NCBI GenBank assembly: GCA_014871385.1
Contig: CM026426.1
Location: 68,688,674-68,752,673 of the forward strand
Direction: 5' to 3'
DNA: 64,000 bases
DNA from: Ceratodon purpureus
Lineage: Eukaryota > Streptophyta > Bryopsida > Pseudoditrichales > Ditrichaceae
Position numbers and translations under genes: made by a program. Positions 1 to 64,000 of the stretch are shown one piece after another (the stretch's first letter is position 1; each line of letters opens with the position of its first letter). The notes under the pieces are model-generated. The model had not been told where the DNA came from, did not search any database, and worked only from the letters and a program-made list of their open reading frames with translations.

Positions 1-3
1 TAG

Positions 4-296
4 GCTCCCCCAGTGAAGAAACCCAGGAGAGATCAGGGAAGAAGCGCAGAAAGAGCAAGACGGGGTTGCGCTTGACGGACAGGAAGTATCAGAGTCAGAG
101 CAAGAGTCAAAGCAAGGTTGTTCGTTCAGTAAGCTCGATTCTCAGAGACTCGAGATCCAAGATTGAAGGGTGTCCGAGCGTCAACACTGGAGGATCGGCC
201 ACGAAAGTTAGCAGCAATCACTTCGTCGACGGACAAATAACGGTGGCCGTCTCAAGGAGGGTGTTCAGCGAAATGGACAGTCGGGAATTTCTCTGA
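4..296 (+). CDS. possible 3' terminal exon, unknown protein
   Basis: The frame is open from base 4, right after a TAG that could be a splice acceptor, to a TGA at about 294. The product is serine-, lysine- and arginine-rich at its start (KKRRKSK) and low in complexity. I recognise no domain. It abuts the satellite array, so it may be a gene end truncated by the array or a chance open frame. Confidence 0.2.
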
Positions 297-795
297 ATCT
301 TAGGACGTTCAATTTCCAAGGGGATGTGCCCATTGAGCTCGTGAAAATGATCTGTCGGATTTTTATGGTAAATTTCGGACGTTCAGTTTCCGAGGGGATG
401 TGCCCATTGAGCTCGCAGAAATGATCTGACGGATTTTTGTAAGAAATTTCGGACGTTCAATTTCCGAGGGGATGTGCCAATTGAGCTTGCGAAAATGATC
501 TGTCGGATTTTTTTGGAAAATTTTGCACGTTCAATTTCCGAGGGGATGTGCCCATTGAGTTCGCAGAAATGATCTGTCGGATTTCTGTGGGAAGTTTCGG
601 ACGTTCAATTTCCGAGGAGATGTGTAAATGTTTCTCCTAAAAATGATCTGTCGGATTTTTGTGGGAAATTTCGGACGTTCAATTTCCAAGGGGATGTGCC
701 CATTGAGCTCGCAGAAATGATCTGTCGGATTTTTATGAGAAATTTCGGACGTTCAATTTCCGAGGGGATGTGCCCATTGAGCTCGGGTAAATTTT
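297..795 (+). repeat. satellite block 1, ~73-75-bp units, direct orientation
   Basis: About six to seven tandem units are visible. Each carries GGACGTTCAATTTCCGAGGG, GATGTGCCCATTGAGCTCG and AAATGATCTGTCGGATTTTT at a spacing of about 73-75 bp. Units differ by scattered substitutions. No coding sense is kept through the block, so short open frames here are treated as artefacts of the repeat. Confidence 0.9.
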
Positions 796-964
796 CTGAA
801 AACTCCGACAGATCGATTTATAAAACTCCAGGTAGCAAGGTACCTCAGAGATTTTACATACATTTTGATGATTTGGATCAAGAATTTGCTCTTTGATGTG
901 TTTTTTGGATAATTTAAAGGAAAATGTGCGTCAGAATGCGTAAAATACCTAAGTACCCTGGAAT

Positions 965-2640
965 GTTTGAGTCGAGAAATCATCTTTAGAATCCGACAGA
1001 TGGTTTTTCTGTGTCCATTAACCTAGGTACTCTGGGAAACTAGTCACAAGAAATTATCTCTGAAATCCGACAGATGATTTTCTAGAGCAATATTTCATCA
1101 TCCCCTCAAAAAATGAATGTTAAAAAATCATCAAAAAAATCCGACAGATGATTTTTGTGAACAACATTTGCTCATCCCGTTGGATATTGAATGATCAAAA
1201 ACCATCAGAAAAATCTGACAGATGATTTTCTAGAGGAATATTTCATCATCCCGTCGAAAAATGAATGTTAAAAAATCATCGGAAAAATCCGACAGATGAT
1301 TTTCCTGAACAATATTTACTCATCCCGTCGGAAATTGAATGTTCAAAAATCATTGGAAAAATCCAACAGATGATTCTGTCGAGCAATAATTGCATATCCC
1401 GTCGGAAATTGAATGTTCAAAAATCATTAGAAAAATCCGACAGATGATTTTCCTGAACAATATTTGCTCATCCCGTCGGAAATTGAATGTTCAAAAATCT
1501 TTGGAAAAATCCGACAGATGATTTTCTAGAGCAATATTTGCTCATCCCGTCGGAAATTGAACGTCTAAAAATCATCTGAAAAATCCGACAGATGATTTCT
1601 TCGAGCAATATTTGGTCATCCCCTCGGAAATCGAACATCTAGAAATCTTGGAAAAAATCTGACAGATGGTTTAGTCAAGCAATATTTCATCATTCCCTCG
1701 GAAATTGAACGTCCAAAAATCATCAGAAAGATTCAATAGACAATTTCTTTGATCAATATCTGCTCATCCTGTCAGAAATTGAACGATAGAAAATCATCAT
1801 TAAAATCTGAACAGATGATTTCCTCGTGCAATATTTGATCATCTCCTCGGAAATTGAACATCCAAAAATCATGGAAAAAATCCGACAGATGGTTTCGTCG
1901 AGCAATATTTCATCATCCCCTTGGAAATTGAACGTCCAAAAATCATCAAAAAAATCCGACAGATGATTTTCTAGAGCAATATTTCATCATCCCGTCGAAA
2001 AATGAATGTTAAAAAACCATTAGAGAAATCCGACAGATGATTCCCTCGAGCAATAATTGCATATCCCATCGGAAATTGAATGTTCAAAAATCATTAGAAA
2101 AATCCGACAGATGATTTGCTTGAGCAATATTTGTTCATTCCGTCAGAAATTGAACGTCCAAAAATCATCTGAAAAATCCGACAGATGATTTCTTCGAGCA
2201 ATATTTGGTCATTTCCTTGGAAATTGAATGTTAGAAAATCATTAGAAAAATCCGACAGATGATTTTCTTGAGCAATATTTGCTCATCTTGTCGGAATATG
2301 AATGTTAGAAAATCAACAAAAAAATCTGACACATGATTTCTTCGAGCAATATTTGATCATCCCCTCGGAAATTGAACATCCAGAAATCTTGGAAAAAATC
2401 TGACAGATGGTTTCGTCAAGCAATATTTCATCATTCCCTCGGAAATTGAACGTCCAAAAATTATCAAAAAAATCCGACAGATGATTTTCTTGATCTATAT
2501 TTGCTCATCCCGTCGGAAATTGAACAATAGAAAATCATCAGAAAAATCGGACAGATGATTTCTTCAAGTAATATTTGCATATCCTGTCGGCAATTGAATG
2601 TTAAAATATCAACCAAAGTATCTGACAGTTGATTAATAAT
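965..2640 (-). repeat. satellite block 2, same unit inverted
   Basis: Some 20 or more units of about 75 bp carry AAATCCGACAGATGATTTTC, TCGGAAATTGAACGTCC and GAGCAATATTTGCTCATCCC. These are the reverse complement of the block 1 words, so the two blocks form one large inverted arrangement with a divergent spacer at about 800-965. Variation is mainly point substitutions plus short length changes. Confidence 0.9.
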
Positions 2641-3620
2641 TTTGCATAGCGTGTGGAAACTTGGAGATGGAAAATCATCTCTAGGATACGACAGATGATT
2701 TCTATTTGGCAAGTACTAATATATAGTGGAAATCTAGAGATGAGAAATCATGAGAAAAATCCAACAGATGATTTTCAGGTGTCAATTTACGAAGGTACCA
2801 TGGAAACTTGTAGACTTGAAATCATTTCTCGGATCCCACAAATGATTTTTATTTGTCAATTTACCAAAGTATCCTGGAAACTTGGAGATGAAAATTCAGC
2901 TCTAAGATCCGACAGATAAACTCTTAAGTGTAAATTCTTCATGGTACTGTGAGAAGTTGGAGATGAGAAATCATCTCTCCAATCTTACTATATGTTTTTG
3001 AACTCCAGTTTTCCATAGGGCTGTGCAAAATTATTGAGTAGAAATCATCTCTCGAACCCAACAAAAGAGTTCTCATCTCTCAATTTTCCATAGTTCGGTG
3101 TCAAATTTGAGATGAAAAGTCATTTTTCAGATTCGAGAGCTGTTTTAAACCTTCTAGTTTTCAACAGGGTTGTGCAAAATTATTAAGGAGAAATCATCTC
3201 TCGAACCCAACAGAGGAGTTCTCATCTTTGAATCTTTTATTGTCTAGTGTGAAATTTGAGATGAAAAGTTGTCTTAAGGATCCGACAAATGGTTTAAACC
3301 CTCTAATTTTTGATAAGGCTTTGCAAAACTCTTGAGGAGAAATCATCTCGGACCTAGCAGAGGAGTTTTCATCGCTCAATTTTCCATAGGCCAGTGTGAA
3401 ATTTAAGATGAAAAGTCGTTTTGAGGATCCAAGAGCTGCTTTCAACTCTCTAATTTTTGTAAGGCTGTGCAAAATTATTGAGGTGAAATCATCTCTCGGA
3501 CCAAACAAATGAATCCTCCTTTCTTAATTTTCCATAGTCCGGTGTGAAATTTGAGATGAAAAGTCCTTTTTCGGATCTGAGAGTTGGTTTAAACTCTAGA
3601 AGTTTCCATAGGAATGTTCA
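2641..3620. repeat. satellite block 3, divergent units with ~150-bp dimer period
   Basis: The word AAATCATCTCTCGAACCCAAC and close variants recur at about 3041, 3191, 3340 and 3487, a period near 147-150 bp, or two ~75-bp subunits. Other shared words are TTCCATAGTCCGGTGTGAAA and TTTGAGATGAAAAGTC. The first 300 bp grade from block 2-like to this form. It looks like a higher-order dimer of the same ancestral monomer. Confidence 0.75.
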
Positions 3621-5240
3621 AAATTATGTAATCTCTTGTAAGCTTTAATTCTCTCATGTTCCATGAGTCATGACTAATAATATTCAAGCTTAAATTCAAT
3701 CTATCTACTTTATAAGCCTTACTATCACATTCATTTATTTCTTCATACCTTAATTAAATTTAAAACTTACCTTTTTCTAATTTTATGTTCTATTTTCATT
3801 TTTTTTGAATGCACACACTTCTAATATAACATGTATATTTTCCCTTTCTCCATTAATCATTTTCATGTTTTTCTTATTGAAACATTTGGTATCCTCGAGC
3901 GTTGTCTTGTGCCCCATCTCGTGCACGGTTTAGTAGTTGGTTTCTTGTGCCAGGTTCGGCACTTATTCTTATGGTGTTTCCTTGCTCATTTTTTCATTTT
4001 TTTATTCCTTTATCCGTTCACTTTTTAAATTTTTCATTGTTTTATTATAAAATCCCGCCATTCTTACATTCTTTAATTCTGTAATCATTCATTCTTTGAT
4101 GCCTTTTATTTTTTATTCAATTTTATCATGCTTCCATTCATTCAATCTTTCAATCTTCTAATCTTCCAATGTTTGATGCTTTTTTTCTTTTGCTTTTCAA
4201 TTTGGAATAAAATTTTATCATGCTCTCATTCATTATCACTTGCATTCATTTGGTCTTGGACATACTAAATCTTCTGTTGGCTTAAATTTATAATATGTAT
4301 TCATTCTTTCTTTGCTTCATTGTTCAATTTTTTTATGTGGTCAACGTTTTATATTCAAAGTTAAAGTTTTACATTAGTATTTTGTTTTGGTGGGATATAA
4401 TTTAATACTATGATAACTGGCAAGATTTGCAGTATCAGAAATAGCCATAATATGCAAATGCAAGAATATGCCACTTCAAAAATATTACACAATAAGGCAT
4501 AATTAGAATGTCAAAGACCTCATCCATCGAACTCGTAAAGTCTCGAGCGCCATTGGAGATGTCTACTGTCTTTGAAAGCTCTGCAATTGCTCTTCAAAAT
4601 TCATCCTGCTCGTGCTAAACAAGAATTGTATCATGTCACCTGACCTCTAACTCGACCTTTACGTCCTCACAATACTATGCACACGCTCAAGCTTGATTTT
4701 GTGTTGTTCAATCTACTGTACAATCTACTGAATTAAGGTACAAAGACGTTATGGCAACTTGCCGCTTGAATCTTTGAATGAGTTCTACACGACGGAACTT
4801 GGGGCGCCTAGACAAAGCCATCGACATCTCAATATAGATTGCTCACAAATTATATACTTCTAAACTCAACAACATCCAATATTAGAAACAAACTTTAGAA
4901 TCATCTGGCTGTTTTAACCCGGGGTTTAGCCGCCACCACTAACACCAAACAATACCCGCGACCTAACATATACCCTCAACCTAACCCTCAATTAGCAAAT
5001 ATCACGGACATAACATATACCCTCGAATAGCAAGGATATCACACTCTCACAAGTAACCCAACGGTAGTCCGGACGTCTAACTCAGGGTATACATCTGCAC
5101 CCCGGCGGGCATTGGACACTCCTAAAACTCACTGTCGGATCCGATAGACCCCTGAGGACACATCTTCAATGCGCCGGGTGTCCATGCGCGACAGCAGAGC
5201 CATGGCCATGACCAGAACTTCTGAATTATTACCTCGAGTT
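3621..5240. other. non-coding, T-rich then mixed; no gene seen
   Basis: From 3,620 to about 4,390 the top strand is very T-rich with runs of TTCATT-like words. From 4,400 to 5,240 composition is more even. Around 4,950-5,040 there are loose CCCTCAA/CCTAACC words, but no true telomere array. Short frames at 3,831-4,084 are low-complexity and not supported as genes. Confidence 0.5.
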
Positions 5241-5293
5241 CTCGAGGTCCCGACCACAAATCTTCTCTGTGGATCACAGTCCAGAAATCTCTA

Positions 5294-6031
5294 GTGGATG
5301 TGAGGCAGATTGGGAAGGGTTCGTTTGGCACCGTGTTTGAGACGAAGTGGTTGGGCGACGCGTACGCGAAGAAGGAGTTCGATACGCATTGTAAAGACTT
5401 TGCAGATGAAGCTAACGCTCTGGCGGAACTCAATCATCCGCACATTGTGAAAGTGTTCACAGCAAGTAGCGAGTCCTGCACACCATGTTTCTTCCTCATG
5501 GAAAAGATGCCTTATAACCTTCGTACGCACATGAGCTGGAGAATGAACCGACTTGGGATCAACCCGCCGTTCTCAATTTCGGCAGGCATTGACTTGATGC
5601 TTCAAATTTCTGAGGCGATGAGTTACATGAACTCCGAAGGGATGGTCCATCGTGATTTGAAGGCAGAGAACATTCTCGTTGAACCAGTGGGTGATCAGGC
5701 TGATTGTTGTGAGGGGTTTGTGATTGCAAAGCTGGCCGATTTTGGGCTGGCCAAAGTGAAGCACGAAGTAACTTCTTGCATGACACGGAACACAGGGACT
5801 AGACGGTGGATGGCGCCTGAGGTTTTCGGAGCACACCTGGATGATGAAAAGGAAAATGAGTCGCTTAAAGTCTTCCCTCGAAAAGCCGATGTCTACAGTT
5901 TTGGCATCGTCTGCTCTGAGATTCTGACTGGCAATGCTCCGTTTTACAATATTTCGTTCAAAGCAAGAGAGTTGTACAAGCTGATCACAGATCCAAAGAA
6001 TCCATTGAGACCAGAACTTCTGGATTATTAA
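5294..6031 (+). CDS. protein kinase domain protein (Ser/Thr, TKL-like)
   Basis: The frame encodes an almost complete protein kinase domain. It has the glycine loop GKGSFGTV near the start, AKKEF as the ATP-lysine strand, HRDLKAEN as the catalytic loop, DFGLAK as the metal-binding motif, APE, and DVYSFGIV in subdomain IX. The C-lobe is short and ends at RPELLDY, before the subdomain XI arginine region would normally finish. The frame is open upstream of 5,294 (the first codon here is GTG), so the true start or an upstream exon is unknown. No membrane segment or receptor domain is visible. The core residues look intact, so it could be active. Confidence 0.75.
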   Translation: MDVRQIGKGSFGTVFETKWLGDAYAKKEFDTHCKDFADEANALAELNHPHIVKVFTASSESCTPCFFLMEKMPYNLRTHMSWRMNRLGINPPFSISAGIDLMLQISEAMSYMNSEGMVHRDLKAENILVEPVGDQADCCEGFVIAKLADFGLAKVKHEVTSCMTRNTGTRRWMAPEVFGAHLDDEKENESLKVFPRKADVYSFGIVCSEILTGNAPFYNISFKARELYKLITDPKNPLRPELLDY

Positions 6032-6039
6032 CGTCAATT

Positions 6040-7371
6040 TACCCCGTTTTGCAGATGAGTTGCAAGTGCTGTGATTTAGTTGCCTATCTTAACAATAGGC
6101 TTACTGTAACTTCTAATCTTTTGAGGGCGAGTCTGGCTGTACCTGTGTTAACAAAGCATTTGTAGCTTAGTAATTGACATGCGGAGACATGAATATTGAC
6201 AATTACAGCCTAATCTTATCATTGTACAGGACTTAACTTTACCTTTATGTGCAATGTAGATCCCAAGAGTTTTGAGGCAACGTCTTTGCAAGCTCTGCAC
6301 AATGAACATACACTTGCAGTGGTCGACACATATACTGTTCAGGGCAAGTTTGGTACTATTCAGGGCCTCTTGCAACTGCCCGACCTTTGCATGTAGCGCT
6401 AAAGGTTCGTAACTTCAACTCCTTTGCATCATTTTCAATTTTGTTGCTTTGTTTCTGACACGCAAGAACAATGAACTCTCAATATTGTTAGGTAGGGAAA
6501 TCACAGAGATTAAGCTTTCTTGTCTCGAGCTCTCTTGAGTTTCCTTATCCTTTGCAGGATTGAGATTTTCTCGTGTCGTTTATAAGTTTTCTTTCTGCAG
6601 CCTCTTGATTACACTACTCAAATTAAGCTTCCTCTGTACTTAGGCTCAACCAAAGTCTGGACTCAAATCCGACACAACTGGGACTGTGTTCAAATGGTTG
6701 CTGAATCCGAAATGTCTGGCCCACTACCATGATGATGGCTTCAAAGATGAGAATAACTACTCTTGTGAGTAACCTGGATGAGCATACGCTGCCTTTCTCT
6801 GAATACTGATAGTTTATTCACATAATGATTCACATTCTCATGTGGATTTCTTCCGATGTATTCATAGACTGGAGCTTTTTAGACACAAAGATGCACCTCT
6901 TGTTGTAGAAATATTTCAAATGGATAGGCTCTGAAACCACTTTCTGTTCAAGAAATAGAAAGAGCAGAATTATACCACTGAACCTAACTTGGGTCTTGGA
7001 GGTGGTCATATGAAGGCTGTGAGAAGCAAGAATTTTTGAAGTTATGGTCTATTTGATAAGAATTGTTGAAGTGATAGTTGATAGTTTAACTTATTTCCAT
7101 AAGCTACTAAACCATATTGATTTCTACTTCACCCATTATCATTATGAACAATACATTGACTGTGCAAATGCTTCGTATATTGAAAGCTGGCTGAAGGTAC
7201 AAAGCAGAGGACACGAAGTATTTTAAAGCAAGAAGTTTGAGTTTATAGGCCCCGAGTGGCTTCCCATTCTGGTCTTTCTTCTCTTTCCAACCTATAGGTC
7301 TAAATAGTGATACTTGTATGTAACAAATAGTTTATTACCTGTAGGTGATAAGGTGAGAGCAGTGCAAAACT
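6040..7371. other. no clear gene; one possible exon near 6,640-6,765
   Basis: Most of this stretch shows no coding signal. Between about 6,640 and 6,765 a short open frame ends at a GTGAGT donor-like site, with residues including FKWLLNPKCL. It could be an exon of the decayed gene downstream, but I cannot match it to the PAP2 family. Confidence 0.25.
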
Positions 7372-7913
7372 ATGGAGCCCGATCCAAAGCTGGGGCGATT
7401 GTTCATAAACCATTGGACAGACTGGTTCTTCATCATCGTACTCATCGGCCTTGAAATTGTTTGTGAAGTGGTCAGGCCGTTCCAACGCTATGTGGGAGCT
7501 ACTAATTTTGTGACTCAATCGATTAAGTACCCATACAAGCACAACACTGTACCATTCCAAGCTGTCCCAGTACACTACCATTTTGTTACCTTGAGTATGA
7601 TTTTCAGTGCATATGATTTGAGCTGCTTCCAAACAGACAAAGAAGCAGTAAACCTCCCAATCTAATATTGAATATCCATGCGCAGGTCATCGCTTTGGCC
7701 CGACATGAAAAGGAGTGGAATTGGGGTACTTGGCCATGTATCTCGCTGGCAAACTTGGAGTCTTCGACCGTCAGGGCCACTCTTGGAAGCTCTTTCCTGT
7801 TGTCCTGCCAATCTTAGGTGCCACTTTTGATGGTATTATCCGAGTTGATGACTACTAGTATCACTGGACTGATGTGTGCGCTGGAGCTGCAATTGGTGAG
7901 TTAGCACTAGCAC
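7372..7913 (+). pseudogene. lipid phosphate phosphatase (PAP2 family) remnant
   Basis: Two pieces resemble plant lipid phosphate phosphatases, membrane enzymes that dephosphorylate phosphatidic acid and related lipids. The first (7,372-~7,572) carries DWFFIIVLIGLE, a first membrane helix, then EVVRPFQRYVG, YPYKHNTVPFQAVP. The second (~7,691-7,913) carries YLAGKLGVFDRQGH, LPILGATF and IRVDDY-stop-YHWTDV. It ends at a GTGAGT donor. The second piece has an in-frame TGA near 7,710 and a TAG at about 7,857 inside the motif usually reading SRVDDYWHHW. The histidine and aspartate of that motif remain, but the serine is replaced. The exon carrying the K-x6-RP motif is not evident. I call it a decayed copy. 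Confidence 0.75.
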
Positions 7914-8411
7914 CTAAGTAGCTGATATTTTACACAGCTGGTATTCAGTATTATATAAACCATTGAGGAAGGAAAACTGATACAATTATAGGTTTGGACA
8001 TAGCTATAAAAATTCTTAATGAAAATGTAGGTCAGTTGGGGTTACTCGAACTACAACATTAAATAGACAAACACAGAAGATTGTTGCCACAACCTCATTG
8101 AGCTAAGCACTGATGCGCTCATTTGTTTTTCCAGGACTTTTTCGGCGTACTTCTGTTATCGGCGATCGCAAATACTTTCCTAGTTTGTTTGATGACCCTT
8201 GTAAGCTTTTTTTCTCTCACTTCTCACTTCTGCTTGACAGTTTCATTATTCTCATTAAAACTGCACCTTTCTTACATTAGATTATGGATTACTGCTCTGT
8301 GCTCTGTTTCCAGGCAAAGCAATTTGGATCTCGGGTTGACAATGTCATACATCGTAAGGTAGATTTCTGAGTAACAACCTTTTTGGTTTGTTTTTGCAGT
8401 TAATGTTCAGG

Positions 8412-8642
8412 ATTGAGCCTCATATCCAAGGTAGCAAGGGAGAGTATAACTCAACAGTTAGCATCCGGTCATTATCAAATAAATTTGGATACTGAAGATG
8501 ACAACCTTCATGCTTTAATTTTTGACGGAAAGTCTCTTTTGTATGCGCTTGAAGACTATTTGAAGCAGGATCTGCTCAAACTTGCTACCCAATGTGCTTC
8601 TGTTATCTGCTGCCGGGTGTCTCCAAAGCAGAAGGCTCTGGT
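8412..8642 (+). pseudogene. P4-ATPase (phospholipid flippase) single exon
   Basis: An AG acceptor at about 8,411 opens a frame closing at a GTATAA donor near 8,641. The product carries ALIFDGKSLLYALEDYLKQD and CASVICCRVSPKQKALV, matching the stretch before the hinge of plant aminophospholipid-translocating P4-ATPases. Only this exon is recognisable. The phosphorylation motif DKTGT and the membrane helices are absent nearby, so it is a fragment or captured exon. It lies just after the lipid phosphatase remnant, so two unrelated membrane-lipid genes are represented side by side. Confidence 0.75.
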
Positions 8643-8649
8643 ATAAATT

Positions 8650-10040
8650 TTGTTTGCAAATTACTGTGTTTTGTTTGTAGACTTGTGGTATCCAGTAGGA
8701 GCAGGTGCATTCGCACTCTTGCTGCTTACTGTTGAGTTATTAATTGCTTAACTCACCTGGGAACCTTTGCACAGGTGAAAGTTTGAGGGCCCTTCAAATC
8801 AATTTCTAGCGCTCGTAGACATGGCTGCCGTGCACTCCTCCTGTAGGTTGTGCATTCATGTAGGTACCAAAGTTCGCTTGAAAGAACAGGCGGTTGCTCC
8901 CAAAAGACCATACAAGTGCACCAGCGGAGATGGATACACTCTATACCACTTATATGTACGAGAGTGTGACCGTTTTATTATGGAGTCCGTATTCATCAAG
9001 TAAGCATTGATATTCCCATTTGAATTTGATTCGTGTCGTTCAATTTACTAGCGATCTAGGATGGACAACCGCACCCAACGATCACCTCTTTGGCGCAGGT
9101 TCAGGTTCTCAAGCAGCGTCATGTAGTCATAGCACCAGTCCGAGTTTTCAATGTACTCTTGATGCAACTCAGGCATGAGGTCTGGAAAGAGATCAACCAT
9201 CGGTGACTTAGGCGTGACCCAATTCTGGCTGAACAAGACGGTGATCATTGCGAAATCCATTCTACAATTCTCAACCTAAGAAACCTGGAAACAAAGTAGA
9301 AACAAAGTGATGATAGAAGTCTAGAGACAAACCTCAGATTATATCCTCCAAACCCAAACAACTTAGCCTTGAACTCGCATATTAATGTTCAGTACCCCAA
9401 GAACATTGCAATCTAGTTTCTGGCTGTCGGATCCGACATCATGTTTTTAGTGACTAAGATGTTCAAGGGTAAGCCATTGAGTTTATATGTACGCGTTAAT
9501 TCATTGCAATGTGCCAAATTTTTTTATTTATTTTTATTTCCACATGAAGGATCATTAATAATTGCCGTGTACCTCGCTGTCCACCGTTAATACTACCTAC
9601 TCCTATATTACTTTTGGTAGGAAATGCCTTGATTCTTAATCTAACACATCTAACAGGCGTATTGAATTCACCGTATTGAATTCACAGCTTATTTCAAGAT
9701 TTAGATGAACATGGACGTCTGCAGACAACTTTGTTGATTTTGGCAATGGAGCTCCCGAACCGTCGGCTTTCTTAGAAGAAGATTTTGATTGGGTAGAAGA
9801 TAGTGAGTAGACAAATCTTCCAATTTTAAGATCAGTAACAGCCCGCCTCGGTGATTCTAAGGATCATTTTTAGTATGTACAATTTTTTTTCAATATATAA
9901 ATTTCGCGGATTCTCGAATCTTGGTGTCTAAATTTCATTCGTCAACTTCATTCGCTCATGGGTTTATAGGGACCACGGCGGTAATTTTTTCCACGGTCAT
10001 AGGGTCCCCGGTGCGTTTTTTGTCTGCTCACTTTTGACCC
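8650..10040. other. no supported gene; small unassigned frames
   Basis: Small open frames lie at 8,821-9,003 (+) and 9,048-9,260 (-). The minus frame has a non-random look (WVTPKSPMVDLFPDLMPEL, then LRQRGDRWVRL) and could be an exon, but I do not recognise the family. A short plus frame near 9,730-9,815 (FVDFGNGAPEPS) is also unassigned. From 9,830 to 10,040 lies the presumed 5' flank of the gypsy element, with a GGTCCCCGGTGCG / CCCCCGGTGCG repeat, but I find no second copy of its LTR start. Confidence 0.3.
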
Positions 10041-10043
10041 CCG

Positions 10044-12551
10044 GTGCGATTTTTGTCTGCTCACCGCTCACTGCTCACTGCTCGCCACTGCCACACCAGA
10101 ATGCCCGGGAGTGAAGACAGGATTACAGGAGAAGCAGTACCCACTTCAGATCCGACCAGGACCAGCAGACAGGGACATCAGACCACAAGGAAGCAGACAG
10201 TTCAGTTTCAGGGACCAGAGCTGGATGAAGAAGAAGAAGACAGGAAGCAGCTGGAGCAGTTCAAGGCCCAACAGCAAGCTAGGAGGCAGGCTGAGAGGGA
10301 CAGAAGGAACCAGCAGACCATGGAAGAGGTGTACAGGCGCCAGATGGAGGAATTAGGACAGGCCACCAGGTTCAAGGAAACCATGCAGGCTTGGGAGCAG
10401 AAAAACAGGGAGGAAATTCAAATGAAGGAAGCCATGAGGTTATGGCAGGAGTCCAAGAGGATAGAAGAGCAGGACCAAGAGAGACAGAGGCAGGAAGCCC
10501 TTTGAACCTGGCAGGAGGCTCAAAGGAGGGAAGAGATCAAGCAGGCAGCAGAGAAGCAAGAGGCCATGCAGCAGGACCTGTTACGCCAGGAGGCTATGGG
10601 CCTGTGGCAGGAGGCCCAGAAGCTGGAGGATCAGAAGAAGAAGGAGGAGGAGAAACAAGAAGCAAACCGCCAGGCAACCTTGTATAGGTGGTAGGAGGTT
10701 TTAAGAAAAGAAAGCCAGAAGCTACAGGCTCAGCAGAAGGAAAACCTGTGGCTAGGATTTGAACAGTCTGAGGTACAGGGTGGAAGAGCTGGTCCTTCAG
10801 GAGCAGCAGAGGTAATGGGAGTACCAGTTCAAGCAACTGCTGTATTCCAAGGACCGGCAGAGAGCCACTTCCAACCCCAGACCCGACCAGCATGACCATT
10901 GCCAGGAAGGGGAGCATCAACGTCTTATGTAGATCACCTAACTGGTGATCTATACCAGCCAGAGGCACCCCAATTGGTGTACTGGCCAAGGGGAGGAACA
11001 GACATAGGAACAGGAGCCCCCAGTATAGGTACAGGGTTTCGAAGACCAGCGGAAGCAGTTGGAGGAGCATCAACTGGGACCAGACCATCAGTGGGAATTG
11101 GAGTACGAGTGGCCCCTGCGGCCAACAGTTATCTAGAGCAGCCGGTACCACCACTGTATCCACCAGTCGGAAGACCAAGCATTCCACCAGTGTATCCACC
11201 GGATGGAAGATCAGGGGTGTTACCAGTGTATCTACCAGTGGGCAGACCAGGCGTACCACTAGTCTATCCACCAGCTGGAGGACCAGTCGGACCGCCAGCA
11301 TCAGGACCAGTCAGTATGGCACATAGGAAGCCACTGCCATACTCCAAGTACAAAGAAGGTACAAATCCTGATGCTCATATTCGTCAGTTTGAGCGCACCT
11401 TGTGGCACAATGGGGAAACTGATGAGCAGGTTATCATCAACCTGATGGGAACCACCTTACTGGATAAGGTTGGGGCCTGGTATGAGAATTTTCTGGAGAG
11501 TCATCTTTATTGTTCATGGGAGGAGGTCAAAGCAGCCTTCAGGAGGAGGTATAGGGACCAGACCACAGATGAAGCAGTTTACAGGGAGTTGAAGTCCTTC
11601 AAGCAGGCAGATAGGGAGAAGGTGCAGGATTACTATGACAGGTTTATGACCCTGATCAAGTGTCTGCAGTCAGATTCTGGAGAGGGATTTCGGATTACTA
11701 ATTTCAGGGCAGGTTTAGTGGAGTACATCAAGATTACGACCAGTATTGCACCAGTGAAGACCCTGACAGAGTTGGTGGATGCTGCTTTGAGGTGTGAAGA
11801 GAACTGCACCGATTTCAGTGGTAAGCCAACCAAGATTGAAGTTAAGAAGGTGGAGCCGACCAGTAAGCCAGCAACTGTGACCAGGAAGGAACCAGGTCAG
11901 GATGCCCCTAGGCGAATCCGTGGCACATGCAAGAAGATGGGCCATGACGATCGTGACTGCTGGTACAACCCAGCAAATCAGAGGGGACCAGGTATGAAGA
12001 AAGAAGGAGAGGAACCAGTAGGGGTGAATGAAGTGTCTGCCCTAAAGCCAACAGCCACATACAACAGTCACTACAACCTGGGTTACCAGAGGTCATCTAA
12101 CACCAGAGCAGGTAATGGCCAGCAGGGAAGTTACGGTGACAAGCCTGAATGTTGTTATTTATGTGGGGGAACAGGGCATAGGAGTTGGAACTGCCCACTG
12201 AAGGCCCAGTGGAACCAGTTTCGAGCACAAGGGGACCAGGCAACGAAGAAGCAGGACCACCATGTGACGAATGTGAAAATTGAATGGCTGGATGAGCCAC
12301 ACGACCCAGTGGATGTGGCCAGTATGACCAGGGCCCAAAGGAAGAAGGCAGGATTACCTCCTATTGAAGACCAGTCCAAGGAACCAGAACCAAGGAAGGT
12401 CCAGACCGAGGAAGATGAACGGCTTAGGGATTCTATGCTAGAAGCTTTGAAGGAGATCCAGCTTAAGGACGTGGAGGAGGCGAGAGTAGTAGAGCAGGCA
12501 AAAACAGACCACTCACATGAAGCTCAGGAGATGGCTGAAGCAGAGATATAA
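10044..12551 (+). pseudogene. Gag-like polyprotein of G1
   Basis: The N-terminal third is a charged coiled coil rich in Q, E, R and K. In-frame stops at about 10,503 (TGA), 10,692 (TAG) and 10,892 (TGA) interrupt it. A proline-rich repeat follows (PPVYPPDGR, LPVYLPVGRP), then a retrotransposon gag domain (PYSKYKEGTNPDAHIRQFE, VGAWYENFL, WEEVKAAFRRRY). A CCHC knuckle of form CYLCGGTGHRSWNC and a degenerate second knuckle (CKKMGHDDRDC) complete it. These would package RNA in a virus-like particle. The frame ends at TAA 12,549-12,551 and the protease follows in the same frame. Confidence 0.8.
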
Positions 12552-14693
12552 GACAGTGAGTGGGCAGGATTCCCAGATTCTGATGTCCTCAATTACAACT
12601 TTAAGACTGACCAAGAGGGACCAGGGATATTTGCAGAATCCAGTACAAGGGAGGACCAGGAGCAGGATTATGCAAAATTGGTGGGCAGGAGGATATTGGC
12701 CAGTCCAATCACTGTGCCTTTGGGTCAGCTACTACAGATGGCTCCAAAGATGACTGAGATTGTCAAGGCTCATGTGTTTCCGGAGTTAAGGGCCAGTAAG
12801 GATTCTGGTCAAGGAGAAACGGCTGAGGTGGAGCAGATGACCAGAAAAGGAGGTCAACCAGGTTTGATACCTAGCTTGGCAGGATTGCCTATGTTAACTG
12901 TGCAGATTGGCAACGGAACTTTGGACAAGGTATTGCTGGACGGTGGATCTGGTGTCAATCTCATTACTGAAGAGGAGCAGAAGCGTTTAGGATTGAAGGA
13001 CCCACAACCTGCTCCCTACAGATTGAGGATGGCAGACCAGACTGTGGTGGAACCAGTAGGGATAATCAGAAATGTGAAGGTACACATCCATAGCATTCCT
13101 TATCTGATTACACTCACTATCATCAAGAATAAGGAAGTGAATGAGGAGTATAGCATGCTGTTAGGTCGTCCTTGGTTGATCGATGCAAAAGTCAATCATG
13201 ACTGGGCTAGAAATCTGGTCACAATTCGAGGCAACGGGACTGTCAAGATAGTATCAGTGAGCCAGAAGAAGGAGTCTGCACCAGATTTACCTGAGGTACT
13301 GGTCTGCTACAACCTTACTGAAGGACTCATAGATGAAGAGGAGGAACGTTGGCTGGCCACCAAGCAGGATGTATTGGTCGTTGAGACAGTAGGACTGCCC
13401 CAAAAAGATGGAGACCAGGAGCCGGTGGCAGGAGCAGAAAGGATCTATTTGGACCAGTTTCTGACAACCATACCAGAGTACTCGACCAAGGGACTGGTCG
13501 AACAGCAAAAGGGGGATAGTGGGCAAGTAGGCCAGGAAGGGACCAGTTCGGGTGACCAGGAGAGCACCAGCACCAGACAGCGACATACACTAGGAGCACA
13601 GGACGAGGACGGCAGACGCACTAAGGACCAGGGAGAAGACCAAGACCAGCAGAGCAAGAGAAGAGAGGACCAGGGAGAAGACCAAGACCAGCAGAAGAAG
13701 ACAAGGGAGGACCAGGGAGGAGACCAAGACCAGCAGAGCAAGAGAAGAGAGGACATGGAGGCAGACCAAGGCAATGCAGGCTTCAAGGACCAAGACAACA
13801 ATTTTTTCAAGGATCAGGAAGCAGACCAAGATGAGCGAAGCAGGATCAGAGAGGACGAGGATAGCAAAAATGAAGAGGGACATGACAAAGATCAGGAGCA
13901 GGAGAACAGGTGGGAAGAGGGCCAATATTTTGAAAAAGGAGATGAGGGCGAACTAGGGGAAAAATTAATAGAAAAAAGAGAAAAAACAGAGAAAGTAATT
14001 AGAAAAGGGGCAGGAGAGAAAGAAAGGAAGCAGCTAGCAGTATTGTGTGGGGTAGTCGGAATCAGCCCTCTAAAACAGGAAGAGGAGATGGGACAGCAGA
14101 AGCAGCACTATCAGGCAAGAGGAGGAGGCAGGCAAGGTTTCAGTAGCAGCGGCCAAAGTAGAGAGAAGCAGGAGCATTGCCAGCCAAGAGGAGGAGGCAG
14201 CCAGGTTTATAGCAGGAGCGGTTACCAAGAAGACCAGGAGCAAGAGCTTGAAGAACAGAAGAAAGTGGTTGGAGACCAAGAAGATGAGGCAGCAGCCAAG
14301 ATAGAGGACCAGAAGAACGGGAGTCTGGAGAAGGACCAGCAGGACATCAATCCAAATGACCAGGACAAGAGAGTGGATAGGTTGGACCAGGGAAACAGGG
14401 ACCAGCCAAGGTGGACCAGAGATGGAGGAGGTAAGAAAAATAAAAAAGAAAAAAATGAAGGAACTGACCAAGAGAAATGGGACCAGCAGGAGGTAGAACA
14501 AGAGCACCAAAGATCCAAAGACCAGGCTAGGATGCCACAAGGATCTAGAGGAGGACACCAGGTCAAGACGATGGGTGGGCAGGTGAGTAGTCCAATACAG
14601 CTCTCCAGTAGCCTAGAGATGGTTTTAGTGTTGGCATTCACCAGGCAGCAGCCAGTATTAGAGCAGCAGCACCAAGATCAGCATCAGGACTAG
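12552..14693 (+). CDS. retropepsin-like protease plus Q/D/E/R-rich tail (G1)
   Basis: It is in frame with gag across the single TAA at 12,549. The aspartic protease core is visible as VLLDGGSGVNLI (the DGG form common in plant gypsy elements) and, further on, MLLGRPWLIDA. It would cut the Gag precursor. After LVCYNLTEGL the protein turns into a long acidic-basic low-complexity region dominated by DQ, QD, EDQ and KRRED repeats (about 13,500-14,690). In G2 the matching protease tail leads to reverse transcriptase, whereas here it does not. The open frames on the opposite strand over this region are compositional shadows. Confidence 0.75.
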   Translation, partial: DSEWAGFPDSDVLNYNFKTDQEGPGIFAESSTREDQEQDYAKLVGRRILASPITVPLGQLLQMAPKMTEIVKAHVFPELRASKDSGQGETAEVEQMTRKGGQPGLIPSLAGLPMLTVQIGNGTLDKVLLDGGSGVNLITEEEQKRLGLKDPQPAPYRLRMADQTVVEPVGIIRNVKVHIHSIPYLITLTIIKNKEVNEEYSMLLGRPWLIDAKVNHDWARNLVTIRGNGTVKIVSVSQKKESAPDLPEVLVCYNLTEGLIDEEEERWLATKQDVLVVETVGLPQKDGDQEPVAGAERIYLDQFLTTIPEYSTKGLVEQQKGDSGQVGQEGTSSGDQESTSTRQRHTLGAQDEDGRRTKDQGEDQDQQSKRREDQGEDQDQQKKTREDQGGDQDQQSKRREDMEADQGNAGFKDQDNNFFKDQEADQDERSRIREDEDSKNEEGHDKDQEQENRWEEGQYFEKGDEGELGEKLIEKREKTEKVIRKGAGEKERKQLAVLCGVVGISPLKQEEEMGQQKQHYQARGGGRQGFSSSGQSREKQEHCQPRGGGSQVYSRSGYQEDQEQELEEQKKVVGDQEDEAAAKIEDQKNGSLEKDQQDINPNDQDKRVDRLDQGNRDQPRWTRDGGGKKNKKEKNEGTDQEKWDQQEVEQEHQRSKDQARMPQGSRGGHQVKTMGGQVSSPIQLSSSLEMVLVLAFTRQQPVLEQQHQDQHQD

Positions 14694-15584
14694 CCCCAAA
14701 AGCAGTCCGAGGAGCAGCGCCAGGACCAGGTTGTGACGGACCAGCCACAAGAGCAAGATCCTATAGACCAACAGGAGGAGCCAAGTGTGGATTTATCCAC
14801 AAGCCAGGTAGACACCACGATCTCAACCAGATCAGGAGGGGCATGGCAGCAGGCACCAGAGGACCAGGTGAGTATCACCAAGGAGGTAGGCCTATTGATT
14901 CAGCAGTTGCAAATGGCATTAGGACAAGCATCCTGTGTGCAGGATTTGCAGGAGCAGGAGATGGAGAGACAGGCTTGGGTTGATTAGGGGGTCCAGGCAG
15001 AGGTACTCAGTACCAGGAGGATGGAGTTGGAGGCCAGGACTAGTGCCAGATTCAGGGACTTTGACAAGTTGGTCGTGGAGAACCAGCAACTCAGGCAGAG
15101 GGTGGAGGTGGCTGAGGCGAACTCTTCTCAGGCTTCTAGGAGGTTGACCAGGCATCTGCTGTCTACCTTCAAGAAGCAGGTACTGGACCAGATTCAGGCC
15201 TACTCAGAGGACGAGGCCAGGTACTTCAGGTATTTGATGAGGTTTGCTGAGGCTTACCCGTCTTTTGTTTACTGGTCTGTGGATGAACAAGATGAGGGGG
15301 TGGATGAGGAGATGCCTGATGGAGGGCAGTCTGTGGAGGTTGGGGGAGCTTCGAGCAGTGGCCTTAGGACCACTTCTGGTATTAGTTCCCACCCAGGGGA
15401 TGGACCAGTAGGTATTGTCCCTACTGGACCACGAGTACCAGCACCACCAAGACTAGAGGCAACACCAGGAAGACCAGCATCAGCAACAAGAGGGGCGGCA
15501 CCTGTTAGTGGTCAGACATTCATTCTAGGCCAGATTACTGGTAGGACCAGTAGGACTTTCCTTTTTGATTTTTTGATACCTTAG
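14694..15584 (+). pseudogene. extra coiled-coil reading frame of G1
   Basis: It continues in the same frame past TAG stops at 14,691-14,693 and 14,985-14,987. It encodes a glutamine-rich stretch, a likely coiled coil (FDKLVVENQQLRQRVEVAEA), then a mixed region (YFRYLMRFAEAYPSFVYWS) and a proline/glycine-rich tail. No known domain is recognised. It sits where pol would be expected, so it is either an accessory protein of a non-autonomous family or a captured sequence. Confidence 0.5.
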
Positions 15585-15641
15585 TTTTTTTGGTTAACCC
15601 CATAAAACTTAAAACCGGGCATCTGAGGGCAGAAGCAGGCT

Positions 15642-16470
15642 AAAAGGGGGATAATGTTAACTGGGGATTTAAGGTAATAGAATAGAGGAGCAGTAAAACT
15701 GTAGGGGAGCAGTAAAACTGCAGTTACTGGGGGGGGACAGTAAACTGTTAAGTTACTGTCCTGTCCTACAGTAACTCTGTTTTGGATGAACTGTCAGTTT
15801 TGGATGAAAACTGCCAGATGGATGAAAACTGTCGGATGGATGAAATCTGGTGGTTGGATGAAGTCTGGTGGTCGGATGAAAACTGTTAGGGTTTAGGGTG
15901 GCGGCTAGGGTTTTTGAGGTGACGGCTAGGGTTTTGGGTGGGGTTGTGAGGGAGGGGGCTGCGAAGCTCATTCTCTCTCTCTCTCTCTCCCCTTGGGAGT
16001 TTTCTTTGGAGCTCTCAGATTTTAGTGTGTAGGATGTGTTGTAGGATTGTAGGAGAGTTGCTGCTAGGACAGTTTTGAGGATTCTGGAGGGTCCAGGGAT
16101 TGCTAGCAGTAGGGAGCAGTATGATGTACTGATTTATAGTGAGTAAAGGACAGGAATTGATTACATTTGTGTGTACATGCTTAGATTTGCAGTAATGAGT
16201 GGTAGAAGGACCAGATTGGTTAATTCACCTGGTGGGTATAGTAGATCTGGTGTTTAAATGAGTGGGTATTGTAGATTAGACCAAGGAGAGTAGGAATATG
16301 TATCAGATCTGAGGATATACCTCCAAAATTTTCGTAGATCTTGGTGGACAATTTCAGATCTAGGGCAGGATTTGGGGCAGTTTCAGGGGGACAGTACAGT
16401 ATTTTTCACAGGATTTCAGAGAGTTTTAGGACAGTATTTATTTTTGAAGGAGTGAGTAAAAATACTCCTT
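15642..16470 (+). repeat. polypurine tract and probable 3' LTR of G1
   Basis: AAAAGGGGG at 15,642-15,650 is a fair polypurine tract, followed shortly by TGTTAACTGGGG from 15,655, a plausible LTR start with TG. Inside are CAGTAAACTG-like repeats, GGATGAAAACTG repeats at 15,782-15,890 and a CT microsatellite near 15,970-15,990. The right end is not defined because a second copy is not visible in the window. Confidence 0.45.
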
Positions 16471-16479
16471 TCACATGTG

Positions 16480-18560
16480 CATCTACTACTACTGCAGACT
16501 TAGCAGCTAGAAGTGAAGCCGCTGGAGCATATCTTAAGGCCATGCAATTCATAGAAGGTAATGTTGTACACAATATACCTTTTTGTACATCTATGATCTC
16601 TATCATTTTTTGTGTACAAGGCTTCTAAGGACGTGTCACTAGGAATAGTTGTATTGTAAAGTTTGTAGTGCCGGAGGTATTGTTTGTATATTCATATTCT
16701 TTATTTTTATGATTCGTACCAAGTCAGTTGATATTGTGTACTCTGTAATGCGGTGTGGTCAGAGCTAGTACCTTGGCGTTTTTGTATACGTACATGATGT
16801 TATTTGTTTGTACATAGAATTACATAGTTTATTGTATAGTTGGTACTGTCGTATAGTTTGTATGTTCAATGCACTTGTTTCGTGAAGTTGCGATATGTCC
16901 ATGTTTCCGGTTGGACTGTTTGTACTTCGAATTGTATTGAGCTTGTGTCCGTCCATTCACTTGTACTCATTGCACCTCTTGATCATATCTAAGTAGTGTT
17001 TTACCTTTGTTTGTACTGTTCATTAGTGTTACTAGAGTACTGTGCTCTATTTTGTACAGCTCATTTGTTTTATGTGTACAAAGTTGTACACTATTTATAG
17101 CCAAGTCCAGATTATTTGTACATTGTTTGTACATTTTAGACTCCAGTCCAAACCATAATGTACTATGTGTTACTTGACATTGCATAGAGCATGGCACCGA
17201 ATGTAGAGGAAGCGACGATGAGGAGCTCATCGACACTGACATGCGAGGAAGGGATTCACCAACAACCGTTGGATTTATGGAAGACCAAGTTCTTAGCACA
17301 GTTGAAGAGGTAGGGGTACAAGCTGAAGTTCACGAAGCAATTGAGAACACCATTGCAGGCGGAGGAGAAGATGAGAGTGCTGCGTTGGGGCCCGGGGGAC
17401 AAGATATTTTGGAGGGTGATACACTACTGATATCCACTGTGGGTGAGGGGGTCGGGGCGGGAACAATTATAGATGTAATTGGAAACACCATTGCGAGCGT
17501 AGGAGTAGATGAGGGAGGTGTCTTCGGGCCTGGAGGACACGAATTCACGGAGGGTGATACTTTAGTGATACCCACTACGGGTGAGGGGGGTGGGGACGGA
17601 AGAATTACAGATGTAATTGAGAACACCATTGTAGTCGGAGGAGAAGATGATGGAGGTCTGTTGGGGCCACGGGGACAAGAGGCAGCGCAGGGTGATACAC
17701 CAGTGATATCCATTGCGGATGTGGGGGGTGGGGAGGGAACAATTACAGGACAGGAGCAAGAGGCAGGGGTAGTTGAAATCATCATGGAGGAGCATGGAGC
17801 AACCGGGGGAACATTACAACAGCCAATTACATCATTAGGGTATGTACATGCAACTTTGCCAAATATTATTCCCATTCCATATCATCTCATGTGAAATGTA
17901 AAGCTGATTAGTGTACTCAGTGAGCACTTAGTGTACTATTTCTGATCTCAGTGTACTAGTTTTGTTACTTATGTCTCGAGTTATAGGGGCGGCAATTCCA
18001 GCGGCGAAGATCGTAGAGGAATGCCTGATGCCGAAGAACCAGAAGTATCCGATACTCAGGCCGAAGTTCGTTGTAAGAATAAGGCAGATTCAAGAGGAAG
18101 AAAGCGGAATGTCGGGGAAGCCCCACTGCGAATTCAGCCGACAAGGGGTGTAAGTTCGGAGAAGGAAGGAGGGACAGTTACTGTTTAAAAAAAAAAGCGA
18201 ACAGGTAGACAGTAGAATGATCAAGAACAAGATGTAGACCAGGCCGAGGGCTCAGTTATAGCTAAAACAAAGAAGTGAAAGGATAGGGAGCAGAAAGACC
18301 AAGACAAAGATGCAGACCAGGCCGAGGGCACAGGCTCGAGGAAGAAGCGTAGGGTTCTCAAAAATCAGACTGAGCGGGCGAACCTTGGTGATCAGCAGAA
18401 GGGCAATTCTCTGGAAGACGACGCAGACATTCAAGAGGAGCGGGTTGGTTTAGGCAAGAAACAGGGAAAGCGCGACAACAAGAAGAAGAAGCATACAAAG
18501 CCGAAAGTGAGCAAAGGAGGACCGATCCTCAATCGCCTGTTGATGCCCGTAGCCCCCTGA
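16480..18560 (+). CDS. N-terminal exons of a SET-domain gene in C1
   Basis: Exons inferred from splice signals: ~16,490-16,557 (ends before GTAATG), ~17,187-17,839, 17,987-~18,153 and ~18,200-18,560. Exon 2 contains three ~43-residue repeats, acidic and glycine-rich, around IENTIAGGGEDE / IGNTIASVGVDE / IENTIVVGGEDD. Exons 3 and 4 are basic (KKRRVL, KKKKHTKPK) and could be nuclear-localisation signals. One TGA lies in exon 4 near 18,278. The exon series leads into the SET exons that follow, so I infer one gene, but the join to 18,704 is not proven. The introns at 16,558-17,186 and 17,840-17,986 are dense in GTAC. Confidence 0.45.
17310..17745 (+). repeat. three tandem ~130-bp coding repeats
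   Basis: Three successive copies carry the word GAGGGTGATACnnnAGTGATATCCAT and ATTGAGAACACCATTG at about 130-bp spacing. They encode the acidic glycine-rich repeat of the C1 SET-gene N-terminus. Frame is preserved in all copies, which argues for selection as protein or recent amplification. Confidence 0.75.
17819..18012 (+). repeat. ~195-bp direct duplication, copy 1
   Basis: This stretch, from CAGCCAATTACATCATTAGG through an intron to GGCGGCAATTCCAGCGGC, recurs at about 21,747-21,943 with roughly 90% identity by eye. It spans the end of one exon, a complete short intron with several GTAC motifs, and the start of the next exon. The second copy keeps donor and acceptor but has no coding context around it. 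Confidence 0.8.
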
Positions 18561-18703
18561 GTGTTGCAGCGGTTTCCTAGTTGGTCGAGGAGGTCGCTGC
18601 AACCGGACCAGTTTTGATTTTTTGATTTACACTTGTAGCTTCTCCAATACTAGATTCTGAATTAGGGGCTTACACAGTTTTGAGGTTGCGTTTCTGTCCA
18701 TAG

Positions 18704-19682
18704 GAACATTTGTGGTATGATGCACGCGACTTGTCGAATGGATTAGAACGCGTTCCAGTCTTGGTGTGGGTGCCAGGTAAGGAACTTCATGCTTTAGAGG
18801 AATTCACGTACATTCATCACTCCAGAGCATCCACACTTGCATCTACCCACTTGAGTAAGATGAAATTGGTTTTCCCGGAGTCTTGCACTGGTTGCGAAAA
18901 TGGCTGTCTTAGGAGAGGATGCACCTGTGGGCTACAAAACCTTGTCCACTCAGCGTTTACAACACGAGGTCGGCTATGTAGTTCTCTCCTGTACCAACCC
19001 GTAAGTATTGTCTAATTCAAATGGATAAGTATATTTTACGACCAACATTGCAAGGAATGAAGGTTTCCTACTTTCTGTTGGTTTGCCATTATCTTCTTTG
19101 TACGCAATTGTTCTTTGTGAACTGCTCTGTGTACCAATTTGTTATTTATGTGTTGTTCTTTAGTACGAACTTCTACTATGTGTACTGATTGGTACCTTGG
19201 TCCACTATTTTGTGGTCTTGGACAGGGTTTGATGGAAGAGACTGTATTCTGTGGATTAATGTGTTCACCCGCGGAAGGTTCTTCATGCCCTGGTCATAAA
19301 AACAGGGTTTTTCTTCAAGAATGCAATGATGGCTCCAGCTACAAGTGGTCGTGTTGTGGGTATAGCACTACTGAGGATTCATGCATGTAGTTGGTTTCTT
19401 TCTCCATTTCTGACTACATGTGGTCGTTTGTTGATCAGATGTGAGGATGCCAACCTTATTGACATGCCAGTGAGAGTCAGCAGCAACCATGGTGGAGTGT
19501 ACCATGTTGCCTACTTCGCACAATTTAATATTCCAGCATTTGAAGAACTAACTTGGGACTATGGTTGTAGTTTTCAGAGACCAGAAGTGAATGCTGTTGA
19601 TGCCGTTTTTCCTTTCCATTGTAAGTGTGGTAGCACTCACTGCCGTGACTTTGTAACCGAAGAACTCCTATTCTTCTTGTAG
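18704..19682 (+). pseudogene. SUVR-like histone H3 lysine methyltransferase, SET gene of C1
   Basis: Exon 18,704-19,000 follows a TAG acceptor and ends at GTAAGT. It encodes a SUVR-type region before the SET domain (DLSNGLERVPVLVWVPG, FTYIHHSRA) and a pre-SET cysteine cluster (CTGCENGCLRRGCTCG). The final exon, 19,439-19,682, carries the SET core end: CEDANL, the NHxC-side motif, then FEELTWDYGC and the post-SET CKCGSTHCRD. The first half of SET (the GWGV and ELxGE motifs) is missing or decayed between 19,200 and 19,430, where several stops occur. The product would methylate histones to silence chromatin if whole. C2 has a better-preserved homologue at 54.3-55.4 kb. Confidence 0.7.
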
Positions 19683-19699
19683 TTGATCTTCTTGCTAAC

Positions 19700-20350
19700 T
19701 CTATGAAATGATACTACAGAGGTCTGATTTGTCGAATGTAGTCCCGGGTCACACTCTTTCTAAGCGTGGACCACAGTCCGTTTCTTCTAAATCCACATTA
19801 ACCAAACATTCATGCCCTTCAGAAAGTCTGGCAGCTCCTGCTATTTTTGTACAAATCTTGTACTATATGTACAGAAATTGTACATTTTATTACTATATTA
19901 TACATTCTGTATCATTTCTGTCCACTGCTAGCTTCTATTAGACTTAAATGAAAATTGCAAGTCTCTTTGTTCACAATGCCTAATGTTATTTTCTTCTTCA
20001 TCTACTTAGCACATTGGATAGGAAATTTATAAGTGCCTTGAATGAGATGAGAGTCCAAGCATCAGATATGAAGAGTCCATATTATTAGTCTTTGAAATTC
20101 AAATATAAATATAAACTACAAAGCAAAGCTCTCTCACAGTGTTTGCATTGCGATATCTCAATTTTTGAACCTGGTTCACATAGGGAAATATATGGATGCA
20201 GAATTCAAGCAGTACAATCAAATTAAATATAAAATTGCCATCAAATAGAAATTGTTGTTAAAAATTTTCTATTAATTTGATCTTTCAAGTACAATGCAGA
20301 CATGAAAGCTCGCTCAAAGAGAATCCGCTACAATAGTAATGGAAATTTTT
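19700..20350. other. AT-rich, no gene
   Basis: After the SET stop there is an AT-rich stretch with GTAC words at 19,850-19,870. No coding support is seen. Confidence 0.4.
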
Positions 20351-20359
20351 AATTGTGGT

Positions 20360-20875
20360 CTATCGATGTTTTGCTGATACCCAAATGTATGGTCTTAGAA
20401 CCACCTTTTCTCCTGGCTGCAACCAGAGAGTGTGATTCCTAGTATCAATAAGCAAGGTCCTCAAATGATTATGTTCACAACAACTTAATTTGCCTAGTGA
20501 CGCCGTCTCCAATCTTTCATTGCCGATTAGTTCTGCAAGGGCCCAAGAATTCTTAAAGATGTTCCAGTTCACGTTAAATCGATACGACTGATATTCATCT
20601 TTCGGAATCCAGTGGCACTCTGTATATGAATCATAGTCTCACTTTGCCAACCTCAAGCAAGCGTATTCAGGACTATTATCAATTTCTCTTTTCCAAAGTG
20701 AAGAAACTGCACGAGCATTCTCAATGTCTTGAAATGTAATTGTTGCTGGTAGAGTATAAGATGGAGAACAAGCCACTTGATCCCACGGGTCGTTTTCATT
20801 TGACATACGGTTGAATAGATTTCGTAAAATGGTCTCACAAGCAACAACCTCCAACGAATTGGACATCCTCTTCAA
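20360..20875 (-). CDS. small unassigned gene in C1, weakly F-box-like
   Basis: Two open pieces on the minus strand, 20,875-20,639 and 20,572-20,360, lie in different frames and may be exons or a broken frame. The first contains SLEVVACETILRNLF and ARAVSSLWKREIDNSPEY. This spacing of a helical start, a variable stretch and a W-K/R-x-x-I segment is reminiscent of F-box domains, which link substrates to SCF ubiquitin ligases. The second part shows no domain. The assignment is weak. Confidence 0.3.
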
Positions 20876-21746
20876 ATTTCTTTCAGTTATATTACAGATT
20901 ACTTACTTTTCCGTAAACCATGGTAGCAAAGTCATTTACTTGTAATTCTGAAATGCTTTCAAATATTTTTTGTATTAAAAGAATAATTAGGATATAGATA
21001 TTGAAATCCAAGTAAACAGTTCTCTCAAGCTTCAAAGGTATATACCAATATAATATAAATAAGTGTTTTTAAATTTTTATTAAAACAAAGTAAAATAGTT
21101 AGTGAAAGAACCTGCTCTTCAATTCGAGTCTCCTGAAATATAAAGAGCCAGTTTGTTTTAGTTACGAACTACAATAGCGCATGCAGCACAGTTTTCCAAA
21201 TGCCGCATACTGGATTCAATGTGTCTCTCTCTCGCACAAGTTCATCGCACTGCACTCCTGTTATTTCAATTTTCGCACTTCACTCAAACTATCTCAGATT
21301 TTTGCGAGACACAAATTTTGATGTCTGGTACTTCGGTTTTGAAATCAATCAAGTTCGATTGAACAGAGTCTTGTCTCTTCCCAAGCAGTGCGACGGTCCA
21401 TTAATGTACAAATGGTGTACTACTTGTACTCAGAGTGTACAGTGTATACAGATATTGTACATGATGTACATTATTCTCACACACTGTGAACTTTGAACAG
21501 TTGTGCTCGGTTGTCGTAATTACCCCATAATCATTGGGATTAGTCTCTCGATCTTATATTTAAGGCGTGTTTGATCAGGATTAAGAGTCAAGGGTTTGAA
21601 ATAACACTAGAGTCCATCATGTTTCAACAGTACATGGGAACTGATGGGCTCGTTCCATTGGGCTTTAAAAGAAGTGTTTCACTTCGGAGCAATGGAGGTG
21701 TTCCCTAAACCCATTGACACCCCCACCACCTTTTCGACCCTTAAAT

Positions 21747-21943
21747 AACAGCCTATTACATCATCAGGGTATGGTCATGCAACTTTGCCAAATATTATTC
21801 CCATTTCATATCATTTCATGTGAAATGTAAAGCTGAATAGTGTACTCAATGAGTACTTAGTGTACTAATTCCGTTCTCAGTGTACTGGTTTTGTTACTAA
21901 TGTCTCAAGTTATAGGGGTGGCAATCCCAGCGGCAAAGAACGT
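21747..21943 (+). repeat. ~195-bp direct duplication, copy 2
   Basis: Second copy of 17,819-18,012, with scattered substitutions. It lies about 3.9 kb downstream in the same orientation and is followed by unrelated sequence, so only this piece of the SET gene was duplicated. Confidence 0.8.
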
Positions 21944-22075
21944 AGATGTATAGTGCATACTTCAACAATGACCAGGTATACAGAAAATGCAATTCTTTAA
22001 TTTTTAAATACATAAAATTGTACTAGAAATGTTCTAAAATTCTATCTACATGCTGCTTACTAAAACCACATGAAG

Positions 22076-22372
22076 CTAACATTCCATTGCATTCTCTAGA
22101 TTGTCCATCTCTTCCTCACAAATCCCTTCATAGAAGTCATTCCACATAGCTTGGATCTCGACTTCTGTCCATTTAGGACTACTTCGACACTTGCACTTCT
22201 TCCTCCTATGCTCCTTCCTCTTAACTTTTGCACAATTTAAACAACAGTAGAAAACATAAAATAAAAGCATAAGAATGCATCCTATGACTAGAAAACCCTC
22301 GTAGGAACCTTCTTCTTCGAAGTCTGCTGAACCCAAAGTATGGTCCATCAAGTCACTGCAAAATATAGTCAC
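22076..22372 (-). CDS. small single-pass membrane protein, unknown
   Basis: The 98-residue frame starts with a short acidic region, then a hydrophobic helix at about residues 27-46 (GFLVIGCILMLLFYVFYC). A basic, cysteine-containing patch follows (KRKEHRRKKCKC), then an acidic tail. The pattern fits a type III/N-out membrane protein with a cytosolic basic tail. I do not recognise the family. It lies in the GTAC-rich part of C1. Confidence 0.35.
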   Translation of the reverse strand: MTIFCSDLMDHTLGSADFEEEGSYEGFLVIGCILMLLFYVFYCCLNCAKVKRKEHRRKKCKCRSSPKWTEVEIQAMWNDFYEGICEEEMDNLENAMEC

Positions 22373-22400
22373 TGTAAGTTAGTATTCTATACTATTATTA

Positions 22401-23110
22401 GAACTGACTGTACAAATTTTACAGTTGAAGGTTTATTGTGTACAAAAGAGTACATAATCTCTGTACAAAGAACTGTACGACCTGGTCGCCACAAACTTCT
22501 GTTCAGTTATTTATACAGTAGTACAGTACTATTTACGTAGCTCAAGTACAAATGTACCCTAGAACTACATCCACTCTCAGTGTAGTACAAACAACACTAA
22601 GTGTAGTACAAACAGCAGTAAGTGTAGTACAAACATCCCTAGTTGCTCAACTCCTATCACACTTCATACAGTTTGTATTGAAGATACCAAAGAGTGTTAC
22701 TACAAACAATGTTCTTGCTTACCTCTTTTTCCACTCACTGCACACAAATCCATTTCTCTTAGTACATATGGTAAAAAGAGTACAATAAGTACAACTACTC
22801 TGTAATAGCGACTACAAAAATTCATGTTGTAGAAGGGGATCTAGCAACTTACAAAATGGTTGTACAGGTAGTACTTCTTGATAAAATCGAAGTATGAACT
22901 CTACTCCTGCCACTGTACACAGAGTAAGCACCACCAAAAATGTTGAATACACTTGTACAAATCCAAGTACAGACATCGCTCCGAATAGTATCGTCGCTCC
23001 AACAAACTACTATTGCAAGGGAATATTGTACCAACAATATACTAGGAAGTAGCAAACACTCACAATCCAAAGTTGTCCATTACAATCTATACTACAGAGT
23101 ATACTCTCAG
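22401..23110. repeat. dense GTAC motif block of C1
   Basis: I count about 15 GTAC tetramers in 22,401-22,800, where chance would give one or two. Most are flanked as AGTACAAA or TTTGTAC, and pairs often face each other (for example GTACAAAGAACTGTAC). At 22,571-22,640 the unit AGTGTAGTACAAACA repeats three times. No protein is encoded. Similar blocks lie at 16,560-17,150, 25,330-25,390, 26,755-26,830 and 27,900-27,985, mainly inside introns. Confidence 0.8.
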
Positions 23111-23470
23111 ACTACGCAGAATTGAAGTTCAATAAATTCCAATACAACTAATACAAGGGATAGAAGAGGCTCTTTTAGTGGCATATGTAGTTGTCCCCAG
23201 TTCCCTAAGTGCGCCTCTTCCACAAAACGGACGAAAGCAAACTCTCAGCCCTTCCAGTATGCTCTCATATAGTCCTTGCAAAGAAATTGGATAGAAACAT
23301 CGCATTTGCGAACTACCCGTCAGTACCCAAACGTAGACACCAGTGTACATTATGTACAAAACAGTACATAGTTGAGAAGTTGAAGGCTTCTTCTATTCCT
23401 GCGAGATATTGCGAGAAATTTTGGAAGCAAATCTGAAAGTAAACTAGTAAACAACGGAGAATACCAACCT

Positions 23471-23821
23471 TCATGTCCTCTGACGATTAGGCGACTCACA
23501 ACTCGTGGTAGGATAGTGATGGAGGGATTCTACCTCTACCACACCCGCTCGCCCAAACAATGTCGCACTGCTTCTAACAACCCGACTTGGAGAGCTCTCT
23601 ACAGTGTTGCAAAGTCCTAGATAGAATGCAATGTTTCCCTGCTTTGACTCTGGAGTTTTTGAGACATAGCCGTCTGTTGTGGTAAGCAAGGAATTAAACT
23701 CGGTGACTACATCGGCATGAGAAGTATGTCGACTATACAATGGAAAGTACAAGGTGATGAGCTTCTGAACATGTTTAGAGTTAGGGAATTTCCGCTTGGT
23801 CATGGCCACAAAGAATTCCAA
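23471..23821 (-). CDS. unassigned frame in C1
   Basis: This is a 116-residue minus-strand frame. It contains TKRKFPNSKHVQKLITLYFPLYSR and TTDGYVSKTPESK and has ordinary amino-acid composition. It may be an exon, since a GT-like donor lies near its 3' end. No family is recognised and the start is uncertain. Confidence 0.3.
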   Translation of the reverse strand: MEFFVAMTKRKFPNSKHVQKLITLYFPLYSRHTSHADVVTEFNSLLTTTDGYVSKTPESKQGNIAFYLGLCNTVESSPSRVVRSSATLFGRAGVVEVESLHHYPTTSCESPNRQRT

Positions 23822-24229
23822 GCAAGCACTACGAGATAGACTTCAAGTTAAGAACGGGAGACAACAAGAAACAGGAGGCAACATGCAAAGGAAAGCGAAG
23901 AAAAGCGGCCGCAACTCTCACCTCTCAACATCCACACCACTCAGACACAGTCTCTCAACATCCAACAAAGGAACTGCAAGAACATGCACGACCAGACGAG
24001 CGGACTCCCTAGGCTGCGACCTCACAACACGGCAACTCCCGAGGCTGCGACCTCACTGTGTACGCGTACCACTCCCATCCTCCCCCGCCCTCAACCGCCA
24101 CCCACCCAAACCCGTCACAATATACTGAATTCATAGATATTAGCTCTGAAATGTAAGGAGGGGCTAGACGGTGGCGGTGACGGAGTGTATTACGAGGTCG
24201 GACAAATAGGAGCCATGCATGTCTTTGCA

Positions 24230-25190
24230 TAAAGATGACACTTAAGCACGTATATTATCTGATTATATATGATACATTTTAAATGTATTAGTCCAAATAT
24301 TATCATTTTTCATGTTTCAAATCTTTTAAATAGAGGTATTAAGAAAGATCAAAATTTTAATAAGATATAATTGATAATGTATAACTTAGAAACATAGGTA
24401 ATAGAATTAAGGGAATATAGTATTGAAGTAATCGTTCTTCAATTAATTGATTTTGGATGCTTGTTTAGGATAATGTGCATTTTTTAATTATATGATGAAC
24501 ACTTAAATATTGGAGACGTAGTTCATATTGACTGATATAAAAATATAGTAATGCATATTTATTTATAATATGTATAAAATATTTGCAGTAGCCATTTTTG
24601 TTGAAAATATGCATATGCCTAAACAACAAATTAATTAGTATAAAGAATTAATTACATTATTCGTGCAATGGGAGAACACAAGACCTTTTAAAGAACATGG
24701 TTTTTAAAAATATTACTTCCACTTTCCAATTATCAAGTATACGATCCTATGATTCCTTGAATGAATTAAACCATTACAACATGTTAAGAAGACAACAAAA
24801 GGGTAATATACAACTTAATAATAATGTTCTAGTCATTTTTGAATTCATACTAGTTATAGATCTTATAACTTAGATGATGACACCCAAACATCAAAACCAT
24901 AAACCCTAGAAACCCTAAGAAATCCCCACATACCCTAAAGATTCCCACCGTACCTTAAATATTCCCGCCTAATCCTACATATTTCGTCCACCTGTCATTC
25001 TACAAGACCCCAATTTGTCTCCATTGAGAATCACTTTGTCTATTGGGAACATATGGCTAAAAATATGCGTTGTTACAAATTATTGTCGCCAACGAGGCCT
25101 GTATTTGGCACATATAGAAACTGAACGATGAATATATCAGTCAGTGGTCGAGTTACAAGGCATCTGTCAGATGTGGCAGTCCACTGAGAA
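24230..25190. other. AT-rich non-coding stretch of C1
   Basis: Composition shifts to strongly AT from about 24,230 to 24,890. A short run of AAACCCTAGAAACCCTAAG follows at 24,900-24,920, which resembles the plant telomere word only loosely. No gene is seen. Confidence 0.5.
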
Positions 25191-25194
25191 CACT

Positions 25195-25315
25195 CTAAGT
25201 TGAGCGTGAATATGATCCCTCCATCTGGAATCCTATGTCATCAACCTGAATGTCGTTGCTACGCCTTCTGAGATGATTCGCAAAGTACCGTTTGAGACCA
25301 TTATGTATGGGCAAG
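25195..25315 (+). pseudogene. possible retroelement integrase fragment
   Basis: The plus frame reads NVVATPSEMIRKVPFETIMYGQAH. The pattern P-S-x-x-x-x-K-x-P-F-E-x-x-Y-G is typical of the C-terminal part of the integrase core in LTR retroelements. Only about 40 residues are recognisable, bounded by unrelated sequence. Confidence 0.35.
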
Positions 25316-25643
25316 CTCATTTGAATACAATTTCAGTACTTATAGTACTATTCTGTACAAAGTAGTATTGATTTGTACTTTGTTGATGTGACCGATAACC
25401 TTGCTTGAGAAGACCCTTTCTTCAATGAACCGACGAGTGTTTGCTTTCTTTAGAACTGCGTCGTGGACTCAACGAGTGTAATAATTCACACGTACCAATT
25501 GCATAAGAAGATGTGCATAGGCTCTGAATGCTTTATGTTTATAATCAAATTTTCCTCCATTACTTCAAAGGAAGTGCACACAGGCATGACAAAATTGGGA
25601 ATAAAACCATTAGGATACCATGTACTTATTTTACAAGTAGTCC

Positions 25644-28600
25644 CTACTCTTCGTGTTTCCTAAACCTCTCTAATACAGCTCGAATGGTTGTAAGACTGTC
25701 CTCAGTCATGTTGTAGGTGACCTCCCCCCCTTTGCGTCTACCTGGCTTTGGAACCATAGCAAATTTGCCATGCACCACCAGATATGCGTCAATATGTGCT
25801 GGTTGGGAGTTGCTGAGGAATACATAGCCATTGTTCCACTTCTGATAGTAAATGCCACGTATGACGAGGTCACCAACTTCAAACTCCGGGCCCCATGGGC
25901 ATTTGAACCCAACATCCACCTCATATTTTGCCCTACTACATTGGAGAACATAAAATTCTACTCCTTCATTGTTGCCCTCCATCGCTGGGACAACGAAGTT
26001 ATCACCCGGCCAAATCAGATCGCCAAATATTTCGCCTTCTACAGCCTCCTCCCAGTCCTCGTCAGCTGATACATCGTGGTCCATCATTTGCTCTCGCACT
26101 CCCTGAAGATCGTGAGGTTTTAGTTTCACAAGTTCCCAGTCTTCAACATGGGACGTATTCACGCAATTTGTAGAGTCCCCATCTAGACAGAATGCACAAA
26201 AGCATGACAATCTCCGAACAAAAAGTTGCGTTGGGTCAGCAACAGCAAATGAGTACACTGAATGTAATGACTCGGAACCTTTCACAGTCTCACATTCATA
26301 GCTACGTTGCCGCATACAGTCCTTGGGAATTTCCCAGAAATACCGGTTGACCTCCTTGATGCCCGTCTTTTCGAAGTTGGTATCCACTCGACCGGCCATT
26401 CTATCGTTCAGGAAGCACACTGCATCATGTGCATTGTGCATCCTCCTCCAGGTGTTCTGTAGCTGGGACTGCCAAAGAGCACGCTTCATCAATGCGCCTG
26501 CATCGTCCCTCTCCCCTCTCCCATGTCCCGTTCCAAAATAGTTCCAGTTCATAGTGCAACCGTTCGTGAGTCCAGGGTATCTCGCCACAAAATACAGTGC
26601 TCGGGCACCCTTGAACTGGCCCGCACAACCGTCGGACCACACTACATGGTGCTTTGGAGAAATGCCTAGAAGGAGGTGCATAATCAATAATCTTTATAAG
26701 CTTGCAATATATGAAATTGGCATATGTGTGTATGATGATGGTTCAAAGTTTACCTTAAAGTACCGTGTGTACACAAGGTTCCCGATTTTGTACAAAACAG
26801 TACTAATAATACAAACACTGAACTATCTACTACCCAATATACAATGTGTAATGGAGCTGTAATGGTACTATTAAATAAGATAAGCAGCACGTTGTTAAAA
26901 CATGATATGTACGTAGTTTAAATAAGCTATGCAGATCAAATTGATAATAGAATTAAAAGTACCCAACACACCTTGAGACTCTAGCCATCGCGAATGCTGC
27001 ATCATGCAGTGCTGGACGAAGAGGGAATCGTGTTGTTCATCATTTGTTATGTAGAAATGGGAGTCCTTCACAAGTTCTCCATCTGGTTTAATCCGGTAAG
27101 TAATGTGCACCAGGATACTGATCTGCGTTGAACACCAGTACATGCTCTGGATCCGGTTCTCAATCTCAAAGGTATAGTTCTCCGCAAAATCAATATGTGA
27201 TAGAATTACGTCTTTGCCCATACATTGCATCGACCGCCTGCAATGGTCGTCCTGCCACCTTGCAATGAAGTTATGCCTCACAAACTGGGGCAGTTTAGAC
27301 TTGAAGTAACTAAGAAAAATTTCAGGAGAGGTCTCCTTGTAAACCTCTATGATCCTCTTCCGCGGCCTTCCATCCCTTGTCATGCCAATGATTTCATTTT
27401 CAAAACACTTCTAGGTCACACTGGTTGATGTTGAAGACTCCAAAGGGCAAATCGGCAGCTTTGAAATACCACACTCTGCGCACGTATCCATGACGCACGA
27501 CAGTGCGTGCCACTCTGCATTCTCCGGCTTTGGGCACACAATCTCCTGCCAAAGCGATGTTGTCCCAGCGTAAGTCTTAAGTTGGGCGCTGCAATCAAAT
27601 TCTTCCGGTCGGAAGAGGCATACATCACACTCGCATTGGCAGTTGTCCAGGATGTGGATTCCCCTCCTCCGATCCCGAATCCTATTGAACCCTTCCCTGA
27701 GCATGTCAATCTCCACGTGGTATTTACAGCAATAGACGTTCCTCTAGCTGCAAGCTCTAACAAAATATGGCTTCAGACTCTCAAAGGCAACCAGCTTGAT
27801 GGGAGTTTCTGGATGCGCCTCGACAAATCTCTTATAAAAAGAGCTCTGCAAGCATGAACAGAACTTATGAGAAGAGATAAAAGCAACTAGATCCTTTGGA
27901 TGTTGTGTACGGACTTATACAAACACAGTACTGATATGTACCAAAGAGTACCAAGGAGTACCCAGTAGTACAAACAATACGGATTTAACTACATCCTGTC
28001 ATCCGGATTTGAAATTCGGCAACACAATATATGCATGTGACTTATACACTACAACGATCCTATATTCAAGCACAGTAAGAAAGAATTTATACCTGAGTTT
28101 CAAGCAGATAGTGGGTGCAATGTTGTTCTCTTACATTGCAACTTATCCACTTGTGAACAATTTCCTTTCTGTTGGAGCTCACGCGAGTCTCCTTTGTCCA
28201 CCATTTCAATACAAGCTCCTTCACCATGTTAGGCACACCGGGTCTCTTCTTACGTTTTGCAAGAGCAAAAGGTGTCCCAGCCAGTACGTCGGCGGCTTAT
28301 AGCAACCCTCAAATTCCTAGGATGAACCTTCAAAACCCTGGACAAAGCCTTGGCGTTTGTCACCGTTGAAGATACGGCCGCATCAAGAAGAACAGCCTTC
28401 CTAGCAAGCATATCTGCCGAATGAGACCCCTTCACAATGTTCAACTCATGCTGGTAATTCTTTAGAAATTCAAACTGAACCTTTGCATCTTCCACACAAG
28501 GATAGTACTTAGGAAGAAATGGAGAAACACATTCGTCCTGCAGAAAAAGCTCCATGATCTTCAAACGAGACTGGGCATCGGGACAACCTTGCATCTGACT

Positions 28601-28861
28601 CATGAAGAAATTCACGGTCTTAGACACCACACGCAGTAGTTCTCGAGAAGACAACTCATTGCCCTCCCTAGGTTCCTCCTCGGCAGTGGCAAGCAACCTA
28701 GCCTCCCTTTCTCTCTCCCTCTGCAACTCTCTACGTTTACGTTGTCTTTCTGCCTCCCCCTCTCTTAGACCGTCCCTCATTGCATCATAATCCTCAGCCC
28801 TTGCAGAGGGCCCCTTCCTCTTCACTCCTGCACGTCGTTGTATACCTCTTGCATTCCCCAT
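25644..28861 (-). pseudogene. transposase-like (RNase H-like) gene of C1
   Basis: A minus-strand gene begins near 28,861 (MGNARGIQRRAGVKRKG) with a basic N-terminus and an ER-rich coiled coil. It continues through VKELVLKWWTKETRVSSNRKE, FESLKPYFVRAC, YCCKYHVEIDMLREGF and a cysteine cluster. The catalytic-like part carries SHIDFAENYT, an intron at about 26,972-26,665 with GTAC motifs, VVWSDGCAGQFK and GTGHGRGERDDAGA. I read these as candidate acidic residues of an RNase H-like fold. The C-terminus has FEVGDLVIRG and RFRKHEE. Lesions: TAG at 27,744-27,746, TAG at 27,411-27,413, and a one-base shift near 28,265 in a T run. It is related only in broad layout to the A and B proteins. Confidence 0.65.
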
Positions 28862-29189
28862 TGCCTAAGAGAAGAACAATCTAAGCCCAACAAATTCAGA
28901 AACGCTACATGCACCAACAATATGCAACAACAACACTTAAAATTCCCTCAACAGCATTGATGGGTCAGCGTGGACACCATCGCCGAGGCGCGGGAATAAA
29001 CAAGAGCAGGCTGCAGGCTGCCCTTTTCCCTCCGGGACACCATCAACCTCAGCAGAAACGACAAATAGGACTCTGCACGATAGAAAAGAGCCCCGCGATG
29101 CCGCTAGAATACACGGAGTACCGTTCCTTGAACATTTTGTACTAAGTGTAGACGATGTACACGATGGTACTCAGAGGCCTGAGAGCGAC

Positions 29190-31169
29190 CCTAGCGTATT
29201 CTCACCCGTATGTTACAACCTAGCTGAAGGGTTGACAGACGAGGAGGAGGATCGTTTCTTGAGATCAGAGGAGGATATATTCGCAGTGGGAACTATTACT
29301 CTACCTCAGGGTTTGAGTATGCCACTTACCAACGAGGTCAACCGGTCCCCAGCCGACCTTTGCAAAGCCAACTTTACCACAGCCGACTTAAGAGCCGACT
29401 TGGGCACCGCCGACTCAGCGAAGGTACCTACACCAGTTCCACATTCTGCTACTTATCCAAAACATTTTTATACCTTCAAGGAGGGTTAAATGCTGGTTGA
29501 TGAAACACTTGTACGAGACCAGGTAGGGGATATGAAGGTGGCAGCGTGGAATCTGACTGAAGAGGAACATTTACGCAAGATCAATGTTTGTATTGAAGAG
29601 TCTCCCAAGATCTTGAAGATTGGAGCTCAATTGGATCCAGCCATGGCTAAGGAAGCCGAGGACCTGTTGAGGGAGTATACCGATGTGTTTGCATGGACAT
29701 ACAAGGATTTGAAGGGCATACCCTTGCTGGTAGCTCAGCACCGGATTGTGCTGGAGAAGGATGTTCCGCCCATTCATCAGGCTCGTTACAGGATGAATCC
29801 GAACTATGCCAGCATTGTCAAACAGGATATTGACAAACTGTTGGCGGCAGGATTCATCATACCAGTCAAGGAAGCAACCTGGCTCTCACCCATTGTTGTT
29901 GTTCCTAAAAAAAATGGTCAATTAAGAATTTGTATTGACTATCGAAGATTAAATACTGCTACCAAAAAGGACCCTTACACTCTACCGTTTACTAAAGAGG
30001 TGTTAGATGCTGTGGCAGGTTATGAGATGTACTCCTTCCTGGATGGACGGTCTGGTTATTATCAGATTTCAATTGCTCGTGAGGATAGGCATAAGACTGC
30101 CTTCATCACGGAATGGGGCGCCTTTGTTTGGGTGGTCATGCCTTTCGGCCTGACTAATGCACCACCGACTTATCAGAGGGCTGTGAACAAAGCGTTCAAG
30201 GAATATTTGGGGCGATTCATGAAGTTGTTCTTGGATGACTTCACAGTATACAACGACCTAGCCGACCATTTGGAGAAATTGCGCCTCTGTTTCGAGAAGT
30301 GCAGGCAGTATGGCATCAGTTTCAATCCAGAGAAGTGTACATTTCTGGAAACCTCTGGCATTATACTGGGTCATGTTGTTTCCAAGGCCGGCAAGATGCC
30401 AGATCCTAAGAAGATTGAAGTTATCTAGGAGATGCCCCGCCCAGAGCACGGAGCCGACGTACAGGTTTTCAATGGGTTTGCACAGTTCAACAGAATTTAT
30501 ATTAAATTCTATGCTCACATCATGGAGCCCATAACTAAACTGATGCGAAAGTCAGAGGAGTTTGTGTGGATGGACAAGTGTGAAGCTGCATGGTTGGAGA
30601 TCAAGTACAGATATACTAAGGCCCCAATCCTAGTTGCTCCCCGATGGGATATGGAGTTTCATGTCCACACCGATGCCTTTGACATAGCCGTCGGAGCTAT
30701 GTTGGCTAAGAACCAGACAGGGAAGTGTGATCAGCCCATCTCTTATGCCTCTAGATTACTTAATTCTGTTGAAAAGAATTATACCACCACGGAAAAGGAA
30801 GCCATGGCTATGGTTTATGCTCTTACAAAATATCGTCATTATCTCTTGGGGAACAAGGTGGTTTTTTATGTAGATCATATGGCTCTGGTGTATTTGGTTA
30901 ACAAACCTCAAGTGTCTGGGCGGATTGCCCGATGGCTTTTGCTGTTTCAGGAGTATGATTTCACAGTGGTGTACAAGCCCGGCCAGACGCATGGCGCAGC
31001 CGACTTACTCAATCGACTTCCCAACGGCGAGCCGCCTACAGGAGTCTCCGACCAGCTTCCTGACGCTGGCCTATTCTACGTGTCCCTTAAGTGGTTACAG
31101 GACATCAGGGATTACTTGCGTAGTGGAGAGCCGTCTGCCAACATGTCTAAGGATGAAAAGCGGAAGTTA
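29190..31169 (+). pseudogene. gypsy element G2, protease tail-RT-RNase H
   Basis: The element resumes mid-protease region (CYNLAEGLTDEEEDRFL, close to the G1 tail). Reverse transcriptase follows, with AGFIIPVKEATWLSPIVVV, QLRICIDYRRLN, FGLTNAPPTYQRAVN and the FLDDF active-site variant. RNase H follows, with FHVHTDAFDIAVGAML, TTEKEAMAMVYAL and VVFYVDHMALVYL. Together these copy the element RNA into DNA. In-frame stops: TAA at about 29,487 and TAG at about 30,426. The left part (gag, protease core) is missing where C1 ends. Element A interrupts the frame at 31,170, and the integrase continues at 53,342. Confidence 0.9.
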
Positions 31170-31195
31170 ATGCCATATTTAACTATTTCTGGACT
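31166..31195 (+). repeat. left target duplication (GTTA) and left TIR of A
   Basis: GTTA at 31,166-31,169 is followed by the 26-bp TIR at 31,170-31,195, a perfect inverse of the right TIR. Just inside, TTCTGGAC (31,187-31,194) pairs with GTCCAGAA at 31,222-31,229, giving a potential hairpin. Confidence 0.93.
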
Positions 31196-31299
31196 ATTCA
31201 TTGAGTTATGGACTGTAGATCGTCCAGAAAAAGCCAAGGAAAATGAAAGGGGCTTAGTAAAACCATGCCCTACTGTTATGAATAGTGAATTATTTGAAT

Positions 31300-31515
31300 G
31301 ATTGGATCAGGAGATCTTCCGATATAGAGTTGTTCCAAGACGAGGGAAAGTGTGGGACTAAGTAATGTATAGAACATTGTATGATTTGCAAGTCCATGGA
31401 TCAGGAGATCTTCCGATATAGTGCTGTTCCGGAAGAACAAATGTATGGACAAAGTAATGTAATGAATAATGTGTGTTTTGCAAAACCATGGATCAGGAGA
31501 TTTCCCGTTATAGGT
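31300..31515. repeat. subterminal degenerate palindromes of A, left end
   Basis: Three copies of GGATCAGGAGATCTTCCGAT-like sequence start at about 31,305, 31,392 and 31,487, spaced 87-95 bp with matching flanks (GTTCTTCCGGAAGAAC, itself palindromic). They depart from the A consensus but keep GGAGATC and the spacing of the arms. Confidence 0.7.
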
Positions 31516-31770
31516 GTTCTTCCGGAAGAACAACAGCCCATCTCACAATTGCACGAGTGAAATGGTATGGACAAACTAAGTAATATAACATTACAAATAA
31601 TACACATAGACCGATGATGGTGAAATAGTCATTTACATTACAAAAACAAGTTACATGAATATGAGGTATTGTCATGAAAGTCATTCGAATGGACGGTGCC
31701 ATATTATTACCACTAATACATCGTGGTACACAAGGCCACTGGATTGTAACCAACTCACTGCATGTACTGT

Positions 31771-33537
31771 CTATTGTTCTACTCTACTGGTGTACCATTG
31801 CCTAAGTGATCTCCTACACAATTCCCCATCCATGGGAGTTTTCTGAAGGAACTCAGTAATGGAGTCATAATGAACCAAATCCATAATGAATGGAAGTAAG
31901 GCTGTGCCGACGTCTGGTATGACGTTTCGCGGATTAGGTAGGTGCATTTCACCCTTCCAAGGAGTCGGGAAATAGCAGGAATGATTTCCATTCATTACAT
32001 TCTTCCATTCACAGTCATCTACCATGAGAACTTTACCCGGTTTGCAAAACCTGCGAGTTTTTTTATCCATACGAAGTCGTTGCAGGAACTTCTGGAAGAA
32101 TGGATAAGGCTTCTGTCGAACACACTTGTCTTGACCATACACAAAAATTAACTGCGATCTAAGCTCCTAGTGGAAGCAGATGCGCTAAGACAAGGTCCAA
32201 GCGGGATGGGGGCATACATGACCATATTCCGACATGGAAGTCTTCAAGAAGCTTTCGAAAGAACGGTCGAATTCCAGGACGGCAAATGACATTCCCTAAG
32301 TCCAGCAACGGCGGGCTGAATCCTTTATAATCCTCGAAGCACAGGACGCCATTAACTGAGAGAACTATCGCCTTCTGCACAGTTGAAATAAAAACATCAG
32401 GACATTTCTACATCTGAGACTAAACATCGAGGGATCTCCCGATGTTTGTAAATGACGAATTCGCTACATAGTTCATCGGGGGATATCTCGATGGCGCCTC
32501 CCAACGCCATGGCACACAGAGGTGGTCAGACCATGTCTTGAAAGAGTATTACCACAGCAAAGCGATTTTAAAACAAAACAAATTCAAAGTTCCAGAACTC
32601 CATTGCGTTCAGTAAGACAAATGCAAATTTTCAGGAACTCGGTTAGTTTCATTCTGCTATCAAACATGAGGGAGCTACAGCTTCATTACATGGTCATGTG
32701 AGAGAATGTATGTGTTGACAATGAAGAACTCTGAATAAAATGAGTGTTCCATAATCCAAAGTCATTTGCACTAAACTACAATCTTCGCTTCATTACATGG
32801 TCATGTGAGAGAATGTATGTATTGACAATAAAGAACTGTGAATAAAATGAGTGTTCCAAAATCCAGAGTCATTTGTACTAAGCTACACCGCCCTCAATAT
32901 CTTCAGTGCCAAGTCCGACGACCGGTCCATGGGGAACTGACCAAACTGGAAGCGGGGCCCGTTTCACATACTCTGGGACAGCTTCCCCTGAGCTGAATAG
33001 ACCCTCCAGCCACGGTTTCAGTGTCATCTGTAAGAAACCTATCACCACCATCCCCGGACCAGGTTGGGGGGTGGACAGCGTTATGAGGGTCGTTGAGAAG
33101 GTTCTTCTGTGGACTATCATCCACTAGTAGGACTTTCTCAACGGACTCCAATACCAGGAACTTAGCTAAGACACGGAGATCCTTTAGAAAGAACGGCTTG
33201 TCTGGTTTTGACGACTCCACGTATGACGAACGTGTGCATTCGTTCTGGCTAAGAACCTGCACATCTGGCAGCTGTAAGGAGGTGCCCTGAAGAACAACAG
33301 GAAGAGTTTCAGGTATATTCCTAGGCGCGATGCTGGTCCAAAAGGCTACCGTTGCCTGAGTATGAAGCCAGTTCAGGAATTCCTGGCATCCAGGTCTGAG
33401 CATTATAGGGCGCTTTTTTCCCTTGACAAAAATCCCACGGTGAACGAGAACCCCGTTTAAGTCTAGTACAACCGAATACCTTCGACCGGGTACCTTTCCG
33501 ATCACCTTTGCTGGAACGGAGGATGGGAGAGGGGGCC
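31771..33537 (-). CDS. FCP1/SCP-like HAD domains, 3' end of the large A gene
   Basis: The exon starting at 33,537 (after an AG acceptor) encodes an NLI-interacting-factor-like HAD domain. It has VVLDLNGVLVH as motif I (a DxN form seen in many plant family members), RPGCQEFLNWLH, VAFWTSIAP and VLLVDDSPQK as the late acidic motif. A second domain starts at 32,374 with VLSVNGVLC, RPGIRPFFRKLL, VGIWSCMPP, FVYGQDKC and VLMVDDCEWK. The first domain keeps one motif I aspartate, while the second has serine there, so it is probably not catalytic. Frame shifts occur near 33,020 and 32,160. Proteins of this class dephosphorylate phosphoserine, for example in the RNA polymerase II tail. Confidence 0.7.
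32681..32890. repeat. two ~107-bp tandem copies
   Basis: CTTCATTACATGGTCATGTG starts copies at 32,681 and 32,788. Both carry GAATAAAATGAGTGTTCC. They lie between the two HAD exons. Confidence 0.85.
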
Positions 33538-33577
33538 CTGGAAAATGCAACAAAAAAAAGTCTCATCAGAATTCAGC

Positions 33578-33766
33578 ATCGGGAGATCCCTCGATAAAGA
33601 TGTCCACTGTAAACAGGTGTGATCAACATTCAGCATCGGGAGATCCCTCGATATAGATGTCCACTGTGAACAGGTGTGATCAACATTCAGCATCGGGAGA
33701 TCCCTCGATATAGATGTCCACTGAAAAAATGTCATAGTAGATCCAAGCATCGGGAGATCCCTCGAT
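33578..33766. repeat. four A palindromes in an intron, 55-58-bp spacing
   Basis: Copies of ATCGGGAGATCCCTCGAT lie at 33,578, 33,636, 33,691 and 33,749 inside the intron 33,538-33,879. Each is set in a ~55-bp unit containing GATGTCCACTG. Confidence 0.9.
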
Positions 33767-33879
33767 GCACATGTTTACTGAATTCCTCAAGCATCTACAG
33801 GAGACACTACACGTTCTACATATGTCCAATCTGAGGACATTAGAACTATCAGTCCTACAATTAGAGTCCGACTAGATAC

Positions 33880-35225
33880 CTTTCGCACTGTCGTCCAAAT
33901 TCGGATCTTCGGCTTCCGATGAAATGCCAACCGTTTTAGACGTCGGAATCTGGTAAAGGTTTTTTTTCAAAGTCATTAGTAAATGGGATTTTATCATTAT
34001 AGTCCTTGTAAACGAACTCGTGAGCCTGTCTAACTGCTTCAAGATGCTTAGCCTTGCGAGAGGGTGGGGTGTAATTCCCTCGCTGGGATATGTGATCCCT
34101 TACCTGTTCGTCCAGACTAGCACGAGCTCCTACTGGAGTGCTTTTTCCCTTAGGCTCTCTCTCAGCACCGGAACCTTTTCCCTTCCCCTTGACCCCCGTT
34201 CCGGTGCTAGGCCCAGACTTACCCTTTCCTCGTGTGGCCGGGGGACCGGATGTTGTTCCCGACGGAAGTTCCGGCGGAAGGGATCGTTGCAAACGCTTCT
34301 CCAGCACAAGTGAGCGACATTCACGATCTGTGTCCTTAGATTTCTCCACCTCGACTACATCTACCTCAGTGGATACCTCCGTAGGTGCGTTGTCTGGGAG
34401 CCCTTCATATAAATCCTCGGTAGACTCCTCCACTTCCGCGTTGTTGTCTTTGACCTCGTCACATGCCTTCACATCGTCGCACACCGGGGCTTCCGCGTCG
34501 CACGACGTCTTCTCCGGGCTGAACGCGTCTAAATCCTTCAGAGTGTCGTCAACAACATCTTCGTTCATGTCAGGAGCCACGGGGGGAGACTGATGAGTCT
34601 CCCCGGGAGATGTAATCCGTGGGAGAGGAGGCGGGGGGCTGGATGGGAGAGGAGGCGGGGGGCTGCAAGGGATCACATAAGGAGTGACGGACAGCGAACT
34701 CTGAGGACCGCACTCCTCAGGTACGGGGGGGTGTTGGTTTGGAATTGGTGCACTGCCTTCTGTCATCGGGATATCTCCCGATGGTGGGATGCACGGTTCA
34801 TGCTGACTATCAGCTACTCCTCCCTCCGTCTCCTGCTCTTGAAGAGGAGAAATCCTTCCCGGGTCCACAGCATCCCTATCCGTCCCCTCCGAATCCCTGT
34901 GAACTCCCGCGTCCTCCTCTCCTGCTGGTGCGGATTCATTCATTCGCGGAACCGCAGCGAAGTTCTGGACATTAAAGTCCAAGTCATCCAGCCCGTCAGC
35001 ACCCTCTCCCACGTCTTCTGCGCCACCTTCAGGTTCCGTAGTCTGAGTCTGGTGATCCACAGGTAATATCCTCATATCCAGCAGCGACCGAGCTACGTCC
35101 TTCGTGTTTCCTGACACGGTGGCAACATCGCTTCGTGGCGTCAAGGACTCCCCCACGTGAGAATCGTCAACGGTGTGATTCCTCGACGCAGCTCCACCAT
35201 AAACGCGCCCGGAGTTCAGCAGTCC
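33880..35225 (-). CDS. disordered exon of the large A gene
   Basis: Bounded by an acceptor (TATTCCAG, exon start 35,225) and a GTATCT donor (exon end 33,880). The product is acidic and proline-rich, with SPPPPLPSSPPPPLPR and a basic stretch GKGKSGPSTGTGVKGKGKG. It has no folded domain that I recognise. A T8 run (A8 on the coding strand) at 33,960-33,967 shifts the frame. One base fewer would extend the frame to the donor. This may be a real lesion or a homopolymer error. The palindrome at 34,765-34,782 is translated here as PSGDIPM. Confidence 0.55.
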
Positions 35226-35626
35226 CTGGAATATGAGCGCAGGTAACCATTAGCGGTAAGAAAAGCTGCAGTGGAGTAGAAATTGGGTTCCAGTATATGG
35301 TACAGGAATACTACAATGCCTTCGAAGTTAACCCGAGGAGCAGTGCTAAGCAAACAAAAGAGAGGTGCCTTGCTCACAAGAGTAGGGAATTGAGTCGTGA
35401 GGGGGATGTTACATGAAATGAAATAATTGGTCGGGAGAGGAATAGCGTTTTCCAGAAATTTAAATTCCTCATTTTCCATAATGGTATGCAATTTATGATG
35501 CTTACAGAATGGTACAGTTTCTTACAGAATCCCTACACGAGGGTACTAATCATGCTAGATTTCGCCACTCGATAAAACAACATGGAATCCCAAATTAGGG
35601 AAGCCTGCCTAAGGTCAAGAACCTAC

Positions 35627-35902
35627 CGAGGTGCAAGCCGTCTCCTCCTCGTCAGAGTTGGATTCGGAATCACCAGGCGCCGATTGCTCGCGGGCATCTT
35701 CATCAGCAGGCACACCATCTTCATTATCACCCTCTCCACCGCCTGCCTCATCATCACCATCGTCACCAGCATCATCGTTTACCAATTTATCTGGGTCAAC
35801 TGCGTCCTTGTAAAGTATGTCCCATATCTGCTTCGACGTCTTCTTCGCGTGTTTCTCATCATCGTCACAGAAGACAACTTCGAGGACCATGGCTTCGTTT
35901 TC
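35627..35902 (-). CDS. short acidic exon of the large A gene
   Basis: Acceptor TCTACAG and donor GTAGGT bound this 276-bp exon. It begins ENEAMVLEVVFCDDDEKHAKK, then an aspartate/glutamate-rich tail (DDAGDDGDDEAGGGEGD). The exon at 63,635 in element B starts comparably (MLSILAFVVADDSESAHMIK) and also turns acidic, supporting both the exon borders and homology of A and B. Confidence 0.6.
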
Positions 35903-36367
35903 CTGTAGACATGCAGGCGATATGAACATGTATAAAATGCGAACAGCAGACTGTAACCAAATGTCACGTTCAATTTCATTGCGTAAGGGATCAGAGGTGC
36001 CGGGAAATGTGGACAGAAGTGCATGATTTATCGGGGGATCCCTCGATGATTTGAGAACCCCTTAAGCCTAGACTTTTAAGACGTTATCCGTCCATCGAGG
36101 GATCCCCCGATAAATCTTGTATCCGTGAGGACATATCCGGAAACACTGAGGCTGAGAACAGAGAAGGACTTCTGACTTAGATTCTATATACGTGAGTGAA
36201 CGAGTGCATATATTGCGAGTACTATAAATGGAGGACATCTGCATAATAAGCCTCAAGAACAACAGTGTATTCGCACAAGTATGAACTAAAGTGGAAGCAT
36301 TCGAGTCAGTGAAAGAGAAATATCTAATATGACTTCAACATTCGAAGGGTGCAGACAGAGCACTTAC

Positions 36368-37723
36368 AAGTCCAAGGAGGGTGAAGTGAGCCCCGCCGTT
36401 GACGTTTACGAGCACCATGTTATCTTTAATGTGCTGCTGAAAGATAGTAGAAAGGGCGGCCACCTTAATTGTTGGTCGACCAGGTCGTCTCCATTGCTGG
36501 ATGGTTTCTGTAATGTCTTTGGCCAGGTACACTGCGTCGAATGGCCTCTTGCCCGCAAAGAAATCCCCGAAGCATTCCTTCGGAGACTGCGTTGGCGAAT
36601 AAGCGAAGCAGAAAATCATGTAGACAACGTATGAAGAACCCAGCTCCGGTTCGGGAAATCCGTCCTCGCGGGAAGCGACGTAGTGGACCACATGCCAGTT
36701 CCACAACCTCCTCTTCGCTGTCCTCGTGCGCGTATCGATGTGCAGTAGTGTCGCATGGAATCCCCCCGCATCTGTGAAGACAACTGCTCCTGAGCGAACA
36801 AAGACCTGCGTGCTGTTAAGTTCCTGCCCCAATAGAGGATCGAATATCCGAGACAGGACGTTCTCCTGTAGCACCTGAGCTTTCACTGGCATGTCAGCGA
36901 TCGCATCAAACAGGAAGTACATGAATATGTGTGGTTTTGCCCCTCCTCTCCAACTATACACTTCTTCACTTCGCAAAATAACAGAAATCTCGGGCCTACT
37001 CCGGTCCGTAACCACGCACTTATACTTCTGATTGAACCCCTTCTGGATGTGCGATAAGTGACTTGCTTGCTCTTGTACCATGTTGTGAGCGTCCCACATC
37101 ACCTTAACGAAGTCAGGCACGTCCGCAGGATCACACGTCTTGTTGAGGTTCCTGTTTCGGTCGTCCAGCCACTTCTTCCCCGAAGCCGTTGCATACGCCT
37201 TATCCAGCCAGCTCTCCAGCTCCGCCCGACCGATGTCTCTCGTATCGGCTAACTCCTCCCAGTCCGCAGCAGAATACATTATGTATGTGCTCTTACGGCT
37301 TGGAAGCTCGAAACCCATATAGTAGTTCATTAACTCGTTCTTCATACATCTGATCAGTCTTTCCCTATTCCCTGCTGTTTGAAGGGACGGTAATCTCGCC
37401 ACTTTATCACCTTTGGTGGCCTTCGATCCCTTCACAGATATTTCTTTCTTCTCCACGAGGTCAGCAAGGTGATGGATATCCTCTGAGCGCAGGCCGTATA
37501 GTGGTTTCAAATCGTTCTGGACAAATGGCTTCCGCTTGAGGTCATAGTTCGTCTGCACATTCCCTTGCGCATCTGGGAGCTTCCCCTTCATGTACTGTTT
37601 CTCAATCTCCACCCACCGGTCAAGCGCCGTATCGTCTTCAAGAAACAGTAGCGGTATCTTGCCGTCCCTTAGCTCTGATTCCTTCACGTTTGTGAAGATC
37701 GATGCCAGAGCTTGAGTGAATTG
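36368..37723 (-). CDS. large unknown domain of the A gene, after the ParB-like part
   Basis: This exon runs from the TACGCAG acceptor to the GTAAGT donor. It encodes about 450 residues, starting QFTQALASIFTNVKESEL and including LKPLYGLRSEDIHHLADLVE, LDDRNRNLNKTCDPADVPDF, VVTDRSRPEISVIL and FCFAYSPTQSPKECFGDFF. I recognise no catalytic family. Element B has a broken counterpart at 62.2-63.5 kb following the same upstream domain. Upstream, the intron 37,724-38,078 holds five palindromes. Confidence 0.6.
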
Positions 37724-37780
37724 CTGCGTACCACACGTCGGGGGAGGGGTTAGTAGAGCTCTCCGACAAAGGAAGTTGCC

Positions 37781-38060
37781 ATCGGGGGATCGCCCGATGA
37801 TGGGAAGTACGAGGAATACTCTAAGGGGCCACAAACATTTCTACAACTCGGATCATCGGGGGATCTCTCGATGACTTTGATACATATATACAGACATACG
37901 ACTAAGATCATCGGGGGATCGCCCGATGATTGGAAGTACGAGGAATACTCTAAGGGGCCACATACATTTCTACAACTCGGATCATCGGGGGATCTCTCGA
38001 TGACTTTGATACATATATACAGATATACAACAAAGATCATCGGGGGATCTCTCGATGAGG
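37781..38060. repeat. five A palindromes in an intron, ~128-bp tandem duplication
   Basis: Palindromes start at 37,781, ~37,855, ~37,910, ~37,983 and ~38,038 and include the variants ATCGGGGGATCGCCCGAT and ATCGGGGGATCTCTCGAT. A unit of about 128 bp (GATTGGAAGTACGAGGAATA, then ACTTTGATACATATATACAG) is duplicated in tandem. All lie in the intron between the ParB-like exon and the next exon. Confidence 0.9.
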
Positions 38061-38078
38061 AGGGGAATACAGACTTAC

Positions 38079-39393
38079 CAGAAACTCTATAGGGTGCTGC
38101 CGTCCCTGTAAAGCTGGCATCGGGCACTTCAACTCTTTCCACTTGATTCTGGCGTGGAGCACCTGCATCATGAATGTGTGCTCCTTCTGTGGCCCGGCCA
38201 TATCCTGGTTCAGGACCCGTGAGAGGAGCATGAGCTTGATGTGCTCAGGCTTGGGTGCCCACACTGGGATGATTGAGAACTTAGACGCCTTGTCTTTGTC
38301 AGCCCCAGCAATTTCCCCACTCTCAACGAGATCTCGGTAACACTGAACCGTATGCTGGCCCCCAATGATGAAGAATGGAGTGGAGCTGTTGATCTGATTC
38401 TTCTCCGGAGGTTTACTGAAAAACTCTACTTTTTTATCCGGTCCATAAGGTCCCTTCTTCAGTGGAAGTACAGTGATTTCTCTATCTGTTCCACTGTACC
38501 TCGGAGCGATGCGCGCCTGGTTCGTCAAGGCTTTTAGCCTGTCCGGAACAAGTCCTCGATAGACGATTGAACCTGGAGGGGCCCTGTGCAGCTTTGAGAA
38601 GTGCACAGTTATTGGCGCATCATTCTCATCCTTGAGCCTCTCGTGGCCCCACTTGTACAGTGGTTCAAACGCCTCGCTGTACAGGTTCTTCATCTCCGTC
38701 TGCTTGGTCTTGTCCAGCTTCTCAATATCCGAAGCTGACATTGTCACACACTGCTGTAGAGTGAGCTTGTCATCACCCTTTCCCTTCTTGCCCTTCCCTG
38801 TGTCCGGCACCGCAGTTTCCCCGTCATTGATCAAGGAAGATTTCCGTTTTGTGCCCCGCGTCTTCGTAGGAGTAGTCGTAGTCGGAGTCTTCGATGGACC
38901 AGGAGCAGCAGCTTCAACCTCACTTCGTGCCTCGTCAATTAGGTTCCACTGGTTTTCAATTTGTGCCGGAGTCCACTTCGCCTTATCCTCCGGCAGGTAC
39001 ATCAAGCCCTTGGCAGTGAGGGATGCACACTGATTCAGGCTGAGCTTGCCGAGGTCGAGGATTAGTCCATAAGTTACAGTCCGATCGGACTTCGGCATCT
39101 TCTCCTCCACCACCATGATAGCTGTCCCCACATCAAGGCCCTTCAGTTCGAGAACGTTCAATCCAATCGGGGAATGGATCCGCCCTTCACAGGTGAGATG
39201 GGGGACAATGACGGCCATGCCTCCTGCCGTATCCTTCCACGACATGGCCCATTTGGTGACGTTCTTATCGCAGCGGTAAACTGCGCACGGATTTGATTCT
39301 CCGACGTGATTGTAGCTATGGATCCAGTGATCGACAAAGGGGAACAGCTTCACGGGCTTGAAGTCCAATGGTGGTTCCATTATCTGTTCATTC
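38079..39393 (-). CDS. ParB/sulfiredoxin-like domain exon of the large A gene
   Basis: Exon 39,393-38,079 has acceptor TTCTGCAG and donor GTAAGT. The first part (PLDFKPVKLFPFVDHW, then VTYGLILDLGKLSLNQC) is shared with B. A basic, low-complexity linker follows (GTKRKSSL, GKGKKGKGDDK). The last third contains TPFFIIGGQHTVQCYRDLVE and SIIPVWAPKPEHIKLMLLSRVLNQ. A G-x-x-R/H turn preceded by I-I-x-G and followed by a helix, then a strand with V-P-V and an N-containing helix, is the layout of ParB/Srx-fold proteins, where related motifs bind nucleotide. B has FWIINGQHSVAASKSLIED at the same place. I infer a DNA-binding or NTP-using role. Confidence 0.5.
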
Positions 39394-39514
39394 CTGCAGA
39401 ACAGACATACATCACTGTTGGTCAAATCCCTGCTCCAAATCAGTTAACATTTGTAGAAACAATTATCTCACAGTACCATTGAAAAAATCAGAGGCACGCA
39501 AGGGCACTGAGGTC

Positions 39515-40070
39515 ATCGGGAGATCCCCCGATGTTCTGCCATACCTACAGGATGAGATGGAATACCAACACATCGAGGGATCCCCCGATGGACCAACGAT
39601 ATGACACCTAATCAAAATAGCGCTGTCCATACAGTTCATTGTCCTCGGTGAGCTTACCTGGTTATAAGTTTATGTTTTATTAATATGGTTTGTACTGAGT
39701 GGGTCATCGAGAGATCCCCCGATGTTCTGCCATACCCACAGGATGGGAAGGGGATTCGAAGACATCGAGGGATCCCCCGATGGACCAAGGACATGTGCAA
39801 AGTGGTCATCGCGAGATCCCCCGATGGCTTGCCGTCCCCACAGACTGGTAAGGGGATAGTGACGCATCAATGGTAATTTCAAGTGAAAAAGGTCATCGGG
39901 AGATCCCCCGATGGCATGCCGTTCCGAGAGAGTGGAAAGGGATACTGACGCATCGAGAGATCCCCCGATGGACCAAGGACATGTGCAGAGTGGTCATCGG
40001 GAGATCCCCCGATGGCATGCCGTTCCGAAAGAGTGGAAAGGGATACTGACGCATCGAGAGATCCCCCGAT
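39515..40070. repeat. cluster of nine to ten A palindromes upstream of the ParB-like exon
   Basis: Palindromes start at 39,515, ~39,573, ~39,706, ~39,765, ~39,808, ~39,895, ~39,953, ~39,996 and 40,053. They come in pairs about 58 bp apart within ~100-130-bp repeated units (GGCATGCCGTTCCGA, GGACCAAGGACATGTGCA). Most read ATCGGGAGATCCCCCGAT or ATCGAGAGATCCCCCGAT. The cluster sits in the first large intron of the minus-strand gene. Confidence 0.92.
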
Positions 40071-40308
40071 GGATCAAAGACATTTTTATCGCATCAACGG
40101 ATATCACTGAAGTTTTTTACACTATCCGTACAGTTTATTTTGTTGGAAGAGGTTCTCAGTTCCGTACAGTTTATGTTCGAACCTTAGTGTTTACAGTATA
40201 TAAGAGGTGGAGCTGATTTTTAAGCCGGACTGGGACGTGGGCATTTCGAGATGTGATAAAGGAAAAATGTCACTAAGCACAGAATTTGAGATTAAGAAAA
40301 AAACTTAC

Positions 40309-40771
40309 GGGTCCTCCCAGACTCTTGCGGTCCCGGGCCCTCTGGATGAACTCCCTGCCATAGCTGCCTGCAAACTCTGCACGGCGATGGCACGATGCAC
40401 GGGAAATTGCAAACAAAAAATGAGAATGAGAAATAAAAGAACAGTTTAGAGGAGCAAACACTGTGACGAATTTTAAGTTCACCTCCCTCTACTCGTTCCG
40501 ACAATGCAAGTAACCATACCAACGCATACGATAATAACAATTATGCAAGAGATTGGCAAGTGCAAACACAAAAGAGGAGACACAAACCCAATTGACCAAG
40601 GAATGTGCGCAAGAAATACCTGCGAGTACAGTCGCAGGTGGAAAACCCCCGATCCGCTGCTTCGTCTTCCTTCTCAAATCCCGCTCCGACGATCCGAGTT
40701 CCTTGTCCGCCCCCCGATTCCGAAAGCTCCGCCTCGATCGACAGAGAATGCCACTCCCAAACACCTCTCAA
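40309..40771 (-). CDS. 5' exons of the large A gene
   Basis: Two coding pieces precede the ParB-like exon. One, about 40,771-40,620 (WEWHSLSIEAELSESGGGQG, ends at a GTATTT donor). The other, about 40,380-40,309 (YGREFIQRARDRKSLGGP, ends at GTAAGT). CTCTC-rich sequence with AAACACCTCTCA repeats lies at 40,740-40,850 and may be 5' untranslated. The start codon is not certain. If the exons join as drawn, the minus-strand gene covers about 40.8 to 31.8 kb. Confidence 0.4.
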
Positions 40772-42538
40772 ATGCCGAAAAAAACACCTCTCACTCGCCT
40801 CTCAAACACCTCTCAATCGCCCTAAATCGAGAGGAAAAGAATTACTCGCCCTAAACAATAGAACCAACTCTCAATCGCCCTAATCCTCCCTCGCAAATCG
40901 ACACACGGAAGCGAATTTCCACGACGACCTAAGCCCCTCGACAGAGAATGTTGTGGAAAGCAAAGCGAACAGACGCGGGAGAGGAGCGACCTACAGGAAG
41001 GTGGCGCCAAAGCGAGGTAGAGCGGAAAAACACTCGAGCGACGCCGTCTTTGCACTGTACAGTGGAGAACTTAGTACCATATTAAAAAAGAAAATGGGTT
41101 AGCACGTTCTTGGAGGAGAACGACATACATTAAAGTGCACCAATCTCTGGCTCATGAGTGCATGCAGTCAATTGAAGTGACCCCTTGATATTAATTGGAA
41201 ATTAATGAACGATGGGAAATGAACAAAGAAAATAGAAAATTAAATTGGATATTCAGAATAACGACAAAAAAAAAATATAAAATAGAATGAAGTGAATAAA
41301 AGAGTTTAATGGGATAACTTTTAAAAGTAATTGAGAATTAAAAATTAAAAAAAATTTAAAAAACTAAAAATAAAAAATAAGAAATCAAATATAAAAGAGA
41401 ACCGAATGAAATATAAACGAGAAGGAATTACATTCAATAAGAATTAAAAGAAAACTCATAATAGGAAATAATGATATCACGGGCATAAAAGAAAACGCAC
41501 ATTGAAAAATAAAAGATAAATAAATGATAGATAAAAGAGAAGTGAATGCAAATGGTGGAATAGAGAATGCCATGTTAAAAGAGACGGCAATTAACTTAAA
41601 AAGAAAAATGAAATTAAAAACAACTAATATGGAGTACGCCTTTCGAGATTTCATGAATTAGGTAGATCCTCAAGAGATTTATGTCACATACTAGAAGATG
41701 CAATAATAGATACTCCCAGATAAATAAACCTGGAGCTCGAAGAACCTATATGGAGTTTCCCTTATAGGTTGCCCTACCGTCATCCACATGGTACCGCGCA
41801 TGGATTATAACTCTAACATTCTCAAAAAACCACCATTAACTTTTTTTATATATATAATTTTCATTTGAATACCTTAAATAGTGGCAACCACTACTGATTT
41901 ATTGCAAGATATAAATCATCCTCACGTTTTCATACTTGATAAATCAGACTCATAGTAGTCTATCCAACAACAGTCATTATGAAATCATTATTTTTAAAAA
42001 GAAAATGGTGCAAGTCATTTTTCTTTGAAATTACTTTCACGCGGACTGTTAAGTCATTCATTTTACCCTTATATTATCTTCTTAAAATTTCCCGTCATAA
42101 ATAAGAGTACCATGTTATCAGAAAATGACCCGTTAAAAATTAAAATCAATGATAACAAAGGTTAGGTGATATAAAGATACCTTAATTACAATATAGCATT
42201 TTTATACAACGTTACTTCGACGCTTTTTAAAGAAAATACTTACATGTGTGACTTAATTACATAAACCTTTCACATCATAATTGAGATTGAATTCAATTTT
42301 TACTTTGTGATGCACCGTATTTAAAATACCAACACACTAAATCCCTAGAAAATTACTTGAAAGTGTCACGATTAAAAATTCACGTTTTGAAGAGTCACGT
42401 TTTGAAGAGTCACGTTTTGAAGAGTCACCTTTTGAAGAGTCACTCATTTTCAGAAGCGTGAAAGGTCACAGGAATGAATATAAAAAAGTAATGAATATAA
42501 AAAAAAAAAAAAAAAAAAACATTTGAATGGTGTGTAAA

Positions 42539-43990
42539 TGCAAAATGGGGGCAAATTTTGGTGATGCTTGTCATTTACTTCAAGACACTATAAATTAAAT
42601 TGACCAATACTTTTCATCAGAATAAAAAATTACCAATACTTTTCATCAGAATAAAAAAAAATGAGTTCCCTATCCTGTTTAGTTTTCATTGGAACTCACA
42701 TTGGGTTGGCAACCTCAACCCCATTCACAGTACACATTAAGGGACATGGTTCTCCAACTCCATGTGAGTTATTGGAGCCATCATGGTGAATTCTTCTTAA
42801 GGTAAGAAAGAGCAGGTTTACCAAACCTTATGGGGTTAACAATATGGAGACTGAACCGCACTATCTATCTTTAAAGTAACTTCCTATAAAAAGTTATTCA
42901 CTTCCTCACTACCCGTATCAGGTTAATACAAATAAAATACAAAAAGGGTCAGTAATATTTAATTCGCAATTCTTACAAATAATGATATTACCAATCAGTG
43001 ATTCTGATATAACTAAAATTATTATTACATAATGAAAAGTATATTTTTAAATTGCAGTATCTATGTACCTGCTTGTATATGAATTCTGAATTACCAAAAT
43101 CTTCAAAATTGCATGGAATATATTTGGAATAGAATTCTAATTCATAATTAAACTAACAAGTTGTAGAAGAATAATATGATGATAACATTTGCGTAAATAT
43201 GTTCCCAATTATAGTATAGTAAATAAATTTTCATTGCTAATAGTGTATTTATATTTAATGCATTCGTAATATAATTACAAAACTATTTCGAATATATTTG
43301 TATATCATTTTTAGATTTGGGTATACTTGAATATAGATTATTATTCTCGTTTCATAATCAATAACTAAAAATAAATTTGGAAAAGAATATATTAGTACCT
43401 TAGTATACTATACTATATTATTATATTATAATTAAATTATGTTCCTAACATATACTTTAGGAATATGATGATTATATTTACGTAAATATGTTTCCAATTT
43501 GCGTATATGAAATTCATTATCATTGCAAGTAGTGTATTTGAATTTGATGCTTCGGCAAATAAATACAAATTATTATTACAAAATTGGAAGAAGCATTATT
43601 GAATTGATGCAAAATGGGGGCAAATTTTGGTGATGCTTGTCATTTACTTCAAGACACCATAAATTAAATTGACCCTTACGAGATTTATGTGACTTCAAAA
43701 AAAAAAAAAAAAAAAACATTTGAATGGTGTGTAAATGCAAAATGGGGGCAAATTTTGGTGATGCTTGTCATTTACTTCAAGACACCATAAATTAAATTGA
43801 CCCTTACGAGACTTATGTGATTTCAGAAAAAAAAAATAAAAAATATGTGAATGGTGTGTAAATTAGATATGGGGGCAAATTTTGGTGATGCTTGTCATTT
43901 ACTTCAAGACACCATAAATTAAATTGACCCTTACGAGACTTATGTGATTACAGAAAAAAAAATAAAAAAATATGTGAATGGTGTGTAAAT
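42539..43990. repeat. GGGGGCAAATTTTGGTGATG repeats
   Basis: Copies begin at about 42,543, 43,614, 43,741 and 43,870. The last three are tandem with a period of about 127-130 bp and are separated by A-rich tracts plus CATTTGAATGGTGTGTAAATGC. The first copy is isolated, about 1 kb away. Confidence 0.9.
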
Positions 43991-44037
43991 TAGATAGTCC
44001 CTCCAAAGTTTTATGTGACCTCGAAAATTCTAAAATA

Positions 44038-44120
44038 GAGAAACCCTAAACCCTAAACCGTAACCCTTAAACCCTGATCCCTGAAACCCTGAACCCTGAA
44101 ACCCTGAACCCTGAACCCTC
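44038..44120 (+). repeat. telomere-like CCCTAAA/CCCTGAA tract
   Basis: GAAACCCTAAACCCTAAACC begins the tract, then degenerate AACCCTTAAACCCTGATCC and several CCCTGAA units. The first units equal the plant-type telomere repeat. It lies inside a transposon, so it is interstitial. Confidence 0.8.
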
Positions 44121-44254
44121 AAGCTTGAACTCAGAAATGGCCTATTACGCCAGCACTCCCATGAAAAGTGTGGGAACAGAAACGTGGCTTAAAGGTCGTG
44201 GTACGTGACTCTAATAAATCATGCCCTGGTGTGGCTATCTACGTAACAGATCTA

Positions 44255-44268
44255 GACATATAAATACA
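44255..44268 (+). promoter_or_regulatory. candidate TATA box of the plus-strand unit of A
   Basis: CATATAAATAC lies about 60 bp before the first plus-strand exon-like frame at 44,322. It is the best core-promoter match in the AT-core border, but transcription start is not shown by sequence alone. Confidence 0.4.
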
Positions 44269-44321
44269 TCTTGGTCCTTCGTAGAGAGCGACTATAGTAC
44301 AGTAGTGGACCAGGTGATGAT

Positions 44322-44777
44322 ATGGACACTCCTACAGAAGTAGGGGGGACAGATCGAGATTCGCTGCATCATGAAATGGAAACCACCCTCACGAAAGTAC
44401 TGCTGGATGGTTTATGCATCATGACATGTATGTTCCCTTCAAATTCAAACCTGAAGGGCTCGATCTTGTTTCCCCCTTCTGAATTGGCGGGGATTCTCCG
44501 TTTGAATTCTCTGCTGGACCGCCATCTCCTGATTCATTCACATCAATTCAGAGCAGTCTCCTCAGAGTTGTTTCATTAGCGCGTTTCAGAGTACCAGTTT
44601 CCTGCAACATAGCATGTCGTAGACGGGTTGTAGAACCTTGGACTGGTGGTAGAACCTGAGATTAGAGGGTTGCGGGGGACCGAGGATGGGATTGAGGTGC
44701 CGGAGAATCATTCGAGGAGGCGGAGGGAGCATCTGCTTGGGTGTTTAGAGCGGCCGATTACATTCGCAGGGAGCGCA
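44322..44777 (+). CDS. possible 5' exons of the transposase unit of A
   Basis: Two short frames with donors: 44,322-~44,427 (MDTPTEVGGTDRDSLHHEME, before GTATGT) and ~44,625-44,777 (REHLLGCLERPITFAGSAG-like end, before GTATGA). They precede the palindrome cluster and the transposase ATG at 45,463. They may encode an N-terminal extension or be untranslated exons. Confidence 0.3.
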
Positions 44778-45135
44778 GGTATGATCTCGGTCTTTCCTTG
44801 GAAGATCTTTTGTCAATCGGGTTTATTTCATTGCTCTTGAATGGTGTGTTCTATCTCCTGTACACGTTACATGTGCTGATCATGTGATCCATCGCGGAAT
44901 CCCCTATTGTAAGTAGAATTGTTCATGTAGTTCTCCGCGGATTATGTAGAATTTGCAAAGGTATCGGGGAATTTCTAGTTAAGATCAACCCTTGCATGTT
45001 GCATATTGGTGGAATGAACTGCACTTATGTGATTTCTGTGTTGTTGTAGAAATTATTCTGTACGGACAGGAATCTCACTGTACGGACAGGGGGTGGCGAG
45101 GTGGAGGCTGCCTCTTCGTGGACCCAACTACACTC

Positions 45136-45441
45136 ATCGGGAGATCCCTCGATGCTGCTTTGGAGATCATAATCGAGAGACACTCATCGGGAGATCCTCC
45201 GATCCTATAGAAGTTAGACCCTCATCGAGAGATCCCCCGATACTTCTTTGGAGATCCTCATCGAGAGACCCCCATCGGGAGATCCCCCGATCCTAAAGGA
45301 TTTAGACCATAATCGAGAGATCCCTCGATACGTCATTGGAGATCCTCATCGGGAGATCCCCCGATCCTATCGAATTTAGACCCTCATCGGGAGATCCCTC
45401 GATCCAATAGAATTTAGACCCGCATCGAGAGATCCCCCGAT
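45136..45441. promoter_or_regulatory. cluster of eight A palindromes just upstream of the transposase ATG
   Basis: Eight palindromes at 37-48-bp intervals, mostly preceded by CCTCATCG and separated by AGAAGTTAGACC-like or TTCTTTGGAGATC spacers. The last ends 21 bp before the ATG at 45,463. The placement suggests an operator-like array, for example autoregulation by the transposase, but it also lies in what may be an intron or 5' leader. Confidence 0.85.
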
Positions 45442-45462
45442 ACTTCTTTGGCTCTCGTGAAA

Positions 45463-48400
45463 ATGGATTCTGAGAGTGACAGTGACAATCCCCAGATGCC
45501 GTCTGTGGGTCCTTCCCGTCACGACTTCTCTCAGGAATCAACTGCTCGCTCAGATGAGCTTCGACCCGGGCAGTCTGTGAAGCTTGTCGTCCCCCGTTTC
45601 GGGGATGTTGGAATCGGATCTGTTGTCGACGTTAATCCTTCTGGGCAGTGGCTTGGGGTTTGCATTCCACCTGGCTCTTCAGAATTTATTCTTGTGCGAC
45701 CATCAAGCATTGTGTCGGACGCAGAGGACCTCTTCCTCGAACCACGCCAGAGAGGCTGCATCGTTTTGAGGGATGCTTTGAATCGAACAGTCCTCTGGAG
45801 AGCTGGTGATGCGATTGCATTGTTGCAGGATCCTCCCACGAACGATGTTGAATACGTTCGTCAACAATCCTGGATTGGTCTGGAAGTTCAGAAAGTGGAC
45901 CTTGCGGGTGCGGTTATAGCCTCCGGTAGAGTGTTCTGCTCAGAACCGGAGGAGTATTTCCGAGACGGAAGATTGGGCGAGGGATACATTGGAGTGACAA
46001 TCCTCGACGTCTTTGTCGGGGACACTGATGCCATAATGAGTAATGAGCGTTGGTTGATATCTGAATGCAAATTCCCGAACGGCCCTTCTCTTCGGTCAAC
46101 AGTAGAGCACTTCTCCCGAATCCCAATGGAGGTAGATCCACAGGAGCACCTTGGAGGCAGACGGAAGGCACCTTACCGGTTTATAGTGCGGAAACCTAAA
46201 ACGCATGAAAAACGTTTGCTGTACAATACGAAGACAGCGGATGCGGAAGTGAGGAAGGTTAGCTCCGAACGATGCTGCTCGAAGCATTGCTGTCAGACAT
46301 TTCCCCAGGAGCTCACGCTAATAGTGCGTAAGAAATTCTATTCGAAATCCTTTCAGGGAAGACGGGAATACTGGATTGCGGCGGGTGGACAGATGCATTC
46401 AGTCGACGGTGACCGTAGGAGGAAGTACTTGACGCTGCATGGTTCGGAAGTTTGCGCAACTGCGTGGTATCTTATTCACGGAGTTCCCAAGTCAACTTTT
46501 CATAGCTATGTCCAACGATACAACGAAGGGGTTCTATCAACAGCGCATGGAAACAAGGGCTACAAGCGACCGAGGATCGGAACAGTTCAAGTCATGGGTA
46601 CTATTGCTGCTATTGTAGACGAGAATGCAGATCAGATGCCCCATCAAATGCGAGGAATCGGAAATGGACGAGTGGACACTCTGAAATATCTTCCAGCAGG
46701 CAACAACTGGAAGCGGGTGATGGCTGACGCCAATGAGGTATGAGTCCTTGCTTCGCGTTTCTTGTAGTGTCATTGCATCGGGAGATCTCCCGATAGAGGT
46801 TACTTTCGTATTGACAGTCAGTTCTCTGTCTTATAGTATTGTTGCACTCTACCTACGTCATGCAATATAGAACTCTTTTTCTCGTCTTCGGTGATTTGTC
46901 TGAATTTGTCGTCTAATACTTCAAGCTTGTTTGCTTGCGTGCGTCGCTTTCTTTTCCTCACCAGCCATTTGAACGTACCGGTGCTTTGCAGACAAATGTT
47001 TCATTAGGTCTGCCTACAGTGAGCCAGTCTACAATTAGTAGAATTAGAAGTTCACTCTTCAACAATATCGCAATCAAACCGGTTGGAAGTTCTTTTGCGA
47101 AATGCTCGACGTGTGACCAACTTCAAGAATTCATTCTGAAGTCAGCCAACGGAAGTCCAGAATATGTTGACTTCATGAAGCAACGGGAGGAGCATCTTGC
47201 TCACCAAGCCTCTTGTCGTCGTCTGTATGGTGCATGGCGCGAAGAATCAAAGCGCAATCCCAGCGAGATTCTGTGCATCATTCATGACAAGATGGATACT
47301 GCAAAAACCGCCCTTCCCCGGATGCGGGTTACAACAAAGGCTACTCAAGGTTTGGGCCAACTTCCCATGAACGTCACTGGTATGGTTTCTCATGGGCACG
47401 GGGATGGCGCCTATGCACATTACTTTCCTCAATGTTGGCCAGGAGATTCTAACGCCACAATATCGTCGTTGGCGAGGCTGTTCCGTCGACTGGAAGGCCC
47501 CTCATTTCGGGAGTCTGGGAAACTATTTGAGTACCCCCCGCAAAACTCACTGTTCGAGACATTGTTGAGGGGGAAGTCTAGGTGCCTCGACATTTTACCG
47601 CGTATCGAGGGATCCCCCGATGTCCCAGGGTCGAAACCTTTACCGAGGAAGTTATACCTTCAACTGGATAACTCCGCCAAAGATAACAAGAACCAATATC
47701 TCATGGCGTTTCTCTCCCTGCTGACTGCACGGGGTGTTTTCAAGGAAATTCAGGCTGGATTTCTACTAGTGGGTCATACGCACGAAGATATTGACGCTTA
47801 TTTTAGCCATTTGTCGAAGGCATTAAAAAGCAAGAATACGTTCGTTCTAGCGGATCTAATGAAGGCCTTCATGCAGTCCCAGGAGTTGTCATTCATGCCG
47901 GAGTTCATTCAAGAGGTTGCAGACTTCAAGTCTTTCATCAAAGGCTATCAAAGTAGTGGTGCAGCACGCCTTATTGGACTTGGAGAGATGCACCTTTTCA
48001 AGTTCTATGTGGACGATGATGGTTGGCCGGTTATGAGGTACAAGAAGTCAGCCGTCGACCCACAATGGCTACCCCTCAACAGACCCCCTATTCGATTGTG
48101 GAATGAAAACATGGATGGCGGCCCAAAACTTCCTCACGGCTCACCGAAGCCGGTTCCGTTCAAACCTATGTGGGGAAGTGAGGTTCCTAAATCTACTGGG
48201 AATCAGGTGAAGGCGAGAGAGACCGCAGCCAAAGCTACTGAGAACAAGAAATTCATGAAGTGCGGACTCCAAAAGTACATTGAGTACTGGAAAAATGGAA
48301 TGGCAAAATGCGAGGGATTTGCAGCAGCGTTTGGGCCTTATGTTGACTACTGGACTCGTTTGTTGTCTGAGCTTGATAAGCCTTTGCCAGTGACAAATCC

Positions 48401-48932
48401 TGAATTGTTAGAGGGTTTCTGGCCCCGCCATGACTGGAGGGACGTATCCAACGGAGTACCGCGCCCAAGATTTTTACAATTTTTACTGGAGGATGTGACT
48501 CCTGAGGATGAGGAACGAGAAGCGTATTGTGGCCCAGCAAACCAAGCTCCGGAGAGTCCTTTCAATCCGTGGCGTGATATTCGGCCTGGCAGCTGGGTTC
48601 TTTTGAGACCTGAAGATCCACTCATTTGTCCTGTATGGCAGGGAAGAGCAGCGACTGCTGTATGCAGAGAGGAAGGCCATGTAAACCATGGGAAATTTTT
48701 AATTCAGTTTTGGGAACCTCGTAGCGCGGAAAGAGACCTTGCATTGAAATACCGTAACTGTTGGTCTGCTAAGTGGGTAGTAGAGACGCGTGCTCCGGAG
48801 TGGGTCTCTGTTGGTGCAGCTCTGTTTCAAAATTGGTCAAAAATCAAGGACTTGTCCACTAGAACCATTCCTAAGAAATCTATGGAGGCTGCTTTAGCAA
48901 ACTTAGAGAGAGCTAACGTAGTTGATCCATGA
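45463..48932 (+). CDS. transposase candidate of A (DUF7869-type, RNase H-like)
   Basis: Two exons, 45,463-46,737 and 46,965-48,932, join in phase 0 (GTATGA donor, TCACCAG acceptor) into about 1,080 residues without a stop. The intron holds a palindrome at 46,777. The N-terminal half has a CC-x3-CC cluster (SERCCSKHCCQTF). The second exon has CSTCDQLQEF, then IIHDKMDTAKTALPR, LYLQLDNSAKDNKN and FLLVGHTHEDIDAYF. These three acidic/histidine motifs are those of the DUF7869 family. I infer that they form an RNase H-like catalytic centre. The C-terminal RPGSWVLLRPEDP, KFLIQFWEP region is a small barrel-like domain with counterparts in B and C. Its position between intact TIRs makes it the likely mover of A. 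Confidence 0.8.
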
Positions 48933-49154
48933 TCCTCTATGCCACTTAGGCACGACAGAGGGTCATCCCTCGATGATTACATCTGAGTCACCTGTCTTCC
49001 TCATTCTCTATTAAAGAAATAAGAGTCATCACTGCTTGACCGTTTCTCATCCCCGTGTAATATCATCCTTCCTCGTGTCAATGATGTTTGTTTCTGAGAT
49101 TTGTGACACTTTAAGAACCATGACGATCATGACTGCGCAACGTGGAGACTGGTT

Positions 49155-50521
49155 GTGGAAGCAGATGGAGTAGTGGGAAACTGGAGGAAGGAAGTAGAAG
49201 CTTTCAGAACAAGGGGGGAAGGAGAGAAACTGCAGATTCATACGCCCAGTTCATTTGGTGTCGATAAACTTGAACTCCGGGCGTTCTGTTCAGGAGCGAC
49301 TTTGGCAGCGGCAGTAGAAAGCAACGCAAGTTCCCGAGCAGGTGAGAGCAATGCACACATGCAAGGGCCATGGCCAATGGACTTTAGTTTTTAGTTGAAA
49401 TTCTCTTCTTTGCGTTTTTGGTTGTGTTGCGTATCGAGTCTGTTGGGTTCTTGAGCAATTAGCAACACGAGTCATTGAGATTAGCTGGTGTATTAGTTTG
49501 AGCAGATACGGTTGGCATGTAATTAGGTTTTGGTCCACTGGAGTCGTCGTTTTCCTAATACATATGGACATACAATGTCGACAGCCTGATCCCACTGTAT
49601 GTTGTTGCATTTGTCGATCGAGTACTTTTGTTGAGGTGGAAATTTGGCTAAGTGCTGCAATGAACTTGTAGAAAAAAGGATTTGCTGTTTAGGGTTCAGG
49701 GTTTAGGGCTCTGGAGGTGGATTTACATTCATATACATCATGTGTTTCAGTTGAAGGGTTTGAGATAACATATCTTGTCATCAGTTTTTTAGTTTCTTTG
49801 AAGTGTGTTGTGGTTATTGGTTCTTTCGGATCTGGTTTTATGAACTTCATGTGGGTCTAGAATTTTCTAATCTTTTTCTCTTGAATTTTTTTTTCCACAG
49901 TTCCCAGGTATGGAACAGGATCCGACTCTCACGAAGGGGAAGATGATGATGATTGAGGATGGTTCAACCTCCCAGAGGGAAGTCCAGAATATGGTCTTCA
50001 ATGGAGATTGCGAGAAACCAGAACTTCCAGTCTGGAGAGATTCAGCAGCAAGGAGAGGTGGAGAGTTTCAATTCATGAAAGATGCACCTCTCAACCTGCC
50101 ATGCCTACGACATTGGCTGAAGGATCTGAAGACATTTCAAGAGACAACAAAGTATGAAGTTCGTGATTATGACAAAGTTTCTGGGATGAATTGTGAAGGA
50201 TGGGATGGAACTTGGAGCTCCATTGCTTTGAGGCAATTTGTGGCCGTTGCAAATGCAACTGGGGTTATGCACCCTCCAAGGAACAAGAAGAACCAACTCG
50301 ACTACATGAGGAATCAGGTCCTTTCCATCATGAAGCACCTGGAAGAGACAATGGAGATAGAAGGGACAATGGAGACAGAGCCAGCTCCAGCTCCAACAGT
50401 GCCAGCTCCGACAATGGCAACTCCGAAAGCGACTGGATATTCTTTCGCCAAATATCAAGCCGCCATCAACAAAATGGAAGAAAACCTCAAGAAAATGGAA
50501 GAAAACCGCAAGGATTTGTAA
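49155..50521 (+). CDS. unknown plus-strand gene of A
   Basis: Likely two exons: a frame at 49,155-~49,390 and 49,900-50,521, the latter after a TTTTTTCCACAG acceptor. The second exon encodes about 200 residues, with PLNLPCLRHWLKDLKTFQ, WDGTWSSIALRQFVAVANAT and a C-terminal coiled coil of INKMEENLKKMEENRK, after a PAPAPTVPAP linker. No family is recognised. The helical C-terminus suggests oligomerisation. A GGGTTCAGGGTTTAGGG word, a telomere-like fragment, lies in the putative intron near 49,690. Confidence 0.5.
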
Positions 50522-50989
50522 GTGTGGTGGATGCCTTACGAGGAGGATTTTACTTCTGATGTAGCGGATATGTTGTAGTCAGAGACTTCAGGTGCCATTG
50601 AGGCAGGTTTTGTAGTTCTATGTTTCAGCGGACACGCAGGAGATTTTGTGTAAAAACATTCCTACTGTTCTCGTTCTCTGGACAATTCTGTTTAAGTCCA
50701 TTCTCACAGACTTTAGTTGCCATTGAGCCCGGTTTAGAATTTTGACTAGATGACATGAAGTACTCGTAATTGTAAATTCTCAATCTGTAATGGTGGTTGT
50801 ATGAGCACGGTTACACCTATTTGTTAAATAGGTTTGAATGTGTGAATATCGCAATGCACTGGATCGGCAGGACGTAATTGACCGATTGCAAAATTAAAAT
50901 AAATTAATTCCTCAGAAAACACAAACCAACATCGCACAGAAAATAACGCCCTAAACCAAAACTGTTTACAGTTTTTTGATCGGAGATCC

Positions 50990-53210
50990 TATATGCTGTT
51001 TAGGTACGACATCGGGAGATCCCTCGATGATTACGTCTGAGTAAATAAGTCCTAGTCCTAATGATGCAAATGATGAGTAAGCTAGTCCTAGTCGGCTACC
51101 AGCCAAGTAGGGGAGTAGGGGCTACTAGACTAGGTCGACGTTGGCAATTAGTCGTCCAGAAAACCCTAGAGAAGTGGATTACTAGAACGTTTACCAGTTT
51201 ACTAGACGAACTCGTCGGCTGTCTACTGTAGAAGCAGGTCGCATACTGTAGAAGTTAGTCGCATATTGTCCAATATTTTGTCGTTATGGGGAGGCGGGGT
51301 AGCAATGTGGAGCGACCATTTGGTCTGGAGACACCGGCTAACCTCGAGGAGCTCCGGCCGTGGTATAGGGCGGTGGTTGCCCGTTCTCGCAACACCGCCA
51401 TTCCAGCTTTCAAATACATCCCACGCCTTCTGCAGCCAGGTGCGCGGTGGTTTTGGAGTATTGCTCACAGCATTGAGTTGTTGGAGATCTCTGACGCTTC
51501 CGGCATCGCCTTCCCACTGACGTTCGAGGAGTCCGAGGAGTCCGAGGAGTCCGAGGAGTCCGGGAGTGTTGGCAGTGTGCACTTCAGCCACACAGGGGAA
51601 ATGTCAACGCAAACCATGTCAACTTCAGGGTGGCTCCGCCTTGTTGACGAAGCTTACGACATCTCGGAGGGTGCTGGAAGTCGGTGCTCTGGCCAAGATC
51701 AGTGGTGCGGAGGGAACGCAAGCCCGCAGTCCACGTATTCGTCGTTTGGATCCGTGCATCCATCCGTCGATACTGGGTGTAGTGTTGTCCGAGCCAAGTC
51801 TACTGCGAAGGACTGATCGTCTGTGGGTCCTTCCCGTCTGTGGGTCCTTCCCGTCTGTGGGTCCTTCCCGTCAGATGTTTACATTTTTTTGATCGGAGAT
51901 CGTATATGCTGTTTAGATACGACATCGGGAGATCCCTCGATGATTACGTCTGAGTCACCTGACTTCCTCATTCTCTATTAAAGAACGCCCTCCTCATGTT
52001 CTCATAGTAATAGATTACGTTCGCTGTATGTCTTGCGCAGAATTCCATTGCCTGATGCTCAGTTCGTGGTGATTGTCAAGAGGATGAGTCCGTGCTTTAG
52101 ACCTGCACTTCTCGGTTTTAATCCCTAAACTTATACCATCTCATCATCTTTTTCTCTTTGCTTCTGAACTTGCAGGCATCTTCCACATGTTTAACTTCTT
52201 GCTGCTAATCAGCTCAGATATCGGAAGGGGACTTTAGCAAGTAGTTAGCAAGACCGTTATATCCTACGATGTTTGGTAACCATAGATGTAAAAACAGATC
52301 ACTTTCATCTTTTTGTATCTCTTGTCGAAGGTGTCCCCCGTGTGGGTTGTGAACTACTTTTTGAATGGAATGCCTTCAAAACAGAGTTGCTTTGAATAAT
52401 AAACAGAGTTTCATTTGATGCTTTCATATTTGTATATTTCGTATTCTAAGATTTCCATGGTTTGGAATAAATTTAGTAGCAGCAAATCTAGAATAGTTTC
52501 AAAACTGCTTCACATTATAATATGTCGGTCATGTTTGATATTGGGGTATTGCGTGAAAAATACTTCTGAGGCCGCAAGCCTTGTACCTGATTGTATGTTT
52601 GCCATGTGATATCCATGGTTCTACTCTGACATCGCGGGATCCCCCGATGAATGGTAGAGTACTTCCGAGCCCACATCTCTTCCTCTCTTCCGTTGGTCAC
52701 TGTTGATGCTGTGGTGTATGCAACTTCGTCGTGGATCATGGATCCGACGTGTAGAATCATTTCCAAGATAGCCATGGAATCTGCGTTAGCAAATGTATTG
52801 GGAGACAATGTTTCTGATCGGAGACCCTATGTGCTGTTTAGGTACGACATCGGGAGATCCCACGACGAGTCCGTCTGAGTTAATTCTCTTCCTGAGATAA
52901 TTCTCTTCCTTCTGATCGGAGATCCTATGTGCCCCCATCTGGTCTATTCATTTGTATTACCGTAATCCCAATGTATGTATATCTCGGTCAAGTTGGGTGC
53001 TGGGGATCCCGTGATGAATATTGTAGAGCCGAAATCTCTTCTGTTTTCCGTTCCTTGCTCGCAATGTACGTATAATTATCTGGGTCAGGTTTGCTATCGG
53101 GGGATCTCGTGACACATACTCTGGAGCCCAAATGTCCTCTGCTCTTTAATATCTCGCTCGCAATTTACTTATATCTTGGTCAAGTTCGGTGTCGAGAGAT
53201 CCCGTGATGA
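50990..53210 (+). repeat. right-end modules of A: GATCGGAGATC plus palindrome
   Basis: A ~65-bp module (GATCGGAGATCCTATATGCT, then TTTAGGTACGACATCGGGAG, then TCGATGATTACGTCTGAGT) occurs at about 50,980, 51,893 and 52,816, with partial copies at 48,930 and 52,915. Further palindromes at 52,631 and degenerate ones at about 53,000, 53,094 and 53,190 continue towards the TIR. A similar density of degenerate copies lies at the left end. Confidence 0.8.
51286..51816 (+). CDS. unknown plus-strand gene of A with ESE repeat
   Basis: A 176-residue frame starting MGRRGSNVERPFGLETPANL, with a folded-looking first part (WYRAVVARSRNTAIPAFKYI, WFWSIAHSIELLEISD), then SEESEESEESE from four TCCGAGGAG units, then a serine-rich tail. 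No family is recognised. A 17-bp unit TCTGTGGGTCCTTCCCG follows the stop three times (51,820-51,870). One copy of the same 17 bp lies in the transposase coding start at 45,502-45,518. Confidence 0.45.
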   Translation: MGRRGSNVERPFGLETPANLEELRPWYRAVVARSRNTAIPAFKYIPRLLQPGARWFWSIAHSIELLEISDASGIAFPLTFEESEESEESEESGSVGSVHFSHTGEMSTQTMSTSGWLRLVDEAYDISEGAGSRCSGQDQWCGGNASPQSTYSSFGSVHPSVDTGCSVVRAKSTAKD

Positions 53211-53300
53211 ATACTTCTGAGCCCGTCCACGATGGTTCTTCCCATACATTGTTACATTTATGCTCTAAATTTGAGGACCAATTACCGGGTGATTACTTAA

Positions 53301-53345
53301 TTCTGGACTCTGGACAGTCCAGAAATAGTTAAATATGGCATGTTA
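53301..53345 (-). repeat. right TIR and target duplication of A, with hairpin
   Basis: The right TIR is 53,316-53,341 and the duplication GTTA is 53,342-53,345. TTCTGGACT at 53,301-53,309 faces AGTCCAGAA at 53,316-53,324 over six bases, a hairpin using the same GTCCAGAA word as at the left end. Confidence 0.93.
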
Positions 53346-53815
53346 TTGTTACGAGCCCTTCCTTACACTTTACTGGATGGGGTGTTACATAAGAAGGGGC
53401 AGGATTTGGTACTCAGACGAGTTTTAGACCCTGTCCAAGCCAACACAGTTATGCGGGAGATGCACGACGGCTGCGCAAGGGGACACTTCTCCCAGGATAT
53501 CACCTCCAGGAAGATTTTGGATGCCGGCTACTGGTGGCCGACCTTGCATAAGGATGTTTCGGAGTATTGCAGGGCCTGCGATAAGTGCCAACGGGTAGGC
53601 GGGTTGGCCAACACAGGACTTGCACAGTTAGTCACCAGTCTACCGGCAGAGCCGTTCATGAAGTGGGGCTTGGATTTTGTAGGGCCCATCAAAATAGCAG
53701 CTGCTAGGACAGGTAATAGGTACATCCTCATTGCAACCGACTATGCTACGAAGAGGGTGGAGGCTAAGGCGCTTCACACGAATACGGCGGCGGTCACTGC
53801 CAAGATTCCATAGGG
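53342..53815 (+). pseudogene. gypsy element G2, integrase part
   Basis: Downstream of element A the G2 frame resumes with [20 protein letters not shown]. The integrase zinc-binding HHCC region follows ([25 protein letters not shown]), then the start of the core, [13 protein letters not shown]. The frame is cut at a TAG at about 53,812, before the rest of the integrase catalytic core, where C2-type sequence begins. With A and one GTTA copy removed, this joins the upstream frame without a shift. Confidence 0.9.
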
Positions 53816-54291
53816 CCAAGGGCTCTCCAGTATACAAGATGTCCAGCGAGACAATGAGAGTATGTGAAGATGCTTTGCACGATTGGTAGGCATTCCATAA
53901 GGAGTAGTTAACCACGGCTTAGAGTGTCTCTGGATACTACAAGTACTTTTAATGTCAAGAGCTTAGTGTTTTTCAATACTCTTTGTATTTTAATGTAAAA
54001 TGGAATGTATAATATGTACTAATTTTGAGTACTCTTTGTAGTATTTGAAATTATGGCTCCTTTTGATATTATAAGTACTCTCTGGATACTATTTGTATCA
54101 ATTTTTTAATTCACTATGAGCATTTATTCTTTAAGTGGATTTGTATTTCAGAACTTAAGTCCTTTGTTAGACAAAAATGCAACTGCGATAGATCTTTGCA
54201 GTCAATTACTGTAAGTACTTCAATGCAGCACTTAGTGTTTACAATTAATTAGATGCAAGATTAATGTCACTTAGTATTTAGAAAAACTTTT

Positions 54292-55380
54292 TTACTCTGA
54301 TTTACGAGATACGACAAAAGTACTATGCCAGTCCCTACAGTAGGTACTCCCACACTTGCATGCAAAGGAAGGCAAATCAGGGTCTTCATAGCTAAAGTCG
54401 CAGCCATAGTCCCAAGTTAACTCTTCAAGAATCTCTGTGTCTCGATTTGTGAAGAATGCAACGTGGTAAATGCTCTTGTCCCATTCGTCAATCTGCACTG
54501 AAACTTCGATCAAGTTGGCATCTTCACACCTAAACAAACACACATATTCATTAGACATGATTAAACAAGTTTGAACAATTACAGGAATGCATATCAGCCG
54601 GCTGGATTACAAACCTGTGGTTTACAAATCTTGCCACGTTACCAAAGAATTGGGAATCCAAGCAGAGCGCAGAGTTGTCACCAAGTTTGGCTTTGGTGGC
54701 CCAATCAGCATCCAATTGCATTGCGAAAGATGGTCCTGGTGGGGCTACAAGATTTCTAAGAATCATCTCTGCATTTGTGTGAATCTCCTCAGCCAACTCA
54801 AAGAGAAACACACCTTTAGGAAGGGGTCTACTAGCCCTCACCCCCCATCCAGTATGGCCCGTATGGAAAATCTCTACTAGATACTTCATCCCCTTCCGAA
54901 CAACACGATTACCACATTCATTGTGGCAGCCACACCTAACACTACATTCTCTAATGAACTTGCGTGATCCACGATTACCGCACAAGGCACTAAGCCTCCT
55001 CTCCACATATATCACTGAGCCACCATGTGAATAGAATTTGTTTTTCCTCTTACAACCAATGGAGTTGTTGCCACCGTGCTGAAGCTACCGATGCTTGAGA
55101 ATGCCACCCTCCTTATAGGCTATCTCTCCACCTGACTCCTTTCCACATTCACAAGGCTGCAAAGATTTTAAACAATCCCGAGTCCCACAATTACAACACT
55201 TCTCAAGCTTCGGAGAGAAAAGGCTCAAATTCAGAAAGGCCTTCCCATGAACCCTACTGTTGGACATGTACCGGAATGGCAACATATATGCATAGGGATT
55301 ACAAACTGGAATAGAAAGAGCCTCCATCCTCGTTGAAAAATCTCCAGGATCAAACCAGGGCATAGCCTCGTACGGATCCT
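54292..55380 (-). pseudogene. SUVR-like histone lysine methyltransferase, SET gene of C2
   Basis: In order: WFDPGDFSTRMEALSIPVCN (as in C1), pre-SET (CCNCGTRDC, CECGKESGGEIAY), CSVRCGCHNECGNRVV, then SET with GWGVRASRPLPKGVFLFELA, NVARFVNH, an intron 54,614-54,530 splitting the NHRC motif, CEDANLIEV, EELTWDYGC and post-SET CKCGSTYC. The SET core is complete across the intron. This is the layout of plant SUVR4-type enzymes, which methylate histone H3. One in-frame TAG at 55,087-55,089 lies between pre-SET and the next segment. It is the only visible lesion, so decay is recent or the call is borderline. Confidence 0.8.
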
Positions 55381-55639
55381 AGCCCCAAAAAAAAGCCAAA
55401 AAACAGTCAAGGGGCAAGAATTAAACAATTACATTAAAACTACAAGTTTTCCACCATAACTCAAAACAGACAGTACATACATACACCCGCATGCACGACA
55501 AAGCTCAAAGCCGCACCAGAAATACGGAATTGAACAATAACAGAAAAGGGAGTGAATACCCCCGGCTCCTTTTTCAACAGCCTCGTTGCAAGGTAGGAGA
55601 TACATCATAGTGGCTACATTCCGTAGCCACATATAGAAT

Positions 55640-57900
55640 CTACTTTTTTACAGACTTCTTCCTCTTCTTTACCTGTGAAACCGCCTGTAGCTTCTCTTGC
55701 GACCTTGTCATAACTCTACGTAGTCCAGCCGGAGACTTTACCGGGGCTTGAGGACAGTCACTGTCATCCTTAGAATCTTCCCCAACCTCTACAACACCCT
55801 GCTGAAAACCCTGCCTTGCTGCCAAATCCGTGAGCTCTAAGAGTGTGGTGGTCTTCGCACTGTATAGATTCTCCATTGAAGTGGGAAACTCTTCTTCCTC
55901 CTTCTCTGGTTCCATCTTCTTCTTCCTCTTCTTTGATCCACTTGTGTTGCTCTTCTTCTCCATTACCCTCTCAGCATGCCCAACCTGTACATCTTCCTCA
56001 TCCTGTAGCTTGTCTTCTTCATTCGTAAGCGATTTCTCTTCTCCGACCTTGTCAACCTCCGGGCCTACCTCCTCCATGTTTGGCACATCCCTAATCTTCT
56101 TCTTCTCATCCTTAATCTTTTTCTTCGCAGGTGACTTCTCCGATGTCTTCAACACTGTCTTCTCTGGTGTTCTGAAGATCTCTTCCTCTAGTGCTTCTAA
56201 TATTAGCTCTCCGGCCCCAACAGTTGTCGTCACTTCAATCTTCCTTGTATTGCGCCCCTCCAAACACTCGGAACTAGGAACCTCCACTCCTGCTGTCGTC
56301 TTTGACTGGTCCTCCTCTACAGTAATCGTCACCGTTGTTGGAGCTACAATCTCTTCGATCGGAGCCACAACATGCTCATCTCTAGCAATCTTCACCCTCA
56401 GCGGCTCCTGTGGGCTTATAAACAGTGGGTCATAGGACTTTAGAGTAGGCATCCTCGGACCATCCTCTTCTTCCTCGTCTTCCTCCTCTGAAGCTTCACG
56501 CTCCTTGGAATCCACAGATTTATCACCTTCAGAGTCCTCTTCCTCCTCACCTGAGACAGTAGTTCCAGAAGAGGATGGCAGCTTCAAGTTTTGCGTTTCC
56601 CGTTCGTCACCACTCGGTGGCTTATCTCCACTGAGCAGATCAAGCTCAACCCCTTTATCTCGCACCGCACCCTTCACCAAACATTCAAAGACGACCCCAT
56701 CCACCTTTTGCAATTTGTTTCTCTTAGTTTTCTTACTGTTAACCCTTCCCTTGCGGGTCACGTCCTTCACGGTGCGTTGCAAAGGGTTTAGCAACGCAGC
56801 AGGGGAGAGTCCAGGGCCACCCGCAAGAGAGCTTGTTGCTTGGCTCGCGTCACCCTCAGTAAAATGGGCTGGTGATTACCTTGAAGTAGGGGGAGCGTTT
56901 TTCTGATACGACAAGCCTGAAGTCCCACAAAAATATTGTTGTTAATTAAAAATTCGAACCACATCTTAAAACAGACAGTACTTCTATGACGTGACAACGT
57001 ACAACGGGGGGTGCATACAATAGTACTAATAATACTAACAAGTCATACTGCATGCACCCAGGAACAATACCATAAGTACATATGCAAAAATAAGTCTTAC
57101 CTCATAGTATACAATGCGTACAAAAGCAGAGTGTTCGTAACTCGAGTATAAGATGCACGTGGAGTACATGAAGAAAAGTACCTAAGCATTAGTCAACTTA
57201 TATAACAAGTACTCTATTGTCCTCGTATGTACTTCCAATACATAAACTAGATATATCAATTACTCTAAAATACTCTTACATACTTCCAATACATTCAGCA
57301 TAGTTATTTCTAAGTACACTTAATGTACAAAACGACTTCTAATATCACATTGTATATTACGACTTCTGATGAGGTAGGGAGTCAATGTACACTGAAATAC
57401 ATACCCTTTAACCTAGTCAGTATGTGGAGAACTATAAGTGTACTAGAAGTATATTGCATTGAAATTACAAGGTCCATTCAGCTCACACATTAGTACTCTA
57501 GACACTGTGAATACGTAACAGTGGCAGCGGACAACACAAATCACGTTGACGAATGTGCTTCTTAGTACTCTAGAGTAGCACGTACTTTACATGTAGTGCC
57601 AACCACCGTTTACAAACTATACAATCTACAAAAATGTATAATTAGCTCACCCTTAAACTACAAAACGAAGACCTAACGTACTTACGGTATATTCTGATTC
57701 ACTCATAAGAGGCTAAACCATACTTCTAGGTACTAACGAATCACCAGGAACATATAGATTCCAGACTTGAAAACTTACCCGCATTCGGACAAGTTGCTTT
57801 TGCTTCCTCCATCCTCAGTTGCAAGGTTTTCCTTTGCTCCTCAGCACATCCAAGCATCTCGGCCCTCTCAAGCATCTCAACACTAGGCTCTCCCCACCCA
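55640..57900 (-). CDS. acidic/basic low-complexity gene of C2
   Basis: The main frame, about 56,794-55,640, encodes a charged protein rich in E, K, D, S and T with several possible nuclear-localisation patches (KKRKKK, VKKRKKSVKK at the end). Possible upstream exons: ~56,938-56,902 and 57,900-57,779, the latter reading EMLERAEMLGCAEEQRKTLQ before a GTAAGT donor. It lies immediately upstream of the SET gene on the same strand, as the charged exons do in C1, so it may be the N-terminal half of one SET protein. The opposite-strand frames are shadows. Confidence 0.45.
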
Positions 57901-58075
57901 AAACTCTTATGTCAATTCGGATGTGATAAAATATTGCACCCCTTAGCAGTACATGTACCTCCATGCACAAAAACAACCGATGCACAATAGGGATGATACA
58001 AGTGCCTACAAGATGATACAATAATAACACCATATTCGTTATTTTGGGAGATTTATCACCTCCTAAAATAATGCA

Positions 58076-58712
58076 TTAGGTCAAGTCGAGCTAAAATGGG
58101 CACAATGGTCTCATACTTGGCAAGGAAAAGCTTATAAGCAATTTCCATTAATTTGGGAGATTATCACACACTAGTAATGGGAAATGAAAGAACTGGATGG
58201 TTTACTAGAAATATATGAAAAAGTACAAGGTAGGTCGAACCACCCTAAATGAACATCATGTGAATAACAAGAAATGGACACAACGGATATGCTGGGCAAA
58301 CTTATATTATATATATGTGTGGAAATACAATTTAGGTCGACACTCCTTAAATGTTGAATCCGTGACAGGCTCTTTCAGACCTGTACAAACAATCAAGTTG
58401 TTCGACCAACATAGCTGCCTACAGTTTCCACAATATCCAAGAACATACGGACTTCAGTATAGTCCCATGCCAACAAATGTATGTTATCGGCTCTACTTCA
58501 GAAATCCAAACTATGAACTTCAACGCCAAATGTAGTTTAGGTCACCTCGACCTAAACTACGGTCTATAATGTGGTACACATGATAAATAAGGAATGGACT
58601 GAAACACTTAAGTAGCGTTCCCTCCAATTAAATATATGTAATTAGCTAGTATTCAAAACATAAATACGCTAGAACTAATACGCTATAACTGATTAGGTCA
58701 ACTCGAGCTAAA
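58076..58712. repeat. five B palindromes at the left of B
   Basis: Copies at 58,076, 58,231, 58,331, 58,532-58,560 and 58,693. The copy at 58,532 has 11-bp arms, GTAGTTTAGGT and ACCTAAACTAC. The others match TTAGGTCAAGTCGAGCTAAA with changes. They lie beyond the 3' end of the B transposase gene. Confidence 0.8.
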
Positions 58713-58844
58713 CATCTACCTTTGTCTTGAAAACATAATGTTGGATGAAGGGACGAACGGTATTCAGTTCAGTCGTCTTCAAACAAATATAAGTGATCTG
58801 ACTAAATTCAAAACTTCAAGACTACCAACTTGAAAGCTACATGT

Positions 58845-60456
58845 TTATTTAGAATCCGGAGAAACAAATCTCTCCAAGGAGGCCTTTATAATGTCCAGTT
58901 GTTTGAGTGGAATCTTCAACGTTGGATCCTTGCTAAGCCCCCGCTCGTTGACATTTTTTTTAACTTTTGATTTCCAAGCTGTTATGACAGCGTTAGTACT
59001 CTGCCACGACTCGGGTACATCCTTCTCAACTGTCCAAGGAAGTCTCCCATCCACATCCCAGCCGGTATAGAATTTCAAAACATTTTCATCTCGGGAAATT
59101 GGACGGTAGAAATCTACTTGGATCGTGTTCGGGAGGTCAGGGTTCGAATTAGGGTCAATCAAGGCCCTCGCAAGCCAGAATGAACGATCGTCTTCATCGC
59201 AGGGTTGTAATGCTAAGAAGTACCCTGCAAAAAGGTCTCGCGCAACACGGAATGACGATCCTGGCCGATCTCGTTCGTGACCAACAAAGTGATCATCCTC
59301 TGCGAACTCCTCGCGCAAAGTTCCATCTTCCTGAAACTCGTCTTCGACGGAGTGAGCGAGCCGAGTGGATGGCCAAATACCATGCTCCAAGGTGAGGACT
59401 ACATCAAAGGGGATGGCAAGAGCCTCTTTAACATCGTTCCAGTAGTATGAGAGTGGCTCATAGATTCTTCTGGACTCGACTGAATCAGAAGATAGCCTCT
59501 CCCAATGATCTACAAAACCCAACAACCCCTAAATCACATCAGGCAGGTGCCGCATCTCGCAAGGCGCCACGGCACCAGGAACACCACGGGGCCATAAAGA
59601 TCGACCTTCTGAATCCTCCTTCTACAACTTGATGCCACAACCATCTCCTTTTGGCAACCAGTCGTCGTCGTGACAGAAGATTTTATACTTCATGAGTGGG
59701 CATCCTGAAGAATCAACATAGAACTTGAACTGATGAGCTTTAGTGTGACCCATTAACATGTTGTCGCCATCAAGCATCCACTCCGCGATGGATTTCTTGA
59801 AATCTGGGACCTCCTGAATGAGATGAGGAATTGTTGGTACAACTTCATTTTTCATGAAGGACTTCATGAGGAGAGGTACTGTGGGGAAGTCCTCCCTCCG
59901 CAAAGCCATGCTCCATCGCCCGAAAAGGGCATCAATATCGTCATGAGTATGGTTGACCAGCATGAAGTTCACGTACACTTTGCAAAACACCCGCTTCGCG
60001 ACTAATACAAATCTATTCTTGTTATCGCTGACAGCGTTATCCATTTAGACGTTAAGAATGGGAGGCAAGGGTTTAGCAGCAACAGGAACCTTAGGAGGAG
60101 GGCCAAGAGGATCCAAACACATCTCTGAACCATGCAAAAGCGCGGCATACAATGGGTGAGACGGATTTTCTTGAAAGAGTTTCCTCGAGGTGGATTTAGG
60201 GGGTGACTCAAGATCCCGAAGGAGCTTTGCAAATGATCCGACTGTGTAATTAGCGTCGTGTGAGTAAATGTCAAGGCCATAATGGGCGTAACGCTGATCC
60301 ACATGCCCATGAGCAAGCATTCTGGTGACAGCGAGAAGAAGCTTCATGAGACCGTCTAAGTGTTTGACCTTGTGGAATAAGGCCGGCGATGCTGTCTTGG
60401 AGTGGTCCATCTTGTCATGCATAATTGTAAGAACTTCATGAGGAGTAGCCTTGGAC
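58845..60456 (-). pseudogene. transposase remnant of B (DUF7869-type)
   Basis: The remaining part starts after an ATTCAG acceptor (60,456) with IMHDKMDHSKTASP, then GHVDQRYAHYG, MDNAVSDNKNRF and LVNHTHDDIDALFGRWSMAL, aligning with A's motifs in the same order. The C-terminal region ARDLFAGYFLAL, FWLARALIDP, TIQVDFYRP matches the small barrel-like domain in A. Lesions: TAA at 60,045-60,047 (where A has glutamine), TAG at 59,622-59,624 and another TAG near 59,529. All sequence N-terminal to the HDKMD motif is missing. Confidence 0.75.
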
Positions 60457-60464
60457 CTGAATCG

Positions 60465-60554
60465 ATTTAGGTAGCTCGGCTTGAGCTAAAATCCTGGGAT
60501 GTCATGTGTTATATTTTGTAATTGAACCACCATTTAGCTCGAATCGAGCTAAAT
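60465..60554. repeat. two B palindromes between the divergent genes
   Basis: ATTTAGGTAGCTCGGCTTGA-GCTAAAAT (60,465-60,492) and ATTTAGCTCGA ATCGAGCTAAAT (60,532-60,554) occupy the ~140-bp gap between the first remaining exons of the two divergent genes. Both exons open with splice acceptors, so the gap is intron sequence from two different genes. Confidence 0.85.
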
Positions 60555-60595
60555 GGTTTTGAATTTGTCTAATGTTAAACGTCTCCTCCTTGCAG

Positions 60596-62035
60596 TGAGG
60601 AGAAAGCAAGGGTACTTGAGGCGCTACAGCATTTTTTCAAGCCTGTTCCTAACTCTGATTTGGACGACGATGACGGGGATGACTCAAGAATATTTGAGGC
60701 TTGGACCTTGAAAGACCCCTTGAAGGTCAAAAATCGGACATTGCGATGGGTTGCACACACCCCATATCTTACCTTCGCTACCATTTTCAAGGGTGAAGTC
60801 CAAGATCCCCTGGTCATCGACATGGAACAAAGGTTACCGAGTTTGACCATAAGGGGAAAGAGCACATAAAGATCCTCTGCTCATCTATGGGGACTAATCC
60901 ATACCTCTTCACCATAGTAGTAGACGTAGCAGATAACCTCTTCGACCCGATTTCTTTATTGGAAAGTCTATCAAATTTATGCTTCGATGAGATAGTGAAG
61001 ACATTGAGGCAAGAAGTACTAGACAAGAAGTGGGCAACAAAAGATGGACGTACTCTCCTGGCAAAGTCCCTAGCATTCAAATTGATGAAATTTCTGAGCA
61101 GCCTTACGCTCGCCGCAACAAAGGCAAAGGTTAGGCTAACCCTGGGAAAATCTCATATAGACGTTTCCGGAGTGACTGCAACCGGGAGCCAAATGGGAAG
61201 CCAACAGACAGGACGCAATAGGGGCAGAGCAATAGTTCCTTCACAAAGCCGGGGCGCTTCTGCAACTCCCACACCCCTCTCACCATTGAAGAAGAAAGGC
61301 CTCAAGAAGAAAACTGACAAGCCAAAGCCCAAAGAGGACTTGCTCTTATCTGCGGAGGACTTGGCAACAAGTTTTAACTCTGTTCTTGTGGAACTTCCAA
61401 AGGTGAACAAGGTTGGAGAGGTCCTGGACTTCGATAGTGCCAATCGAATTTACCAGGGTTTCTTTGCTGATTGCCAGGAGGAGTTCGTCTTCAAAACGAA
61501 TGGGCAACCAAAGAAGATTAGTGTGGACGTGACGCGGTGCAAGCCCGCGCCCGCCCATTGGACTATCCGTGCATATGAAAAGCGTGGCATGGAGGAGATG
61601 AAGAATTACTTGATCAAGATGCCGGATAGGACACAGAAACAAACCCTGTGTGTGATGCCAGATACGGCTGCAAGACCACAACAAGAAGACAATCTAAGGG
61701 GCTACACATTCTGGATCATCAACGGGCAACACAGCGTTGCGGCGTCCAAATCACTCATCGAGGATAACGCCAGTGAGGAGTTGCTGAGGGACTTTAGGAG
61801 GTGGGACGCGTACAGCGTTTGGACCCACGATTATGATAAGTTGCGGAAGATCTTAGCATTTTATAATCGGGTGAACCATTTGGCACCCTTTAAGCCAACT
61901 TGGGCAAGCAATATCATTGCCGCCAGGACAGTGTGGAAGAAGTATGGTAAGCCGCAACCAAAACATGCCGCCGCTGGTGCAACCGAGTCTAGGACTACAG
62001 GTTCGAGAAGAAATCCAGCCTTGGAGACTTATGAC
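60596..62035 (+). pseudogene. ParB-like domain exon of B
   Basis: The exon opens after CCTTGCAG and ends at GTAAGT. It aligns with A's ParB-like exon: LEALQHFFKPVPN, a shared middle region (NPYLFTIVVDVADNLFDP), a basic linker (LKKKGLKKKTDKPKPKED), then FWIINGQHSVAASKSLIED and RKILAFYNRVNHLAPFKPTW. One frame shift near 60,828 separates the first 230 bp from the rest. The NGQH motif lies at about 61,709-61,750. The linker between is diverged in sequence but similar in length and charge. Confidence 0.55.
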
Positions 62036-62064
62036 GTAAGTTCACTGACTCATTAGCATTAGCA

Positions 62065-62154
62065 ATTTAGCTCGACTCGAGCTAAATGTAGATAATCTTC
62101 TTTGCTTTTAATGATCTGGTATATCTAACGCACTTTAGCTCAAGTCCAGCTAAA
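62065..62154. repeat. two B palindromes in an intron
   Basis: ATTTAGCTCGACTCGAGC-TAAAT at 62,065-62,087 and TTTAGCTCAAGTCCAGCTAAA at 62,134-62,154, between the GTAAGT at 62,036 and the next coding segment. The matching intron in A holds five A-type palindromes. Confidence 0.9.
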
Positions 62155-62194
62155 GTGTAATTGCGTGAAATCATCATCTAAGGTTTCTTCCTAT

Positions 62195-63495
62195 GATAAT
62201 GCGGAACTTTGTGGAAGCAATCAGAGAGCGCTTCGCAATGATCGATGTGGCAAAGCATCAAGCCCTGGTGGCGAAGAAGGGAGGGAAGAACACTATCTCC
62301 CTGACAAACGAGCTGGAGATCATCACATCCAGTGATGAGACCTAGGACCTGTGGAAGGAGGTGATCGCGTCTGCGGCATGTGGTGGACTTATAGATCCCG
62401 AAGGAGTTCTTCAAATGGCTCGGGAACTTGTCAGAGGCGGATCACCACAAGCTCTGTAAGCACATCCTGCATAAGTCTGGGCCAAGTCGGAAGTACACAT
62501 ATCCGAAGGTTGTCATTAAGCAGAATACGAATGTACTGGACGACTGCTACTCGGTCAAGGAGTGGGTAGAGCGGAGAAAACGTAAGGCTGTAGCTCAAGC
62601 GGAGCTGAACAAGATTAAACCGACCCTACATCTAATCAAGAGAGGCGTCTTTGATGTACCGGCTTGGAAGCAGTTCAAGAAGGCTTACCATGTCTCCAAG
62701 GAGTCCAAGCACGTTTTGCTTGCTTGGGGTATACTGGACTAACTCCAGAGCTACACAGTACCGCAACCAGCCCGCCAAGGATCTTTGCCCATATGCGGTT
62801 GAGTTCTTTAGAAACTTCCTTCAGGTTCGAGATGGGTTTCAGAGTCCATCAGCTCAGATGTGGTTTCTCCCATTCATCAGGGAGCCTCAACTTGCCTTCA
62901 GATCTTGGCCCTCCGATGTATGGAGGTGTTGGTGCGACGCTCTCACATTAGGAATCATTGACTTCCGGTTCCTCCCAACCTACAAGACAAGGCATAACTA
63001 CACTTTGGAGAACCCCTTCTTCATGGAGTTCTTCCAAATGATCGATGACTATGGACAGCCCCACTTCAACGATGTTCGGCACTGGCTTCTCATTTGCGGA
63101 GACGATGAGGACTTCGCCCAGGTGCTAACGTGGGTGGAGCGAAACACCTTGAGTGGTCGCAAAAAAGTCAATTCCGAGCTCCTAACGAGCGACTCGATGG
63201 ACACCCCCCAAAGAGCAGAATCGCGTTGGAACCCGTCCGACTCCTGTTTCTCATTGATGATAATTTACTTGAGAACGAAGTGTCAACGCCAGAACCTCTG
63301 AGCGAGTACAGAATGGTGGATCACCCACTGTACAAGGACAACAGGAAGTTCAACGAAAGGAAGTACACGCTTTATCCATCGCAGTTAAGGATGGAGTTCT
63401 ACCTGCAGGTCCATGACACTTTCTGCAAAAGCAGGGAGGCCGCGTATCAGCTATATGGTGGAACAAGCCCCTATTGGCCGCCACGGGCCGCCACG
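62195..63495 (+). pseudogene. counterpart in B of A's large unknown domain
   Basis: The broken reading follows A's 37.7-36.4 kb exon in order: FVEAIRERFAMIDVAKHQAL, then DLWKEVIASAACGGLID, FFKWLGNLSEADHHKLCKHI, YRNQPAKDLCPYAVEFF, LAFRSWPSDVWRCWCD, RLLFLIDDNLLENEV and EFYLQVHDTFCKSREAAY. Lesions: TAG at about 62,342, frame shifts near 62,397, 62,742 and about 63,210 (by a C6 run). It ends at a GTAAGT donor (63,496). No biochemical function can be assigned. Confidence 0.6.
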
Positions 63496-63511
63496 GTAAG
63501 TGTTTCCACAC

Positions 63512-63603
63512 TTTAGCTCGAGTCGAGTTAAATTGTTCTACTGTTTTGATTCTATGAACCAAGTATGCATACACTTCAACACTTTAGCTCGAGTCGACCT
63601 AAA
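63512..63603. repeat. two B palindromes in the next intron
   Basis: TTTAGCTCGAGTCGAGTTAAA at 63,512-63,532 and TTTAGCTCGAGTCGACCTAAA at 63,583-63,603, inside the intron 63,496-63,634. Confidence 0.9.
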
Positions 63604-63634
63604 CCTTGTTTACCTTGCGTTCGGTTTTTTTCAG

Positions 63635-64000
63635 ATGCTCTCGATCTTGGCTTTCGTCGTCGCGGATGATAGTGAATCAGCTCATATGATCAAAGCCAAG
63701 TCACTTGGTTTGACTCTGGACCCAATCCATTTTAATGTCGACGCATATTATGTTGATAAGGAACGCTTTCCGGAATATGGTAGAGCCGTGCGGAGAGGGA
63801 AAGGCAGAGCTGTGGAGGAGGGTGACAATGTAGAACTGGAGGAGGATGCCCCTACCGAAGAACAAACCCCCTCCTCTAGTGTTGCAGACATCAGCAATGA
63901 GGGCCATGCTCCGCCTTCAGATCTAGTGAGCCAGACAGCATCTGAAGGTAGAGTGGGGAGAAGACTCGATTTCCCTGAGGTTGACATTACGCGTACGGAC
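63635..64000 (+). CDS. acidic exon of the large B gene, runs off the window
   Basis: After TTTTTTCAG the frame is open to the window end. It starts MLSILAFVVADDSESAHMIK and turns acidic (EEGDNVELEEDAPTEEQ), matching A's exon at 35,902-35,627 in position and style. The HAD part seen in A would lie further right, outside this window. Confidence 0.55.
   Translation, partial: MLSILAFVVADDSESAHMIKAKSLGLTLDPIHFNVDAYYVDKERFPEYGRAVRRGKGRAVEEGDNVELEEDAPTEEQTPSSSVADISNEGHAPPSDLVSQTASEGRVGRRLDFPEVDITRTD

What the first reader, a model, noticed from the sequence alone, without database searches (positions are those of the whole stretch)
16471..64000. Three co-resident elements, each with its own signature motif: a possible general system
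A, B and C carry different short palindromic motifs (GATC-centred 18-mer; TTTAGCTCGAGTCGAGCTAAA; GTAC with CAAA flanks), each confined to its element. In all three they concentrate in introns of element genes. A and B share homologous genes but not the motif, which implies that motif and a cognate DNA-binding protein co-diverge. I infer self-recognition marks used for transposition, silencing escape, or segregation.
Basis: partly seen in the sequence, partly recalled or inferred. Interest (0 to 1): 0.92.

Follow-up and report, generated by a model that had tools for sequence, protein, structure and literature searches.

The report
Moss transposons carrying private palindrome tags
Several families of a moss jumping gene each scatter their own private palindromic DNA tag through their non-coding DNA, and at least two of them carry a gene for a protein predicted to resemble bacterial DNA-partition proteins, which suggests a way for each transposon to recognise its own copies.

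Summary
The genome is almost certainly Ceratodon purpureus (contig-length match). A and B are DUF7869 elements; B copies have 27-bp inverted ends and 4-bp target duplications. A's motif CATCGRGRGATCYCYCGATG has 1092 genome places, B's TTTAGCTCGA(G/C)TCGAGCTAAA 2154; reversed controls give 0. Two further DUF7869 families have their own motifs: D, GTCGGCNGNCNGCCGAC (2531), and F, TTTAGCTYGATGTGAGCTAAA (231). Motifs follow the transposase tree; in A and B they avoid coding DNA and are kept where flanks have drifted. But 16 of 32 DUF7869 loci, read over 3.4-4 kb, show none of the four. C differs: no DUF7869 match, no CAAA-GTAC-TTTG above chance, but GTAC sites phased at 10.4 bp. New here: gene 2 of A contains a domain whose predicted fold is closest to ParB CTPases, clamps that load at palindromic sites; B's gene 2 is a remote relative. 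Best reading: family-specific sites for an element-encoded protein, probably gene 2, that promotes expression or anti-silencing, as VANC does for VANDAL transposons. Binding and function are inferred. Each half of this idea is known elsewhere; my searches found no report of the combination.

The parts
31500..53310 (.). Element A, approximate span. It lies between Ty3/gypsy pol pieces at 29490-31301 and 53301-53813; exact ends not found
   Evidence: A sites 32425-52848 at up to 2 mismatches; no terminal inverted repeat found
45418..46743 (+). A gene 1, N-terminal exon of the DUF7869 transposase (stop-to-stop ORF)
   Evidence: 42% identity over 239 residues to D locus L051
46917..48932 (+). A gene 1, main exon: DUF7869 (PF25273), transposase-like
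   Evidence: Pfam E 2e-44; 119 homologues at E up to 1e-10
38079..39380 (-). A gene 2, exon 1: protein with a predicted ParB/sulfiredoxin-type domain (within residues about 203-397)
   Evidence: AF2 model and fold searches; 100 matched rows in the genome
36335..37723 (-). A gene 2, exon 2: conserved, function unknown
   Evidence: homologues P0002-P0006; AF2 model unusable
32903..33562 (-). A gene 3: NLI-interacting-factor-like (NIF-type) phosphatase domain
   Evidence: PF03031 E 9e-16; B counterpart
45135..45442 (.). A motif array, 8 sites, at the 5' side of gene 1
39514..40071 (.). A motif array, 9 sites, upstream of gene 2 exon 1
37780..38057 (.). A motif sites (5) in gene 2 intron 1
33577..33767 (.). 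A motif sites (4) between gene 3 and the neighbouring acidic ORF
46776..46795 (.). A motif site in the intron between the two gene 1 exons
51010..52867 (.). A motif sites (51010, 51923, 52630, 52848) 3' of gene 1, towards the end of the element
58026..64000 (.). Element B (true end 66292, outside the window): internally deleted copy, TSD TAAT, TIR AACACCATATTC...
58845..59528 (-). B gene 1 fragment (C-terminal part of the DUF7869 protein)
   Evidence: matches the B1 transposase
60797..62056 (+). B gene 2, exon 1 region (IINGQHSV motif)
60533..63603 (.). B motif sites at 60533, 62066, 62134, 63512, 63583 (upstream of and in introns of gene 2)
16126..28505 (.). C region: 107 GTAC sites, mostly outside long ORFs, helically phased (10.4 bp)
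25644..26693 (-). C: long ORF, no confident Pfam match (RNase-H-like by eye only)

Best explanation
A and B (and families D and F elsewhere in the genome) are DUF7869 DNA transposons. In A and B, gene 1 is the transposase, gene 2 encodes a ParB-fold protein and gene 3 a NIF-type phosphatase. Each family keeps its own palindromic sites, scattered through non-coding DNA. The sites are recognition elements for a DNA-binding protein made by the same element, most likely the ParB-fold product of gene 2 acting as a dimer on two half-sites. Loading at the sites, perhaps with ParB-like spreading along the DNA, would keep the element's own chromatin open and its genes expressed, as VANC does for VANDAL and as the ParB relative VirB does against H-NS. 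Private site/protein pairs confine the effect to own-family copies. SHOWN: family-specific sites; in A and B their conservation against drifting flanks and avoidance of coding DNA; tracking of the transposase tree by the families that have a motif; dN/dS well below 1 for genes 1 and 2 of B. PREDICTION ONLY: ParB fold (modelled for A). INFERRED: that gene 2 binds the sites; anti-silencing or activation as the outcome.
Confidence: 0.42

Rival explanations
1. The sites are bound by the DUF7869 transposase itself and serve excision or integration.
For: The motif follows the transposase tree; gene 1 has a conserved region upstream of DUF7869 that could bind DNA. A has four sites 3' of gene 1 (51010-52848) and two at 32425-32474, and D and F loci have sites just 3' of gene 1, possibly near element ends.
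Against: In B1 the perfect sites lie 3.9 to 14.9 kb into an 18.9-kb element; within 1 kb of its ends there are only five degenerate ones (four at 3 mismatches, one at 2). The ends carry a different sequence, AACACCATATTC....
Confidence: 0.19
2. The sites are operators for autoregulation: an element-encoded KorB-like protein represses the element's genes (copy-number control).
For: Arrays lie just upstream of genes 1 and 2 in A and B; KorB is among the fold matches.
Against: Sites also lie in introns and 3' of genes; the numbers in A (37) and B copies (17-26) are high for a simple operator. Not separable from activation by sequence.
Confidence: 0.17
3. Partition or tethering: a ParB-parS-like pair clusters or anchors element copies in the nucleus or on mitotic chromosomes.
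For: ParB-like predicted fold plus palindromic sites.
Against: The Pfam scans of element ORFs list no ParA; no dedicated ParA search was made. The elements are integrated, so segregation gives no clear benefit.
Confidence: 0.08
4. No protein partner: the palindromes spread by tandem duplication and hitchhiking, or act as RNA or DNA hairpins.
For: Several arrays are tandem: B at 47 bp, F at 54 bp.
Against: Dispersed A sites keep the motif while flanks are near random (0.13 bits); coding DNA is avoided.
Confidence: 0.1

Closest known systems
VANDAL transposons with VANC anti-silencing proteins (Arabidopsis; Hosaka et al. 2017, PMC5735166, abstract and passages seen)
   Same: Transposon-encoded system with short motifs accumulated in non-coding DNA, often as tandem arrays, different between related families and evolving with a cognate protein.
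   Different: VANC motifs are 8-9 bp (YAGTATTAY; AGTTGTCC/AC). Here the motifs are 17-21 bp palindromes, the transposase is DUF7869 and the candidate protein has a ParB-like predicted fold. No silencing data here. (That VANDALs are Mutator-like is recalled.)
ParB-like plus DNA methyltransferase accessory proteins of algal transposons (Sola1-1_Ec32 of Ectocarpus, 21.5 kb; PMC12477816, passages and part of its reference list seen; its sources Iyer et al. 2011 and Petroll et al. 2025 not read)
   Same: Large DNA transposon with a ParB-like protein, suggested there to bind and modify its own element.
   Different: Different transposase superfamily; no methyltransferase domain was detected here; the word palindrome does not occur in that paper's text.
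Bacterial ParB-parS, KorB and VirB (VirB: PMC10653881, passages seen)
   Same: Predicted fold of the gene 2 domain; palindromic sites; VirB is an anti-silencer.
   Different: No sequence-level match; bacterial systems; nucleotide-binding residues only partly alike.
Lanisha transposons (PMC12730594, passages seen; that they came from Ceratodon is recalled, not from a call)
   Same: [quoted passage not shown] by recall from this moss.
   Different: The C(2)C motif said there to lie between the second D and last E is absent from that place in the A, B and F rows. No Lanisha sequence was available to compare, so identity with Lanisha is neither shown nor excluded.

Membership tests
Cut-and-paste DNA transposon | Terminal inverted repeats and target-site duplication | tested here: met
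   B: 27-bp TIR AACACCATATTCGTTATTTTGGGAGAT; TSDs TTGT (B1), ATGT (B3), TAAT (window copy), 3 of 3 copies with both ends in hand of 7 looked at. A: ends not found; D and F not looked at.
DUF7869 (PF25273) family | Pfam domain above its cut-off | tested here: met
   A: 151.9 bits against 26. B by 34% identity to A. C: no match.
CMCT clade / Lanisha | C(2)C and H(3-4)H motifs between second D and last E | tested here: inconclusive
   17 rows: taking the D of [LMIV][QH][LMIV]DN as second D (by eye; found in 14 rows), no CxxC follows it in the A, B and F rows; in 3 of 4 D rows one follows 320 residues later. In 13 of those 14 rows a CxxC lies 186-193 residues before it. H(3-4)H follows it in some B and D rows and in L058. 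The last E was not identified.
VANDAL/VANC | Mutator-type transposase and VANC protein | not tested
   Only analogy is claimed; the transposase here is DUF7869.
VANDAL/VANC | Family-specific motifs enriched in non-coding DNA | tested here: met
   (A and B1)
VANDAL/VANC | Motif-dependent loss of DNA methylation | not testable with these tools
   needs bisulfite data
ParB superfamily | ParB N-terminal (CTPase) fold | tested here: inconclusive
   [not shown]
ParB superfamily | Sequence profile match (Pfam) | tested here: not met
   no ParB family among hits of the 15 members of A2 at E up to 5
ParB superfamily | Helix-turn-helix domain after the CTPase domain | tested here: inconclusive
   exon 2 model pLDDT 34
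ParB superfamily | CTP binding | not testable with these tools
   needs protein
ParB-methyltransferase transposon proteins | N6A/N4C methyltransferase domain | tested here: inconclusive
   no methyltransferase among Pfam or PDB profile matches for exon 2; no usable fold model

The most novel reading that the evidence does not exclude
A eukaryotic ParB-parS-like self-recognition system: a plant transposon superfamily in which each family encodes its own ParB-fold DNA clamp that loads on that family's private palindromes and spreads over the element to keep it open and expressed, with clamp and palindrome diverging together.
Probability: 0.28. Interest if true: 0.9.

Novelty: new variant of a known kind. 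Interest (0 to 1): 0.74.

Why it matters
If true, sequence-specific transposon self-recognition (known from VANC) evolved a second time with unrelated parts, a ParB-type clamp and long palindromes. It would give several natural, mutually private protein/site pairs in one genome for testing how a mobile element escapes silencing without opening the rest of the genome. Some copies are near-identical (B3 and B5 99% over 18.6 kb; A gene 2 proteins up to 99%), so activity may be recent and testable in a laboratory moss.

Tried and rejected
Rejected: C as a DUF7869 element. The CAAAGTACTTTG palindrome as written. Sites as transposase end-binding sites in B (position; not excluded for A, D and F). 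Significant A-D half-site likeness (p 0.13). Methyltransferase domain in gene 2 exon 2: nothing found, so inconclusive.

Led nowhere: PDB sequence search for gene 2; AF2 of exon 2; A's inverted ends; genome copies of C (not completed); KorB operator text (0 papers). DUF7869 in print: 0 papers. ParB with transposons or palindromes was sought (9 of 10 papers listed; 4 of 4; 1 of 1; 6 of 197 listed); by title and abstract start only PMC12477816 was to the point. The library holds no bioRxiv and few subscription papers; the Ceratodon genome paper was not held.

Corrections: my notebook says 8 B places, 17 loci without a motif and 1082 for B; the outputs give 7, 16 and 2154 (both strands).
Full report
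WHERE IT IS. The window is G000:C6:68688674-68752673 in a 362-Mb genome. Contig C8 is 17,972,677 bp, the same as the contig of a named Ceratodon purpureus protein, KC19_7G136300 (P0035), so this is almost certainly that moss. C6 is 110.5 Mb; since a 112-Mb contig bearing a UG tag is named (P0041), C6 is presumably the V sex chromosome (inference).

THE OBSERVATION. Motif A (CATCGRGRGATCYCYCGATG) has 37 sites at up to 2 mismatches in 31.5-53.3 kb and none in the rest of the window; shuffles give 0. Motif B has 7 places in 58.0-63.6 kb. The palindrome as given for C is not above chance. What is special in C is GTAC density and spacing: distances peak at 9-11, 20, 30-31 and 40 bp, best period 10.4 bp; 0 of 2000 jittered controls reach the observed strength. 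8 of 107 C sites lie in its long ORFs against 24.6 expected.

ANATOMY OF B. Six genome copies were fetched in whole or part. B1 runs 18.94 kb between 27-bp inverted ends AACACCATATTCGTTATTTTGGGAGAT with TSD TTGT; B3 has TSD ATGT. The window copy (58026-66292, TSD TAAT) lacks the middle, about 2620-11712 of B1. The other four copies did not have both ends in hand. B1 has gene 1 (DUF7869, leftward, 976-3837, with an in-frame stop; B3 and B5 have an open frame of 955 residues), gene 2 (rightward from 11818, at least three exons as I read them) and gene 3 (NIF-like, about 16468-17292). Perfect sites: nine at 3903-4280 at the 5' side of gene 1, eight at 11328-11772 upstream of gene 2, three in gene 2 intron 1, one in intron 2. 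A has the same layout: 8 sites 5' of gene 1, 9 upstream of gene 2, 5 in gene 2 intron 1; but it also has four sites 3' of gene 1 and two near its left edge. Whether the upstream arrays are promoter, 5' UTR or first intron cannot be told without transcripts.

ARE THE SITES KEPT BY SELECTION? In A, 37 sites carry 1.67 bits per motif base and 0.13 per flanking base; in B1, 1.88 and 0.49, and 1.85 and 0.52 without the tandem array. In B1, 0 of 30 sites (up to 3 mismatches) are in the 39% that I treat as coding; in A, 3 of 39, one of which (45423) lies at the very start of a stop-to-stop ORF, probably before its start codon. Sites in arrays are not independent, so the counts overstate the evidence. 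D and F were not tested in this way.

THE GENERAL TEST. PF25273 has 1398 first-look candidates in the genome; 150 were scored and all 150 exceed the cut-off. Thirty loci of about 3.5 kb and two of 4 kb were read. An open scan for palindromes and repeated words gave two new motifs: GTCGGCNGNCNGCCGAC in the 678-residue family D (14 of 14 loci) and TTTAGCTYGATGTGAGCTAAA in family F (2 of 2 loci). The F motif is palindromic only in its outer arms. 16 loci (L037-L050, L058, L068) show none of the four motifs; they may lie outside the short stretch, be different, or be absent. Genome counts: A 1092, B 1082 + 1072 on the two strands, D 2531, F 117 + 114; each reversed control 0. Only 50 to 100 places per motif are listed. 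Of 50 D places listed, 49 lie within 15 kb of one of eight D transposase hits on C1 (0.83% of C1). Of 100 F places listed, 84 lie within 5 kb of one of 15 DUF7869 hits (the 15 were chosen by eye, mostly because they lay near F sites, so this is a description, not a test). Of 41 A places listed on C1, 22 lie within 15 kb of one of two scored gene 2 hits (only 97 of 474 gene 2 candidates were scored). At C1:10303931 the A array ends 133 bp before gene 2 and intron sites begin about 20 bp after exon 1. The A cluster at C1:128915 lies beside the start of a gene 2 relative (29 residues, 59% identity, E 5e-7; L069).

CO-DIVERGENCE. In a 17-row maximum-likelihood tree, A joins D (100/100) and B joins F (96/97); B, D and F are each one group (the program warns of long branches, A among them). 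The six rows without a motif fall in two places, one of them beside B and F. B and F share TTTAGCT (randomised p 1e-4); A and D share only a TCGG core (p 0.13). So motif tracks clade among families that have one, and in one of two sister pairs a shared half-site is demonstrable. Because all genes of an element travel together, this does not say which protein is the binder.

HOW IT MAY WORK. ParB-family proteins load at palindromes and spread; VirB uses this to lift silencing (PMC10653881, passages). VANC shows that transposons can use private motifs for anti-silencing (PMC5735166, passages). A ParB-like protein in algal transposons, suggested to act on its own element, is in print (PMC12477816, passage). 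Put together, the most likely use is own-family activation or anti-silencing by gene 2. Autorepression is hard to exclude, since sequence does not tell activation from repression, and the transposase stays a possible binder in A, D and F.

LIMITS.

Noticed in passing
16126-28505: GTAC sites of element C are phased at 10.4 bp, the DNA helical repeat, suggesting cooperative binding on one face of the helix; a different logic from A and B.
   Followed up: partly
42623-43615: The AT-rich middle of A shares stretches of 92-94% identity (279 and 326 bp) with the middle of B1, although the transposases are only 34% identical.
   Followed up: no
29490-31301 and 53301-53813: A appears to sit inside a Ty3/gypsy pol region; a 31-bp sequence is inverted between the two sides (31170 and 53311).
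   Followed up: no
31303-31533: 92-bp tandem array at the left edge of A with a degenerate A-like site (4 mismatches) and another palindrome, TGTTCTTCCGGAAGAACA.
   Followed up: no
44040-44130: Short array of AAACCCT-like (plant telomere-type) repeats inside A.
   Followed up: no
303-2917: 74-bp satellite arrays.
   Followed up: no
47603-47622: An A site lies inside the transposase coding sequence, in a linker before the LQLDN motif.
   Followed up: no
motif centres: A is centred on GATC and B on GANTC, both adenine-methyltransferase-type sites; B's TTTAGC/GCTAAA also resembles the KorB operator (recalled; one search found no paper).
   Followed up: partly
G000:C6: 79 of 100 listed match rows for A gene 2 are on C6, about 30% of the genome.
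   Followed up: no
32903-33562: Both elements carry a NIF-type phosphatase gene, unusual cargo for a transposon.
   Followed up: partly
L051:564-580, L053:2738-3298, L067:145-755: In D a site abuts the transposase stop codon; in F arrays follow the stop codon (L067 also has two matches 5' of the gene; the 5' side of L053 was not in hand).
   Followed up: partly
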